From contig JAIBAY010000012.1 of the NCBI GenBank assembly GCA_019694975.1, positions 1 to 64,000 of the forward strand: DNA of 64,000 bases. Reading direction: 5' to 3'. The notes under the pieces were generated by a model, which made no database searches, had not been told where the DNA came from, and saw only the letters and a list, made by a program, of their open reading frames with translations. Positions 1 through 64,000 of this stretch are shown piece after piece (positions within the stretch are counted from its first letter, which is position 1; each line of letters begins with the position of its first letter). The stretch comes from Chitinophagales bacterium (lineage in GTDB: Bacteria; Bacteroidota; Bacteroidia; Chitinophagales; UBA10324). The position numbers and the translations under genes are program-made.

Positions 1-238
1 TAACAGTTCGGTTAGCGCTATTAATAGCGGGTATTTTCGACATTAGGTTTTGAGTTGTGAAAATAACAAGAACTTGATAAATAAGCGTTTAGTGATTTGG
101 AAGTTCTTTTTACGCATAGCGCCTATTTCTGCATCGCTGTCAGAGGTTATACCCCTTCAAAAAAAATCGCTGAAGCATGAAGATCAGCAGATGTGAGTTT
201 CTATGGCAAGTTAAGAGAATTTGTTTTTAATCCGCTTT
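1..238. other. Intergenic, no gene seen
   Basis: No coding frame is convincing here. The only structure is a perfect 14-bp palindrome (CGCTATTAATAGCG) at about 16-29. The stretch lies downstream of the recombinase gene. Confidence 0.4.
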
Positions 239-1843
239 TTATATGTTTTCTAATTTGTCTAATGGACTTACAATCTGATCAAAACCTTTGGTGGTAATAT
301 GAGTATAGATTTCTGTGGTTTTGCTGCTTTCATGCCCCAATAAACTTTGGATGTAACGAAGATCAGTTCCCTGCTCCAGCAAGTGGGTGGCAAAAGAGTG
401 ACGCAGCGTATGCACCGTCACTTTCTTTTTGATACCGGCTTTTTTTACGGCGGCATTCATGATCTCCTGAATACTCCTGACGGAATATTGTCCGCCACCA
501 ATTCCTTCAAAAAGCCATTCTTTCGGCCGGTGGATCTTAAAGTATTCGCGTAAGACAGCTAACAGCCTGTTTGATAAAAGTGAATACCTGTCCTTTTTGC
601 CTTTGGATTGTTCTATTCTGACCTGCATTCTTTTAGAGTCAATATCCTTTAACCGGACATTGATCAATTCACTCACTCTTAATCCTGCGGAATAACCAAG
701 CATTAAGATCGCTTTGTGCTTGATATTTCCTGTGGCATTGAGCAATGCACCTATTTCCTTTACATTCAAAACAACAGGCAGCGTCTTTTCTTTTATAGGT
801 CGCTCAATTAAATATACCTTCCGCTGTGCGCCCATAACCCTTTCGTAATAAAATTTAATGGCATTTATGGACTGGTTCTGATAGGAAGTAGATACCTGCC
901 GCTCGATTACCAGGTACCTGAGGAAATCAATGATCATGGCTTCATTTATGGCAGAGAGCTCCGCTTCATGGTAATAATTGATAAATTCCTCGAATGCCCC
1001 TTTGTATGTCTTCAAGGTTTTTTCACTGTACCTCAATTCCCGCAGCTTTATCAGGTATTCATCGGGGCATTTGCGATAGCTTCCGGCATCAAAGAAAGAC
1101 TTTCTTGGCTTTTTAGACGGATCCCTCAACTCCTCCTCGTAAATAATCTTGAGGTTCTGAGTGCTGGCGATTCTTGTTATTTCCGCCAGGAATTTTTCGG
1201 CAAATGGAATGCTCCAGCATTTGTGCTGCGGATTCCAGTTGCTGTACGGAACCTTCTTTACCGCATATGTCAGTTCCTTGTTAAATCCATAATATAATTT
1301 AAGCCGGCCTGCTATGGTTCTGATGATCAGTAAATCATTCTTTTCAATACTTCTGTGATCGTCAATGATTCCTATCACCGTTAGCGCTTCGTTGGTAACA
1401 ATTGTGGAAATTCTTTCTTTGAAATATTCTTGCAGCAAATCGATGTTACCCGGATAATTGGGGATCACCCAGCAAAATTGCTTGCGGTCCCACCTGCTGT
1501 ACCGGAAGGAAAGGAGGAACTTCGTATCCACCTCATTCTTTGGCAAGTGAACGGTTATTTTCCGACCAGAAACCTGTATGCTGACGTTGGCATTGGTTTT
1601 TTGGCGAGACGATGCATGCGCTGCATCTATGGCAGTTGTGGGTTTTGATTCATATTCAACTCCGGGAAACATTTTTTTCAATTCCGCGAAGGCGATTTTA
1701 TTGTATGGAATATGCCACGCTTTTTGCTTGGCGCTCCATTTCGCGTCCGGCAGCCGCTTTATTTTTGACTCTGTTTCCACATTGAATGGAAAATCAATTT
1801 TGATCCGGTATTCATTCCGGTGAAATATTTTGCTGGCTTTCAT
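239..1843 (-). CDS. Tyrosine recombinase/integrase with triple WxIP-repeat N-terminus
   Basis: This 534-residue protein is a tyrosine site-specific recombinase that should cut and rejoin DNA through a 3'-phosphotyrosine. The C-terminal catalytic half (about 360-530) shows Arg389 in GLRVSE, the HTLRH box (His478, Arg481), a GH pair and the nucleophile Tyr513 in EIYTHI. A SAM-like core-binding domain occupies roughly 255-345. The first 235 residues are odd: they hold three repeats with the strict pattern W-x6-W-x-I-P at Trp36/Trp43, Trp118/Trp125 and Trp203/Trp210. These resemble HARP-type nucleic-acid-binding segments (inference). XerC/XerD are about 300 residues, so the N-terminal extension is large. 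The extra helix typical of integron IntI is not visible. No excision partner is adjacent. An inverted-repeat element and a hairpin copy of the dispersed repeat lie just upstream of the start. Confidence 0.9.
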   Translation of the reverse strand: MKASKIFHRNEYRIKIDFPFNVETESKIKRLPDAKWSAKQKAWHIPYNKIAFAELKKMFPGVEYESKPTTAIDAAHASSRQKTNANVSIQVSGRKITVHLPKNEVDTKFLLSFRYSRWDRKQFCWVIPNYPGNIDLLQEYFKERISTIVTNEALTVIGIIDDHRSIEKNDLLIIRTIAGRLKLYYGFNKELTYAVKKVPYSNWNPQHKCWSIPFAEKFLAEITRIASTQNLKIIYEEELRDPSKKPRKSFFDAGSYRKCPDEYLIKLRELRYSEKTLKTYKGAFEEFINYYHEAELSAINEAMIIDFLRYLVIERQVSTSYQNQSINAIKFYYERVMGAQRKVYLIERPIKEKTLPVVLNVKEIGALLNATGNIKHKAILMLGYSAGLRVSELINVRLKDIDSKRMQVRIEQSKGKKDRYSLLSNRLLAVLREYFKIHRPKEWLFEGIGGGQYSVRSIQEIMNAAVKKAGIKKKVTVHTLRHSFATHLLEQGTDLRYIQSLLGHESSKTTEIYTHITTKGFDQIVSPLDKLENI

Positions 1844-2010
1844 ACGATACTTCTATAATTGTGAATAATATATTATAACGTTCACAAGAAATGAAATAAA
1901 AAATCCGCACCTACATTTCAGCCTGATTTATCTTGCCATAGATCAGCATTTCTGATTCCCATACATATCAGATGTTCAGATCAACCTGTAGCTTTCAAAT
2001 TTAAAAAAAC

Positions 2011-2157
2011 TGTCACTATTATCCGACTAACGTGGGCTAAAGCCCGCCAGGAGCGGGTTTCATCCTACAACCCCGCTGAAACGTGGGGTTATAGGATGCT
2101 TGCCAGTAGTGGGTTTCAGCTTAATCACCGATATTTTAGTCGGACAATAATGATAGA
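2011..2157. repeat. Small inverted-repeat (MITE-like) element, second type
   Basis: The ends are near-perfect inverted repeats. The left end reads TGTCACTATTATCCGACTAA. The right end, read on the other strand, is TATCATTATTGTCCGACTAA. The middle contains an inner hairpin with arms CATCCTACAACCCC and GGGGTTATAGGATG around a 10-base loop. Its terminal sequence differs from the larger repeat family, although both carry a CCGACTAA/CCGGACTAA-like core. No second copy was seen. Confidence 0.55.
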
Positions 2158-2297
2158 TTATTGGTAGCTGATAATAAAGTAAGTGAGTGAAATAGATTAG
2201 TGAATACACTATAACAAGTGATCGGCTTCGCCGCCGCCATCTAACAATTTAACCCTCCAACCATTGCCTGAAAAGATGAACGAATTGTCTTTCACCT

Positions 2298-2362
2298 CCA
2301 TTGGTAGGGATTTTTAATCAAAGGTGTTCGAAACCCTTTGATTACAAATCCGGACTAACGAG
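2298..2362. repeat. Dispersed repeat, hairpin-only copy (copy A)
   Basis: The left terminal repeat of the ~270-bp family (TTGGTAGGGATTTTTAATC, then GGTGTTCGAAACC) is followed directly by the right terminal repeat (TTGATTACAAATC, then CGGACTAACGAGG). The whole internal region is missing. The result is a ~30-bp-arm hairpin, as expected from internal deletion of a full copy. Confidence 0.75.
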
Positions 2363-2410
2363 GAAAGACCGGTTTACCCGCTCGTGCTGCAAAAAAAAAA
2401 TTGTTCTTGG

Positions 2411-3631
2411 CTAATGAACCAGAATCTTATCAGTACCAGTTTGTTCTCTGGTAATAAGGTTTACCAGGTAAAGTCCCGGAGATAGTGATTCCAAATCCAA
2501 ATCAATTTTCCCGGCAGTGCTAAAATCCTGAGAAAAAACCTGCTTCCCTAAAGAAGAGAAGATTTGAACGCTAACAGGTCCTGGATTTTTGGATTCGATG
2601 CTCAGTATCTCTGAAACCGGGTTAGGATACATTTTGAAATTCAGAACCGGTTCCTGCTTTATTCCGGTAGTTAAATAGGTACTTTTTGCGAAAATGGAAT
2701 TGTCACAAACAATTTCAGAAACAAGATCGGGGACGAAACCAGCTACATACGTATTGCTATAAGTATTGAAAGCAATCATTCTAAGCATATTGCCGGTGTT
2801 CATTGCAACCAGCAAAAAGGTCCCTGTATTTTGGTCAAAAGAAGATGAACCACCCACGTAATAAGGAAAACCGATCAGCTCTCCGCGGTTAATAATATCT
2901 CCGGTTGTTTTATCTATCTCGACAATATTCCTTCCTGTGAAATTAAACAGGGAGTCATACGTATCACTCAGGGCATAAATGATTTCATTGACATTATCAA
3001 AATGAACGCTTGTAATATTGTTGTAAGGCGCTGTTGAATTCAGAATTGTTTTCGTGAATGAAAACAGGCTATCTCGCACAGGTACTGCATATAAACACAA
3101 AGCAGGATCATTGGTAAAACCCACATAATAAAGAATGCCGTTATTTGAATCAAAACCAATGGCATCGCTGACAATACCATTCGCACCCGGTTCATAGATA
3201 ATACCGATCAGGCTGTCCTGATTCGCACTGATATTGTATTCATAAATGCTGATATATTCCTCGGTTTCCATTAACAGGTTGTACATTTTTCCGTTGCTCA
3301 TATCGAATTCTGAAACATTGGTATATAAGGACCCACCTGCCAGATTTTCCATACCGGTAACTGAATTATATGAATACAATCCTGAGCTGCCGTCCGCAAT
3401 TCCGGTAATATAATACGTGCTGTTAAGTGCATCAAACGCTGAGGTGGCGAAATAATAGCCATCCAGCATGGTTGGTATCACATTTACGGTTAGCGAATCC
3501 AGCGCCTGCCACTGAATGAGGTTAATGCTGCCGGTACTGGAATTGGTGGAAGCTCCGATAAGATTTATCTGCGCAAAAACTCCGATATGCAGGGTGGTCA
3601 CTAAAATACAGCTCAAAAATGCTTTTTTCAT
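2411..3631 (-). CDS. Secreted T9SS-sorted protein of unknown function
   Basis: This 406-residue protein starts with a clear signal peptide (MKKAFLSCILVTTLHIGVFA, cleaved near Gln21). It ends (about 330-406) in a T9SS type A sorting tail with the MYPNP motif, an SLSPGLYLV segment and a basic end. The protein is therefore expected to cross the outer membrane by type IX secretion. The body is rich in aromatic and Asp/Asn residues, with loosely repeated strands such as YYITGIADGSSGLYSYN and ILYYVGF. This suggests a beta-propeller-like fold, but I cannot name a family. There are no catalytic motifs. It lies alone, with the LytTR/LytS pair upstream on the same strand and a 210-bp gap between. Confidence 0.85.
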   Translation of the reverse strand: MKKAFLSCILVTTLHIGVFAQINLIGASTNSSTGSINLIQWQALDSLTVNVIPTMLDGYYFATSAFDALNSTYYITGIADGSSGLYSYNSVTGMENLAGGSLYTNVSEFDMSNGKMYNLLMETEEYISIYEYNISANQDSLIGIIYEPGANGIVSDAIGFDSNNGILYYVGFTNDPALCLYAVPVRDSLFSFTKTILNSTAPYNNITSVHFDNVNEIIYALSDTYDSLFNFTGRNIVEIDKTTGDIINRGELIGFPYYVGGSSSFDQNTGTFLLVAMNTGNMLRMIAFNTYSNTYVAGFVPDLVSEIVCDNSIFAKSTYLTTGIKQEPVLNFKMYPNPVSEILSIESKNPGPVSVQIFSSLGKQVFSQDFSTAGKIDLDLESLSPGLYLVNLITREQTGTDKILVH

Positions 3632-3843
3632 AAGGATTTGTTCTCTTCATCTAACAAAAAGAAGTTAATAATGTTCAAATTTATTTTCTGTCGCTCAGTC
3701 CCAGGTAGGCGTCTCGCCAATCAGGGAAAAACAGACGAACTCAACGCATATTGAATCCTTCGTTACAAAACCTGCCGCTACTACACTGCTGTGTCTGTTT
3801 ATTATTTTCTTTTCCATAATAGGCAGATGACTGTCAATCATGC

Positions 3844-4560
3844 TCAAAATCCTGTTATCTTCTTAAATGCCGCCGCTTTTCTAATTGAGATTCCGATATT
3901 AACTCCATTTTTTAGTATGGCTTTGAGTCCTCGTTTATCCGAGGTTTTTATATTTGATACGAGATGGAGATTGATAATCTGGCGGCGGTTGACACGAAAA
4001 AAATCAGCAGATGGTAACTGCTCCATTATTTGTTTAAGCGAGCGATGCATCAAACAGGAACGATGGTCAAAATAGAATTTAGAATAGTTTCCCAGTGATT
4101 CGATCAGGTAGATATCTATCAGCTTAATAAAATAACAGTATTGGCCATCCTTTAAAAAAATCTGTTTATTCATACCAGTATCCGATTTGTTGTCAGTCTC
4201 CAGATCTTTTCTCACTTTTTCAATGGTCTTTGACAACCGTTCGGGCTTGACTGGTTTCATTATATAGTCCAGCGCGTTTTTTTCAAATGCCTTAACAGCA
4301 AATTTGTCGTAGGCAGTAATAAAAACCACTCTTGGTACTGTTTTTAGTTCATCGAGTAATTCAAACCCGTTTCTCCCTGGCATGTTCACATCAAGAAAAA
4401 GAAGCTGGGGTTGATAGAACTGGATTTTCTCCAGCGCATCCGTAACGTTTTTAGCCTCACCAAGAATTTCTATTTCCGGATAGGAAGACAATAAATACCG
4501 CAGCTCCTTTCTTGCCAGCGGTTCATCATCAATAATCAGTGTCCTGATCGGACTATTCAT
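3844..4560 (-). CDS. LytTR-family response regulator
   Basis: This 238-residue regulator has a receiver domain (1-120) with acidic Asp11/Asp12, phosphoacceptor Asp57 in LFLDVNMPG, and the lysine of the YIMKP motif. A LytTR DNA-binding domain follows (about 135-238), with the family phrase ADFFRVNRRQIINL. The start codon overlaps the stop of the upstream kinase by four bases, so the two are translationally coupled. The target genes cannot be read from the sequence. The T9SS gene immediately downstream or the divergent deiminase gene are candidates by position only. Confidence 0.95.
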   Translation of the reverse strand: MNSPIRTLIIDDEPLARKELRYLLSSYPEIEILGEAKNVTDALEKIQFYQPQLLFLDVNMPGRNGFELLDELKTVPRVVFITAYDKFAVKAFEKNALDYIMKPVKPERLSKTIEKVRKDLETDNKSDTGMNKQIFLKDGQYCYFIKLIDIYLIESLGNYSKFYFDHRSCLMHRSLKQIMEQLPSADFFRVNRRQIINLHLVSNIKTSDKRGLKAILKNGVNIGISIRKAAAFKKITGF

Positions 4561-5663
4561 AATAATGGTATGATTACGGTAGCCTTTACGACCTGATTTT
4601 CTGAGTGAATGTTGAATGATGCGCCTTCTCCATAATTCAGCTTCAATCGTCTTGCAAGGTTTCGAAAACCGATTCCGCTTGCTACCTCAAAATCAAAATT
4701 GCCTTTGTTTTCAACGCAAAGTTTCAATTGATTCTTTGTTTTTGTTCCCCGGATGGTTATGGTTCCACCTTGTTCATGCTGACTGATACCATGCTTGATG
4801 GCATTTTCGGTGAGCATCTGCAGTATCATTGGCGGAACCGCCACATCAAGTGCATCGGGATCTATCAGCAGATCGCACTCTAACCGTTCCTCAAACCTGA
4901 TTTTTTCAAGACAGAGGTAATCATTTACCAAAGCAAGCTCATCCTTCAAACTTATCAATTGCCTGCTGTGAAAATTTAATGATGTTCGAAGTAAATCAGA
5001 AAGCTGTGTAATTGCCTCCCGGGCACCATGTGGGTTCTCCAGCGTAAGTGCTTTAATGCTGTTTAGCGCATTAAAGAGAAAATGCGGGTTGAGCTGACTT
5101 TTTAAACTATCAAGCTCAGCTGATTTCAGTAATGCATCCGCCTCAGCCTTTTCCTGTTCGATACGCGCTTTTTCGGCCTCCGTTCTTCCGAGCGATTGTG
5201 CAAACTTATATGTGTGATAGCTAAAAAACCAGATTGAAACAATGCTGCAGTTTATTGAGAAATAGCTGAGGTAATCAAAAAAATGGAGCGGTTCACCATT
5301 TGGTTCTTCCAAATAATAATAGAATAGTATCGACATTAATGCGATTACAGCACTCAGGGCAACAGTTCCGATTAAGGCATAACCAATCACAGAAACCAGT
5401 GAGCTGTAATTGATCTTCAGCTTTCGAAGTGTATTGCGGTAAATGTGGGATCCAAGAATGCTGATCGTGTTGAAAGATATTAACTCGATCAGCCCCACTT
5501 CGAAACTGCTGTATCGCCATATATTAATATTCAGGTATCCGTTGTATAGTGTCCAAAAAATAATCTGGACACACCAATACTTCTTCTCATGGCTCAAATT
5601 TTTCCATATTGATACCAGGTCAGGCAATTGGGTGGCTGTGAGGATAAAGATATGAATAGTCAT
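4557..5663 (-). CDS. LytS-type sensor histidine kinase
   Basis: This 368-residue membrane kinase pairs with the downstream LytTR regulator. The first ~160 residues hold about four hydrophobic membrane segments and no recognisable extracellular sensor domain. A short charged coiled coil (160-190, EAEKARIEQEKAEADALL) leads into the His_kinase domain. The phosphoacceptor His194 sits in LNPHFLFNALNSI. The ATPase domain follows with an N-box (MLTENAIKHGI) and a G-box (GIGFRNLARRL). This is the usual Bacteroidota LytS architecture. The stop codon overlaps the regulator start. The gene is divergent from the deiminase gene at 5791. Confidence 0.95.
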   Translation of the reverse strand: MTIHIFILTATQLPDLVSIWKNLSHEKKYWCVQIIFWTLYNGYLNINIWRYSSFEVGLIELISFNTISILGSHIYRNTLRKLKINYSSLVSVIGYALIGTVALSAVIALMSILFYYYLEEPNGEPLHFFDYLSYFSINCSIVSIWFFSYHTYKFAQSLGRTEAEKARIEQEKAEADALLKSAELDSLKSQLNPHFLFNALNSIKALTLENPHGAREAITQLSDLLRTSLNFHSRQLISLKDELALVNDYLCLEKIRFEERLECDLLIDPDALDVAVPPMILQMLTENAIKHGISQHEQGGTITIRGTKTKNQLKLCVENKGNFDFEVASGIGFRNLARRLKLNYGEGASFNIHSENQVVKATVIIPLL

Positions 5664-5790
5664 TCACAACAAGGTTCCCGGGTTCATATCATTAAATACA
5701 AATACGCTCATCCTCAAAAATAAACGCTCATGTAATTTTCCTGATTTCCGCGATTTCATTTCTTAATATTTGCATCAAACAAATGAAATC

Positions 5791-7743
5791 ATGAAAAAGA
5801 TCCTGTTACTCACTCTTGTTTGCACGGTTTACCTACTGAACAGCACGGTCCATGCTCAGTACCCTGTGCGAATGGCGGCGGAATTCGATCCATGTATCGG
5901 AACGCTCATCACCTGGCCACTTGGCATTCCTCAGTCGCTGGTTATTGATTTGGCGAAGGAAAATACCCTGTATGTTGCAGTCGGTTCAACAGCTGAACAA
6001 ACAAGCGCGATATCACTTTTCACTTCTTTGGGTGTGAACATGAACAATTGTGAGTTTGTTCAGGCACCTCACAATACCCATTGGTCCAGGGATTGGGGCC
6101 CAAACTGCACATTCGATAGCGAAGGAGTCGCCGGTATTCTGGATTTCACTTTTAAAGGATACCTATGGGTGCCCGGATGCGGGTCTACCGGGAATGGTTC
6201 TTATTTTGGAAATCATACCAAAGATGATGCGGTCAATTCCATTATAGCAAGTACGCTGGGCTTGCCGCTGCGGTTTATGCCAAGCCATTTCGTCGGAGGC
6301 AACAACATGGTGGATGGTCTGGGTACCGCTGTTTCGTCAAATCAAATGATTAAGGAGAATGAAAAAAACTTTATTGACTCATCTACCTTTATTAATTATG
6401 CAAAAACATACTGCGGAATAAATAGTTATTACTTCGTGGATAATCCGGAGGATTTAGGTATCCAGCATATAGACTGTTTCGCAAAATTTCTGGATGAGGA
6501 AACGATTCTGATAAAAGAAGTGAGTCCGGCCAACACTGATTATACCTGCATTGAACACCTGGTCGATCAGGTAAAAGAAATGAAAAGTGTTTATGGAAGA
6601 CCCTATAAAATTGTCAGGATATTTGCAGGGGAATACAGTGGCGACCTGACTGCCGCCTATACCAATGCGCTGATACTAAATAAAAACGTTTACGTTCCTC
6701 TTTTCGGCATTTCAACGGACTCGATGGCCCTCGAAACATACCGAAATGCAATGCCTGGCTATACAGTAACCGGGTATACCTCTTCCGGAGCTTCCAAATG
6801 GTATTATTATGACGCATTACATTGCCGCACGATGGGTATTTTCGACAAAGACATGCTTCGGATCGTTCACAGATCCCTTGACTCCGTTATCACTTCAGGC
6901 TCGAACTCCATTCCAATATTGGTAGCTGTTGACGCGCGGAGCGGCCTGGGACTTATCCAGGAAAATTGCCGCCTTTACTGGAGAATAAAAGGAACATCAT
7001 CCTGGCAAAGCGTCCAGTTGACAACAACGGGTGGTATTGATTCGATGACTGCAAACATTCCCCCACAGTTGTCGGGGACCAGCATTGAATACTATATTCA
7101 GGCAGCAGATTCCTCTGGTCGCACGGTTACATTGCCAAGGTCAGCTCCAGACTGGGTGTTCAGTTTTACAACAAGTGGAAGTGCATGCCTTATTCCAACC
7201 GGATTGAATTCAACCAATATTACCGCTCACAGCGTTGATTTAAATTGGAACCCGGTTGAGGCATCATCCAAATACAAAATTCAATACAAGAACGCTTCCT
7301 CAGGCGAGCCCTGGACGATAGTAAAACTTTCGGCCCCTGCTGCTACCTGTCATCTCACCGGCTTGAGTGCTGAAACAAAATACAAATGGAGGATCAAAAG
7401 CCTTTGCGGAGCTGACAAATCAGATTTTTCTGAGACAATAAAATTTACTACGGATGCCCAAAGAGAAACCAATGATGCAATCAATCAGAGCCTGGATCTG
7501 GTAATTTACCCCAACCCGGTTGCATCAATTGCCCAACTCAGATTTACTTTGAAAGAAAGCAGCAACATTCATATTGACCTCCTTGATGTGCAGGGCAAAA
7601 TGATTGGCAGCTTATTTAACGACAACTTATCGGAAGGAATTCAGCTAGTAGATCTTGACCTGACGGCATTCGCAAGTGGCATGTACCTGTTCAGGGTTAG
7701 CTCAAAGGATTTTGTGGGTGTAGTTAAAGTTGCAAAACATTAA
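5791..7743 (+). CDS. Secreted PPAD-like peptidyl-arginine/agmatine deiminase, T9SS cargo
   Basis: The gene encodes about 650 residues. I chose the ATG at 5791, because MKKILLLTLVCTVYLLNS starts a proper signal peptide; the ATG at 5770 adds seven odd residues. Residues ~25-365 form a guanidino-deiminase fold (PAD_porph family). The expected catalytic residues are present: Asp101 in SRDWGP, His226 and Asp228 in QHIDCF, Asn292 in YTNALIL and the nucleophile Cys345 in ALHCRTMG. A beta-sandwich Ig-like segment (~365-465), a fibronectin III domain (~468-560) and a T9SS tail with IYPNP (~570-650) follow. The deiminase-Ig-T9SS order matches the Porphyromonas enzyme PPAD, which converts arginine to citrulline and ammonia. 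Peptide versus agmatine specificity cannot be decided by eye. The gene is divergent from the LytS/LytTR pair and is followed by a strong terminator. Confidence 0.88.
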   Translation: MKKILLLTLVCTVYLLNSTVHAQYPVRMAAEFDPCIGTLITWPLGIPQSLVIDLAKENTLYVAVGSTAEQTSAISLFTSLGVNMNNCEFVQAPHNTHWSRDWGPNCTFDSEGVAGILDFTFKGYLWVPGCGSTGNGSYFGNHTKDDAVNSIIASTLGLPLRFMPSHFVGGNNMVDGLGTAVSSNQMIKENEKNFIDSSTFINYAKTYCGINSYYFVDNPEDLGIQHIDCFAKFLDEETILIKEVSPANTDYTCIEHLVDQVKEMKSVYGRPYKIVRIFAGEYSGDLTAAYTNALILNKNVYVPLFGISTDSMALETYRNAMPGYTVTGYTSSGASKWYYYDALHCRTMGIFDKDMLRIVHRSLDSVITSGSNSIPILVAVDARSGLGLIQENCRLYWRIKGTSSWQSVQLTTTGGIDSMTANIPPQLSGTSIEYYIQAADSSGRTVTLPRSAPDWVFSFTTSGSACLIPTGLNSTNITAHSVDLNWNPVEASSKYKIQYKNASSGEPWTIVKLSAPAATCHLTGLSAETKYKWRIKSLCGADKSDFSETIKFTTDAQRETNDAINQSLDLVIYPNPVASIAQLRFTLKESSNIHIDLLDVQGKMIGSLFNDNLSEGIQLVDLDLTAFASGMYLFRVSSKDFVGVVKVAKH

Positions 7744-7759
7744 TTCATAAGAACAATGT

Positions 7760-7798
7760 AATGCAGGGACGCCGGATTTAGGCCGGTGTTCCTGCATT
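7760..7798 (+). terminator. Hairpin terminator after the deiminase gene
   Basis: The stem AATGCAGGGACGCCGG pairs with CCGGTGTTCCTGCATT around a short ATTTAGG loop, starting 17 bases after the stop codon. It is long and nearly perfect, but has no strong T-run. Confidence 0.7.
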
Positions 7799-8663
7799 CA
7801 TTGATTTGATGTCAGTCAAGATGTTCAATCCTAAGTGTTCGAATCCTTTAGAGTTATTAAACAGGTATTTATCTTAGCCAGGATCACAACCACATAGGAT
7901 GGCAACTTGTTTCATTATTTCTTCATCGGGTTCAAGTTCAGAGCAAAACCTGGCTTTATTAAAACTGGAGATGTTATTGAGTTTTCTTTAGGTATTTTTT
8001 AATTGATGGCCTGTTCCGTTGATCTGGATTTGTAATCACAAGTGTTCGAAATATCATCAAAGGCTTATCCGGTATACATTACAGCTGCTTTAAGGAAGCG
8101 TTTTCACCCATTTAAATATTCCTTTGGCATTGTGAATGTGATTTCTATCAGTGAGAAACATACATGAGGATTTTTCGGAACAAGTTCAGACTCGATTCTT
8201 AGACATTAAAAATGCTTTGGAACTGAAGCCAGTAAAGAGTTTCAAAGGTTTCGAACACTTGTTATTACAAATCCGCACTAACGGAGAAAACCCTCCCATT
8301 GGAATTCTGCAAAACGTCAGGCTTTGTAATAACGCCGCTCTCAAAACAATTTCATAAAACAGATCATGAGATATTGAGTGTGGGCGCATTAGACGCCATT
8401 TACCGGCGCTGGTTTTTTATGCAGTCACTTCATTTGAAAAACCTGAATCATCAACTTATCCTATTATTACAACGTGGCAAACGCTTTTCGCGTTTACCTC
8501 GTCGCTAAAAAGAAATCCATTGCCTGTCAGATGAAGGAGTAGCGATTATCTATGAAATTCCCTAATGAACCAAATGAGCCAAGTCCCTTTAATATCCTTC
8601 CTCTCATTTCGCTCTGCGAAAGATCGTGATGATTGTACATGAACATTTGGCTGTTTAAGCAGT
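7799..8663. other. Gene-free stretch around repeat copy B
   Basis: Apart from the full repeat copy at 8016-8284, this holds a degenerate inner-repeat fragment near 7833-7855 (AAGTGTTCGAATCCTTTA). About 380 bases at 8285-8663 show no credible gene; the short open frames there are chance. Confidence 0.5.
8016..8284 (+). repeat. Dispersed ~270-bp inverted-repeat element, copy B (subtype 2)
   Basis: The left end CGTTGATCTGGATTTGTA and inner box AGTGTTCGAAA face the right end GGTTTCGAACACTTG, then ATTACAAATC, then CGCACTAACGG. The interior is nearly the same as copy F (40023-40292), including GCATTGTGAATGTGATT and the ATTTTTCGGAACAAGTTCAG segment. It carries no open frame that could be a transposase. 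Confidence 0.85.
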
Positions 8664-9407
8664 TTATTTTCTCTTCTTCCCCAACTGAAAGCCGATGAGA
8701 AACTGATAGCGCCAGCCCAACGACCACGCATCAAACCGCCCGTTTGAATCAACTTCTTTTTCGGCAAGCAATTTATCCAGCATTGGAAAACTGTCGAGCA
8801 GTTTTAGCAGCACTTCGTTTTCCACATCGTTTTTATCAAAATTATAATCACCGTTTAATTTTAGTGATGCATTGTAATTTGACATGGAAGGGCCAACCAA
8901 AACAAAATCAAAAGTCAACCTGTTTTTTATAACAAACTGGTAACCCAACTGAAAACCCACATTCAATATTTTGAACAGTGACGCCAGTTCGGCTTGCTCA
9001 TTTATTCCATCAAATTCAACCTCCATATTTCTTATATTATTGAAATAATGATACGCTATGTAAGGACCTATGTAAACACCATGCGGAGCATATTGCTTGT
9101 TTTCCATTTTTAAATAGAACCGGTATTCAGCTCCGGCTTTAAAGCCGTTTTTGGAAAGATTTTCCTGCACATGAACTGTATTACTAACCGTTAGCAACGG
9201 CGGAAACTCTTCATATCCACCACTGATGCAAATAGATTGGTGATGCTTTATAATGCGCTCATAAGAAAAAATAGCCGAAGTTGGATAAAGTATGTGTGAC
9301 AATTCTACTTTAATATTATTCATCCGATGTACCTGCTGCACTGAATCTTGTGCTTTAACAATTCCACAGCGCCCTAAAAGGAGCAATACGATCAGAAGTG
9401 CTTTCAT
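8664..9407 (-). CDS. Predicted outer-membrane barrel protein
   Basis: This 247-residue protein has a signal peptide (MKALLIVLLLLGRCGIVKAQ). A body of alternating strands follows, e.g. GFKAGAEYRFYLKM, GVYIGPYIAYHYF and LNVGFQLGYQFVI, ending WRYQFLIGFQLG with a basic tail. The pattern fits a small DUF3575-like outer-membrane beta-barrel; the family assignment is tentative. It is the last gene of the nine-gene minus-strand run, 31 bases after the cardiolipin synthase gene. Its position suggests an envelope role. No enzymatic motif is visible. Confidence 0.7.
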   Translation of the reverse strand: MKALLIVLLLLGRCGIVKAQDSVQQVHRMNNIKVELSHILYPTSAIFSYERIIKHHQSICISGGYEEFPPLLTVSNTVHVQENLSKNGFKAGAEYRFYLKMENKQYAPHGVYIGPYIAYHYFNNIRNMEVEFDGINEQAELASLFKILNVGFQLGYQFVIKNRLTFDFVLVGPSMSNYNASLKLNGDYNFDKNDVENEVLLKLLDSFPMLDKLLAEKEVDSNGRFDAWSLGWRYQFLIGFQLGKKRK

Positions 9408-9438
9408 TATTAATTGATTAAGATTATGAAAGGAATAT

Positions 9439-10893
9439 CTATAAAACAGAGGATATCAAACGGGCAATGGAATAAAAAAGGCGATTGGCAAAACTTATAT
9501 TCTTTACTGTTTCGCTTGTAACCTCCATGCATTCCTTCAAATCCTCTAGAAATACCTTTTCAAACCGCTCACCAAATTCACTGCCGTATATCACCGACAT
9601 TATTTCAAAATTAAGATCGAAGCTGCGCACGTCCATATTGGCTGTGCCTATTACACTCAGACAACTGTCGGCAACAACTGTTTTAGCATGCACAAATCCT
9701 TTTTTATAAAGATAAATCCTTACACCGGCAGCCACCAGGCCCGGAAAATAAAATTTTGATGCGGATCCAACAATGGCAGAATCTGATTTATAGGGAATCA
9801 ACAGCCTTACATCCACTCCGCTTATGGCAGCTTGTTTCAACGCATCCATAATGCTCTCGCTTGGTATGAAGTAAGGATTGGTAATGTATAGTTTCTCTCG
9901 TGCAGCGGTAAATATTTTCAGGTACGTAAGCATGATGTTCGACATCGGGTAAACAGGACCACCGGCAATAACCTGTGCCATGCCTTCAAACCCTGCAGGC
10001 TTATCATATGCCTTGTCGGGAAACAGCTCATTTGAAAACTGCAATGATTCATGCTGACATGAATTCCAGCTTACAATGAAGTGCCGCTGCAAACTGTTCA
10101 CCACAGGCCCTTCAATTTTAACATGCGTATCGCGCCAGTAAAGTCCGGTGTCTATTGAATTATCATATCTGTCAGAAACATTTATGCCCCCTACAAATCC
10201 TGTTATGCCATCAACAATAATTATTTTCCGGTGATCGCGGTGGTTCATTGTATTGGCAAGCATGGCTATTTTTACCTTAATCTTCGGAACCACTGCAACA
10301 CCACCCGCTTTCAGCTCTTTAACAATATTGGGTTTTATCTTGCGGCTTGCATAGTCATCATAAATAACCCGGACTTTAACACCTGCTTTTGCTTTGTGCA
10401 ACAAAATGTTTTTAATCTGATTTCCACGTACGTCATTTTCCCATGCATAATATTCCATATGAATAAAATGCTTGGCCGTTTCGAGCACCCGCAACACTTC
10501 AGGAAATTTTTCTTCACCATTGGTAAGCAATGTGAAATGGCTTTTACGCAGTGGTTCATCATTTAAGCCATTCAGAAACTTAATAAGGCTGCTGTAATTC
10601 AGCAATTCAGGACTGGTAACATTTAAAGGAGCATCCTGTTTAAGATATCCCTGCTTATTCATTGCATCGTCAAGTTCGTTTTGTGCTTTAACTACCATGA
10701 ACCGGCTGCTGCGATGCCTGAAGTTGATGCCCAGTGCAAAGTAAATGAATACGCCAATGGCAGGAAATACCAATACCAGCAGCAGGTATGCAAGCGCCTT
10801 TGAAGTAGTTTCCGTATCAAGCAGTATTCGGATTACCGTGTAGATAATCAGCAACAGGTAAACAACAATTATGATCGGGTAGATGAGGTCCAT
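9439..10893 (-). CDS. cls: Cardiolipin synthase (phospholipase D family)
   Basis: This 484-residue protein has two N-terminal membrane helices (about 4-24 and 34-56), typical of ClsA-type enzymes. Two HKD phospholipase D motifs follow: His221/Lys223/Asp228 in HRDHRKIIIVDG and His402/Lys404/Asp409 in HAKTVVADS. Each is followed by the expected Gly-Gly-Asn or Gly-Thr-Ala-Asn box. The enzyme should join two phosphatidylglycerols into cardiolipin and glycerol at the inner membrane. Length matches the family. It lies 22 bases after an outer-membrane protein gene in the stress operon, which suggests membrane-lipid remodelling under stress. Confidence 0.93.
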   Translation of the reverse strand: MDLIYPIIIVVYLLLIIYTVIRILLDTETTSKALAYLLLVLVFPAIGVFIYFALGINFRHRSSRFMVVKAQNELDDAMNKQGYLKQDAPLNVTSPELLNYSSLIKFLNGLNDEPLRKSHFTLLTNGEEKFPEVLRVLETAKHFIHMEYYAWENDVRGNQIKNILLHKAKAGVKVRVIYDDYASRKIKPNIVKELKAGGVAVVPKIKVKIAMLANTMNHRDHRKIIIVDGITGFVGGINVSDRYDNSIDTGLYWRDTHVKIEGPVVNSLQRHFIVSWNSCQHESLQFSNELFPDKAYDKPAGFEGMAQVIAGGPVYPMSNIMLTYLKIFTAAREKLYITNPYFIPSESIMDALKQAAISGVDVRLLIPYKSDSAIVGSASKFYFPGLVAAGVRIYLYKKGFVHAKTVVADSCLSVIGTANMDVRSFDLNFEIMSVIYGSEFGERFEKVFLEDLKECMEVTSETVKNISFANRLFYSIARLISSVL

Positions 10894-10915
10894 AGTATAT
10901 TAATTTAGAAATGCC

Positions 10916-11566
10916 TTAAAATTCAAAGCTCAGCGTTGCAATTACAAAGTATTCATCCGAAAACGGGTTGAAATAATGAGCTCCCGCAGTTAATTTCCAA
11001 AAATCATATTCTGCATAAATCCCCTCGGAAATTTCAAATTCCGATTCAAACAGCTTTGTTCGGTTTCCTGATATTCCTGTTCTGAAATTCCTGAAGGCAG
11101 TTATACCTAATTGCGTCCAGCTATAATAAAAATCATTTTCCTTTTCTTTAATATCAAACACGTATTCATTTTCAGAATAGAAGTATAATTTTTTCCAGTT
11201 GAGCGTGAATTCCAATGCGGGGATAATGCCAATCGTGTTTCCAACTGCAAATCCAAACATAGTGGTTATGCTTAACGTTAGCTTTTTACCTGCTTCGAAC
11301 ATGTATCCCCCGAATAAAGAAACCGTTTTTAAGTCCTCATAATTATAACGTGCCTCAAAATGCCATGCCTGGTAATCAGCATAACCCAAAACCAAAGGTG
11401 TGAGTCCATCGTCAGGAACAATGTAATTGAATGATTCGACTTCAAATGACCTCGATGATGAAAGTGTATCACTAACAGTTGCTAAGGAATTTTCATTTAC
11501 CTTTTGAGCAAATGCTTTTAAGCCGGATAGTAATAATAAAATAACCATTACATTATTGCTCATCAT
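10916..11566 (-). CDS. Predicted outer-membrane protein
   Basis: The protein is about 216 residues from the ATG at 11566. I prefer this start to the further upstream one because a GGAGG ribosome site lies just before it and a signal peptide (MMSNNVMVILLLLSGLKAFAQ) begins there. The ATG shares a base with the stop of the preceding gene (TAATG), which implies translational coupling. The body alternates aromatic and polar residues in likely beta strands (KTVSLFGGYMF, LYFYSENEYVF, YFVIATLSFEF) and ends in Phe, as outer-membrane barrels do. The specific family is not recognised. Confidence 0.75.
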   Translation of the reverse strand: MMSNNVMVILLLLSGLKAFAQKVNENSLATVSDTLSSSRSFEVESFNYIVPDDGLTPLVLGYADYQAWHFEARYNYEDLKTVSLFGGYMFEAGKKLTLSITTMFGFAVGNTIGIIPALEFTLNWKKLYFYSENEYVFDIKEKENDFYYSWTQLGITAFRNFRTGISGNRTKLFESEFEISEGIYAEYDFWKLTAGAHYFNPFSDEYFVIATLSFEF

Positions 11567-12240
11567 TATCCTCCTAAAGCAATTGCTATCGTTACCAGTA
11601 TTATCCCGAATAAACTTATGGTTATACCAGTGAGCAGGCTGTTTCTGCCGGCATATTTTCCAAGTCCCCATCCGCAAAAAAACATCATCAAAATCCCGAT
11701 TGCATTTGAAATTCTCAGTGCGATTTGCAAATTACTATGAAAAAGAAAAGGTATTGCAACAGGAAATGTTGAAAGCAAAACAATTAAGAAAATTCCCGCT
11801 GCAGTTTTAAAATCCTTAATTCTATCTCCTTTTACCGGCTTGGGTTCAGGCGATAACGCAATCCTTTGTCTTATCAGTTCTATTTCCCCGGGTTGCATTA
11901 CCCCTGCAATAGAGGATGGAAGTGCATCGGTTATAAACTGGCAGGCCTCTCTCGAATTATTCGATTTCCTGACAAATTTTAAAATTGAAGATTCTCTTGA
12001 TTCATCTGTCTTTGCAAATACGAGATACATCACAGCATCTATAAGTCCCCAGGCAGTATTGCAGCTGAGTGCACAAAAAAGCAAATCATTCAGCGTGGTT
12101 TTATCTGTTTTTGTTACACTGATGGTACAGGTAAAAGTCAGCGCCATAATTACTCCGTACAAAATTTCGGATATCCTGTCTTCTGTACTTATCCAGGCGT
12201 TGTCGCGAACAGGCTTTGTTTGACTGATCTTATCTTCCAT
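11566..12240 (-). CDS. VIT1/CCC1-like membrane protein
   Basis: This 224-residue membrane protein has an N-terminal phrase RISEILYGVIMALTFTCTIS that matches the VIT1/CCC1 metal-transporter-like family. Further hydrophobic segments lie near 50-75, 145-165, 170-190 and 195-222. The middle cytoplasmic section contains REACQFITDALPSSIAGVM. Classical CCC1 proteins move Fe2+ or Mn2+; this divergent bacterial subfamily has no proven substrate. The gene ends in a TAATG overlap with the next gene and starts 18 bases after the HdeD gene, so it sits in the stress operon. Confidence 0.75.
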   Translation of the reverse strand: MEDKISQTKPVRDNAWISTEDRISEILYGVIMALTFTCTISVTKTDKTTLNDLLFCALSCNTAWGLIDAVMYLVFAKTDESRESSILKFVRKSNNSREACQFITDALPSSIAGVMQPGEIELIRQRIALSPEPKPVKGDRIKDFKTAAGIFLIVLLSTFPVAIPFLFHSNLQIALRISNAIGILMMFFCGWGLGKYAGRNSLLTGITISLFGIILVTIAIALGG

Positions 12241-12258
12241 TATTCATTAAGTGATATG

Positions 12259-12810
12259 CTATTTTGCCTGCACAGCTTTTACAATTTTCCTCTTCAGAAA
12301 GGCCAGGCTGATTAGTCCGAATCCTGAAAGCATAACGGATATACCTAATAGCGAACTGATGCTTTCAGCACCCGATTGAACATTTATGATACTGTCAATA
12401 CCTGTTACTAAAACCGCAATGCCAAGCAATGCAGTGAGCCACCACATTGAAAAATGTTTTTTTGCATTCCAACTTCCGGCAATCAAACCAATGCCAATTA
12501 CGGCTACCATTGAACCAAATGCAATGGTAATTGCCATCATGCTGATAATCATTTTCATCAACATCATAAAACCCACAATTACCATTGCAATGCTGCCAAG
12601 CAGGTTTATTAAGGAGCGGTTGTTTTTTGATGTGGCGAAATAGGCAATCACTCCATAAATACCAGACGCTATTACAATGCAACCCAACCAAAGAGCAAGT
12701 GTTAACAGCAATGCCCCCGGATTATTGAAAATAAGAATGCTTAATGCAAGCATTAAAATTCCCTGGATGAGTGTAACCCACCAGTTACTGAATACAGATG
12801 ATGTGCTCAT
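12259..12810 (-). CDS. hdeD: HdeD-family acid-resistance membrane protein (DUF308)
   Basis: This 183-residue protein has six hydrophobic segments arranged as three helical pairs, the DUF308/HdeD pattern. It opens with WWVTLIQGILMLALSILIF, the characteristic start of the family. HdeD in Escherichia coli belongs to an acid-resistance island; its molecular activity is unknown. Here it lies between a DUF2252 gene (59 bases upstream) and a VIT1-like gene (18 bases downstream), in a run of envelope and stress genes. The symbol is given by family, not orthology. Confidence 0.85.
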   Translation of the reverse strand: MSTSSVFSNWWVTLIQGILMLALSILIFNNPGALLLTLALWLGCIVIASGIYGVIAYFATSKNNRSLINLLGSIAMVIVGFMMLMKMIISMMAITIAFGSMVAVIGIGLIAGSWNAKKHFSMWWLTALLGIAVLVTGIDSIINVQSGAESISSLLGISVMLSGFGLISLAFLKRKIVKAVQAK

Positions 12811-12869
12811 AATGTTTTTGTTTTAAATGTTTAAGTTAAGCATTGCTTTCTAATAATTTACATCCATTT

Positions 12870-14261
12870 CTATTCCGTTTCTTTCGACACTTTAATTCTT
12901 CCGCTCTCTGCTGCTGCTACAAGTGCCTTGTGGTCGCTAATGGTAAGTTTGTCATAGGCGAATGCAAAGCGAACCATAGCATCATCTAACTCATTGCTGT
13001 TGCCTGCATAACCTGCAATCATAGCAGCATCACCTGATTTGGCATGTGCCAATGCAAGCGCCCATCCACACAATGCAGTATATTCGTGATAGTTTGATAG
13101 CACTAATTTGTGAGGGTCGAATGCTAATCCGCCTTTCATGTCATGCAGCTGCCGAATGTAGTAATCAGTGCCGTCTAATTGTGCCCATCCCAGAAAAATA
13201 TCTGCAGAACCTTGCAATAGCCGTTGCCCTGCAACTACCCGCTCACCCTCGTTTTTATATAATGATATACTGTCCGATGCATATACAGATGGTTGCGCTT
13301 CCTTTATTTGTAAAAATAACGGGTCATTTTTATAACTGCCTTCCAAATAAACAACCCAGCAACGCGTCCCAACACTGCCTACACCAACCACCTTGCGCAC
13401 AGCATCTGCAACTTTGTAATGCCCTAAAAGGTATCGTCTGTCATTGGCTAATGATTTACTATAATCCTCCATCAATATGTCCAGTGCTTCTATTATTGTT
13501 CTGCCAAACATGGTTTTGGTTTCCCGCACCATGAAGGGCTCATTAATGCGCAGTTTGTGCTTTTTATCAATGATATCGGTTAGATTTTCAAGCACTTGAA
13601 TATTGGTATGTGTACGCGCCTTTGAAAGTATGTGTAAAGCATTTTTGCGCATGTAATGCGGTATCATGCTTAGTATGTCAGTATCCTTTATAGAGGAATA
13701 CCACAAATCCAAATTACCCATATACGCATATTGCTTCATTTTTTTGCGATATGATTTCACAGCGCTTCTTGCAGCTTCTTCACATAATTTCACATCGCCA
13801 CCCAGAAACCTGCATGAGGTTACTGCACTTGTTGCAAGGCGTTTCAAATCCCATTCCCATGGGCCGGGAATGGTTTCATCAAAATCATTGATGCCAAAAA
13901 TCAGGTTGCGTTCCACCGAAGCATACAAGCCAAAATTTGCCACGTGCATATCGCCACAGGTTTGCACATCTATTCCTGTGGTCTTATAAGGTGCCAAATC
14001 AGCCGCCATGATTGCAGCACCTCCGCGCAGAAAAGCAAACGGAGATTCCAGCATACGTGCATAACGTATAGGCACTAAAAACGGTAATCGCGTTTTTGCC
14101 TGCTTTTCCAAAATAGCAATCGGGTCCACTCTGTCAGGCGATGGATTAAAGTCTCCGTGTACTGCCCTTGGAATTTTTTTACGCAATTCCTTTCCGGCAG
14201 CCAAGCGTTCTTCAATGCTACGCTGTTTGGATTGAAAATGACTTGAGGGCTTATTGCTCAT
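12870..14261 (-). CDS. DUF2252 protein (kinase-like fold)
   Basis: The 463-residue length matches the DUF2252 family. The motif CGDMHVANFGLY (about 142-153) and the downstream NDFDETIPGPWEWDLKRL segment are its hallmarks. They look like the His-containing catalytic loop and the metal-binding DFD of aminoglycoside-phosphotransferase-like kinases (inference from fold). No signal peptide is present, so it should be cytoplasmic. No substrate is known for the family. It is separated from its operon neighbours by about 50-60 bases on either side. Confidence 0.88.
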   Translation of the reverse strand: MSNKPSSHFQSKQRSIEERLAAGKELRKKIPRAVHGDFNPSPDRVDPIAILEKQAKTRLPFLVPIRYARMLESPFAFLRGGAAIMAADLAPYKTTGIDVQTCGDMHVANFGLYASVERNLIFGINDFDETIPGPWEWDLKRLATSAVTSCRFLGGDVKLCEEAARSAVKSYRKKMKQYAYMGNLDLWYSSIKDTDILSMIPHYMRKNALHILSKARTHTNIQVLENLTDIIDKKHKLRINEPFMVRETKTMFGRTIIEALDILMEDYSKSLANDRRYLLGHYKVADAVRKVVGVGSVGTRCWVVYLEGSYKNDPLFLQIKEAQPSVYASDSISLYKNEGERVVAGQRLLQGSADIFLGWAQLDGTDYYIRQLHDMKGGLAFDPHKLVLSNYHEYTALCGWALALAHAKSGDAAMIAGYAGNSNELDDAMVRFAFAYDKLTISDHKALVAAAESGRIKVSKETE

Positions 14262-14315
14262 ATTCTTTGAAGCTCGCCAAACATTAAATTATTAAAGTTG
14301 TCACAACGCTTCATT

Positions 14316-15038
14316 TTACTTAAGACTACCTGAACTCCAAAGTTTAGTCCTTGCCGTACCAAAATCACCGAGGTGATAAATACTTACTGATGCACATTTA
14401 AATGTGAACTTATTGTAAGGTTTGGCAAGCAGTCCCTTTAAAAAATCCTGGTGCGCCAATCCAATGGTAACATGTGGATTGTATTTGGCTCCGCTATGGT
14501 CAGGAATAAATCCGTTAACATAAGTATCGCTTCCCTTTGCAATCGGTGTTCCATCTGCATTTTGAATAAATGCTGCATTGGTTCCCGTAACAATGAATGG
14601 CCGTAACTTTTCAATAATTCTTGCCTGAAAGCGCATCAGCGCAGGGGTGGTATCAATAGTAATACCGGCTAATCCCAAATCATTGGTAGGGAAATAATAA
14701 AACCCCTTTGATGAAAGTTTTTCCTTCATTGGGTTTTCGTTTTTCACTACTTTGGATACCGCATCATATACTTTTTCGAGGTCACTTTTTTTTACAAAAC
14801 ATTGCAACACGGTAATGTGCGGGGTGTGTAATTCGTCAAGTGAATAACTGCCCGGCCCGGAATAATTTCTCTGCATCAGCAGGTTATATGCTTTTGCAGA
14901 ATCAAGCATGGTCTGATCAGGATTCAACAACACATCAATTGCCACAATATCCGATTGTGCGTATGCAGGTCTTAATGAGAATGTAAATAAAACCAGCGCT
15001 AAAAAGCTTATGCTTTTAATGGATGATAATTGTTTCAT
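14316..15038 (-). CDS. Secreted 2H phosphoesterase-like protein
   Basis: This 240-residue protein has two H-x-T/S-type motifs, His74-Ile-Thr76 in TPHITVLQ and His189-Val-Thr191 in NPHVTIGLA. They are spaced as in the 2H phosphoesterase (2'-5' RNA ligase/cyclic phosphodiesterase) superfamily. A signal peptide (cleaved after about residue 27, RPAYAQ) precedes the domain, so it should act in the periplasm or outside. That is unusual, because most 2H enzymes are cytoplasmic and act on RNA or nucleotide cyclic phosphates. It sits between DUF2252 and DUF502 genes in the stress operon. The substrate is unknown. Confidence 0.8.
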   Translation of the reverse strand: MKQLSSIKSISFLALVLFTFSLRPAYAQSDIVAIDVLLNPDQTMLDSAKAYNLLMQRNYSGPGSYSLDELHTPHITVLQCFVKKSDLEKVYDAVSKVVKNENPMKEKLSSKGFYYFPTNDLGLAGITIDTTPALMRFQARIIEKLRPFIVTGTNAAFIQNADGTPIAKGSDTYVNGFIPDHSGAKYNPHVTIGLAHQDFLKGLLAKPYNKFTFKCASVSIYHLGDFGTARTKLWSSGSLK

Positions 15039-15092
15039 TTCATTTCCACTTTATGCTTAATGTTAATGATTCATAAAATGTATCGCAGAATT

Positions 15093-15671
15093 TCAGGTTG
15101 GGATAACTGCTGAACCTTGTCCGTAATTCCTGATAATTTTTTCAAATTTGTTCATTGGAAAATCTACTCTCCTGAATTTCGTTTCCTTCATCAGTTTCAG
15201 GTCGCCTGATTTCGCGTCAGGTGGTTGCGGAAAAAATATCATGCTGTAACCATCATCTCGTTTCTCCACCTCTATGCCGAAACTCCAATCACCATCCTCG
15301 TTAACCATAACCGCTTTCCAATTGTTATCCGTATTTTCTACGGTGGCATCTGCACTCGATCTTAGCATAGTGTATCCGGGAATAAAAACAAGCAGATTGT
15401 TTTCAATAAATGCAAGAAAAGCCTTTACATATTTCCGGTCCGACAGCAATCCGGCTACATAACAGACAATTAAAATAAAAAGAATACTCAGCAGTGTAAA
15501 CATGCCTACACCAAAAATTCTTTGCTCAGGTACATACGATTTTAAGGGTTGTATAATACGTTGGGCAACGGATATTGCCTTTTCGTAAATAAAGATCAAA
15601 ATAAGTATTGGTAACAAAAACTGAATAATGCCTTTACCTATTCTACTTGCTATGGATGAATACCACTTCAT
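15093..15671 (-). CDS. DUF502-like membrane protein
   Basis: This 192-residue protein has two membrane helices near 15-32 and 50-75. A short hydrophobic hairpin FIENNLLVFIPGYTMLRSSA follows, then a soluble C-terminal part (about 115-192) with the phrase WSFGIEVEKRDDGYSMIFFP. The helix-helix-IPG arrangement matches DUF502 proteins, whose function is unknown. The gene starts 15 bases after the HAD lipoprotein gene, so co-transcription is very likely. Confidence 0.75.
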   Translation of the reverse strand: MKWYSSIASRIGKGIIQFLLPILILIFIYEKAISVAQRIIQPLKSYVPEQRIFGVGMFTLLSILFILIVCYVAGLLSDRKYVKAFLAFIENNLLVFIPGYTMLRSSADATVENTDNNWKAVMVNEDGDWSFGIEVEKRDDGYSMIFFPQPPDAKSGDLKLMKETKFRRVDFPMNKFEKIIRNYGQGSAVIPT

Positions 15672-15686
15672 GTTTTTTTAAAATAA

Positions 15687-16727
15687 TTATTTATCAAACG
15701 GGTAAATCTTCTTCCAGTCTGTTTTCATATCTACCACTACCCAATGATATTTTGCAGCATCATCCAATCCTTTATCTAATTTGGCTAATGCTGATTGACG
15801 GTCGTAAGCGTATTCACGAACCGAATCGGTATGATGAATGTATAATCCGAAACGCGGACCACTGCCAGTGCTGGTGTATTGCAGCATGCCGTAATCACCA
15901 TCAGAATTTCCGGCAGTAAATACCGGGCGCATACCTATGTGCTCATGAATGCCAACAGGTTTGTCAAGTTTGTCATCAAAGAAATTGAGTTCGGGCAGCT
16001 TAAATAAAAACGGTTGTGCTCCGCTTGTATCATATTTTACTTTGGTTGAACTTCCAACCACCTGGTAAGGCGGAATGCCATAGGCCTGTTCAACCCATAC
16101 ACGCATGAAATCAATTCCACCGCCCGAAACAATAAATGTTTTGTAACCGTTTGCTCTTAAATAATTTAATAATTCGAGCATTGGCTGATAAACCATTTCA
16201 TTATAATGTTTACCTGTTTTTAGGTGAGTAGCTGTTGCCATCCAGTCTTTCACTGTTTTTTCAAATTCATCTGTTGTTATTCCTGTATGAGTTGTCATAA
16301 CGAGTTCTCCCAATGCTTTCGCACCACCTGCAAATACGGCTTTCATATCTCCTTCCAATACTCCTTTAAAAGGTTGTTTGTTTTTCCATTCGGGGTGTTG
16401 TGGCGCCATTGCTTTAATGCGGTCAATCGCAAAAAATAATTGAAATGGAAGAGGCGACTCTGTCCATAATGTTCCATCATTATCAAAGCAGGCAATGCGG
16501 TCTTTAACGGGAACAAAATCTGCACCGCCATCTTTTGTTGTTTTTGTTACAAAGTCGATGATAGATTGTTTGGCGTTGCCTTCATTCCACGATGGCAATG
16601 GATCGGCAGTTGCACTATCAGTTACACTAACTGTTGCTTCCGTTTTTACTTTTTGCTGATTGCAACTGATCAGTAAAACTGTTGATGCAAGCAGGACAAT
16701 TGCAACTATATAATTTCTAATTTTCAT
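15687..16727 (-). CDS. HAD-family phosphatase lipoprotein
   Basis: This 346-residue protein starts with a lipoprotein signal peptide (lipobox LLISC, Cys near 22). The haloacid dehalogenase motifs are present: motif I FDNDGTLW with Asp82/Asp84, motif II Ser in FIVSGGGID, a conserved Lys region and motif IV GNSDGDYGM. It resembles phosphoserine-phosphatase-like HADs but is anchored outside the cytoplasm. The substrate is unknown. It is the first gene of the nine-gene run; a strong terminator at 16764-16799 isolates that run from the sulfatases, so a promoter should lie in 16728-16763. Confidence 0.85.
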   Translation of the reverse strand: MKIRNYIVAIVLLASTVLLISCNQQKVKTEATVSVTDSATADPLPSWNEGNAKQSIIDFVTKTTKDGGADFVPVKDRIACFDNDGTLWTESPLPFQLFFAIDRIKAMAPQHPEWKNKQPFKGVLEGDMKAVFAGGAKALGELVMTTHTGITTDEFEKTVKDWMATATHLKTGKHYNEMVYQPMLELLNYLRANGYKTFIVSGGGIDFMRVWVEQAYGIPPYQVVGSSTKVKYDTSGAQPFLFKLPELNFFDDKLDKPVGIHEHIGMRPVFTAGNSDGDYGMLQYTSTGSGPRFGLYIHHTDSVREYAYDRQSALAKLDKGLDDAAKYHWVVVDMKTDWKKIYPFDK

Positions 16728-16763
16728 ATCTTATAGATTTAACTTTTTATATTTATTAGAATA

Positions 16764-16799
16764 AAAACCAACGGTCACAGATGAATGACCGCTGGTTTT
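16764..16799 (-). terminator. Terminator after the second sulfatase
   Basis: On the minus strand, AAAACCAGCGGTCATT pairs with TGACCGTTGGTTTTT, followed by a T-rich tail. It lies 15 bases after the sulfatase stop codon. The same core (CCAACGG/CCGTTGG) recurs after the first sulfatase. Confidence 0.8.
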
Positions 16800-16813
16800 A
16801 AATTAAAAGTTTA

Positions 16814-25173: not shown

Positions 25174-25694
25174 CCTTAATTAAATCAAGGTAAGTGGTTA
25201 AAAGTAATAATACTGGAACTATGTAGGTGGCGTGTAATGCTCTCTAAGATTTAAAACATCCGCAATCAGCTGCTGAATAACTTTCTGAAATGTTAAGATA
25301 GCAAATCCTGCTATCCAACAGGAATTAAGCTGCCTGTTTCAAAAATGCTTTGGCAAAGTTGAGACAGGTGCCAGCGATACCACTGCTGCCCAACAAACAA
25401 TAACTTGCTCTCCTGCACAACCTTAACGAATCCTCTCCAAATTTAAAATTTCCCGTTTACATATCTGAAAATATGTATATTTAGGCACAATACTAAAAAT
25501 ACCATTCGCTTACTCCCCTTTTAATTACCGACGGTTGGCGACTATCATCTTCATGGGCAGGTTAAATGTCCTGAACGTTGCCTAACGGGTAAAAAGAAAT
25601 GACAGGAACGAACAAATCCGGATGCTCATAGTTAAGTAATAATTGAGATTACATCATAACTGCTTCCCATTTTAAGCAATAAAATATTTCAATT
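25174..25694. other. Divergent intergenic region, 520 bases
   Basis: It lies between the divergent kinase and T9SS genes and must hold both promoters. The stretch near 25480-25500 is AT-rich. I see no clear TAnnTTTG box, repeat or small gene. Confidence 0.4.
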
Positions 25695-27767
25695 ATGAAA
25701 ATATTCCAAACTACCCTGATGCTCTTTACCTGTTTCATGACCGTAAATGCACAACAACCAACCATTCATTGGCAAAAATGTTATGGAGGTTCCTCTACCG
25801 ATAAGCCGGGTTATGCTCAAAACATGGTGGTGAATGCTGATGGCTCCTACACTGTTGCGGGTTATTCTAACTCGACAAATGGATTAGTTACAGGAAATCA
25901 TGGCGTATATGATTATTGGATAACAAAGTTCGACAATGCAGGAACACTCTTGTGGCAGAAATCATTAGGTGGCACTGGTACGGAAAAAGGGTATTCATTA
26001 ATTCCTTCCAATGGAAGTGGATACCTGGTAGCTGGTGAAGCTTCTTCAAACAATAGTGGCAATGTAGGCGCAAATCACGGAGGGTCTGATTTCTGGCTGA
26101 CGCAACTTGATAGTAACGGATTATTGGAATGGCAGAAATGCTATGGTGGCAACGGAAGTGATGTTGCTTATTCCGTTCGTCAAACCATTGATGGCGGCTA
26201 TGTTGCTGTGGGCACCACATTTTCAAATAATAACGGCGATGTTGGCAGTACGCATGGCAGTTATGATATATGGGTAATAAAAACGGATGCGTCCGGCATC
26301 TTGCTTTGGCAATCATGTTTGGGTGGTTCATCTTATGACATTGCATATGATGTGCTCCCTACAAATGATCACGGGCTGCTGGTTGCAGGATATACTTCAT
26401 CCACGAATGGTGATGTTACGCTCAATCATGGCGGAGAAGATTGCTGGGTGGTGAAACTAGATAGTCTTGGCAATAAAATATGGCAGAAAACCTTTGGTGG
26501 AAACGATGACGAACGAATCTCATCTATACAACCAACCATGGATGGCAATTATATTTTTGCGGCTCAAACTGCTTCAAATAACAATGGCGATGTGGGTGCT
26601 AACCATGGTGATTACGATTTCTGGCTGGTGAAAATTGACGGATCAGGAAATATATTATGGGAAAATTGTTTTGGAGGCTCTTTGGCGGAAAGAGCTTCAT
26701 CCGTAATTGAATGCAGCGACGGAGGTTTTCTGCTTTCCGGCACTACCGATTCAAATAATAATGGCGATGTTTCTGCTTCGAATGGCGAAACAGACTATTG
26801 GATTGTGAAAAGCGATCCATTGGGAACGCTGCAATGGCAAAGATGCCTTGGAGGCAGTTTTGATGATTATGGAATTCAGGCTTTGCCTATATCAGACGGT
26901 GGCTATATTGTCAGTGGCAATACGCAATCTCAGAATACTGGTGATGTGGGGGTTGGTTATGGCGGCTATGATTTTTGGCTGGTACAACTGAATCCTGCCT
27001 GTACGCTGCCATCAATCAGCATCAGTGCCGGCGGAACAACCAGTCTTTGCAGCGGAGAAAAAGTGAAATTGACTGCTTCCACCCAAGTTAGCTATCAATG
27101 GCAGAAGAATGGGATAAACATAGCCGGTGCTACAAAAAAGAGTTATACGGCAAAGGATCCCGGCACTTATTTTTGTACTACGAACAATGAATGTGGTACA
27201 GCAACCTCCAATGGCATTTCTGTTACCGTGAATAATTTACCTTTAGCAAAAATTACTCCCGGCGGTATCAAAAACATTTGTGCCAATCAACTTCCCTATA
27301 CATTGTCTGCCAGTTCTTCAACTTCACAAACTTATCAATGGTTATTGAATGACAACTCGATCAGCGGAGCAACCGGCCTTACCTATGCTGCTCCTGCTGC
27401 AGGTTCATACAAAGTCGTCGTAACAAACACCATGACCGGATGCAGCAAGACATCAAAAGCAACAGTAATAAATGTAACGTGCAGGCAAACCGACATAGCA
27501 GCAGCAGAAGCTGCTATCTATCCAAACCCGAATTCTGGTTCCTTCATATATATGATTCATACAGCAGAAGATCTGACAATGAGCATTACAATAGCCAATT
27601 CAATTGGTAAAGTAGTGTATCATTCCTCGGTAGATTTGGTTGCCGGCACTAATGAAATTCCAATAAGTATTGAAAATGCAACAGACGGAATCTACTTTGT
27701 AACCCTTGACGGAAGGAAAGACATTCCTCAGGTGTTCAAGTTAATTGTTACAGACGCGGATAAATAG
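25695..27767 (+). CDS. Secreted seven-repeat propeller protein with Ig-like domains, T9SS cargo
   Basis: This 690-residue protein has a signal peptide (to about residue 19). Seven tandem repeats of ~57 residues (about 22-435) follow the pattern WQKxxGG...DGGYxxAG...NNGDVG...YDFWLVKxDxxGxLL, which fits a seven-bladed beta-propeller. Two Ig-like domains (about 440-515 and 520-600) contain ASTQVSYQWQKNGINIAGA and TYQWLLNDNSISGATG, each with conserved Trp and Cys. A T9SS tail with IYPNP ends the protein. No catalytic residues are evident; an adhesin or cell-surface binding role is an inference. It opens the plus-strand series of secreted proteins. Confidence 0.88.
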   Translation: MKIFQTTLMLFTCFMTVNAQQPTIHWQKCYGGSSTDKPGYAQNMVVNADGSYTVAGYSNSTNGLVTGNHGVYDYWITKFDNAGTLLWQKSLGGTGTEKGYSLIPSNGSGYLVAGEASSNNSGNVGANHGGSDFWLTQLDSNGLLEWQKCYGGNGSDVAYSVRQTIDGGYVAVGTTFSNNNGDVGSTHGSYDIWVIKTDASGILLWQSCLGGSSYDIAYDVLPTNDHGLLVAGYTSSTNGDVTLNHGGEDCWVVKLDSLGNKIWQKTFGGNDDERISSIQPTMDGNYIFAAQTASNNNGDVGANHGDYDFWLVKIDGSGNILWENCFGGSLAERASSVIECSDGGFLLSGTTDSNNNGDVSASNGETDYWIVKSDPLGTLQWQRCLGGSFDDYGIQALPISDGGYIVSGNTQSQNTGDVGVGYGGYDFWLVQLNPACTLPSISISAGGTTSLCSGEKVKLTASTQVSYQWQKNGINIAGATKKSYTAKDPGTYFCTTNNECGTATSNGISVTVNNLPLAKITPGGIKNICANQLPYTLSASSSTSQTYQWLLNDNSISGATGLTYAAPAAGSYKVVVTNTMTGCSKTSKATVINVTCRQTDIAAAEAAIYPNPNSGSFIYMIHTAEDLTMSITIANSIGKVVYHSSVDLVAGTNEIPISIENATDGIYFVTLDGRKDIPQVFKLIVTDADK

Positions 27768-28032
27768 CATCGGTGTTCTGAAACTAAACATAATACAATC
27801 TTGGTAAGCCCAAGATGCGCCCCAAGTTTCAATCGTCGCGAAATGCAGGAGCAGACCAAGTTGGACTGCTTATAAGTTTCCATAAAATCAATCGACCCGT
27901 GGCATTGGTCAAACTGGATATGCATCTTATGGCTTAAGTCTTACGACCTAAACCTTACCAAGCGCACTCTTGCAATATTGTGATTACAAACATTAGTCTA
28001 GCTTCAATGTCACCGTTTCCGCTTCAACCAAC
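27768..28032. other. Intergenic, nothing recognised
   Basis: About 265 bases between the propeller gene and the lipoprotein remnant. No gene, terminator or full repeat is visible. A degenerate repeat-like fragment (TTGTGATTACAAACATTAGTC) lies near 27977. Confidence 0.3.
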
Positions 28033-28395
28033 CTACTCCTGCAGAAACCCCATACGCTCCCACTCAGCTTTGTTCACCGCAATAATCGCATCTGTCGTAT
28101 CTCCGGATTTATTGGTATTGAGTGCGGATGGGACACGAGTCCACAGCAGCTTGTTTGGATTCTGCGCGTAAATATTTGTTTCAATCATGCAGGTTTTGTC
28201 TTCGGGGTAGTAGTCCGCTGAAAATACCGGTAACCACACGACCCGGCATAACCTGTTCCTTCCACATAGCTGACTCATGTCCGCGTTATTCAGGCGCTTA
28301 AGCACGATACCTTCAAAGCCATCCCTTTCAAGCTTTGCGCGACCTTCCGATCGTTGGTATCGGATGGCAACAGGTAACTGTAAACCTGTACACGT
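28033..28395 (-). pseudogene. Remnant of a small periplasmic lipoprotein (DUF4136-like), truncated and frameshifted
   Basis: On the minus strand the frame LERDGFEGIVLKRLNN ... IETNIYAQNPNKLLWTRV ... ERMGFLQE resembles the end of small Bacteroidota lipoproteins. These carry a GYDGVVLxRL segment, an ETNVY...KLIWSG segment and a KMQKEGF end. Further upstream (about 28330-28395) the matching sequence (YLLPSDTNDRKVAQ) is in another frame, so at least one frameshift is present. The N-terminus with signal peptide is missing: the frame runs into the terminal repeat remnant at ~28396-28425. The family assignment is tentative. Confidence 0.5.
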
Positions 28396-28425
28396 TAGTC
28401 AGGTTAACAATTCCGGACTAACGGG
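28396..28425 (+). repeat. Right-end remnant of the dispersed repeat (copy C)
   Basis: ACAATTCCGGACTAACGGG matches the right end of copy E exactly, preceded by a partial inverted sequence (ACGTTAGTCAGG). The internal part is gone. It marks the left boundary of a ~500-bp duplication. Confidence 0.7.
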
Positions 28426-28910
28426 CGATGAAATACCAAACGGTTATTTGCCTGGCTTCAGAATTATTGGAGAAGCATCACCAGACATCACTACTATTTT
28501 GAAGATTTCAAGGGCTTTGCTCAACTAGTTTGCATCATGGTGCTTGTCAAAACAATTTTGAGATTGCTTCTTGTTGATTTATCCTTGTCAGTGATTCCAT
28601 AAATGCGGAATCCATTCAGGGTTCTTCTTAAGCGGAATGAGTGATGAAGTCATCCGATGACTTCCAAGCAGTTTTTCTTTTTTGCGGGTTTGTATCAGGT
28701 CATATGATTACTGCTGCTCCAATCCGCTCCATTGGTGTACTCCGGACAAGCGCAAATCCGAAATCCGCAATTCCCTGCCCTTAAACCTGACTAAAATCAT
28801 TTCCACTCCTGCCTGAGATCATTGAATTTCTGTATTTGAATTTGCAAACTTTGATCATTCATTTAATCAAAATATATGCATATGAAAACAATCAGATTAT
28901 TACTCGCGAT
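28407..28910 (+). repeat. Upstream-region duplication, copy 1
   Basis: About 500 bases, from the repeat right end through the intergenic region into the first codons of the kelch gene, match 32989-33493 almost base for base. Examples are ATCATTTCCACTCCTGCC and the shared [10 protein letters not shown] start codons. Single-base differences are rare, so the duplication is recent or homogenised. Confidence 0.9.
28426..28528 (+). pseudogene. C-terminal gene fragment (~33 residues) after the repeat end
   Basis: The frame DEIPNGYLPGFRIIGEASPD, then ITTILKISRALLN, ends in a stop and begins at the terminal repeat. An almost identical copy follows copy E at 33008-33108. It looks like the tail of a real protein cut by the repeat, but I cannot name the family, and a chance frame is possible. 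Confidence 0.35.
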
Positions 28911-31683
28911 TTTATTTGCTGCCGGCTTAACCAGTAGCCGGGCACAGGATACATGGACACAAAAAGCTGATTTTGGAGGAACAGCAAGATATGGAGCGGT
29001 AGGATTCTCGATTGGGAACAAAGGCTATATAGGCACTGGTGGACAGGAGCAAAACCCAACTTCATATAATATTGATTTTTGGGAGTATGATGCGGCATCA
29101 GATGTATGGACTCAAAAAGCGGATTTTGGTGGTGAATCCAGATTATCTGCTGTAGGTTTCAGCATCGGCACCAAAGGATACTTGGGAACAGGATATAAAT
29201 ATGATGGAGCATACAACTATTACAAAGATTTCTGGGAATATGATCCTTTGAACAATGCATGGACCAAGAAAGCTGATTTTGGAGGTGTTGCAAGGAGAAA
29301 TGCCGTTGGATTCTCCATTGGCAACAAAGGATACATCGGCACCGGCGGCGCTTATCCATATTATTACACCGATTTCTGGGAATATGATCCCTATATTGAT
29401 ACCTGGATACAGAAAGCGGATTTTGGTGGAGCTGCACGTGGATGGGCTGTTGGTTTCAGCATTGCCAATAAAGGGTACATTGGAACAGGAAGGAACTTGT
29501 ATTCGGGTTCTATTATGATTGATTTATGGGAATATGACACTGAAACTGATAACTGGCTACAACGTGCTGACTATCCAGGGTATGCATTTCTATATTATGG
29601 AGCAAGTGGTTTTTCCATCGGTAACAAGGGGTATTTGGCAGCAGGTTATTCAAGTACACATAAAGATTTTTGGGAATATGATCCTATAAGCAATACCTGG
29701 ACCAAGAAAGCTGATTTTGGAGGATCGGGCGTAGATGGGGCTGCTGCATTTGCTATTGGTGGAAAAGGTTACGTAGGAACAGGGGTGACAGTTCTACCAG
29801 GATCCAATACTTACTATAATTATCTTTGGGAATATTCTCCAGCCATATGCACCGGATTGACTATGTATTTAGATGTCGATAGTGATGGTTATGGTCATAT
29901 TGAAAACAGCTATTTTTCGGCGGATTGTATTGTCCCCAATGGATTTGTTTATGACAGCACCGATTGTAATGATATGAATGCAACGATTAATCCTGGTGCC
30001 TTAGAAATCTTGAATGGCATTGATGACAACTGCAATGGAATTATTGATGAACCGCAAGATGCATGGACGCAAAAAGCAGACGTAGGAGCAATTAAAAGAA
30101 TATTCGCGGTAGGATTCTCCATTGGTAATAAGGGATATATTGGCACCGGATTTGATGGCACTATTTACAAAAAGGACTTCTGGGAATATGACCCTGTAAC
30201 TGATGTGTGGACACAGAAAGCCGACGTTTTAAAAGGTAGTGTATATGATGCAACTGGCTTTTCAATTGGAAGCAAAGGGTATGTTGGTGTTGGGGCTGTC
30301 GGTAGTGCCTTACGGAAAGATTTCTTGGAATATGATCCGGTTACTAATGTATGGACAAAGAAATCCAATTTTGGAGGTGCAGCAAGGAGTAAAGCGGTTG
30401 GATTCTCCATTGGTAATAAGGGATATATTGGCACCGGATGGGATGGCACTTCTTACAAAAAGGACTTCTGGGAATATGATCAAGTTAACGATACATGGTC
30501 AAAGATAGCAGATTTCGAAGGTGAGGAAAGGCAAGATGCGACAAGCTTTGTGATTGCAAATAAAGCTTATGTTGGAACTGGCAGTTCGTCCGTCGATTAC
30601 ATGAATGATTTCTGGGTATATTACCCTGATACGGATAAGTGGGTACAGATAGCAAACTATGCAGGTGGAATGGTAAGCAATGCAAGTAGTTTTTCAATTG
30701 GAACTAAAGGGTATGTGGGACTTGGGTACGACGGTGTTAGTTCATCAGAAAATTTCTGGGAATATGATCCAGTAACTAATATTTGGACTAAGAAAGCTGA
30801 TTTTGGAGGCGGCACAAGGAATAGCGCTGTTGCATTTTCCATTGACGAAAGAGGCTATGTCGGAACCGGCTGGAACAATGCAGGTAGGAAGAATGATTTC
30901 TGGGAATATTTGCCGGCAGGCTTGTGTACCGGATTAACTGTATATTCAGATGCCGATAGCGATAATTATGGCGATGCTGCCAACAGTTTTTTCGCAGCGG
31001 ATTGCATTCTTCCAAACGGGTATGTTGGCAACAGTACCGATTGCGATGATGCGAATGCAGCAATATATCCTGGTGCCCTTGAAATATTCAATGGCGTCGA
31101 TGACGACTGCAATGGAATTGTTGATGATATCGTATGCAATCCTCCAACAGGACTGCTAACTGAAAACATTACTTCAACTTCTGTTAAATTCAAGTGGAAT
31201 TATTCAGCAACCTCTTACAAACTGCGTTACAAAGTTGCTACCACCGGCACCTGGACATTGCTTGGGCCTACAGGACAAACAAAAACCGTGGATGGTCTAT
31301 TGGCCAATACAAAATATGTATGGCAGGTAAAGAGTGTTTGCAATGTTGATCCGAAGATTACGTCCGAATGGTCGGCAAAGCAATTCTTCACCACTGCCCA
31401 GCTGAAAATAAGTAACGACAAGTCAACTTCCTTAAACCTGTATCCTAATCCTACTTGTGAAAACTTCACTCTGAATCTCCAATTTCATTCCGCCCTCAAT
31501 CAATCAGTATCCATCCAATTGCTGAATGTCCTTGGCCAAATTATTTACTCATCTCAGGAATTCGTGAATGGTGAGTTAACCAAAGTAGTCACGATGCCGT
31601 CTTCAGCAACATCAGGATGGTACATTGTGAGAGTGGTGATGAGTGATCAGGTGATGGAGAAGAAGTTACTGTATCAGAAATAA
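28876..31683 (+). CDS. Secreted double kelch-propeller protein with two MopE metal-binding modules, T9SS cargo
   Basis: This 935-residue protein (a second ATG at 28882 is equally possible) has a signal peptide ending TSSRAQ. Six kelch-type blades (~25-324) follow the pattern WTQKADFGG...[15 protein letters not shown]...DFWEYDP. A MopE-type metal-binding module follows (~325-394: DVDSDGYG, Cys, [18 protein letters not shown]). Six more blades (~395-680) and a second MopE module (~683-752) come next, then a fibronectin III domain (~755-841) and a T9SS tail with LYPNP. The acidic DxDxDG and CND motifs suggest calcium or copper binding (family knowledge: MopE). It is one of three adjacent paralogues. 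A terminator follows. Confidence 0.92.
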
Positions 31684-31703
31684 AATGTTGCATTGATTTT
31701 ATT

Positions 31704-31729
31704 CGGGCTCCGGTATTTTTCGGAGCCCG
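31704..31729 (+). terminator. Terminator after the first kelch gene
   Basis: Perfect 9-bp arms CGGGCTCCG/CGGAGCCCG surround a GTATTTTT loop, 20 bases after the stop. The same stem recurs after the genes ending at 37732 and 39912. Confidence 0.8.
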
Positions 31730-32035
31730 TTCTTCCATTACATGAAAGGCAGGTGTAGATGCAATCAACAATGGTGAATCCTTAATCTTTCATTGCATAA
31801 TCAAAAAAAAGATGGTATTGATTTCCATCGACGGTATACCGTTCTTCCAGGTCAAACGCTCAGCGATACCATGCACTTTTGCAGCAATAGCATTTGTCTA
31901 TGCCTCACTTGCCGAATCTCTGGCTTGTACGTCGTCAGAACAATGAGAAAACCCAATTCATCAAACATTACGGAAGGGAAGATTCAAATTTCCTTTTATC
32001 CCGGATTTTTCAATTGAAAAATCCCGCTCCGCTAC

Positions 32036-32150
32036 GACTTAGAACTGCTAATGGTTTGTTCATTTTAATAAGAAAGAAAATGTTTCACAAACCCTAAGCA
32101 GTTCTACGTCGGGGTTAAACCCATTTCCATTTTGAACTGCAAAATGTGGG
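32036..32150. repeat. Pair of imperfect hairpins
   Basis: A ~25-base inverted repeat with three or four mismatches (arms near 32036-32059 and 32087-32110, TAGAACTGCT...GGTTTGT) is followed by a second one (AAACCCATTTCC... with ...AAAATGTGGGTTT) at ~32117-32155. It looks like a small structured element; no second copy was noticed. Confidence 0.4.
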
Positions 32151-32171
32151 TTTATGCATGCAGCTAAAATA

Positions 32172-32195
32172 AAAGGCTGCCTGAAAAAGACAGCC
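32172..32195 (-). terminator. Terminator of the truncated T9SS tail
   Basis: On the minus strand AAGGCTG and CAGCCTT pair around a T-rich loop and run into TTTTATTTT. It lies 37 bases after the stop of the remnant at 32232-32270. Confidence 0.6.
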
Positions 32196-32231
32196 TTATT
32201 GTAATAATATAGCTTCGGCTCAATCACCTTG

Positions 32232-32270
32232 TCACTGAATCAAAAGTTTGACGATACCACTAATTTTCCT
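32232..32270 (-). pseudogene. C-terminal tail remnant of a secreted protein
   Basis: Twelve codons (RKISGIVKLLIQ) and a stop run out of the left end of repeat copy D on the minus strand, followed by a good terminator. The ending resembles T9SS tails (basic, hydrophobic, ending Gln). The rest of the gene is missing, consistent with deletion at the repeat. It is short, so uncertain. Confidence 0.35.
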
Positions 32271-32540
32271 CGTTGGCGCGGATTTGTAATCACTTCTGTT
32301 CGAAACATGCTCAAAAGCTTGCTGGGCATACGTTACAGGCAATCTGCTTTAGAGATTTTTATACTGAAAATGCAATGGGTTACAATTGGCACCATGCTTT
32401 TCCTGAGGGGAGAATAGTTCATGACTATTTGAGATAGGATTTTATGTTCACTTTTCCCAATAGAAATATGAATGAAAGTTACGCCAGTTATGGGTTCTGA
32501 AGGTTTCGAACACCTTTGATTTGTAATCCGTGCCTCTTGA
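32269..32540 (+). repeat. Dispersed ~270-bp inverted-repeat element, copy D (subtype 1)
   Basis: The left end CGTTGGCGCGGATTTGTA and inner TCTGTTCGAAACATG face the right end AGGTTTCGAACACC, then TTTGATTTGTAATCC. The outer right end is diverged (GTGCCTCTTGAG). The interior is nearly identical to copies G, I and J. Confidence 0.85.
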
Positions 32541-32735
32541 GCAAAGGGATTTTCAATCCAGCCAGTATGAGTACGACGTTATATTTTTGTATTGATGGTG
32601 AAGGAAAATGAATTGAAAAGCCAAAAGTTCAATCGGTTAACATTAAATAAAATCCTACCCGCGCTGCAGCATATCCGGACTAACGAGTTAATCGGGAGAT
32701 GAACTTTCTGGTATATTGAGGATTATAATCCTCTT

Positions 32736-33008
32736 CTCAGCAAGTCCGGCTTACAAATCAATGGTGTTCGAAACATAAGTAAACCCATGATGGACAAAGA
32801 TTACAGGCAATTTATTTTGGGGCTTTGCATCATTAAGAATAATGGAGCATCAGTAATAATAGACTTTTGCTAAGGAGAACAAATTCAATGAACTGTTGGA
32901 GATTGATCTTGCTCTCGATTTACCCGGCAAAAATTTTATTGAAAGTCAATCCAGTTAAGGGTTCTGTAGGTTTCGAACACCTGTGATTACAATTCCGGAC
33001 TAACGGGA
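32736..33008 (+). repeat. Dispersed ~270-bp inverted-repeat element, copy E (subtype 3)
   Basis: The left end AAGTCCGGCTTACAAATCA and GGTGTTCGAAACAT face the right end AGGTTTCGAACACC, then TGTGATTACAATTCCGGAC and TAACGGGAG. The interior differs from subtypes 1 and 2 but keeps the position of an AGATTACAGGCAAT block and the GTCAATCCAGTTA segment near the right end. Confidence 0.8.
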
Positions 33009-33493
33009 GATGAAATACCAAACGGTTATTTGCCTGGCTTCAGAATTATTGGAGAAGCATCACCAGACATCACTACCATTTTGAAAATTTCAAGGGCTTT
33101 GCTCAACTAGTTTGTTTCATGGTGCTTGTCAAAACAATTTTGAGATTGCTTCTTGTTGATTTATACTTGTCAGTGATTCCATAAATGCGGAATCCATTCA
33201 GGGTTCTTCTTAAGCGGAATGAGTGATGAAGTCATCCGATGACTTCCAAGCAGTTTTTCTTTTTTGCGGGTTTGTATCAGGTCATATGATGACTGTTGCT
33301 CCAATCCGCTCCATTGGTGTACTTCGGACAAGCGCAAATCCGAAATCCGCAATTCCCTGCCCTTAAACCTGACTAAAATCATTTCCACTCCTGCCTGAGA
33401 TCATTGAATTTCTGTATTTGAATTTGCAAACTTTGATCATTCATTTAATCTAAAATATATGCATATGAAAACAATCAGGTTATTACTCATTCT
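32989..33493 (+). repeat. Upstream-region duplication, copy 2
   Basis: This is the second copy of the ~500-bp block described at 28407-28910. It begins inside the right terminal repeat of copy E and ends within the signal-peptide codons of the second kelch gene. Confidence 0.9.
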
Positions 33494-36071
33494 TTTTCTT
33501 GCAGCCGGCTTAACCAGTAGCCGGGCACAAGATACCTGGACACAAAAAGCAAATTTTGGTGGCACCGCAAGATCTGGAGCAGCAGCCTTTTCCATCGGAG
33601 ATAAAGGCTACTTAGGAACAGGTAGCACACCAACAGTATCCGCCCTGTTTAAGGATTTCTGGGAATATGATCCCGCTGCAGATACCTGGACTCAGAAAGC
33701 GGATTTCGGAGGTGGCGAAAGGGCTGCAGCGGTTGGCCTTTCCATCAATGGGAAAGGATATATCGGGACGGGTTTCAGCGGCAGTTTTTGGGGAACCTAT
33801 TACAATGATTTCTGGGAATATGACCCTGTTACAAATTCATGGACAAAGAAGGCGGATTTTGGAGGTGTACCCAGAAGTGAAGCTGGAGGCTTTACCATCG
33901 GAGGCAAAGGTTACATAGGAACAGGTTATACCTATACCATTGGCGAATATTACAGTGATTTTTGGGAATACGATCCTGCTTCGGATGTATGGACCAAAAA
34001 AGCTGATTTTGGAGGAGGAGATTGGGCTGATCCTACCGCTTTCTCCATTGGCAATAAAGGATATATGGGCACCGGGTGGAAGAATGGATTGAGCGCAAGC
34101 TTCTATGAATATGACCCTGCCACCGATACATGGACAAAAAAAGCAAATTACGGAGGAGGTGCCATACAGTATTCTGTAGGTTTTTCGATCGGAAATAAAG
34201 GATATATCGGAACCGGTGTCGGCAGTGCTGTTTTCTATGAGTATGACCCTGATTTAAACAAGTGGACGAAGAAAGCTGATTATGGAGGTGGAGGCGTTAA
34301 TGTTGCCGCAGGGTTTTCAATTGGAAACAAAGGTTACATTGGAACAGGACAAACAAATATTGCCTTAAAATCTTTTTGGGAATATACCCCGGAAACCTGC
34401 ACTGGTTTGACAGTTTATGCAGATATAGATGGCGATAGCTATGGTGATGCTGCCAATACCTACTTTGCAGCAGACTGCATTGTTCCAAATGGATATGTAT
34501 CGAACAGCACCGATTGCAATGATGGAAGCGCAACCATTCACCCGGGTGCAATTGAAATAATGAATGCAACAGATGATGATTGCAATGGAATTATAGATGA
34601 TATAGCACAAAATATATGGTCGCAAAAAGCGGATTTCGGAGGAACAGCCAGGGAAGGAGCTGTCGGATTTTCCATCGGCGGCAAAGGATATATTGGCACC
34701 GGATATCACAATGGCGCGATTTATAAAGATTTTTGGGAGTATGATGCCGCAACCAATGTATGGACGCAAAAGGCTGATTACTCCGGAAATACAACTTACA
34801 GGGGGATGGCCTTCGCTATTGGAAATAAAGGTTATGTTGGAACCGGGAGCGAAGGAGGAACCGATTTCAGTAAGGATTTCTGGGAATATGATCCTGCATC
34901 CAATACCTGGACACAGAAAGCGGATTTTGCCGGATCAGGAAGGTATGCTGTTGTTAGTTTCTCGATTGGAAACAAAGGATATGCAGGTACAGGATTCAAC
35001 TGGGGAGCTAATGGTAACACCGCGACAAACCTGAAAGATTTTTGGGAATATGACCCAACAACAGATAAATGGACTAAAAGAGCAGATTACACGGGTGGAA
35101 ATTGTGCTTGGGCAAGCGGTTTTAGTATTGGAACTAAGGGGTATATTGGAACCGGTATCACAGGTAACCCGTTCGGAGGAGTTGTTACCAATCAATTTTG
35201 GGAATATGATCCCGCTATTGACACCTGGACACAGAAAACCAATTTCGGAGGAACAGCAAGATCGGCTGCCGCCGGATTTTCAGTTGGGAGTAAAGGATAT
35301 ATTGGTACCGGCAGCGATGGCGGATATAAGAAGGATTTCTGGGAATATGATCCGGTTGCTGACACCTGGACAAAGAAAGCGGATTTCAGCGGGTCAGGCA
35401 GACAGTTCGCAACCGGCATTTCCATCAACGGGAAAGGTTATTTGGGCCTTGGTAATAATGGATCTTCGCTAAAGGATTTCTGGGAATATACTCCTGTCAC
35501 AAATACTGCTTTATGTGAGGTGCCATCAGGTGAAGCAACAATAAATATTACCGGCACTACTGCCGATCTTGTTTGGAATGATGTTACTACAGCTTTGGGT
35601 TACGTGATTAAGTACAATACAGAGGGCGGAACTGGTAAAGCCAAAGTAACCTACTCCAAATCCAACTCAAAACCCATTTCCGGATTAACACCAAGCACTG
35701 CCTATTTCTGGAGGGTGAAAAGTGTTTGTTCAGAAGATCCGAAAGTTGTTGCTGAATGGTCAGAAAAATATTTCTTCACTACTGCCCCATTCAAAATCGG
35801 GGATGACCAATCCAATTCGCTTACTCTATATCCAAACCCTGTTTCGCAACAGTTCACGCTGAATATTGAATCAGGTTCAACCACCAATCAGGCAGCATCC
35901 ATTTATCTGCTGAATGTTCTTGGCCAAACTGTTTATTCCTCTCAGGAATTCGTGAATGGTGAGTTGACCAAAGTAATTACGATGCCGTCTTCAGCAACAT
36001 CAGGATGGTACATTGTGAGAGTGGTGATGAGCGATCAGGTAATAGAACAGAACTTGTTGTATCAAAAATAG
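33459..36071 (+). CDS. Secreted double kelch-propeller protein with one MopE module, T9SS cargo
   Basis: This 870-residue paralogue of the preceding gene starts with the same [10 protein letters not shown] and has a signal peptide ending TSSRAQ. Six kelch-type blades (~25-312), a MopE metal-binding module (~312-382, DIDGDSYG ... STDCND ... DDDCNGIIDD), six more blades (~383-685), a fibronectin III domain (~686-775) and a T9SS tail with LYPNP follow. The second MopE module of the neighbour is absent. The last ~40 codons are nearly identical to those of its neighbours at the DNA level. It is expected on the cell surface; its ligand is unknown. A perfect terminator follows. Confidence 0.92.
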   Translation: MHMKTIRLLLILFLAAGLTSSRAQDTWTQKANFGGTARSGAAAFSIGDKGYLGTGSTPTVSALFKDFWEYDPAADTWTQKADFGGGERAAAVGLSINGKGYIGTGFSGSFWGTYYNDFWEYDPVTNSWTKKADFGGVPRSEAGGFTIGGKGYIGTGYTYTIGEYYSDFWEYDPASDVWTKKADFGGGDWADPTAFSIGNKGYMGTGWKNGLSASFYEYDPATDTWTKKANYGGGAIQYSVGFSIGNKGYIGTGVGSAVFYEYDPDLNKWTKKADYGGGGVNVAAGFSIGNKGYIGTGQTNIALKSFWEYTPETCTGLTVYADIDGDSYGDAANTYFAADCIVPNGYVSNSTDCNDGSATIHPGAIEIMNATDDDCNGIIDDIAQNIWSQKADFGGTAREGAVGFSIGGKGYIGTGYHNGAIYKDFWEYDAATNVWTQKADYSGNTTYRGMAFAIGNKGYVGTGSEGGTDFSKDFWEYDPASNTWTQKADFAGSGRYAVVSFSIGNKGYAGTGFNWGANGNTATNLKDFWEYDPTTDKWTKRADYTGGNCAWASGFSIGTKGYIGTGITGNPFGGVVTNQFWEYDPAIDTWTQKTNFGGTARSAAAGFSVGSKGYIGTGSDGGYKKDFWEYDPVADTWTKKADFSGSGRQFATGISINGKGYLGLGNNGSSLKDFWEYTPVTNTALCEVPSGEATINITGTTADLVWNDVTTALGYVIKYNTEGGTGKAKVTYSKSNSKPISGLTPSTAYFWRVKSVCSEDPKVVAEWSEKYFFTTAPFKIGDDQSNSLTLYPNPVSQQFTLNIESGSTTNQAASIYLLNVLGQTVYSSQEFVNGELTKVITMPSSATSGWYIVRVVMSDQVIEQNLLYQK

Positions 36072-36093
36072 TTGACGAAGCCGTTCATATGGA

Positions 36094-36119
36094 GAGACGG
36101 TTCCAAATGGAACCGTCTC
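36094..36119 (+). terminator. Terminator after the second kelch gene
   Basis: Perfect 11-bp arms GAGACGGTTCC/GGAACCGTCTC surround a four-base loop, 22 bases after the stop. Confidence 0.85.
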
Positions 36120-36232
36120 CTCATTAAGGAATTTGTTTCTTTATAAATATATCATGAAGCTGATCCATGTCATTGGATTTCTCTTCACTTTGAACGAAAC
36201 TTTGAGAATTACTTATTCTAAAAACTCTCGCT

Positions 36233-37732
36233 ATGAAAAACTTAACAGCAATACTCATCATTCTATTTACAGTAGGATTAAACAGTATCCGGGCGCAGGA
36301 TATCTGGACTCAAAAAGCCGATTTCGGCGGTGGTGCAATATCAGGAGCAGTAGCATTTTCCATTAACGATAAAGGTTACGTTGGCGCTTTTGGCACCGAA
36401 GCTTTCTGGCAATATGATCCGGCAACTGATGTCTGGACTCAAAAAGCAGATTATGGTGGCGGTTGCAGATCAGGGGCCGTAGGTTTTTCCATTGGCAGCA
36501 AAGGCTACCTGGGAACGGGTTCGAATGGTTTGACTCTCTACAAAGATTTCTGGGAATACGATCCTTCAACTAATATCTGGATTAAAAAATCCGATTATGG
36601 TGGTGAAGCTCGGAAATTAGCCGTTGGATTCTCCATTGGAAACAATGGATATATTGGTACAGGCTATGGTGGAACAATTTCAAACGATTTCTGGGAATAT
36701 GAATCTGATGCTGATAAATGGACCAAAAAAACTAATTATCCAGGATTAGGACACTGGGGCGGGGTTGCCTTTTCAATCGACAAATTTGGATATGTAGGAA
36801 CTGGAGTAGGGTCTGATGAATATCAAACCTATGATTTCTGGAAATATAACCCAACTTCTGATAAATGGAATGAGATAGCAGGTGTAAATGGATGGAGATC
36901 AGGGGCAGTTGGTTTTTCAGCAAATGGAAAGGGATATGTTGGCCTAGGAAGTGGTGATGCATTGGGCTATTTGATTGAATATAACGATATTGAAGAATAT
37001 GACCCAATAAAAGGTTACTGGAGAATTACAAGATTTCCCGGGGGAGCCAGAACCGGTGCAGTTGGTTTCTCTATTAGCGGGAAAGTATACATTGGCATGG
37101 GATTTAAAATTTTAGGTTCATCAGACGATATTTACAATGATTTCTGGGAGTATACACCTGAAACCACACCTTCATGCATTGTTCCTACCGGCGAAGCAAC
37201 AGTAAACATCACCGGCACCTCCGCCAAATTGAAGTGGGATATTGTTGATGAGGCAAAGCGTTACAACGTTCGTTACAGAGCTGCTGGAACCAATGAGTGG
37301 ATAATACTTACAAATATAATATCCAACTCAATAGCTATTTCCGGCTTAATACCAAACACACTTTATCTATGGGAAGTTAAATGTATCTGTTCTGCAACTC
37401 CTGTTGTTTCTTCCTATTGGTCTGCAAAAGAATCCTTCACTACCGGGACACTCAGAATTGAAACGGACCCAGCAACATCAATGCAGTTATATCCCAATCC
37501 TGTTACTGAATCCTTCACATTGGATCTTCAACTCGGCACAACCACGGACCAATCAGCAACTATATACCTGCTTAATACACTTGGACAAACCGTTCATTCA
37601 TCTAAGGAGGTAGTGAATGGCGAGTTGACCAAAGTAATTACGATGCCGTCTTCAGCAACATCGGGATGGTACATTGTGAGAGTGGTGATGAGTGATCAGG
37701 TGTTTGAGAAGAAGTTGTTGTATCAGAAGTAG
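36233..37732 (+). CDS. Secreted single kelch-propeller protein, T9SS cargo
   Basis: This 499-residue protein is the shortest of the three kelch paralogues. It has a signal peptide ending NSIRAQ and six blades of the pattern WTQKADYGG...[15 protein letters not shown]...DFWEYDP (~22-309). There is no MopE module. A fibronectin III domain (~312-400) and a T9SS tail with LYPNP follow. The first blade is shortened (GAFGTEAFWQYDP). The final [20 protein letters not shown] segment is the same as in the neighbours. It probably represents the ancestral single-propeller form, or a reduced one. Confidence 0.9.
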   Translation: MKNLTAILIILFTVGLNSIRAQDIWTQKADFGGGAISGAVAFSINDKGYVGAFGTEAFWQYDPATDVWTQKADYGGGCRSGAVGFSIGSKGYLGTGSNGLTLYKDFWEYDPSTNIWIKKSDYGGEARKLAVGFSIGNNGYIGTGYGGTISNDFWEYESDADKWTKKTNYPGLGHWGGVAFSIDKFGYVGTGVGSDEYQTYDFWKYNPTSDKWNEIAGVNGWRSGAVGFSANGKGYVGLGSGDALGYLIEYNDIEEYDPIKGYWRITRFPGGARTGAVGFSISGKVYIGMGFKILGSSDDIYNDFWEYTPETTPSCIVPTGEATVNITGTSAKLKWDIVDEAKRYNVRYRAAGTNEWIILTNIISNSIAISGLIPNTLYLWEVKCICSATPVVSSYWSAKESFTTGTLRIETDPATSMQLYPNPVTESFTLDLQLGTTTDQSATIYLLNTLGQTVHSSKEVVNGELTKVITMPSSATSGWYIVRVVMSDQVFEKKLLYQK

Positions 37733-37755
37733 TCGTTTATACTATTATACTTACT

Positions 37756-37784
37756 GCGGGCTCCGGAAATTTTTCGGGGCCCGC
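37756..37784 (+). terminator. Terminator after the third kelch gene
   Basis: GCGGGCTCCG pairs with CGGGGCCCGC (one mismatch) around AAATTTTT, 24 bases after the stop. Confidence 0.75.
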
Positions 37785-37953
37785 TCCTATTCATATAGCA
37801 TTCAAGATTCTATGGTTAGTCATACCATCAACTACCATTCTGAAGCCCGGGAAAATTGATACGAATCATACTTTGAACTGACATTTATCATTCACAAACA
37901 GTACTTTAAAAATCATCTTTGTCCATTCACTCTTTAATCTAAAATTATGCTAT

Positions 37954-39912
37954 ATGAAAACAATCAGACTAATACCAGTAGTATTACTTATTGGCTGCTT
38001 AACCAGTAGTTGGGCTCAGTTAGCCCCCATCATATCTTCCTTTTATCCAACTTCAGGAGCAGCTGGCACCAGTGTGACCATTTATGGAAATAACTTTAAT
38101 CCATCGGTAGCCGATAACATAGTTTACTTTGGCGCAGTAAAAGCAACCGTTACTGCGGCAAGCAGCTCCCAACTATCAATAGTGGTGCCTGCAGGTACTA
38201 CCTTTCAACCCATATCAGTAACCAACACTGCTATCGGTCTTACCGGCTATTCTGGTTTTTCATTCGCACTGACTTTCCCGGGCGGAGGTGATATTACGTC
38301 CTCTTCCTTTGCTCCGAAAATTGACCTGGAAGAACCATCAGGAGGAATTACCGGTGATATTGATGGTGATGGCAAACCGGATCTTGTTGCCGCTGAATTT
38401 TATGGAGATATTTACATCCTCAGAAATACCAGCACACCGGGCAATATTTCCTTTGATCCTTTGATCGCATTAGGAACTGAAGACACCTACAATAACCTTT
38501 TACTCTCCGATGTGAATGGTGACGGAAAATTGGACATCGTTACCAGCAATTATTGGAATTTCCAGGTAGTCATATTTAAAAACCTAAGCTCACCGGGCGT
38601 GATTTCCTTCGGGCCGAAAATCACTTTTGCTGCCGGAGGTTTTAATGACGATATTGTAGCAGGGGATATGGATGGCGACGGCAAACCTGACCTGGCAGTA
38701 GCTAATAATGTAAATGGCACGGTTTACCTTTTCCATAATAACAGCACTATTGCAGACATCGCCTTTTCTCATACAGGAGATTTGTCTTTTGGCGAATGCG
38801 GCTGCTATGCTCCAAGGTATTTGGCACTTGGAGAACTGAATGGTGATAACAAACCTGATTTGGTTTATCCGAATAATGAAGACGACGTAATCGGAATATC
38901 AAAAAATACCAGTACCACCGGCTCGTTCAGCTTCACAAAAGATATACTAACCTTCCCTTTTGGAGAAAATCAGGCATACCAGGTCAATACAACAGATTTG
39001 GATCAAGACAGTAAACAGGATGTATTCGCAAGTATTGCCTCGGGGATTTCTTTTTGGAGAAACACCAGCACGGTGGATTCATTTACTTTCGATGCAGAGC
39101 AAAACTTCGCTGACTTTTTTTTCAATGCATCATGCGACCTGAATGGTGATGGGAAAGTTGACTTGATAGGTAGCAGCAGTGAGGGTTTCACTGTTTTGCA
39201 AAACAATGGAAACGCAGGCCTCATTTCTTTTATAGAAAAAGTGATACCCGGCTTAAGCGGATTTATTGCAATTGACCTGGATGGAGACGGTAAACCGGAT
39301 CTTACGGATGGCTATTCTGTTTACTTAAATACTATGGGCAACAATATTGAATGCAATAATCCAACCGGTTTAGCAGTGAGTAATATCAGCAGCACATCAG
39401 CGCAGTTACAATGGGAAAATAATCCGACTGCATTGCATTACAAAGTGCAATATAAAGTTGCAGGTACGGGTGATTGGAATACGCTGGCAAAAATAACTTC
39501 CACCACTTACCTTCTTTCCGGACTAACTCCCAATACTTCCTACTATTGGCGCTCAAAAAGTATTTGTTCGAAAGAACCCAAAATTACCTCTGAGTGGTCG
39601 GTAAAACAACTATTCACTTCCGCACCAATGCGGATTGGCGATCAGCAAATGGTAACCCTGCAACTGTTTCCCAACCCGGTATCTGAAAACTTCACGATTA
39701 ACCTTCGATTTACTTCCCTGCCAGATCAGGCTGTTGATCTTTTCCTGCTGAATACCCTGGGCCAGGTTGTTTATTCAGCTCATGAAATCGTTGGAAATGG
39801 TATGCTTAATAAGGTAATCACGATGCCATCCACCGCCACATCAGGCTGGTATGTGGTGAGAGTGGTGATGAGTGATCAGGTAATAGAACAGAAATTGCTG
39901 TATCAGAAATAG
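37954..39912 (+). CDS. Secreted IPT/FG-GAP repeat protein, T9SS cargo
   Basis: This 652-residue protein has a signal peptide (to about residue 21) and an IPT/TIG Ig-like domain (~24-105, ISSFYPTSGAAGTSVTIYG). A run of FG-GAP/VCBS repeats (~115-465) contains calcium-binding loops such as DIDGDGKPDL, DVNGDGKLDI and DMDGDGKPDL. A fibronectin III domain (~470-560) and a T9SS tail with LFPNP follow. The last 40 codons closely match the kelch genes, although the N-terminal part is unrelated. That points to tail swapping or gene conversion. The protein is likely surface-exposed and calcium-stabilised. A terminator of the shared type follows. Confidence 0.9.
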   Translation: MKTIRLIPVVLLIGCLTSSWAQLAPIISSFYPTSGAAGTSVTIYGNNFNPSVADNIVYFGAVKATVTAASSSQLSIVVPAGTTFQPISVTNTAIGLTGYSGFSFALTFPGGGDITSSSFAPKIDLEEPSGGITGDIDGDGKPDLVAAEFYGDIYILRNTSTPGNISFDPLIALGTEDTYNNLLLSDVNGDGKLDIVTSNYWNFQVVIFKNLSSPGVISFGPKITFAAGGFNDDIVAGDMDGDGKPDLAVANNVNGTVYLFHNNSTIADIAFSHTGDLSFGECGCYAPRYLALGELNGDNKPDLVYPNNEDDVIGISKNTSTTGSFSFTKDILTFPFGENQAYQVNTTDLDQDSKQDVFASIASGISFWRNTSTVDSFTFDAEQNFADFFFNASCDLNGDGKVDLIGSSSEGFTVLQNNGNAGLISFIEKVIPGLSGFIAIDLDGDGKPDLTDGYSVYLNTMGNNIECNNPTGLAVSNISSTSAQLQWENNPTALHYKVQYKVAGTGDWNTLAKITSTTYLLSGLTPNTSYYWRSKSICSKEPKITSEWSVKQLFTSAPMRIGDQQMVTLQLFPNPVSENFTINLRFTSLPDQAVDLFLLNTLGQVVYSAHEIVGNGMLNKVITMPSTATSGWYVVRVVMSDQVIEQKLLYQK

Positions 39913-39935
39913 TTGCTTAAACTATCTTACTTACT

Positions 39936-39964
39936 ACGGGCTCCTGAAGTTTACCGGAGCCCGT
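39936..39964 (+). terminator. Terminator after the IPT/FG-GAP gene
   Basis: Perfect 9-bp arms ACGGGCTCC/GGAGCCCGT around an 11-base loop, 24 bases after the stop. The same stem family as at 31704 and 37756. Confidence 0.8.
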
Positions 39965-40022
39965 TGTTTTGGAGTAAGGATGGAAGTTTACCGTGTTGGA
40001 GTTCCTTCCGGAAAGTTTTACG

Positions 40023-40292
40023 CCGTTGGTCTTGATTTGTAATCATAGGTGTTCGAAACATCTTCAAAGGCTTATCCAGTATACATTACAGCTGTTTTAA
40101 TCAAGCGTTTTCACCCATCTAAGCATTCCTTTGGCATCGTGAATGTGATTGCTGTCAGCGAGAAACCTACATGAGGATTTTTCGGAACAAGTTCAGACTC
40201 GATATTTAGACATTAAAAATGCTTTGGAACTGAAGTCAGTAAAGAGTTTCAAAGGTTTCGAACACCTTTGATTACAAATCCGGACTAACGAG
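40023..40292 (+). repeat. Dispersed ~270-bp inverted-repeat element, copy F (subtype 2)
   Basis: The left end CGTTGGTCTTGATTTGTA and GGTGTTCGAAACAT face the right end AGGTTTCGAACACC, then TTTGATTACAAATCCGGAC and TAACGAGAG. The interior matches copy B at most positions. Confidence 0.88.
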
Positions 40293-40819
40293 AGAATATT
40301 CCGGTGCATCATTTTACGAACTGGTCAAGCCTTGTCAATTTCCAATAGCGCATGATGCAGCAATCCTGCATGGAAGGTGACCGTCAGTTTGAAGCGTTGG
40401 GCATTGAATTCCCCCGGGCCCTGCCGGCTCTCAGCACAAAGCTTTCATCAGAGATACGGCGGCGGTGTAACGCGCGATAAAAAGCATTCACTTCACTTAC
40501 AAAACCGTTCCGAATGCGGCACAGGATAAAGCTCATCCTGAAATCCGGGGATTGAAAGAAATACCATATTCTTTTGACGAAGAAAAAGCCTGTTCAAAAG
40601 ACATGTCTTTTTGCCTGAGTATACGTTGAGCTTTTCCATCTGAAGGAAAACACTGCTTGACATCTGCAGAACTACTATTTGCTTCAGTTTACAAAATTCG
40701 CAACCTCAACTGCTGCCCCCCCTATTTATGTAGGTGCATTCGCCTGCTAACCAGGCTTCTTTTGTGAACTGATTTTTTTCACAGAAAATAATCTCAAGCA
40801 AATCCTAAAACCTATTACC

Positions 40820-42262
40820 ATGAAAAGCAAACCATTTTTTTCAATCTGCCTTTTCGCTTTACTGGTTCACTTCGCTGAAGCACAAACCTGGAATCTAGGC
40901 GGCAATGCACCCACGGCAACAAGCACACTTGGCAACACCACCAAACAAAACTTGAATCTTATTACCGACAACAAAGTGCGCGTGGCCATAAAAAAAACAG
41001 GCCAGGTTGGAATCGGAATAAACAGCCCGGCTGCTATACTGCATGTGGAACAGAACGGCCTGGCGGATGTGCTTATTAAATCAACCGCGGCCAGTTCGCA
41101 TCTTATTATCGACCGTGCCGGCAATGGCTACGAAGCAATCACGCGCTATATGCAGACAGGAGTGCCGCAATGGAAAACAGGACTTATAGTAAATGCCAAC
41201 GGTTCTCCGGACTATGTGATCGGCAATGAAATCACAGGGAGCAATGCACTATCAATTGCAGGAAGCAGCAACTTTGTAAACTTTCCGGCAGGATATGTTT
41301 CGCTTGGCGCTCCCGGCACAGATAACGTTGGAACGCTTACCCAAAGCAGCAACAATATGTATTTATCATCTTTTACACCTACAACGGCTTCAGGCGCCAC
41401 ACCGGGCAACATCATCATGGCCTATTCAGGCTTGTATGCGCATAAACCCGGCAATGTTGGCATAGGTACCGATGATGCCAGCCTGGCAAAGTTGGTGGTA
41501 TCAGGAAACGTTGGAAAAACCACTGCCATTTTCGGACAAGGCTCTTCCGGAATTTCCATAGTACAGAATTATCCGGCTATCGGATTAAATGCTTACTACG
41601 CAACCAATACATGGAAATCTATGAGTACCGGATACTCAGCTCAAATCAGCCTGGATCCTGTATCCGGTAACCTGCTGTTTTATACCGGTTCGAATACGTT
41701 AGCGGCCAATCAAACAGTTTCGCAAACACTTCCTTTGTTTATTACCAATGACGGCAGGGTGATCATCAACGCACCGGAAATCAACAGCACCCTGGCAGTA
41801 AAGAAGGTAGCAAACGCTGATGATGCAGCCAGTTTCGAGGGTACTGAGGTATTCTCCCATTTTGCTTATGGTTTTGATGAAACCACTTTTATCCGGGGCG
41901 GTAAAGCAACTTCCAATGTGATCATTGCTGATATAGGCAACAACGTGGGAATCGGCACTGCCAATCCAAACTACAAGCTGGATGTGTGCGGCATAATACG
42001 GGGAAAGGAAGTAAGAGTGGAAGCGGGTTGGTGCGACTATGTTTTTGCAGATGATTATAAACTGCCGTCACTAAAGTATGTGGAAACCTTTATTAAGGAA
42101 AACAAGCACTTGCCTGATGTTACACCGGGAGCTGTTATTGAAAATGAAGGATTGGAATTAGGCAAAACCTCAGCTCAAATGATTAAGAAGATTGAGGAGC
42201 TTACCCTATACGTGATTGAATTGCAAAAGCAGGTGGATGAGTTAAAGAGTAATAAGAAATAG
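40820..42262 (+). CDS. Secreted tail-fibre-like protein
   Basis: This 480-residue protein has a signal peptide (MKSKPFFSICLFALLVHFAE). A long repetitive beta-rich body contains VGIGINSPAAILHVEQN and VGIGTANPNYKLDVCG phrases, the G-I-G-x-x-x-P-x-x-x-L-x-V pattern of Bacteroidota tail-fibre/shufflon-like proteins. The C-terminal part (~390-480) ends in a coiled coil (MIKKIEELTLYVIELQKQVD) that resembles the intramolecular-chaperone end of such proteins. No T9SS tail is present. It may form surface fibres (inference). The M4 peptidase gene follows 52 bases later, probably in one transcript. Confidence 0.75.
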   Translation: MKSKPFFSICLFALLVHFAEAQTWNLGGNAPTATSTLGNTTKQNLNLITDNKVRVAIKKTGQVGIGINSPAAILHVEQNGLADVLIKSTAASSHLIIDRAGNGYEAITRYMQTGVPQWKTGLIVNANGSPDYVIGNEITGSNALSIAGSSNFVNFPAGYVSLGAPGTDNVGTLTQSSNNMYLSSFTPTTASGATPGNIIMAYSGLYAHKPGNVGIGTDDASLAKLVVSGNVGKTTAIFGQGSSGISIVQNYPAIGLNAYYATNTWKSMSTGYSAQISLDPVSGNLLFYTGSNTLAANQTVSQTLPLFITNDGRVIINAPEINSTLAVKKVANADDAASFEGTEVFSHFAYGFDETTFIRGGKATSNVIIADIGNNVGIGTANPNYKLDVCGIIRGKEVRVEAGWCDYVFADDYKLPSLKYVETFIKENKHLPDVTPGAVIENEGLELGKTSAQMIKKIEELTLYVIELQKQVDELKSNKK

Positions 42263-42314
42263 TTTCTTATCGAACATTGAAATTGTATTTGAAAAACAGC
42301 TCAACCTCATCGTC

Positions 42315-44618
42315 ATGAAAAATGTAATAAATGAAAAAATAGTCCGGCGCATCGGACTGCTCACGATTTGTTGGATCGCAGGATTCCACAACAGCTCTGC
42401 TCAACCGGCAGCGAATAATACCTGGCACACCCTGGATAAGATTTGCAGGATACATGATGCCGGATCATTCCTGTTCTTCAGAGAAGAATTGAAGATCAAT
42501 CCGCATAACATTTTTGAAACCTATAAAAGCAATTTTGGATTACAGCAAGAAGACGAAATGAATTTGTATCGTACTCAGGAGCATACTACTGCCGGCGTAA
42601 CCATCTACCGGTATCAGCAATATCACAACGGCATTAAAGTGCACGGTGCAGTGATGAATATTTTTGAGAAAAATGGAAATGCTGAAAAGGCAAACGGACG
42701 CCTTATCAGAAATCTTGAAGACCGTGAACCGCTGCTAAGTGGAGAAGATGCGGTCCGGATCGCTTTGCAAAACATCGATCCGCAAGAGTACCAGTGGACA
42801 GATCCTGTGTTGGTTTCCCGGTTTTCTGCGAAAGAAAAACTGTCCGGTAAAAAGCTGGAACCAGATCCCAAACTGGTTTATATGTATCACAAAAAATCAG
42901 AACGGAAAGCATTTGATAATACTGCCTACGAATTGTGCTGGAGCGTAGAGCTCAACCTGAAACACGGCGCATCAAAAAATGTTTTTATCAGTGCAGCTAC
43001 CGGACAACTGGTGAATGAATTACCGATCTCACTGAACTGCAACAACTGGGACTTTATTCTACCTTTCAATGGCGTGCAGCCGGTATTATTTTCATTAAAT
43101 GGTAACTTATGCACGCCTTATGGTAATACAGATCAATTTATCTGCACAGATTATGCCGGAGACATTGAAATTCATACGGAAGATTACGACAACGACGGAG
43201 AGATCTGCTTTGACCATGGTTATTATTTTCCATTGCAATTGACCGGAGTTAAGGGTGATGGTGCCCAGGCACAATGGGGAATTCAAAAGGCTTTGGACTA
43301 TTACTGGATGACCTTTGACTGGAGAAGCTATGATGACAACTACGCAGATCTTGATGTAAACGTGAATGTCAGCTTCTCCGATAACAATGGAAACAATGCT
43401 GCTTACGATGAAACCTGGGAAGATTTTGACTTTGGCTACGGTAATGATAAAAACAACGAATTCGATTCCTACACCTGCCTTGACATAGTGACCCATGAGT
43501 ATACACATGGTGTGGATGATTATACTGCAGACCTGGATTATTCTGATGAGTCAGGAGCCTTAGATGAATCATATGCAGATATTATGGGTGAAATATTAGA
43601 AGCAGACCTTGAGCGGGATCCTTATGATTTTACCTTAGACGCAACTGACTTTGACTGGCTTGTGGGCGCAGATAAAAGCACCGGCTATATCAGGAGCATG
43701 AACTTTCCGTCACTTAAAAATGATCCTGATACTTACAAAGGAGGTTTCTGGTGCGACTACGAAAACAGTGCTTATAGCTGCACATCTGAAGATCACGGAG
43801 GTGTACATACCAACAGCGGGGTTCAGAATTTTATGTTTTATCTGTTGGCAACAGGTGGAATCGGAACCAATGATAATGGCACTCCATATAATGTAACTCC
43901 AATTGATATACACGATGCGGAAGACATCGCTTTTCTCTCTCACACTTATTTATGGGGCTCAGCAGAATACGGCGATGCACGGGATGCCTGGATACAGGCT
44001 GCCATTGATTTATTCGGTAACTGCAGCCAGCAGGCCATTTCTGTTGCCGAAGCATGGCGGGCAGTTGGAGTAGGGCTTGACGAGTATGGATACGATCTGA
44101 ACCTGTGCAACTTTATTCCTGTGGGAACCTGGAGTGCCATCAATGACATCACTACCAACGGGACTGGTTGCAATCTGAATGCTATACCTGTCCTTGGAAA
44201 CATTTACTTCGTGGCAGGCAACCAGATTATTTTCCAAGGAGGAACGATATTGAGTGCTATCGGCAGCAACATCATTGATGTTTTTGTCAATCCATGCAAC
44301 CTTACCATACATGATAAGAACAGCAGCACCGGACCATTAATAACTTCGGGGGAATCCGTTAACGACAGCAGGGATGAAATAACCATCAGCGTCTATCCCA
44401 ATCCGGCCAGTGACCGCATTACCGTAAAAATAGCCGGTGCAAACGCTCATACTGCGTTGAAAATCTATAACAGTATGATGCAACTGGTCAGGACAATTAA
44501 TTTTTCTGATGGAACCGAAAATGAAATAGAAACAAATGATCTGACTTCCGGAATATATTTTATAGCCGCATCAGCAGGAGCACGATCGGATATTGCAAAG
44601 CTGGTGATCAGCAGGTAA
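42315..44618 (+). CDS. Secreted M4 (thermolysin-family) metallopeptidase, T9SS cargo
   Basis: This 767-residue zymogen has a signal peptide and an FTP/PepSY-type propeptide (~30-230, with VTIYRYQQYHNGIKVHGAV). The M4 catalytic domain follows. Zinc ligands are His394 and His398 in THEYTHGV, with catalytic Glu395; the third ligand is Glu418 in GALDESYADIMGE. The HTNSGVQNFMFYLLA motif with the second catalytic His lies near 497. A T9SS tail with VYPNP closes the protein. It should digest proteins outside the cell. The acidic inserts between motifs (DDNYADLDVNVN) suggest extra calcium sites. A terminator follows. Confidence 0.95.
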   Translation: MKNVINEKIVRRIGLLTICWIAGFHNSSAQPAANNTWHTLDKICRIHDAGSFLFFREELKINPHNIFETYKSNFGLQQEDEMNLYRTQEHTTAGVTIYRYQQYHNGIKVHGAVMNIFEKNGNAEKANGRLIRNLEDREPLLSGEDAVRIALQNIDPQEYQWTDPVLVSRFSAKEKLSGKKLEPDPKLVYMYHKKSERKAFDNTAYELCWSVELNLKHGASKNVFISAATGQLVNELPISLNCNNWDFILPFNGVQPVLFSLNGNLCTPYGNTDQFICTDYAGDIEIHTEDYDNDGEICFDHGYYFPLQLTGVKGDGAQAQWGIQKALDYYWMTFDWRSYDDNYADLDVNVNVSFSDNNGNNAAYDETWEDFDFGYGNDKNNEFDSYTCLDIVTHEYTHGVDDYTADLDYSDESGALDESYADIMGEILEADLERDPYDFTLDATDFDWLVGADKSTGYIRSMNFPSLKNDPDTYKGGFWCDYENSAYSCTSEDHGGVHTNSGVQNFMFYLLATGGIGTNDNGTPYNVTPIDIHDAEDIAFLSHTYLWGSAEYGDARDAWIQAAIDLFGNCSQQAISVAEAWRAVGVGLDEYGYDLNLCNFIPVGTWSAINDITTNGTGCNLNAIPVLGNIYFVAGNQIIFQGGTILSAIGSNIIDVFVNPCNLTIHDKNSSTGPLITSGESVNDSRDEITISVYPNPASDRITVKIAGANAHTALKIYNSMMQLVRTINFSDGTENEIETNDLTSGIYFIAASAGARSDIAKLVISR

Positions 44619-44648
44619 ATTCCGGTTGACAAATAGATTTCCAAACCG

Positions 44649-44674
44649 GCCCTGCACTTACGTGCGGGGCTTTT
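44649..44674 (+). terminator. Terminator after the M4 peptidase gene
   Basis: GCCCTGCAC pairs with GTGCGGGGC (one mismatch) around a short loop, followed by TTTTATTT. Confidence 0.8.
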
Positions 44675-44730
44675 ATTTATCCGGACTTCAGGAGGGTACA
44701 TACCTGATTGTCGCTGACCGGAGCTGTCAT

Positions 44731-44786
44731 GCCGAATTGATTTCGGCATCCCGGCTTAATCGAAAGATCCCGAAACAAGTTCGGGA
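44731..44786. repeat. REP-like palindromes
   Basis: Two small palindromes stand side by side: GCCGAATTGATTTCGGC (44731-44747) and TCCCGAAACAAGTTCGGGA (about 44768-44786). They lie between convergent genes. Such units are common in environmental Bacteroidota genomes (general knowledge). Confidence 0.6.
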
Positions 44787-44834
44787 CCACAGCAATGATT
44801 ATCCTTAAGCGACAATTTGGTAAGCACGCCTTCA

Positions 44835-46772
44835 TTAATATCTCGGCATCATCAATTCAATACTTGTACCTTTTCCGGATTCGGAAATTATCCTAAGTAT
44901 TCCCTTAATCTCTTCCGCCCGGTGTTGCATGTTGATCAGACCACCGCGATGTATTATTTCCTGCTGATTAAACCCCTTTCCGTTATCCGTAATTTTCAAA
45001 CAGATATTTTTCTCATCAAAAGTGAGCGAGACACATGCTTTGGTACATGCTGAATATTTTGAAAGATTGTTTACTGCTTCCTTAAAAATGAGGTACAGGT
45101 TGTTTTTTACATCCATGGAAAGCTTCATGGTTGATTTTTCATCCGGAAAATCAAAAACATAGTCAATATTCTTTGCTTCCAGGATGGTGGTTGCATATTC
45201 CCTCATCCGGCTCATTACTTCTTCCATGGTATCGTTGCCGGGATTGATGTTCCAGATAATATCACTCATGCTGTCCAGCAAGCGCTGGCTGCGTTCATTT
45301 ATTTTTTCCAGGGAAGCTTTGGTTTTTTCATCACCCGAAGCAGCAATATTTTTCTGAACAGTACGGCTGAGGATGTTGATACTGCTCAGGGTACTTCCGA
45401 TATCATCATGCAAATCACGGCTCAACCGGTTGCGGATCAGCTCCATTTCCATTTTGCGTTTTAAACGGAAGCGGCTGATTAAAACACCAATCAAAGCCAT
45501 TAATAACGCAGCTCCGAAAATCAGTGCGTTGCGGATTATTTTTTGATTTTTAATCTCCTGTTGCGCAACTGCATCTTTTTGTTCCTGCGCCTTCATGCGC
45601 TTTAATTCGTCCTCTTCATTTTCAAACTGCACTTTCATTTGCTCTATTTTTGCTTTCGTCTCTGCAAAGTTTATCCTCGCGACTTCTTCATTGTAAATAT
45701 TGAGGCTGGTATATGCTTTTGTAAAATCTCCGGTCGCCGCATAATATTTATACCTCGACTTGTATAAATCCACTCTTGAAGTGCAGACATATCCGCAGGT
45801 GGTGTCTATTCTTAATCCTTCCCTTAGCGCAGCTTTTGCCCTTGCATATTCCCGCTTTTCCAGCAATACATTGACATAGTAAGAAATAGTCGAAAGGCGC
45901 AAGTCATTGCCATCTATCGTATTGCCAAGGGACGGACCGTTAAGTAGCTTCATATAATAGCTCACTGAATCAATATTTCCGTTTTGAGTTTTGTCGTACA
46001 AGTAGATCTGATACAGGGTATTTACTTTGATAAAGTCAATCTCAGAAAATAAAAACGGATACCGGTCCATAAACCAGTGGTAATAATAATTTAAGGAATC
46101 AGCATTCTGCAATGCATGGTAGCACATGAACAAATTCACTATGTTCTTGCTTTTTTCCGTCTCATTTGATCTTTCCAATGCTTTTTTGAAATATACAATG
46201 GCCTTATCATAATCGTTATAGCTCCCCATGTAAATATTTCCGATTCGTTTACTGGTGATACATTGGCCCAAGCTGTCGTTTTGTTGCTCAAATTCGCTGT
46301 ACACGGTGAGCATATCAGGCAATGCGATCAAATACTCATCTATGTCGCAATAGTACCTCGCCCTAAGGTATTTAGCCCACGTTTTTACCCTTTTGTTTGC
46401 TGTTACATCCGCCAATATTTCTATTTGCCGCAGCACGTTTGCGGTGTAATTATTTCCATTTAAGTCGCAGGGAACAGACTGTGTCGCGACCAGGGCTGAC
46501 GAATATGCAAGGCCCACCATCTGAGGATATTGGTTCGCAAGATCTTCATTGTTAAAATACCGTATTTCACGGATACAATAAGCCGTATCACTCAACATGC
46601 CTGCGTGATAAAAAATACTATCGCATCGTTGCATTACTTCGATACTGTCGAATAATTTCTTGCCGGTAGCATTAGTTTTTATCTGCGTGGAATTGTTACA
46701 CCCAAACAATACGAATCCAAAACAGGAAATGAGAATATGCTTCAAAATTTTTGATTGTATGCTTCCGGCCAT
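44835..46772 (-). CDS. TPR-containing HisKA_3 sensor histidine kinase lipoprotein
   Basis: This ~645-residue kinase starts at the ATG at 46772; a GTG one codon earlier is less likely. It has a lipobox-like VLFGC near residue 26, then a helical TPR region (~60-375). A coiled coil, a membrane helix (~415-435) and a HisKA_3 dimerisation domain follow, with His455 in SRDLHDDIGSTLSSINIL. The HATPase domain ends with NGKGF and GGLINMQHRAEEI. This TPR-HisKA_3 form pairs with NarL-type regulators, and one lies directly upstream. If the Cys is truly lipidated, a following membrane helix is unusual; it may be just an uncleaved anchor. Confidence 0.92.
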   Translation of the reverse strand: MAGSIQSKILKHILISCFGFVLFGCNNSTQIKTNATGKKLFDSIEVMQRCDSIFYHAGMLSDTAYCIREIRYFNNEDLANQYPQMVGLAYSSALVATQSVPCDLNGNNYTANVLRQIEILADVTANKRVKTWAKYLRARYYCDIDEYLIALPDMLTVYSEFEQQNDSLGQCITSKRIGNIYMGSYNDYDKAIVYFKKALERSNETEKSKNIVNLFMCYHALQNADSLNYYYHWFMDRYPFLFSEIDFIKVNTLYQIYLYDKTQNGNIDSVSYYMKLLNGPSLGNTIDGNDLRLSTISYYVNVLLEKREYARAKAALREGLRIDTTCGYVCTSRVDLYKSRYKYYAATGDFTKAYTSLNIYNEEVARINFAETKAKIEQMKVQFENEEDELKRMKAQEQKDAVAQQEIKNQKIIRNALIFGAALLMALIGVLISRFRLKRKMEMELIRNRLSRDLHDDIGSTLSSINILSRTVQKNIAASGDEKTKASLEKINERSQRLLDSMSDIIWNINPGNDTMEEVMSRMREYATTILEAKNIDYVFDFPDEKSTMKLSMDVKNNLYLIFKEAVNNLSKYSACTKACVSLTFDEKNICLKITDNGKGFNQQEIIHRGGLINMQHRAEEIKGILRIISESGKGTSIELMMPRY

Positions 46773-46784
46773 CACACTAACAAA

Positions 46785-47417
46785 TTAGACAATTTTATTC
46801 TGAATTGCCTTGGCCACGGCTTCGCTTTTCGAATTGACATGAAGCTTGGAGTAGATATTCTTGATGTGAAAGCGCAATGTTTCAACGCTTACATTCATTT
46901 CGTTCGCCGCCATCTTATAGCTGTAACCACGCACGAGCAGTGACAGCGCATCGTGTTCCCGTGGGGTCAGCGCCTGCAATTCCGCTGCTTGCTGAAATGG
47001 TTTTGAGAAAAGCTTCAGCACCTGTTTTGCAATGGAAGGCGTCATCGGCGCGCCGCCGGAATGCGCTTCCCTGATGGCATCAATTATTTTTTCCGGAACT
47101 GTGCGTTTTAAAATATAACCGCTTGCGCCAAAGCAGACCGATTGAAATACACGTTCATTGTCATCAAATACCGTCAGCATCAGCACGGTTACTTCATTGC
47201 CTGCTGCCCGCAAATTGCGCAAGCCCTGCAATCCGTTTTCAACAGGCATGTCAATATCCATCAACACCACATCCGGCTGATGAAAGTTTACGTTTCTCAC
47301 CACATTTTTGCAGTTGTTGTAAACCTCCACCAATTCCATTCCGTCGGTATTGCTGATCAGTTCGCTCAGGCTATCGATAAAGTCAAGGTTGTCCTCAAAA
47401 AGCAACACGCGTATCAT
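46785..47417 (-). CDS. NarL-family response regulator
   Basis: This 210-residue regulator has a receiver domain with phosphoacceptor Asp54 in VVLMDIDMPVE and the lysine of YILKRTVPE. A LuxR-type helix-turn-helix (~148-205) follows, with LTPREHDALSLLVRGY and NVSVETLRFHIKNIYSKL. It lies first in the pair, 9 or so bases before its TPR histidine kinase, and they should be co-transcribed. The target genes are unknown; the serine hydrolase upstream and the secreted-protein genes are neighbours. Confidence 0.95.
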   Translation of the reverse strand: MIRVLLFEDNLDFIDSLSELISNTDGMELVEVYNNCKNVVRNVNFHQPDVVLMDIDMPVENGLQGLRNLRAAGNEVTVLMLTVFDDNERVFQSVCFGASGYILKRTVPEKIIDAIREAHSGGAPMTPSIAKQVLKLFSKPFQQAAELQALTPREHDALSLLVRGYSYKMAANEMNVSVETLRFHIKNIYSKLHVNSKSEAVAKAIQNKIV

Positions 47418-47546
47418 TCAGGCTATTTAGTTGGATATAGATGGAGTGCGATGAAAATTTTTTTCGAAAGTAAAATAGTGAATAGGTCCTGAACTGATTC
47501 CCCCATATTTGGGTAGTATATTCATTTCCCTCATTTCAATAAGAAG

Positions 47547-48740
47547 TCAATTTCCTTTCCGGTCATAGGGAATATAATTTTCCCAATACCAGGGAGTAAA
47601 AGTGTCACCGATCGCAATTTCCAGTAATGATTTAAAAATGCTTTCAGCATTGTCACTATTGCTGAGTATTAGTATGGCTGTTCCCTGTTTTGGAAATAAA
47701 ATGCAGTAATGCTGAAAACCATCTCCATGCCCTTCTTTGAAAGCACCTGCCCCATAGGGCGATTGCAATAAGCCCCAGCCCAAACCATAACTTAATTTTA
47801 TAGCATCATTAGCTGTAGAATCCCGGAATTGCAATGGACCGAATTGCTGGATGCTCCGGATTCTTATCTGTGGTGTAAACATTTCCTTCGTTGCGGAAGG
47901 TTTTAGCAAGCTGTTATTCAGAACGGCCTGCACAAACAAAGTATAATCATCCAGCGTAGTTTCCAGCGTGCTGGCGGAACGTGCATCATTGTCCTTGTCT
48001 TTTTCATACAATTCACCTGCAGCGCTATGGCCCACACAATAATCCTTTTCAAATTCAGGTTGCCAGGTGTAAGAAGAGTTGTTCATGCCCAATGGTTTAA
48101 AAACCCTTTCGTGCATCATTTCATCCAGTGATTTGCCCAGCAAATACTCAAGCACTACCTGCAGGTACACGAGTCCTTCTCCTGAATAACTATATCTTGA
48201 ACCAGGTGTAAAATCTACTCTTAGTTTTTCATCAGGTTCATACCATCGCCAATTGGGAAAACCGGATGTATGATCGAGACACATCCGTGCAGTAATCCTT
48301 TGGTACAACGTATCATTTCTCAGGCTGCTGTAGTCGTCATGCCATTTCTTTGATGGTGTGTATTCATAAATTGGTTTTGGCAGATAATCCTGCAATGGCT
48401 TATCCAGATCAAGAACGCCCTCTTCCACCAATTGCATCACCATCACTGCAAACACCGGTTTACTAAGGGAAGCTCCGTATATGTTTGTACTGCCTTTTAT
48501 CGGTTCCTTTGTATCCAGCCGTTTGTAGCCATAAGTCTTTTTATAGACAGGTTTATTGTTGTTAAAAATACTGATGGCCAATCCCTGAACATTGGCGGCC
48601 TTCATCAGGGATTGAATCGAATCGTCTAATGCAGCAAAGGATATTTTGCTTTTATCAAGCCGTTTAATGATTTGCGCATGGATGGCAGAATGTATTACAG
48701 TGCAGCAGAAAAGCAATAAGACTGTTTTTTGTATGCGCAT
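47547..48740 (-). CDS. Secreted serine hydrolase (class C beta-lactamase/DD-peptidase family)
   Basis: This 397-residue protein starts at the ATG at 48740. The longer frame from 48905 has no sensible N-terminus, whereas MRIQKTVLLLFCCTVIHSA starts a signal peptide. The beta-lactamase fold is marked by the nucleophile Ser91 and Lys94 in GASLSKPV, a Tyr-Ser pair in YSYSGEGLVYLQ and the KEGHGDG third box. It could be a penicillin-binding-protein-like DD-peptidase or an esterase; the substrate cannot be told. It lies upstream of the NarL/TPR-kinase pair on the same strand, with a 129-base gap. Confidence 0.9.
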   Translation of the reverse strand: MRIQKTVLLLFCCTVIHSAIHAQIIKRLDKSKISFAALDDSIQSLMKAANVQGLAISIFNNNKPVYKKTYGYKRLDTKEPIKGSTNIYGASLSKPVFAVMVMQLVEEGVLDLDKPLQDYLPKPIYEYTPSKKWHDDYSSLRNDTLYQRITARMCLDHTSGFPNWRWYEPDEKLRVDFTPGSRYSYSGEGLVYLQVVLEYLLGKSLDEMMHERVFKPLGMNNSSYTWQPEFEKDYCVGHSAAGELYEKDKDNDARSASTLETTLDDYTLFVQAVLNNSLLKPSATKEMFTPQIRIRSIQQFGPLQFRDSTANDAIKLSYGLGWGLLQSPYGAGAFKEGHGDGFQHYCILFPKQGTAILILSNSDNAESIFKSLLEIAIGDTFTPWYWENYIPYDRKGN

Positions 48741-49037
48741 ATTTTTCGTTTTCAATGTTTGGATTGAAGCAATTTTGGATTTCGATGAAGTAATCACTAA
48801 ACAAAAACCGGTTTGGAAGGTAATAAAAGAATGAGGAGATGAAAGAATAACGATATTGGAACAGTTGAACTCCTGACAAAAAAGCCGTGTCCCTTTTGGT
48901 AACATGGCTTCTGAAAAAAAGGAAATGCAGACTACAGGTTATTCATTACTTTCTGCTCACGATGGCGGTTTTACTGTTTTGAAAATTTCAAACCTGCACT
49001 GATACCCTGTGCTTCCAATTCCATAACAAAGTAATTC

Positions 49038-49312
49038 ACTGTTGGTCGGGATTTGTAGTCACTACTGTTCGAAACATGCTTAAAAGCTTGCCGGGCATAC
49101 GTTACAGACAATCTGCTTTAGCGTTTTTCATACTGAAAATGCAATGGGTTACAATTGGCACCATGCTTTTCCTGCGGGGAGAATAGTTTATGACTATTTG
49201 AGATAGAATTTTATGTTCACTTTTCCCGATAGAAATATGAATGAAAGTTAATCCAGTTATAGGCTCTGAAGGTTTCGAAACCTTTGATTACAAATCCGGA
49301 CTAACGAGAGCT
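49038..49312 (+). repeat. Dispersed ~270-bp inverted-repeat element, copy G (subtype 1)
   Basis: The left end TGTTGGTCGGGATTTGTAG and CTGTTCGAAACATG face the right end AAGGTTTCGAAACC, then TTTGATTACAAATCCGGAC and TAACGAGAG. The interior matches copies D, I and J almost completely. Confidence 0.9.
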
Positions 49313-49455
49313 TTTTTTATTGGTAATGGTAGTTCCAATACGCAATTCATAATTTTCAATATTCTGTGCTTTTCCGCATTTCATTAATAAAATATTTTAT
49401 CATAAATCATTCATGTAAATGATTTTTATCATTGCAAGACCATAGCAACTTCAAG

Positions 49456-49463
49456 TAACTTTG
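49456..49463 (+). promoter_or_regulatory. Putative Bacteroidota promoter (-7 box)
   Basis: TAACTTTG fits the TAnnTTTG -7 consensus, 40 bases before the short signal-peptide frame at 49503. A TTG about 20 bases upstream may serve as the -33 element. Confidence 0.45.
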
Positions 49464-49502
49464 GTGAAAATTAGGATGATACTAAAAATTAAACCGTAAT
49501 CT

Positions 49503-49652
49503 ATGCAGAACGAATTCTCACTGCGAATCCTGTTTGTATTACGCTCTTTTTTGGTCTTTGCATTACTATTCCTAGCAGCATCTTATGTTTTTGCTCAGGA
49601 GATGCGCTCATATGAAGGCGAAAAGACAACCTGCAAAATCCAGGTCATGTGA
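49503..49652 (+). pseudogene. Signal-peptide start of a truncated secreted protein
   Basis: The frame encodes MQNEFSLRILFVLRSFLVFA, continues with a typical signal-peptide end (LFLAASYVFAQ), and stops after 49 residues. A promoter-like box lies at the right distance upstream. A complete signal peptide with almost no mature protein suggests a gene broken by a nonsense or frameshift change, or by deletion; a tiny secreted peptide is the alternative. The kelch gene begins 254 bases later. Confidence 0.45.
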
Positions 49653-49906
49653 ATTGTATCTGCGCTATCGGAACATTGGGCAGGAAATAAATAATATTAA
49701 AATGAAACCGTATTCATTTCCGCTTGCTAAGTTTTTTGTTCAGCAAAAGAAGGACAAGCCGTATTTTATTTCACATGCAGCGCAGGAAATTTCTTATGTC
49801 AATACATATCTGAAAAAAATCTATCCGCAGAAGTCAATTCATGGTCAACACCTCTGCAAAGTGAAGCTTTTAACAAAACATATCTTAATTCACCAATACC
49901 AAAAAC

Positions 49907-51283
49907 ATGAGCATCATGAAAACGATATATTTTTTACTCGCATTTCTGCTCCTCTCCTTCACCAAAACCTATGGGCAGGATGAATGGACCACCACCAATT
50001 TGTCTGATTTCAGATACCAGATGGGATCCACCACGCTCGGAACAAAAGTATATTTCGGCGGGGGCGCCATCGGAGCCGGAACTTCCAATCTGGTTGACAT
50101 CTATGATACCAAAAGCCAATTATGGACGTCCGATTATTTTGATATAGACCGAAGCTTTCCTGCTGCAATAAGCTGCGGCAGCAAAGTGCTCTTTGCCGGA
50201 GGAATCAATAGCAGTGGCGCAACCACCACCACTGTAGATATTTTCGATACAGTTACACAACAGTGGAGTAGTGCTCAGCTGGTACAAGCCAGGTTCAGCA
50301 TCGGTGCAGTGAGCAAGGGAAATAGGGTGTTATTTGCCGGCGGTGGAGATATTTCAATGGAGAAAGAATACGCTGTAGTGGATATCTACAACACGGAAAC
50401 AAACATATGGACAATCGGTCTGCTTTCCGAAGCGAGAGCAGGTATGGGCACCACCGTCATTGGTGAACTGGCCATCTTTGCCGGCGGATTTAAGTTTTCG
50501 ACCGGAACGGTTACCGATAAAATTGATATTTACAATTTCAGCACTGGTACCTGGTCTACAGCAACGTTATCTGAACCACGGTTTTTCATTGGCGCGGTCA
50601 CGGTTGGAAACAAAGCTCTGTTTGCAGGCGGTGCGGATGAAAATGGGGTACCAAGTAAAAGAGTAGATATCTATGATCTTACCACTGATACGTGGTCAAT
50701 TGATTCCCTTTCAGTGGCAAGAGCGTTTTATGAAAATGAAAATGCAGCTTCCGTTTGCGGCAAAGCCTACTTCGTAGGCGGAATGACTGTTGAAACAGAA
50801 AACTACACATTTACCGGCGATTATAATGTAATTGACATCTATGATGAAATGAGCGGCAACTGGTCAACGCAATCACTGCCTTACAATCTTTTCGAACATT
50901 CAGTGGTATCCGAAGGAAACCACCTGTTAATTGCAGGAGGCGGAACACTTACAGGTGAGTATATCCAATTGCATGCACAGGTAAACATACTTACCTGTAC
51001 TTCAGTAGGTATTGAAGAAGTAGCCATACCATTTGTCGCAGTAACCCTTTACCCGAACCCTGCCAGTGACCACATTACTTTCAATCTTGCCAACATTGCA
51101 TCAGCAAAAGCAGAACTCTTTATCTACAACTCTTGCGGCGTATTGCTCCAACAAATACCCGTATCCCATTTCACCCAACTCCAGCTTCCTGTTGATGAAA
51201 TCGGCAGTGATGGAATGTATTTCTACACTGTGAGAACAAGTGATCAGCAATTCTTTGCAGGGAAATTTACTATTCAACGATAA
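49907..51283 (+). CDS. Secreted seven-bladed kelch protein, T9SS cargo
   Basis: This 458-residue protein (the ATG at 49916 is an equally good start) has a signal peptide ending TKTYGQ. Seven kelch repeats (~24-365) have the classic pattern of a Gly-Gly pair (KVYFGGG, KVLFAGG, LAIFAGG), then VDIYDxxTxxW, which closes a seven-bladed beta-propeller. A T9SS tail with LYPNP follows. It is not closely related to the six-bladed set at 28-38 kb, whose blades read [13 protein letters not shown] binding role at the cell surface is likely; no enzyme motif is seen. It stands alone between repeat copies G and H/I. Confidence 0.9.
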   Translation: MSIMKTIYFLLAFLLLSFTKTYGQDEWTTTNLSDFRYQMGSTTLGTKVYFGGGAIGAGTSNLVDIYDTKSQLWTSDYFDIDRSFPAAISCGSKVLFAGGINSSGATTTTVDIFDTVTQQWSSAQLVQARFSIGAVSKGNRVLFAGGGDISMEKEYAVVDIYNTETNIWTIGLLSEARAGMGTTVIGELAIFAGGFKFSTGTVTDKIDIYNFSTGTWSTATLSEPRFFIGAVTVGNKALFAGGADENGVPSKRVDIYDLTTDTWSIDSLSVARAFYENENAASVCGKAYFVGGMTVETENYTFTGDYNVIDIYDEMSGNWSTQSLPYNLFEHSVVSEGNHLLIAGGGTLTGEYIQLHAQVNILTCTSVGIEEVAIPFVAVTLYPNPASDHITFNLANIASAKAELFIYNSCGVLLQQIPVSHFTQLQLPVDEIGSDGMYFYTVRTSDQQFFAGKFTIQR

Positions 51284-51510
51284 ACCATCATTATCATCGC
51301 CATATAAAAAATCAATAGTATTCAACTTCAGTCAGGCATGCGGCTGGTGTACGCGTATTTCGTGTGCCCTTGAAAGAATAGTTCTGAAATAAGTCTACAG
51401 TCGCTCTCCACACTGGTGCCCCCGCTGGTGCGCGCGTTTCCCTCCGTTGGTTGGGATTTGTAATTATAAGTGTTCGAAACATTGTGTGACGAGAGTAGTA
51501 AAAAAAATGT

Positions 51511-51609
51511 CATGCTGAGCGGAGTCGAAGCATGGCATTTTTCTGAAGAACTGACCACAAAAGCAATGTCGCACTTCGACTGAGTTTATACTGAGCGTTG
51601 TCGAAGTGC
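51511..51609. repeat. Two REP-like palindromes
   Basis: CATGCTGAGCGGAGTCGAAG followed by CATG (51511-51534) has CATGCT/AGCATG arms. GCACTTCGAC and GTCGAAGTGC (51571-51609) flank TGAGTTTATACTGAGCGTT. Both belong to the GAGCGGAGTCGAAG-type palindromes widespread in Bacteroidota (general knowledge). Confidence 0.65.
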
Positions 51610-51720
51610 TGCTAATGACACATTGTCTTATCAATTGGTTTTTAGCATGTTATAAAAATGCTCAGTTTGAATTTATTTTCCTGTCACTTTTTTTTAGAAA
51701 AAAAGTAACCAAAAAAAGCG

Positions 51721-51750
51721 CGATTGCCAAACGGCTCCGCCCGGCAATCG
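51721..51750. repeat. GC-rich hairpin
   Basis: CGATTGCC pairs with GGCAATCG around a 13-14-base loop. An A-run/T-run hairpin (ACTTTTTTTT/AAAAAAAGT) lies just before it at ~51685-51709. Confidence 0.5.
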
Positions 51751-52011
51751 CTGGCTCGCGCACGGCTTCGATTTGACATCCTGCACGTTTGTAAAGTGTT
51801 TCGACGATTTTCAGTTATTCAATTGAAAAATCTATCAAAGCTTTAATGCTAGGAAAGTGTCATTGCTAAAGAACTCGATTTGCAAAATAGTTTGCGCTCA
51901 GCGTGACATTGCTTTTGTTTCCCTCTAATGGCTGTCTTCTGTGTAAACCTCAAACTTGAATTTCTTTGATTTGTTAAGCAGAGCTGAAAACCAGTAAGGT
52001 TTCGAACACTA

Positions 52012-52275
52012 GTGATTTGTAATCACAGGTGTTCGAAACATGCTCAAAAGCTCGCCGGGCATACGTTACAGACAATCTGCTTTAGAGATTTTTATACTGA
52101 AAATGCAATGGGTTACAATTGGCACCATGCTTTTCCTGAGGGGAGAATAGTTTATGACTACTTGAGATAGAATTTTATGTTCACTTTTCCCGATAGAAAT
52201 ATGAATGAAAGTTAATCCAGTTATAGGCTCTGAAGGTTTCGAAACCTTTGATTACAAATCCGGACTAACGAGAGC
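52012..52275 (+). repeat. Dispersed ~270-bp inverted-repeat element, copy I (subtype 1)
   Basis: The left end GATTTGTAATCACAGGTG with TTCGAAACATG is fused to an older right end, so its outermost bases are missing. The right end reads AAGGTTTCGAAACC, then TTTGATTACAAATCCGGAC and TAACGAGAG. The interior is nearly identical to copies G and J. It forms the left bracket of the glucosylglycerate/antiporter operon. Confidence 0.9.
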
Positions 52276-52349
52276 CATGGCTATGGAAATACAGCAGTGC
52301 CATTGATTACAGCAGAGGTAAAAGACTTTTGGAGATCGATTTCTTTTGA
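52272..52349 (+). pseudogene. C-terminal remnant of a Y1/REP-associated (IS200-like) transposase
   Basis: Directly after the right end of copy I, the frame REPWLWKYSSAIDYSRGKRL then LEIDFF and stop matches the typical C-terminus of IS200-like/REP-associated tyrosine transposases (W/YxYSSAxDYxGxKGLLxIxxx). The HUH catalytic part is missing, so it is dead. Its junction with the repeat may be meaningful or may reflect insertion into an old transposase gene. Confidence 0.5.
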
Positions 52350-52869
52350 AAGAGTTCTTAATGATACGCGTGAAACGCGCGCACCAGCGAGGGGAATCCA
52401 AGCACTTTCTGAAGAAGATATAAGACGGAAGACGGAAGACAAAATCAAAGGTTGACAGTTTACAATCTGCAGTTTATAGTTTGCAAAAAGAGAATACTGA
52501 GATGAAAATTCAGCTTGCGCCCCTCCAATCCGCAATCGTAAATCCGCAATCCGCAATGACGTCTGGTTTTGCCAAGCTTCAAACATCAAACCCAAAATAA
52601 TTCTCGGTCAAAACATCCCCAACCCATTGATTAGCTGCAACTGCAAAGCGACAGTGCTATTATCAAACTTTGGGGCGGACAACAACCGACAATAGAAACT
52701 TCGGCAAAGCCGTTTGGCTATCCTTCGTAAAAGCAAAAGAGAAGCAAAGCCACGCAAAAAGCCAACGCATTTTTGCTTCACATTGGCTTTTGTCCCATGC
52801 ACAAATACCGTTTTTCATAACGGCATGACGGCTCAAAAAGTTAACTTTGACAATAACGAAAAAAGATAA

Positions 52870-54249
52870 ATGATTACTGTAATTATACCCACACTTAACG
52901 AAGAAGAAAACATTGCCAGTGTTGTGACCTTTGCAAAAGGGCAACCGCATGTAACAGAGGTAATTGTGGTGGACGACAAATCGCTTGATAAGACAGTTTC
53001 CATTGCACAGGAAAACGGAGCAAAGGTTATCACCAGTACCAAATTAGGCAAAGGTGCATCTATGAAAGATGGAATTTTGTGTGCAACAAATGACATCATT
53101 GCTTTTCTTGATGGCGATATTGATCCCTATCCGCACTACACCATTAAATTATTGACTGACCCCATCTTGCAAGGTGAAGTTGATTTTGTAAAATCCTCAT
53201 TCAATCGCAATGCTGGTAGGGTAACAGAACTTGTGGCAAAACCACTTCTCAGCATTTTCTTCCCTGACTTACTTCGGTTTAGTCAACCTTTAAGCGGAAT
53301 GATTGCAGGAAAAAAATCACACTTTCTGCAATTAGATTTCAGAGACGATTACGGTGTGGACATAGGCATACTGATAGACATGCACCTTATGAATGCACGA
53401 ATGAGAGAAATAGAAATCGGGTATCTTGAAAACAAAAGCAAACCTTGGCAAGCTCTTGGTAAAATGAGTAAAGAAGTAGCACAGACGATTATTCTTAAAG
53501 CTGCTTCCTCAAAAAATCCCCATTACAATTTTGAAGAACTTGGAGTGTTGAATGAAATCCGTTCGCAAATGGATTTTGCTTTGGACAGCCAACTAAACAC
53601 ACTTGACAAGTTAATTGTGTTTGACATGGACAATACACTTTTGAAAGGAAGATTTATAGATACTTGTGCCGATACATTCAGTTTCAAAAATGAATTGATG
53701 AACATTCGTTCATCCGAAACGGATGTAATCATTCTTACTAAGCGAATAGCTACTTTGCTAAAAGGCAAAACGATAAGTGAACTCATCGGAATAGCTGACT
53801 GTATTCCGGTTATTAAAGGCACAAAAGAAATTATTGCAGAACTAAAGAAGCGAGGTTACATCGTCGGAATAATTTCTGACAGTTATGATTGCATCACCAA
53901 CCATATCAAAAATAAGTTGGGTATGGATTTTTCCCTATCTAATGAACTGGAATTCTCAAAAAGCATCAGCACAGGCGAAGTCAAAATTCCATCCTTTTTT
54001 TTCAGCCATCCAGAAAGTTTGTGCAAACACACACTGTGCAAAACAAATGCTATGCTTAATGTCCTAAACAAATACCAAATCAAACGAGAAAACACAATCA
54101 CAATTGGCGACAGCATGAACGACCTTTGCATGATAAAAGAGGCAGGACTTGGAATAGCGTTTTGTTCCAAAGACGAATTGGTAAACCATCATGCCGACAT
54201 TGTAATTCACGAGCCAAGTTTTTCCGAACTATTAACCCTTGCTAAATAA
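52870..54249 (+). CDS. Glucosyl-3-phosphoglycerate synthase-like GT fused to a HAD phosphatase
   Basis: This 459-residue protein is a two-domain fusion. Residues 1-~225 form a GT-A glycosyltransferase: start MITVIIPTLNEEENI, nucleotide/metal motif DGDIDPYP (Asp81/Asp83), GRVTELVAKPLL and DYGVDIGILIDM. These are the signature segments of glucosyl-3-phosphoglycerate synthase (GpgS, GT81-like). Residues ~248-455 form a phosphoserine-phosphatase-like HAD domain: Asp252/Asp254 in VFDMDNTLLKG, Ser in IISDSYD and GDSMNDL (Asp414/Asp418). The predicted pathway is NDP-glucose + 3-phosphoglycerate to glucosyl-3-phosphoglycerate to glucosylglycerate, a compatible solute. Mannosyl analogues cannot be excluded. 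It lies three bases before an antiporter gene and looks more AT-rich than its surroundings. Confidence 0.85.
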   Translation: MITVIIPTLNEEENIASVVTFAKGQPHVTEVIVVDDKSLDKTVSIAQENGAKVITSTKLGKGASMKDGILCATNDIIAFLDGDIDPYPHYTIKLLTDPILQGEVDFVKSSFNRNAGRVTELVAKPLLSIFFPDLLRFSQPLSGMIAGKKSHFLQLDFRDDYGVDIGILIDMHLMNARMREIEIGYLENKSKPWQALGKMSKEVAQTIILKAASSKNPHYNFEELGVLNEIRSQMDFALDSQLNTLDKLIVFDMDNTLLKGRFIDTCADTFSFKNELMNIRSSETDVIILTKRIATLLKGKTISELIGIADCIPVIKGTKEIIAELKKRGYIVGIISDSYDCITNHIKNKLGMDFSLSNELEFSKSISTGEVKIPSFFFSHPESLCKHTLCKTNAMLNVLNKYQIKRENTITIGDSMNDLCMIKEAGLGIAFCSKDELVNHHADIVIHEPSFSELLTLAK

Positions 54250-54252
54250 CGA

Positions 54253-55425
54253 ATGACCACAACCATCATTATCACTATTTGTGTGCTTCTGCTTTTAGCA
54301 TATGTTTTTGACATTAGTTCGGCGCTTACAAAAATTCCTTCGGTAATACTTTTGTTGCTGTTAGGTTGGGCTGTAAAACAAACGGTGGATTTGTTCAACA
54401 TTCATATTCCTGACCTTAATCCACTTTTACCAATACTCGGAACTATTGGTTTAATCCTAATCGTGTTGGAAGGTTCATTAGAACTTGAACTCAATAAATC
54501 CAAACTCTCTGTAATTAAAAAATCATTGCTCAATGCACTCATTCCAATGTTTGTTTTGGCATTTATTTTTGCGTTTGCATTTCATTACTTAGGGCATGTT
54601 TCCTATAAAATGGCTTTGGTAAATGCAATTCCATTTTGCGTAATCAGTAGTGCTATTGCTATCCCAAGCGTCAGAAATCTTTCTGCTTTCAACAAAGAGT
54701 TTATTATTTACGAAAGCAGTTTGTCGGATATTTTCGGTGTGCTGTTCTTCAATTTCATTGCTCTAAATCAAATAATAAATGCACAATCCTTTGGAAACTT
54801 TGCTTTACAGTTTCTTCTCATAATTGTCATTTCATTCGTAGCTGTTTTAGGTCTTTCGTTTTTATTAAGCCGCATTAAGCATCACATTACCTTCACACCG
54901 ATTATTCTAATTGTCATTCTAATTTATGCGGTTTCAAAAGTGTATCATTTGCCTGGCTTAATCTTCATTCTTATTTTTGGCTTATTCCTTGGCAACCTTG
55001 ACGAGCTGAAACGGTTTAACTGGATAGAAAAATTACGACCTGAAAAATTAGATAAAGAAGTAAAGAAGTTCAAGGAGATTACAACAGAAGCTACATTTCT
55101 TATTCGGTCATTGTTTTTTCTTCTATTTGGTTTTCTGATGGAGGCCAAAGAAATTTTAAATCCTGAAACAATTCCTTGGGCAGCAGGAATTGTTCTATCT
55201 ATTATTTTAGTTAGATGGATTGCACTTAAATTTTCAAAACTTCCTTCATCGCCTCTGTTATTTGTTGCACCGAGAGGGTTAATTAGCATACTTCTTTTCT
55301 TGGCTATACTTCCCGAGCAAAGTATTTCAATCGCAAATAAATCACTCATCATACAAGCAATTATTCTCTCCGTTTTGGTGATGATGCTAGGACTAATGAC
55401 AACTAAGAAAAATGAAACTAACTAA
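54253..55425 (+). CDS. CPA-type Na+(K+)/H+ antiporter
   Basis: This 390-residue protein has about 11-12 hydrophobic helices. Family phrases are LGTIGLILIVLEGSLELEL (helix 3), an unwound YESSLSDIFGVLFFN segment with the likely ion-binding Asp, and a late VAPRGLISILLFL, which place it among monovalent cation:proton antiporters. It should exchange Na+ or K+ for H+ across the inner membrane. It starts three bases after the glucosylglycerate enzyme stop and overlaps the start of the broken nhaA, so the three formed one operon. There is no RCK/TrkA regulatory domain. Confidence 0.9.
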   Translation: MTTTIIITICVLLLLAYVFDISSALTKIPSVILLLLLGWAVKQTVDLFNIHIPDLNPLLPILGTIGLILIVLEGSLELELNKSKLSVIKKSLLNALIPMFVLAFIFAFAFHYLGHVSYKMALVNAIPFCVISSAIAIPSVRNLSAFNKEFIIYESSLSDIFGVLFFNFIALNQIINAQSFGNFALQFLLIIVISFVAVLGLSFLLSRIKHHITFTPIILIVILIYAVSKVYHLPGLIFILIFGLFLGNLDELKRFNWIEKLRPEKLDKEVKKFKEITTEATFLIRSLFFLLFGFLMEAKEILNPETIPWAAGIVLSIILVRWIALKFSKLPSSPLLFVAPRGLISILLFLAILPEQSISIANKSLIIQAIILSVLVMMLGLMTTKKNETN

Positions 55426-55615
55426 GCTATTTACCGGATTTTTTTGAAAGCGAAAAAGCGGGAGGCATTTTGTTGATTGGTTGCACAGCCATTTCACTTT
55501 TACGTGCAAACTTTTATCTCAAGGACAACTACATTCAGTTGTGGGACTTTCAAATTGGCGGACACAGTTCAACATATTGGATAAATGACGGACTAATGAA
55601 GGTTTTCTTTTTACT
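55412..55615 (+). pseudogene. nhaA: nhaA 5' fragment, frameshifted and cut by repeat copy J
   Basis: The ATG at 55412 overlaps the antiporter end and opens MKLTKLFTGFF. A run of seven T's then shifts the frame. In the +1 frame the sequence continues ESEKAGGILLIGCTAISLLR and ends STYWINDGLMKVFFLL. That is unmistakably the N-terminus of the NhaA Na+/H+ antiporter (SExAGGILL and WINDGLMAIFFLLVGLE in the family). At that point repeat copy J begins, and no NhaA sequence resumes after it. About 60 of ~390-440 residues remain, so the gene is dead. Confidence 0.85.
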
Positions 55616-55888
55616 CCGTTGGTCGGGATTTGTAGTCACTACTGTTCGAAACATGCTCAAAAGCTTGCCGGGCATACGTTGCAGACAATCTGCTTAAGAG
55701 ATTTTTATACTGAAAATGCAATGGGTTACAATTGGCACCATGCTTTTTCTGAGGGGATAATAGTTGATGACTATTTGAGATAGAATTTTATGTTCACTTT
55801 TCCCGATAGAAATATGAATGAAAGTTAAGCCAGTTATGGGTTCTGGAGGTTTCGAACACCTGTGATTACCAATCCGGACTAACGGGAG
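55613..55888 (+). repeat. Dispersed ~270-bp inverted-repeat element, copy J (subtype 1)
   Basis: The left end CGTTGGTCGGGATTTGTAG and CTGTTCGAAACATG face the right end AGGTTTCGAACACC, then TGTGATTACCAATCCGGAC and TAACGGGAG. It interrupts nhaA and forms the right bracket of the operon, in the same orientation as copy I. Confidence 0.92.
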
Positions 55889-55973
55889 AAACTGTGGAAG
55901 TATGGAATGAACATTCACTCATTCGCCGCTCTACATGCTTGTCTGCAAACGACCGAGTCCGGAAAGCTAACAA

Positions 55974-56561
55974 TCACTGCAGTTTGGTAATAATCACATC
56001 CTTGAAAGTCCACATACCATCTGAATTGAAATTTGATTCAAGGGTGAGCAGGCTCATGTTCATTCCGTTGGTAATGGGAGGTATATAAAAATCGAGACTC
56101 TGGAAAACAGGTACCATAGCAATAAAGTGTGCCTGGGTGTCGCTGCTGCCTATTCTCCACTGCCCAGATTTACCAGGAGAGAAGCCGACACTCACACGGA
56201 ACTGCACGGTGAAGGAATCCCCGTTTTTTACATTCGTAAGCCATAATTCCATTTTACCGCTGAAACCAGTACCTCCCCAGGGAAAATCAATAACGGGTTC
56301 AGTAGGAAAAAAACTGTTGCAGCCTGCAGCGGTAAGGTATCCTTTGCTGGTATCAATTGTTTTTGCTGCAGACAACGTCAGGTAGGGCTGAACAAACTTA
56401 TACGTTCCTCCTGCCGTGGCAACCAGCTGTTTTAATTGCGCCGATGTATACTTTTCAGGTAAATCAACATCGGTTTGCAGATCGCGTACTACAGGATTAT
56501 TAAGTGAAATAAGCTTCATGGCCTTTACACTTCTCAGATGGGTTGCTGCTGGCTTTTTCAT
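55974..56561 (-). CDS. Conserved-looking protein of unknown function
   Basis: This 195-residue protein has no signal peptide. The N-terminal part (~15-50) has the phrase LISLNNPVVRDLQTDVDLP. The rest is strand-rich, with many Trp/Phe residues (FPWGGTGFSGKMELWLTNV, QFRVSVGFSPGKSGQWRIG), perhaps a jelly-roll or beta-sandwich. No family is recognised and no neighbour suggests a role. The frame is long, balanced and has a good ATG, so it is likely real. Confidence 0.6.
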   Translation of the reverse strand: MKKPAATHLRSVKAMKLISLNNPVVRDLQTDVDLPEKYTSAQLKQLVATAGGTYKFVQPYLTLSAAKTIDTSKGYLTAAGCNSFFPTEPVIDFPWGGTGFSGKMELWLTNVKNGDSFTVQFRVSVGFSPGKSGQWRIGSSDTQAHFIAMVPVFQSLDFYIPPITNGMNMSLLTLESNFNSDGMWTFKDVIITKLQ

Positions 56562-56763
56562 TGCGAAGAATTTTATTAAAGATATTGAATTTTATAATGT
56601 GCGGCTAATTGCAGGCGAGTGGAACAGTGATTGTCATGATAACATCTGAAATAAGCGCCAATGCGGGATGAATCAACCGCTCACCAACCCCATTTTTTTG
56701 TCGATTCTATCTGCAATACCTTAAAAGTAAATGGCGTTTTAGGAAAAAGTATCCTTGCAAAGC

Positions 56764-57384
56764 ATGCGACTCACTTTCACTGTTTTGATCACCCTGTTTT
56801 TTTTATACTGTAATAATGGAGTACCCAAAGAAGCTGCAAGTAAGGGTGAACCGCTGAATATTGAATCAGCGAGAATAAAAGCAAAACAGGCGCTGGATTT
56901 TTGCAATCGCAAAGAATTCAACAATGATTTTTGTATTTTAATTGACATGAGTGTACACTCGGGTCTAAAAAGAATGATGGTATGGGATTTTAAGAAGGAC
57001 ACTGTCTCACTCAGCTTTTTGGTCGCACATGGCTGTTGTGGCAATCCCTGGAGTAATGATTTTTCAAACGACCATCCCGGATTCAGTAATGTGGAGAATA
57101 GTCATTGCTCATCATTGGGTAGATTCAAAATTGGAGAAAGAAGCTATAGTTCCTGGGGTGTTCACGTTAAATATGCGCTCCATGGCCTTGATTCAACTAA
57201 TAGTAATGCTTTTAAACGCTTTGTTGTATTTCATTCATGGGAAGCTGTTCCGGATCAAGAAGTTTATCCAAACGGAACGCCGGAAACGTGGGGTTGTCCC
57301 GCAGTTTCCAATAAGAGTTTCGAGATCATTGATCCGTTATTAAATGCAAGCTTGAAACCAGTGCTTATGTGGATTTATGATTAG
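56764..57384 (+). CDS. L,D-transpeptidase-like (YkuD_2 family) lipoprotein
   Basis: This 206-residue protein starts at the ATG at 56764; a TTG three codons earlier is rejected. It has a lipoprotein-type signal (FFLYC). The catalytic domain shows the YkuD_2 order: IDMSVHSGLKRMMVWDF, LVAHGCCG, FSNVENSHCSSLGRFKIGE, VVFHSW and TWGCPAVSN, with nucleophile Cys178. Family members are murein L,D-transpeptidase-like; the real substrate of the YkuD_2 branch is poorly known. An extra Cys pair in HGCCGN is unusual, since the family normally has HGxGS there. It stands alone, transcribed away from the neighbour at 55974. Confidence 0.85.
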   Translation: MRLTFTVLITLFFLYCNNGVPKEAASKGEPLNIESARIKAKQALDFCNRKEFNNDFCILIDMSVHSGLKRMMVWDFKKDTVSLSFLVAHGCCGNPWSNDFSNDHPGFSNVENSHCSSLGRFKIGERSYSSWGVHVKYALHGLDSTNSNAFKRFVVFHSWEAVPDQEVYPNGTPETWGCPAVSNKSFEIIDPLLNASLKPVLMWIYD

Positions 57385-57730
57385 GCAAATTATCACTTAT
57401 ACTGCGATAGAAATTTTCTTCCGAAATCTGCTCACTCCATTGTAAGCGGGTAAAATATTTTACACCGCCGCCGTGTCGCGCGCATGAGACATGCGGGCAG
57501 TGCAGGTGATTCCTCCTGAATAACAGCATCGCTTTGCTGGTTCCGTTGGTCTTAGCAACGCCAGCGGGAGGCGCAGACCAGCAACTGAAGACGCACTTAA
57601 TCATCAATGTTTGAAATCAAATGCCAATAACCGTGGTCAAAAAAGCTTTGAACACTATTGCATACTAATCCGGACTATTGGGGGAAAATTTTGATCCGGT
57701 GTTTTTCCGCATTAACAGGAGATGATCCAC
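57385..57730. other. Intergenic with degenerate repeat copy K
   Basis: About 345 bases between convergent genes. A degenerate copy lies at ~57541-57685; the left part has an inverted GGTCTTAGCAACGCC-type stretch. No gene is seen. Confidence 0.45.
57541..57685 (+). repeat. Degenerate copy K of the dispersed repeat
   Basis: CCGTTGGTCTTAGC at the left and GCTTTGAACACTATTG, then ACTAATCCGGACTATTGGG, at the right match the family ends with several changes. The interior is shortened to about 100 bases and not similar to the other subtypes. Confidence 0.5.
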
Positions 57731-58708
57731 TTACAGGTATAGCTTGAACCAATCAACTGCCAGCTTACTCGCTTCCTGTAATTTATCCATATAAGGAGAA
57801 AAATGATGGCCGTCCAAATAAACAAGGTTTTTAGGTTCCGGTGCCCTGTTGTATGCGTCCACAATCAACTGTTCAGGTACAACTTCGTCATTCCTTGCAA
57901 CGATGAACAGCTTCGGTTTACCGCCGATATGCTGAACATAATATCCCGGCTCATATTCCAGCTGCATTTCAAGGCTTTTTAGAGTTACCGAGTTTTCGAA
58001 TGAGGGCGCGTATTCCCTAAAGCTCTGAATAAACTCCCATGCATGAGGACTTGGAACTGCGCAGAACTGATCGTCATCCGCGCTTGCTACCGGGATTTTA
58101 GCCGGTGTTCCACCCGTTATCCTGGACAACCTGTCTGCCCGGAATTGCTGATACAGCAAGGCTTTGCTTTCAACTGCCAGTTGTTTTACATAGTATGAAC
58201 CGCTGATAAAAGGTGTCATGGCTACCAGGCATTTTACCCTTGGATCAAACGCACTCACCACGAGCACATGGCCACCGGCGTAACTGCCTCCCCAAACACC
58301 TATCCGCTCAGGATCAATGGCAGGAAGAGTTTCCACATATGTTATTCCATCCCTGTAAGCTTGTACTTGCTGCCACGGATCAGCTTCTCCTCTAACATTA
58401 CCCGCACTTTCTCCGAAATTCGGATAGTCAAAAAGCAGCACCGCAAATCCTGCCCTGGCAAAGTTGGAGGCAAAGAATTGGTAATTGCATTCTTTGGTTC
58501 CGGAAAATCCGGGCGCCATTACAATAACCGGCAGCTTTTCACCCACAGTACTTTCCGGCTTATAAAGCCATCCTCGAATCAACAACCCATTCGAGAAAAA
58601 ACTGACATCGGTTCTGCTTATTTCATTTGCATCAGCATTTTGTCCCATGGCAAAGTCGATGCTTGAGATGCATAAAATGAAAATAATGAGGTAATACATA
58701 TTTTTCAT
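57731..58708 (-). CDS. Secreted alpha/beta hydrolase
   Basis: This 325-residue protein has a signal peptide (to about DFAMGQ, residue 23). The alpha/beta-hydrolase fold follows: oxyanion segment VIVMAPGFSGTKE, LLFDYPNFGES, the nucleophile elbow GVWGGSYAGGH with its Ser near 144, an Asp in VARNDEVVP and the catalytic His in YLDGHHFSPY near the C-terminus. It resembles dienelactone-hydrolase/S9-like esterases. The substrate is unknown. It is monocistronic, with repeat copy K downstream. Confidence 0.88.
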   Translation of the reverse strand: MKNMYYLIIFILCISSIDFAMGQNADANEISRTDVSFFSNGLLIRGWLYKPESTVGEKLPVIVMAPGFSGTKECNYQFFASNFARAGFAVLLFDYPNFGESAGNVRGEADPWQQVQAYRDGITYVETLPAIDPERIGVWGGSYAGGHVLVVSAFDPRVKCLVAMTPFISGSYYVKQLAVESKALLYQQFRADRLSRITGGTPAKIPVASADDDQFCAVPSPHAWEFIQSFREYAPSFENSVTLKSLEMQLEYEPGYYVQHIGGKPKLFIVARNDEVVPEQLIVDAYNRAPEPKNLVYLDGHHFSPYMDKLQEASKLAVDWFKLYL

Positions 58709-59361
58709 TTTGCTGTAGCTAAAGTACTTGGTGGCAGATGACGATTTTGGTTTTTTTTGCCCGCGTGGTCTTCACGCGATGCACCGTTAATATGCACGAA
58801 ACTCTTTTAGAAACACAAAACTTCATGCTTCCGTGGCACTGCACCTGAACTAAAACATAGGGGCAATCTCTACAACCCGAAAATACAACAAAGACGCTGA
58901 TAAGGAAGGAAATTAGGAGACAGAAAGCAGACAAAAAACGATTATCTGATAGATGCAGGCAGGTACAGTACAAACCACCCTGATTCTTGTGACGTTGATA
59001 GTATTATGAACACTTGCAAGGCACGCTGCCGATTACTTAATTCAAAGACAGCATTGTAAAAGTCGGAGTTATGAGCCTGCCATCTGTATGTCATAGGATA
59101 TCCATGGGAATTGATTGCCGGATGTAAAACTGTTCGTCACACAACGGTACATTCACGGGTTACCGGTCTTTTCCTTACGCAAGAATTTGCATCAAACTGC
59201 AAGCGAAACACCTGCAACAACCGAGTCCGGTTCTAACATCCTTATTAAGCATCAGGCACCCATACATAAGATTTTCCCGAAACCGCCAACAGCCAGTAAT
59301 ATACTTATTAAATGTTATATTTGAAGATCATTACTGACTGTCAAATGTAAAACCCGGGTTT
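58709..59361. other. 650-base intergenic region
   Basis: No gene, repeat copy or RNA was recognised. A promoter-like TATATTTG lies at 59316-59323, about 40 bases before the next gene. Confidence 0.4.
59316..59323 (+). promoter_or_regulatory. Putative promoter (-7 box) of the barrel gene
   Basis: TATATTTG fits TAnnTTTG and lies 38 bases before the ATG at 59362. No clear -33 TTTG is present. Confidence 0.4.
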
Positions 59362-59874
59362 ATGAAGAAATCCATTTGCCTCCTTCTCTTATTGGTTGGT
59401 ATGCTGCCGGCAACGGCACAGGATAAATCATGGCTCAAAGGCTGGCATGCTGAAGCGGGCCCCATGATCACCGTACCCATCCGGTACATGCATTATTATT
59501 CAGTGTTGGGCACTGGAGTTGATCTTGCTGCGAGCCGTAACATCACCGGCCGCATCTATGCAGGGGCAAGAATCAATTATGCCTTTTTCTTCGGCAATGG
59601 CAGCGTTGACGGAGAAGAGGTGAACTTCAACCTGTTCAACGCCATGGCCGATGGCTATTATCTGTTCGATAACAATTTCCTGCTTGGCTTCAGCGGAGGG
59701 CTTGGACTTACCTTTAACAGCTACGGCACCGATCTCAATTTTTCCCGGGTGTTTTCTGCCGGCTATAAACTGGTTACCACAAAGCATGATTATGTCATCA
59801 CGGCTTTCTTTGATCAGACGAATTACCAGAAAAACATCGGCGTAAGAGCCTGCATGGTATTGCCCATAAACTGA
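59362..59874 (+). CDS. Small outer-membrane beta-barrel protein
   Basis: This 170-residue protein has a signal peptide (MKKSICLLLLLVGMLPATAQ). About eight alternating strands follow, such as RIYAGARINYAFFFG, NFLLGFSGGLGLTF and YVITAFFDQTNYQ. It fits the small OmpA-like/OmpW-like barrels common in Bacteroidota. There is no C-terminal peptidoglycan-binding domain. The function is unknown. It has its own promoter-like box. Confidence 0.75.
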   Translation: MKKSICLLLLLVGMLPATAQDKSWLKGWHAEAGPMITVPIRYMHYYSVLGTGVDLAASRNITGRIYAGARINYAFFFGNGSVDGEEVNFNLFNAMADGYYLFDNNFLLGFSGGLGLTFNSYGTDLNFSRVFSAGYKLVTTKHDYVITAFFDQTNYQKNIGVRACMVLPIN

Positions 59875-60046
59875 TTCATTCTTCCAAAATAAAGAACAAC
59901 GATTTCAGCAATTTATGGCGCTCTTTTTTTTGAGACAGTTTTACATTTGAAAATGTGCAATAGCCAGGTGAACCAGATGCTGCTGCTTTCTTTCCAAGCA
60001 CCTTTGCAAAAAACGAGGGAATGGCCATGGAACATATCCATTACTA

Positions 60047-60883
60047 ATGTTTAATTCAAATAATGATACCATGTTGAAGATATTTGTAAGTCATGCCTGG
60101 GACGATAAGGTAAAGGATCAATTTGGCCAGGTATATTCGGAACTGGAGCAATATGATCTGTGGATCGACAAATCAAAGTTACGTCCCGGTGAAAATATCA
60201 GGGAACAAATCAAAAAAGCAATCAACGATTGTGAAGTTGTGCTTTTACTATGGTCGGAAAATGCCGCAGCATCGACGGATGTTCAGTTTGAAATTGAAAC
60301 CGCAATCGCATTGAACAAACATCTGCTGCCATGCACCATCAATGATTATGCTACCGATCATTCTCCTCATCTTGCCGGAAGACTCTATATTGATTTACGG
60401 CAGACAGCAGAAATGCCTGATGCGGCATTGGGCTGGATGAAAGTCAGGGTTCACCTGGTTGATCTGTATATTGAGAAAATGATGGCGCGTTATAAAAGCA
60501 GCAAGGTCTCTGAAAAACTCGAATTACTGGTTCACCTGGATAAGCTCCGTGTATTGCAGGAGGAACAGGAAAAACGTCTAAGCCTCCTGGAAGACAGCCT
60601 GTTTCGCAAGCAGAAAGGGGCATCCAACCGGAACCAAAACAATGCGTACATAAAAAATATGGTGAACAGCATCATTAAAGACTTCAGTTCCGAAAAAGCT
60701 ACTCCTGAGCAAAAGCAGGTGGTTGACTTCCTGAAGTTTACCACTAAATTATTTAATCAGCTGCCGGATGATGATGAGGCTACCGTTACTGCGAGAAATG
60801 CTAAAATGCGTGAGAAGATCAGGCAGTTGGATCCACAAGGCAGCAATGCATTGCTGGGGGAGTTAGCGCCAAAGCTGATGTAA
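60047..60883 (+). CDS. Orphan TIR-domain protein with helical C-terminus
   Basis: This 278-residue cytoplasmic protein may start instead at the ATG at 60071, directly before the domain. The TIR domain (~9-150) begins MLKIFVSHAWDDKVKDQFG, has the WIDKSKLRPGENI loop, then VVLLLWSENAAASTDVQFEI. The putative catalytic Glu is at residue 82 (74 from the second Met). Bacterial TIR domains often cleave NAD+ or build signalling nucleotides. The C-terminal part (~160-278) is helical, with a coiled coil (LDKLRVLQEEQEKRLSLLED), and is not a recognised effector. No Argonaute, SMODS, ThsA or other defence partner is nearby, so a defence role is unsupported. Confidence 0.85.
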   Translation: MFNSNNDTMLKIFVSHAWDDKVKDQFGQVYSELEQYDLWIDKSKLRPGENIREQIKKAINDCEVVLLLWSENAAASTDVQFEIETAIALNKHLLPCTINDYATDHSPHLAGRLYIDLRQTAEMPDAALGWMKVRVHLVDLYIEKMMARYKSSKVSEKLELLVHLDKLRVLQEEQEKRLSLLEDSLFRKQKGASNRNQNNAYIKNMVNSIIKDFSSEKATPEQKQVVDFLKFTTKLFNQLPDDDEATVTARNAKMREKIRQLDPQGSNALLGELAPKLM

Positions 60884-61072
60884 GCTGTAATTCCTTATAG
60901 AAACTTATTTACAGTTTTGCTGGTCATTATGCAGCTTACACATAGCCTGCGAACGACCGGGAGATGGCAAACGTCTGATTGGGCAAGCGATGGCTCAATT
61001 TAATATTTCCTGCAAAATGTAATGGTCATATAACAGCATCGTATCATCTTCGTCCGGTTTGTCTGCTTAATC

Positions 61073-61101
61073 ATTGTCTGACCGGTTTTATTTTAACTTT
61101 G
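61073..61101 (+). promoter_or_regulatory. Bacteroidota-type promoter
   Basis: ATTG (61073-61076), 17 bases, then TAACTTTG (61094-61101) fits the -33/-7 consensus. It lies 30 bases before the ATG at 61132. Confidence 0.6.
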
Positions 61102-61131
61102 TACCATATCTAGAAACCACTTGAATTTGTT

Positions 61132-62250
61132 ATGAAAAAGTTGATTTATGCCATAATACCGGCCCTGCTTGGAATGACCGACTCATATGCACAGTACACT
61201 ACAGATAAGGTAGTCGGGAAAAAGAACCAGGAATACCTTGACAGTGTCAAGAATTCCGAGTATCCCTATGCCTTGCCAATCCTCGGGAAAAAGGCACATC
61301 AGCAGGGATTCAGCCTTCCCTATTCCGCAGGACTCAGCCTCAACTTTCTTACCCAGCAATCAGATATTATCATCGACAATCTCAGCGTGGGATTCAATGG
61401 TGGTGAAATGTATGACCTTGGAAATGTGGTGCGTTTCAACTCAGCTGTTTCCAAAGGCAGTGGCCTGAACCTTCGCCCCGACATCTGGTTGTTTCCTTTC
61501 TTAAACGTATATGGCGTACTGGCGAAATCAGCCTTATCCACTTCCATTGATGCCGGCCTCTGGATTCCGCAAAATGACAGCGTATGGCAGGAAGTGTTAC
61601 CACTCTCCACCAAAGCGGAGTTTAATGCCACCACCCTTGGTTTCGGCCTCACGCCGACCATTGGCGTGGGTGGATTCTTTATGGCTTTTGATATGAACAT
61701 GACTTGGTCTGATGTGCCTGCCCTGGAGAAACCAGCTTTTGCCTTCGTTTTCGATCCGCGCATCGGTAAAAATTTTGTGATCAGGGATGAGATGAATGTA
61801 GCCGTTTGGGCCGGCGGATTCCGGCTGAAGATTAATTCAGGCACTACCGGCTCATTGCCGGTGAGCGATTTATTTTCACTCAATGATGCGCAGCAAAAAA
61901 TTGATGACGGACAGATGAAGGTAGAGCAAGGATATACGGCCGTGGATGAGTGGTGGAACAGCCTCACGGAAATACAGCAGCAGAATCCTGTGAATTCAGC
62001 CAAGTATAATACCGCCAATAAAGCCCTTGAAACCGCTGGCACGGTGCTGGCGGCAGCGGAACAGACCGTGAATAACCTTAATAATTCTACCGTTGAATAT
62101 TCGCTTGACAAGCGGCAAAAAGATATGTGGAACTTTATCGTGGGCGGACAGTTCCAGTTAAACAAACACTGGATGGCACGCGGTGAAGTTGGATTTCTCA
62201 GTGCACGCACACAGGGACTGGTCAGCCTTCAGTACCGTTTTGGATTGTAG
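61132..62250 (+). CDS. Predicted outer-membrane barrel protein with periplasmic helical insert
   Basis: This 372-residue protein has a signal peptide ending TDSYAQ. Many strand-like segments follow (SAGLSLNFLTQQ, ATTLGFGLTPTIGVGGFFMA, NVAVWAGGFRLKI), and it ends GLVSLQYRFGL, typical of outer-membrane barrels. Residues ~245-330 are a helical, Gln/Asn-rich insert (DAQQKIDDGQMKVEQGYTAV, NTANKALETAGTVLAAAEQT) that may extend into the periplasm. The family is not recognised. It has a clear promoter and stands alone. Confidence 0.75.
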   Translation: MKKLIYAIIPALLGMTDSYAQYTTDKVVGKKNQEYLDSVKNSEYPYALPILGKKAHQQGFSLPYSAGLSLNFLTQQSDIIIDNLSVGFNGGEMYDLGNVVRFNSAVSKGSGLNLRPDIWLFPFLNVYGVLAKSALSTSIDAGLWIPQNDSVWQEVLPLSTKAEFNATTLGFGLTPTIGVGGFFMAFDMNMTWSDVPALEKPAFAFVFDPRIGKNFVIRDEMNVAVWAGGFRLKINSGTTGSLPVSDLFSLNDAQQKIDDGQMKVEQGYTAVDEWWNSLTEIQQQNPVNSAKYNTANKALETAGTVLAAAEQTVNNLNNSTVEYSLDKRQKDMWNFIVGGQFQLNKHWMARGEVGFLSARTQGLVSLQYRFGL

Positions 62251-62480
62251 CTGATTTGAAAGTGACAATGGTTATCCACAATCTCTTTTCAGGAATATTT
62301 GCAGCACAGCCATGCTGAACTTTGAGCGGAACATATAATCAAAAAGAATTGCAGTGGTTCTGCTGCTTAACTACGATGTGTTTCATTCACAGTTGCATTT
62401 AATCCAACCGCAACTTTCCGTTTCAGCAATAGAATAAGTTAACTCCTATCATTATTTCAGCCAGTCATCTACAACGCATC

Positions 62481-63179
62481 ATGAAACTCTCCAACGATCA
62501 GCATTTTCTGCTGCCGCAAAGAACACTAGCCGATGAAATACGCGATGCGCACAAGGTTCAGGCAGACCTGTGGCAGGGCGTTTCCGCTTTTGCCGACATC
62601 AGAAATTGTGTAACCGTGTATGGTTCCGCACGGTTTCGCGAAGGTCATCCGTATTATGAACTTGCCCGCGCCATCGGGAAAGAACTGGCGAAAAACAATT
62701 TTTCTGTTATGACGGGCGGTGGGCCCGGCGTGATGGAAGCGGCGAACCGCGGAGCCAAAGAAGGCGGAGGCGTATCATTGGGTTGCAACATCATTCTGCC
62801 ATTCGAACAGGCTCCGAATGTTTACGTCGACAAGATGGTTTCCTTTGAATTTTTCTTTACCCGGAAAACCATTCTCCGCAAAAACTCCGTCGCATACGTA
62901 CTGATGCCCGGCGGTTTCGGCACGATGGATGAAATTTTTGAAGTGCTTACGCTCATTCAAACACATAAACTTCCGCCTCGGCCTGTTGTATGTATGGGTA
63001 AAAATTACTGGAAGCATCTCGGCACCTTCATCCGCGAAACGATGCTTGAAGCGAAAACGATTTCCGAAAGCGATCTTGATCTCGCATTCATCACGGATGA
63101 TCCGGAAGAGGCCGTGCATCACATCAAAAAAATCCTTGCGCAGCAAACTGCTCCACAGGAAGAAGTGCGGGAAGATTAA
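62481..63179 (+). CDS. LOG family protein (TIGR00730-type Rossmann fold)
   Basis: This 232-residue protein has the LOG signature GGGPGVMEAANRGAKEGG (~76-94) and PGGFGTMDEIFEVLTLIQT (~142-160). Both shape the nucleotide pocket; Arg and Glu of the second motif are catalytic in the family. Family members hydrolyse nucleoside 5'-monophosphates to base and ribose 5-phosphate (cytokinin-activating type or purine nucleotide salvage). It is longer at the N-terminus (about 40 residues) than the shortest members, like other TIGR00730 bacterial forms. It is convergent with the porin gene, with about 8 bases between. Confidence 0.9.
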   Translation: MKLSNDQHFLLPQRTLADEIRDAHKVQADLWQGVSAFADIRNCVTVYGSARFREGHPYYELARAIGKELAKNNFSVMTGGGPGVMEAANRGAKEGGGVSLGCNIILPFEQAPNVYVDKMVSFEFFFTRKTILRKNSVAYVLMPGGFGTMDEIFEVLTLIQTHKLPPRPVVCMGKNYWKHLGTFIRETMLEAKTISESDLDLAFITDDPEEAVHHIKKILAQQTAPQEEVRED

Positions 63180-63186
63180 TCCTGCT

Positions 63187-64000
63187 TCAGAACAGCCACC
63201 ATTCGGCCCGGATGCCGATATACTGCCCCCACTTCACCTGTCCAATTTCCTGCAGGAATGGTGAGTAAAGATTGTCCGAAGCAAACTGATTGTATTTAGC
63301 GATAGAATAGATAAAGCGGAAGTGAGGGCGCGCCCAGGGATCAGCCTTAGCGGTAGGAACAATCGTAGGCACTATTGAAAATTTCAGCATGGTTGCAGCC
63401 TGCTGATCGCCATCGGTGCGACTGGCATAATGTACTTCCGTGAGCAGGTGAAACCATTTTTTGATATACCAGAAGTTCCTGATGCCTGCTGCATATTCAC
63501 TCTTGCGATTGAAGATATCGCGGCCGAAATAATCGGGTGCTTTATTCGTGCTGTCGGCAGCACCATGACTGATGGTATAGATGGCATAGCCATTAAAGCT
63601 GTACTTAGGACTTACGTTTAGCAGTATATGTTCTGCAAGACTGAGGCAATAGGCATTACTGAATTTGTTGGTGGAAAGGTCGGGCGCTCCGTAGGTCAGC
63701 CATGTTTTGGAGTTACCACCATCATCACCGTTAGCAATGCCATGACCATAACGGACAGATGACTGATTGAACGAGCCCGGAACTTTTGTTCGAATGCTGA
63801 TGACATGCTTGGCACCAAGCACCCAACCACCCGCTGCCGGATAGTTTAATACAGAGACGGTATCCTGCCCGCTTACATCAGCAAGGCGATGATATTCGCC
63901 GAGCAGTTTTATTTTTTGTTTGTTACTGTCAAAGGGTATGACCTGTTCAACAATCAGCATGCTTCTTCCCCGTAGGCCAAGGCGCTCGGTGCCATCCGCT
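63187..64000 (-). CDS. LamB-like carbohydrate porin, N-terminus beyond the window
   Basis: The minus-strand frame stays open to the right edge (upstream residues read ADGTERLGLRGRSM), so the 257 residues after the Met at 63960 are only the C-terminal part of a longer protein. The ending RPHFRFIYSIAKYNQFASDN ... YIGIRAEWWLF is the signature end of maltoporin (LamB)-family outer-membrane porins, with the terminal Trp-Trp-Leu-Phe for barrel assembly. It should allow passive sugar entry; the sugar is unknown. Whether sugar genes lie next to it cannot be seen. Confidence 0.88.
   Translation of the reverse strand, partial: ADGTERLGLRGRSMLIVEQVIPFDSNKQKIKLLGEYHRLADVSGQDTVSVLNYPAAGGWVLGAKHVISIRTKVPGSFNQSSVRYGHGIANGDDGGNSKTWLTYGAPDLSTNKFSNAYCLSLAEHILLNVSPKYSFNGYAIYTISHGAADSTNKAPDYFGRDIFNRKSEYAAGIRNFWYIKKWFHLLTEVHYASRTDGDQQAATMLKFSIVPTIVPTAKADPWARPHFRFIYSIAKYNQFASDNLYSPFLQEIGQVKWGQYIGIRAEWWLF

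Follow-up and report, generated by a model that had tools for sequence, protein, structure and literature searches.

Transposase-less IS4-type MITEs lodged in REP-like palindromes very probably account for dispersed ~270-bp repeats of a Chitinophagales bacterium

The ~270-bp repeats dispersed over the window, by which we mean the whole 64,000-nucleotide stretch of Chitinophagales contig JAIBAY010000012.1 that was analysed, are very probably, as judged by sequence comparison, MITEs of IS4 type that carry no transposase and are lodged in REP-like palindromes. Mobile DNA of this kind is already known, apart from the odd siting of nearly half of the copies between outward-facing REP halves. An apparently unique 270-bp cassette resolves into two nested repeats of known kinds, with a parent IS family, an 11-bp target core and an empty site.

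We conclude that a parent IS with ends like ATNAGTGTTCGAAAC, together with short derivatives having the same ends, inserted in REP-like palindromes at their 11-bp centre, GATTNNNAATC, which was duplicated in the process. This is shown by the anatomy, by transposase-carrying relatives and by one paralogous empty site. Most copies with inverted flanks would have arisen in place, either because a head-out REP pair lost its inner halves after insertion or because copies recombined. The MITEs of this host are probably immobile relics, as the only trace of a transposase that was found is a broken tail.

Copies, interior types and the two parts of the repeat ends

Nine copies (A, B, D, E, F, G, I, J and K) were found at the coordinates given in the first-pass annotation, which had overlooked one body, H (core 548 bp), and probably counted its ends as solo ends. 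The features of the window are as follows.

2298-2360, plus strand: copy A, hairpin only, a 20-bp fused pair of transposon ends between two REP-like halves (read from the sequence)
7831-7987, minus strand: remnant of the parent IS, with a decayed transposon end (from about 7831) and a stop-broken C-terminal transposase fragment at 7850-7987 (tblastn)
8017-8283, plus strand: copy B, type 1, core 8038-8262, inverted 11-mers at 8027-8037 and 8263-8273, REP head on both sides
28393-28423, no strand assigned: REP-like palindrome holding no MITE, headed at each end, within a paralogue of the stretch to the right of E
32271-32560, plus strand: copy D, type 2, core 32292-32517, direct 11-mers GATTTGTAATC, REP head on the left, tail and second hairpin (32547-32559) on the right
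32717-33005, plus strand: copy E, outlier interior, core 32760-32984, degraded direct 11-mers with 2 mismatches, second hairpin and tail of the REP on the left, head on the right
40024-40290, plus strand: copy F, type 1, core 40045-40269, perfectly inverted 11-mers, REP head on both sides
49040-49306, plus strand: copy G, type 2, core 49061-49285, inverted 11-mers with 1 mismatch, REP head on both sides
51445-52024, plus strand: copy H, long type, body 51455-52024, core 51466-52013, direct 11-mers with 1 mismatch, REP head on the left
52014-52270, plus strand: copy I, type 2, core 52025-52249, perfectly inverted 11-mers, copy H on the left and REP head on the right
55617-55884, plus strand: copy J, type 2, core 55638-55863, inverted 11-mers with 2 mismatches, REP head on both sides
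57541-57685, plus strand: copy K, degenerate remnant with head-like ends (read from the sequence)

Eight bodies (B, D, E, F, G, H, I and J) are in the window, and the host genome has 15 on four contigs; one 11-mer serves both H, as its right flank, and I, as its left. Three interior subtypes with common ends had been described. We find type 1 (B, F, C3b, C6a and C6b, 91-96% identity), type 2 (D, G, I, J, C3a, C3d and C1, 91-98%) and the outlier E, which is 62-64% alike to type 2; there is also a longer type, comprising H and C3c, with cores of 548 and 581 bp and 90% identity across 530 bp of query. Types 1 and 2 are 53-57% alike. The copies are intergenic among the longer frames. The six-frame translations of B, D, E, F, G and H are all broken, and comparison of these six with seven transposases gave only chance-level matches (best E 0.36).

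The supposed terminal inverted repeat of ~35 bp is in fact composite. Its inner ~15-18 bp (..TGTTCGAAAC) represents the end of the transposon, and what lies outside this belongs to the target, being an 11-bp duplication, GATTNNNAATC, within a REP-like palindrome; palindromic targets can evidently be mistaken for parts of transposon ends, and this calls for caution. Target duplications in the IS4 family are about 10-13 bp. Direct 11-bp duplications flank 8 of the 15 host copies (6 of them perfect) and all nine two-ended elements found elsewhere (8 perfect), these counts leaving aside two rows for neighbouring ends of L103, one row in the window that covered both H and I, and rows for C1 and C6 that repeated others on the reverse strand. 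The other 7 host copies have no direct duplication. All 30 flanks of the 15 copies match 7 or 8 of the eight fixed bases of GATTNNNAATC.

There is also a paralogous empty site. Position 19368 of contig C6 has one 11-mer where C6b has two around the MITE, the 77 identical bases being made up of 3 to the left of the 11-mer, the 11-mer itself and 63 to the right. Another paralogous target has been hit twice, in that C1 and C3d have ~140 bp of common flank (94%) and MITEs in opposite directions.

The single orientation previously reported holds for all 8 bodies in the window (p = 0.008 assuming independence, which these bodies do not have) but not for the genome, as contig C6 has one copy in each direction, 6.6 kb apart. 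The plus strand carries 13 of the 15 bodies, the orientation of the contigs being itself arbitrary. In the stretches examined GC and third-position skews are weak and inconsistent, so that the contigs cannot be oriented relative to replication. In two other genomes of the genus (G001 and G002, both incomplete) there was no match for copy F, and no orthologous empty sites were found: 18.8 kb of the window matched these genomes only within the interior of H, which had 8 and 10 matches respectively at E <= 1e-5.

Parent insertion sequences and the palindromic targets

That the repeats are MITEs mobilised in trans had been one of two suggestions, and it is supported by the finding of the same ends on autonomous IS4-family elements of other Bacteroidota and of a broken transposase in the window. 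A search for the ends together with GATTNNNAATC gave 51 stretches, all with Bacteroidota titles, several being from one species or bin so that they do not represent 51 independent events. Five end pairs are 1.23-1.28 kb apart with transposase frames between them. All four intact transposases tested pass the NCBIfam IS4 cut-off and also that of PF01609 (Pfam DDE_Tnp_1). IS4-family transposases are marked by the YREK signature, and in L078 we read by eye Y-2-R-3-E-6-K in YKQRWDIEVLFKFLK. IS and MITE can be aligned at their ends. From these common ends and from the family of the transposases we assign the host copies to the IS4 family.

No transposase had been seen near the repeats, and indeed the bodies examined contain no transposase gene, but there is a broken trace on the minus strand at 7850-7987. 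It gave E 2.6e-4 in one search (51% over 47 residues, 2 stops), and by tblastn E 9.6e-8 against the transposase of L129 and 1.7e-6 against that of L078. This tail adjoins copy B and is the sole transposase trace found in the host genome; a search of the host at E <= 10 with the transposase of L130, a closer relative, gave no match. At a threshold of E <= 1e-60, the transposase of L107 was matched in 2 of the 395 genomes that were sampled across the phylum, and the distribution of the IS is therefore patchy.

With regard to target choice, the end-search pattern presupposes GATTNNNAATC and so cannot establish it as the constant target of this IS group. Of the loci retrieved with protein queries, L162 has the GATTNNNAATC core, as does L161, but L161 repeats L081. 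L129, L130, L131 and L138/L143, all from the family or order of the host, have flanks other than GATTNNNAATC, and in L129 there is an 8-bp palindrome, GACTAGTC, on both sides that reads the same direct and inverted.

The palindromes that serve as targets are a separate repeat family, probably the REPs of the RAYT gene that they flank, to judge from their position. This gene, C3:551743-552294 (NCBIfam score 101.5 against a cut-off of 80), has the repeat on both sides, facing outward as in a REPtron, and MITE C3a is in the downstream one. The repeats are palindromic, dispersed, extragenic and RAYT-flanking, as expected of REPs and REPtrons. Palindromes of the form GGATTNNNAATCC number 22, against 1 in the reversed control, some being second hairpins or apparently coding, and a further exact-pattern search gave 17 sites and none in the control; the two-hairpin repeat makes up only a part of the 17, and others are apparently coding. 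Twelve MITE-free copies were read by eye, and a 13th on C7 was deduced from coordinates; the paralogue that holds the palindrome at 28393-28423 is 90% identical over 703 bp to the stretch on the right of copy E. No GTAG-type tetranucleotide was seen by eye at the hairpin foot in the 12 copies read, and atypical REPs without it are described for a Bacteroidota subclass (PMC6006769).

Origin of the copies with inverted flanks

In 7 of the 15 copies the 11-mers are inverted and not direct, and the REP tail is absent. The tail is found in none of these 7 but in 7 of the 8 direct copies (Fisher p = 0.0014 for groups picked post hoc). Six of the 7 have the arrangement head-MITE-head, the exception being I with H on its left, and there is no tail-MITE-tail copy among the 15. 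The right head is CGTTAGT in all 7, and CGTTGG serves as left head in F, G, J, C3c and the H-I pair (to the left of H), with CGTTGA in B and CGTTAG in C3b, the direction of the heads relative to the MITE being fixed across interior types. The inversion is perfect in F, I and C3b. Inverted flanks are present also in IS4-type copies of two genomes of the family of the host (G011 and G014), and are perfect in L130 and L131.

We think that most inverted copies formed in place, by loss of inner halves after insertion or by recombination between copies, and on balance we favour this origin. A MITE would insert in one REP of a head-out pair, and slippage between similar 11-mers would then delete the inner halves; alternatively, homologous recombination may have occurred between MITE copies in opposed REPs. 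Head-out pairs of another REP sequence were seen by eye at L163, L167, L179 and L180, in genomes of a single genus within the family of the host, and in L131, from G014, the IS is flanked left and right by the head half of the REP of that genus. C3b resembles a rearranged REPtron. The lack of tail-MITE-tail copies is a prediction of the pair-deletion route, but such copies would be expected from random recombination. Also against formation in place, exact-pattern searches of parts of the genome gave no intact MITE-free head-out pair of the host REP other than the flanks of the RAYT gene.

It is possible, but rather unlikely, that the composite of head, MITE and inverted head is itself a mobile unit, handled by the RAYT like a REP doublet of excessive size in which the MITE is cargo. 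The presence of tails in direct but not inverted copies would fit this, as would the head-out layout, which is that of the REPs around the RAYT gene, and the uniform right head and fixed left-head direction across interior types. The right head of C3c abuts a remnant of a RAYT-like gene whose C1 paralogue has no REP there, but the REP may have arrived before the MITE, and the left flank of C3c is no continuation of the gene. Counted from the end of the right 11-mer, G and I agree for 13 bases (CGGACTAACGAGAGC less its last letters) and then diverge. Three interior types within the composite would however require several origins or exchange, and in the case of C3b, with a left flank 95% identical over 489 bp to the left flank of the REPtron, rearrangement of the REPtron fits equally. 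It is rather unlikely that a DDE-type MITE has here become cargo between two outward-facing REP ends and can be moved by two unrelated enzymes, into REPs by an IS4 transposase and as part of a REP doublet by a RAYT. Such RAYT-driven movement of a REP-MITE-REP unit, if true, would be new, and a genome with REPs, a RAYT and MITEs in those REPs is a natural setting in which to test RAYTs for the movement of REP pairs with foreign cargo.

The perfect inversions in F, I, C3b, L130 and L131 could also reflect arm-to-arm template switching that inverted a direct 11-mer, but we consider this improbable, as it leaves the missing tails unexplained, the left and right heads of a single copy differ, and the palindrome ends at the REP boundary.

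There was also the suggestion of a cassette boundary served by a recombinase, the tyrosine recombinase at 239-1843 being named as candidate partner. Hairpin A is ~450 bp from this gene, whose best NCBIfam matches are XerA-like (217.8 against a cut-off of 220) and integron integrase (211.3 against 265), both below cut-off, but no link beyond nearness to fragment A was found, and for the direct class we reject attC-like sites of an integron cassette array, now a most improbable reading given transposon-type direct duplications, which attC sites do not have, in 8 of 15 copies, the empty site and IS relatives with the same ends. Three recombinase matches were found besides that at 239-1843. A conserved regulatory RNA or terminator family could account for the intergenic position and for interiors 91-98% alike within types, but is scarcely credible and was rejected, as on the plus strand the predicted folding of the interiors of G and F does not surpass that of shuffled sequences (z -0.75 and +1.16), no Rfam family reached threshold in the window, and the ends are common to unrelated interiors.

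Comparison with known systems

In titles and abstract openings of the literature we found no report of this element, or of IS4-type MITEs in the REPs of Bacteroidota. Among the closest elements are the IS4-family ISs with ends ATNAGTGTTCGAAAC from Flavobacterium, Chitinophagales and other Bacteroidota (L078, L081, L096 and L107), which have the same ends, 11-bp duplication and GATTNNNAATC core, but have a transposase frame of 385-393 residues where the host copies have none.

MITECca01 of Cardinium (PMC9769881), with 169 genome copies, is likewise an IS-derived MITE of a member of the Bacteroidota, but its parent is an IS982-family element with intact copies, and the part of that paper considered here does not mention REP targeting.

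ISRm22 of Sinorhizobium meliloti is an IS4-family element with copies in REP elements, nine according to the text of PMC1525189 and 10 of 10 in its table, and in this lodging in REP palindromes it resembles the MITEs of our host. It is however autonomous and from an alphaproteobacterium, whereas the host copies are non-autonomous, in Bacteroidota, and in part between two REP heads. REPINs and REPtrons, described as REP doublets and as RAYT genes with flanking REPs, with enzyme subclasses in Bacteroidota (PMC3116915, PMC6006769), offer the parallel of inverted REP pairs and of a RAYT gene flanked by its own repeat, the difference being that in this host an IS4-type MITE of ~225 bp occupies the place of the inner REP halves.

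MITE copies in the host genome and their relatives

The repeats are IS4-family MITEs lodged in REP palindromes. The copies reported in the first-pass annotation are present where it placed them, A and K as fragments only, and body alignment across the host genome (4.30 Mb, 14 contigs, tabulated completeness 100) gives 15 bodies:

C12, in the window: copies B, D, E, F, G, H, I and J
C3:552412: copy C3a
C3:557671: copy C3b
C3:562335-562960: copy C3c
C3:564701: copy C3d
C6:19453, plus strand: copy C6a
C6:26018, minus strand: copy C6b
C1:523491, minus strand: the C1 copy

The single orientation claimed earlier holds for all eight bodies in the window and fails genome-wide, as C6 has both directions; 13 of the 15 bodies are on the plus strand, contig orientation being arbitrary. 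Some copies have duplicated flanks in common and are thus not independent events.

A pattern scan with GTTTCGAACACYNNTGATTNNNAATC, covering 84,980 species with a single genome per species and contigs of at least 3 kb, gave 51 stretches, all with a Bacteroidota group or genus in the title. Five end pairs are spaced 1.23-1.28 kb with transposase frames between them, of 385-393 residues in L078, L081, L096 and L107 and in two pieces in L066. All four intact transposases pass the NCBIfam IS4 cut-off of 115 (138.9-168.1 bits) and that of Pfam DDE_Tnp_1. Full-length elements with a transposase between the same ends, which the first-pass annotation suggested looking for, are found in other Bacteroidota and are IS4-type. 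Short elements with these ends, 103-162 bp including the 11-mers, are present in L084, L095 (its interior reads N) and twice in L103. Host MITE interiors are like these IS at the ends, with weak matches elsewhere.

The statement that no transposase was in view has to be withdrawn, as a broken one lies beside copy B. The L078 transposase, searched in 60 genomes, had one host match, at C12:7850-7990 on the minus strand (E 2.6e-4, 51% identity over 47 residues, two stops); in local search the remnant scored E 9.6e-8 against L129 and 1.7e-6 against L078. It is within a decayed transposon end starting at ~7831 and stops 26 bp short of the REP head of copy B. The transposase of a closer relative, L130, had no match in the host.

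The window also has a tyrosine recombinase (239-1843, minus strand) of 534 residues, ~250 of them ahead of the catalytic region, with three weaker relatives elsewhere in the host genome; its best NCBIfam matches both fall short of the model cut-offs, XerA-like with 217.8 bits against 220 and integron integrase with 211.3 against 265. A ~60-bp stretch at 44723-44786 has many matches elsewhere in the genome, at regular intervals on C7 (108-119 kb) and at the end of C12 (87.8-89.3 kb). A different dispersed repeat at 51646-51777, inside copy H, is matched 8 times in one and 10 times in the other of the genus's two further genomes. Segments 28407-29129 and 32989-33730 are duplicates of each other, matching at 98% for the first 300 bp and at 90% across 703 bp. 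This segmental duplication lies upstream of two T9SS-sorted genes with Kelch repeats, and one side of it starts at a REP.

Target site and flank classes

Direct 11-base repeats flank nine elements in other genomes (L066, L078, L081, L084, L095, L096, two in L103, and L107), perfect in all except L066, which has one mismatch; the search pattern assumed GATTNNNAATC while leaving direct orientation free. Each of the 30 flanks around the 15 host copies agrees with GATTNNNAATC at 7 or 8 of its 8 fixed bases. This core sits in a repeat made up of a head (CGTTAGTC), a first hairpin (CGGATT..AATCCG), a tail and a second hairpin (GGATT...AATCC); GGATTNNNAATCC has 22 genome sites, against 1 for the reversed pattern. 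Twelve copies of the two-hairpin repeat were read that have no MITE, and coordinates point to a thirteenth on C7.

Loop and neighbour were compared at 62 ends in other genomes, 20 of them of neither neighbour type. The loop is purine-first at 21 of 22 ends with a GCG-type neighbour and pyrimidine-first at all 20 with a GTG-type neighbour, a pairing predicted if the element inserts into an asymmetric REP and duplicates its target directly.

The first-pass annotation had also proposed looking for target duplications and empty sites. The duplications are the direct 11-mers, and the empty site, C6:19368, is paralogous, not orthologous. It has a single GATTTACAATC at the point where, in C6b, two of them enclose the MITE, and the joined flanks of C6b match it over 77 consecutive bases, 3 to the left and 63 to the right of the 11-mer. 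The C1 and C3d copies have ~140 bp of common flank (94%) and the same REP with opposite MITE directions; this suggests either that copies of one target were entered twice or that a single inversion took place.

The host 11-mers are direct in eight copies (perfect in D, C1, C3a, C3d, C6a and C6b, one mismatch in H, two in E) and inverted in seven (perfect in F, I and C3b, one mismatch in B, G and C3c, two in J). A REP tail is on one side of 7/8 direct and 0/7 inverted copies (Fisher p = 0.0014, for classes set post hoc); the direct copy without it is H, with its right side taken up by I. Six of the seven inverted copies have a head on both sides, and the other, I, has on its left H, which itself has a head on its left.

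Inverted flanks were also found at two IS4-type copies located by protein, L130 (genome G011) and L131 (G014), where they bring the inverted-repeat length to 35 and 38 bp. The L131 flank consists of a REP's head half, and this REP has bare copies in the same genus, some in head-out pairs. In a third such copy, L129 (G049), each side carries an 8-bp palindrome, compatible with either class. G014, G015 and G012 (L163, L167, L179, L180), of a sister genus, have a REP family other than the host's (GGTTCGTGTCCCCACGAACC), with head-out pairs.

The RAYT gene and the origin of the inverted class

C3:551743-552294 is a REP-associated tyrosine transposase (RAYT) gene (NCBIfam 101.5 bits, cut-off 80), with the repeat upstream at C3:551658 and a reversed copy, containing C3a, downstream at 552387. 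As the repeat is on both sides of the gene, the palindromes are best read as its REPs, and we infer that this RAYT acts on them. No GTAG foot was seen on the REPs. Two more Y1 matches are on C4. Decayed RAYT-like genes, in which MPNHLHF and YIHHNPVKGKW runs were recognised by eye, are at L035 11408-12000 (C1:526407 on) and from C3:562965 on, the latter truncated at composite C3c.

The inverted class may arise locally, by a MITE entering one member of a head-out REP pair, followed by loss of the inner halves. Such loss gives head-MITE-head and never tail-MITE-tail, and the latter is found in 0/15 copies. C3b also resembles a rearranged REPtron (a RAYT gene flanked by its REPs), as the 489 bp to its left are 95% identical to the sequence left of the upstream REP of the RAYT, with RAYT and tail absent. 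However a purely local origin does not fit well with C3c, whose right head adjoins a RAYT-like remnant while the C1 paralogue has no REP at that point, nor with the different kinds of left and right head in most inverted copies. That the RAYT moves the whole REP-MITE-REP composite seems unlikely to us.

Literature searches, with subscription literature and ISfinder outside their scope, found no report of IS4-family MITEs lodged in the REPs of Bacteroidota, nor any of head-MITE-head composites. For REP targeting itself there is a precedent in ISRm22, which is, like the host MITEs, of the IS4 family and targets REPs (PMC1525189).
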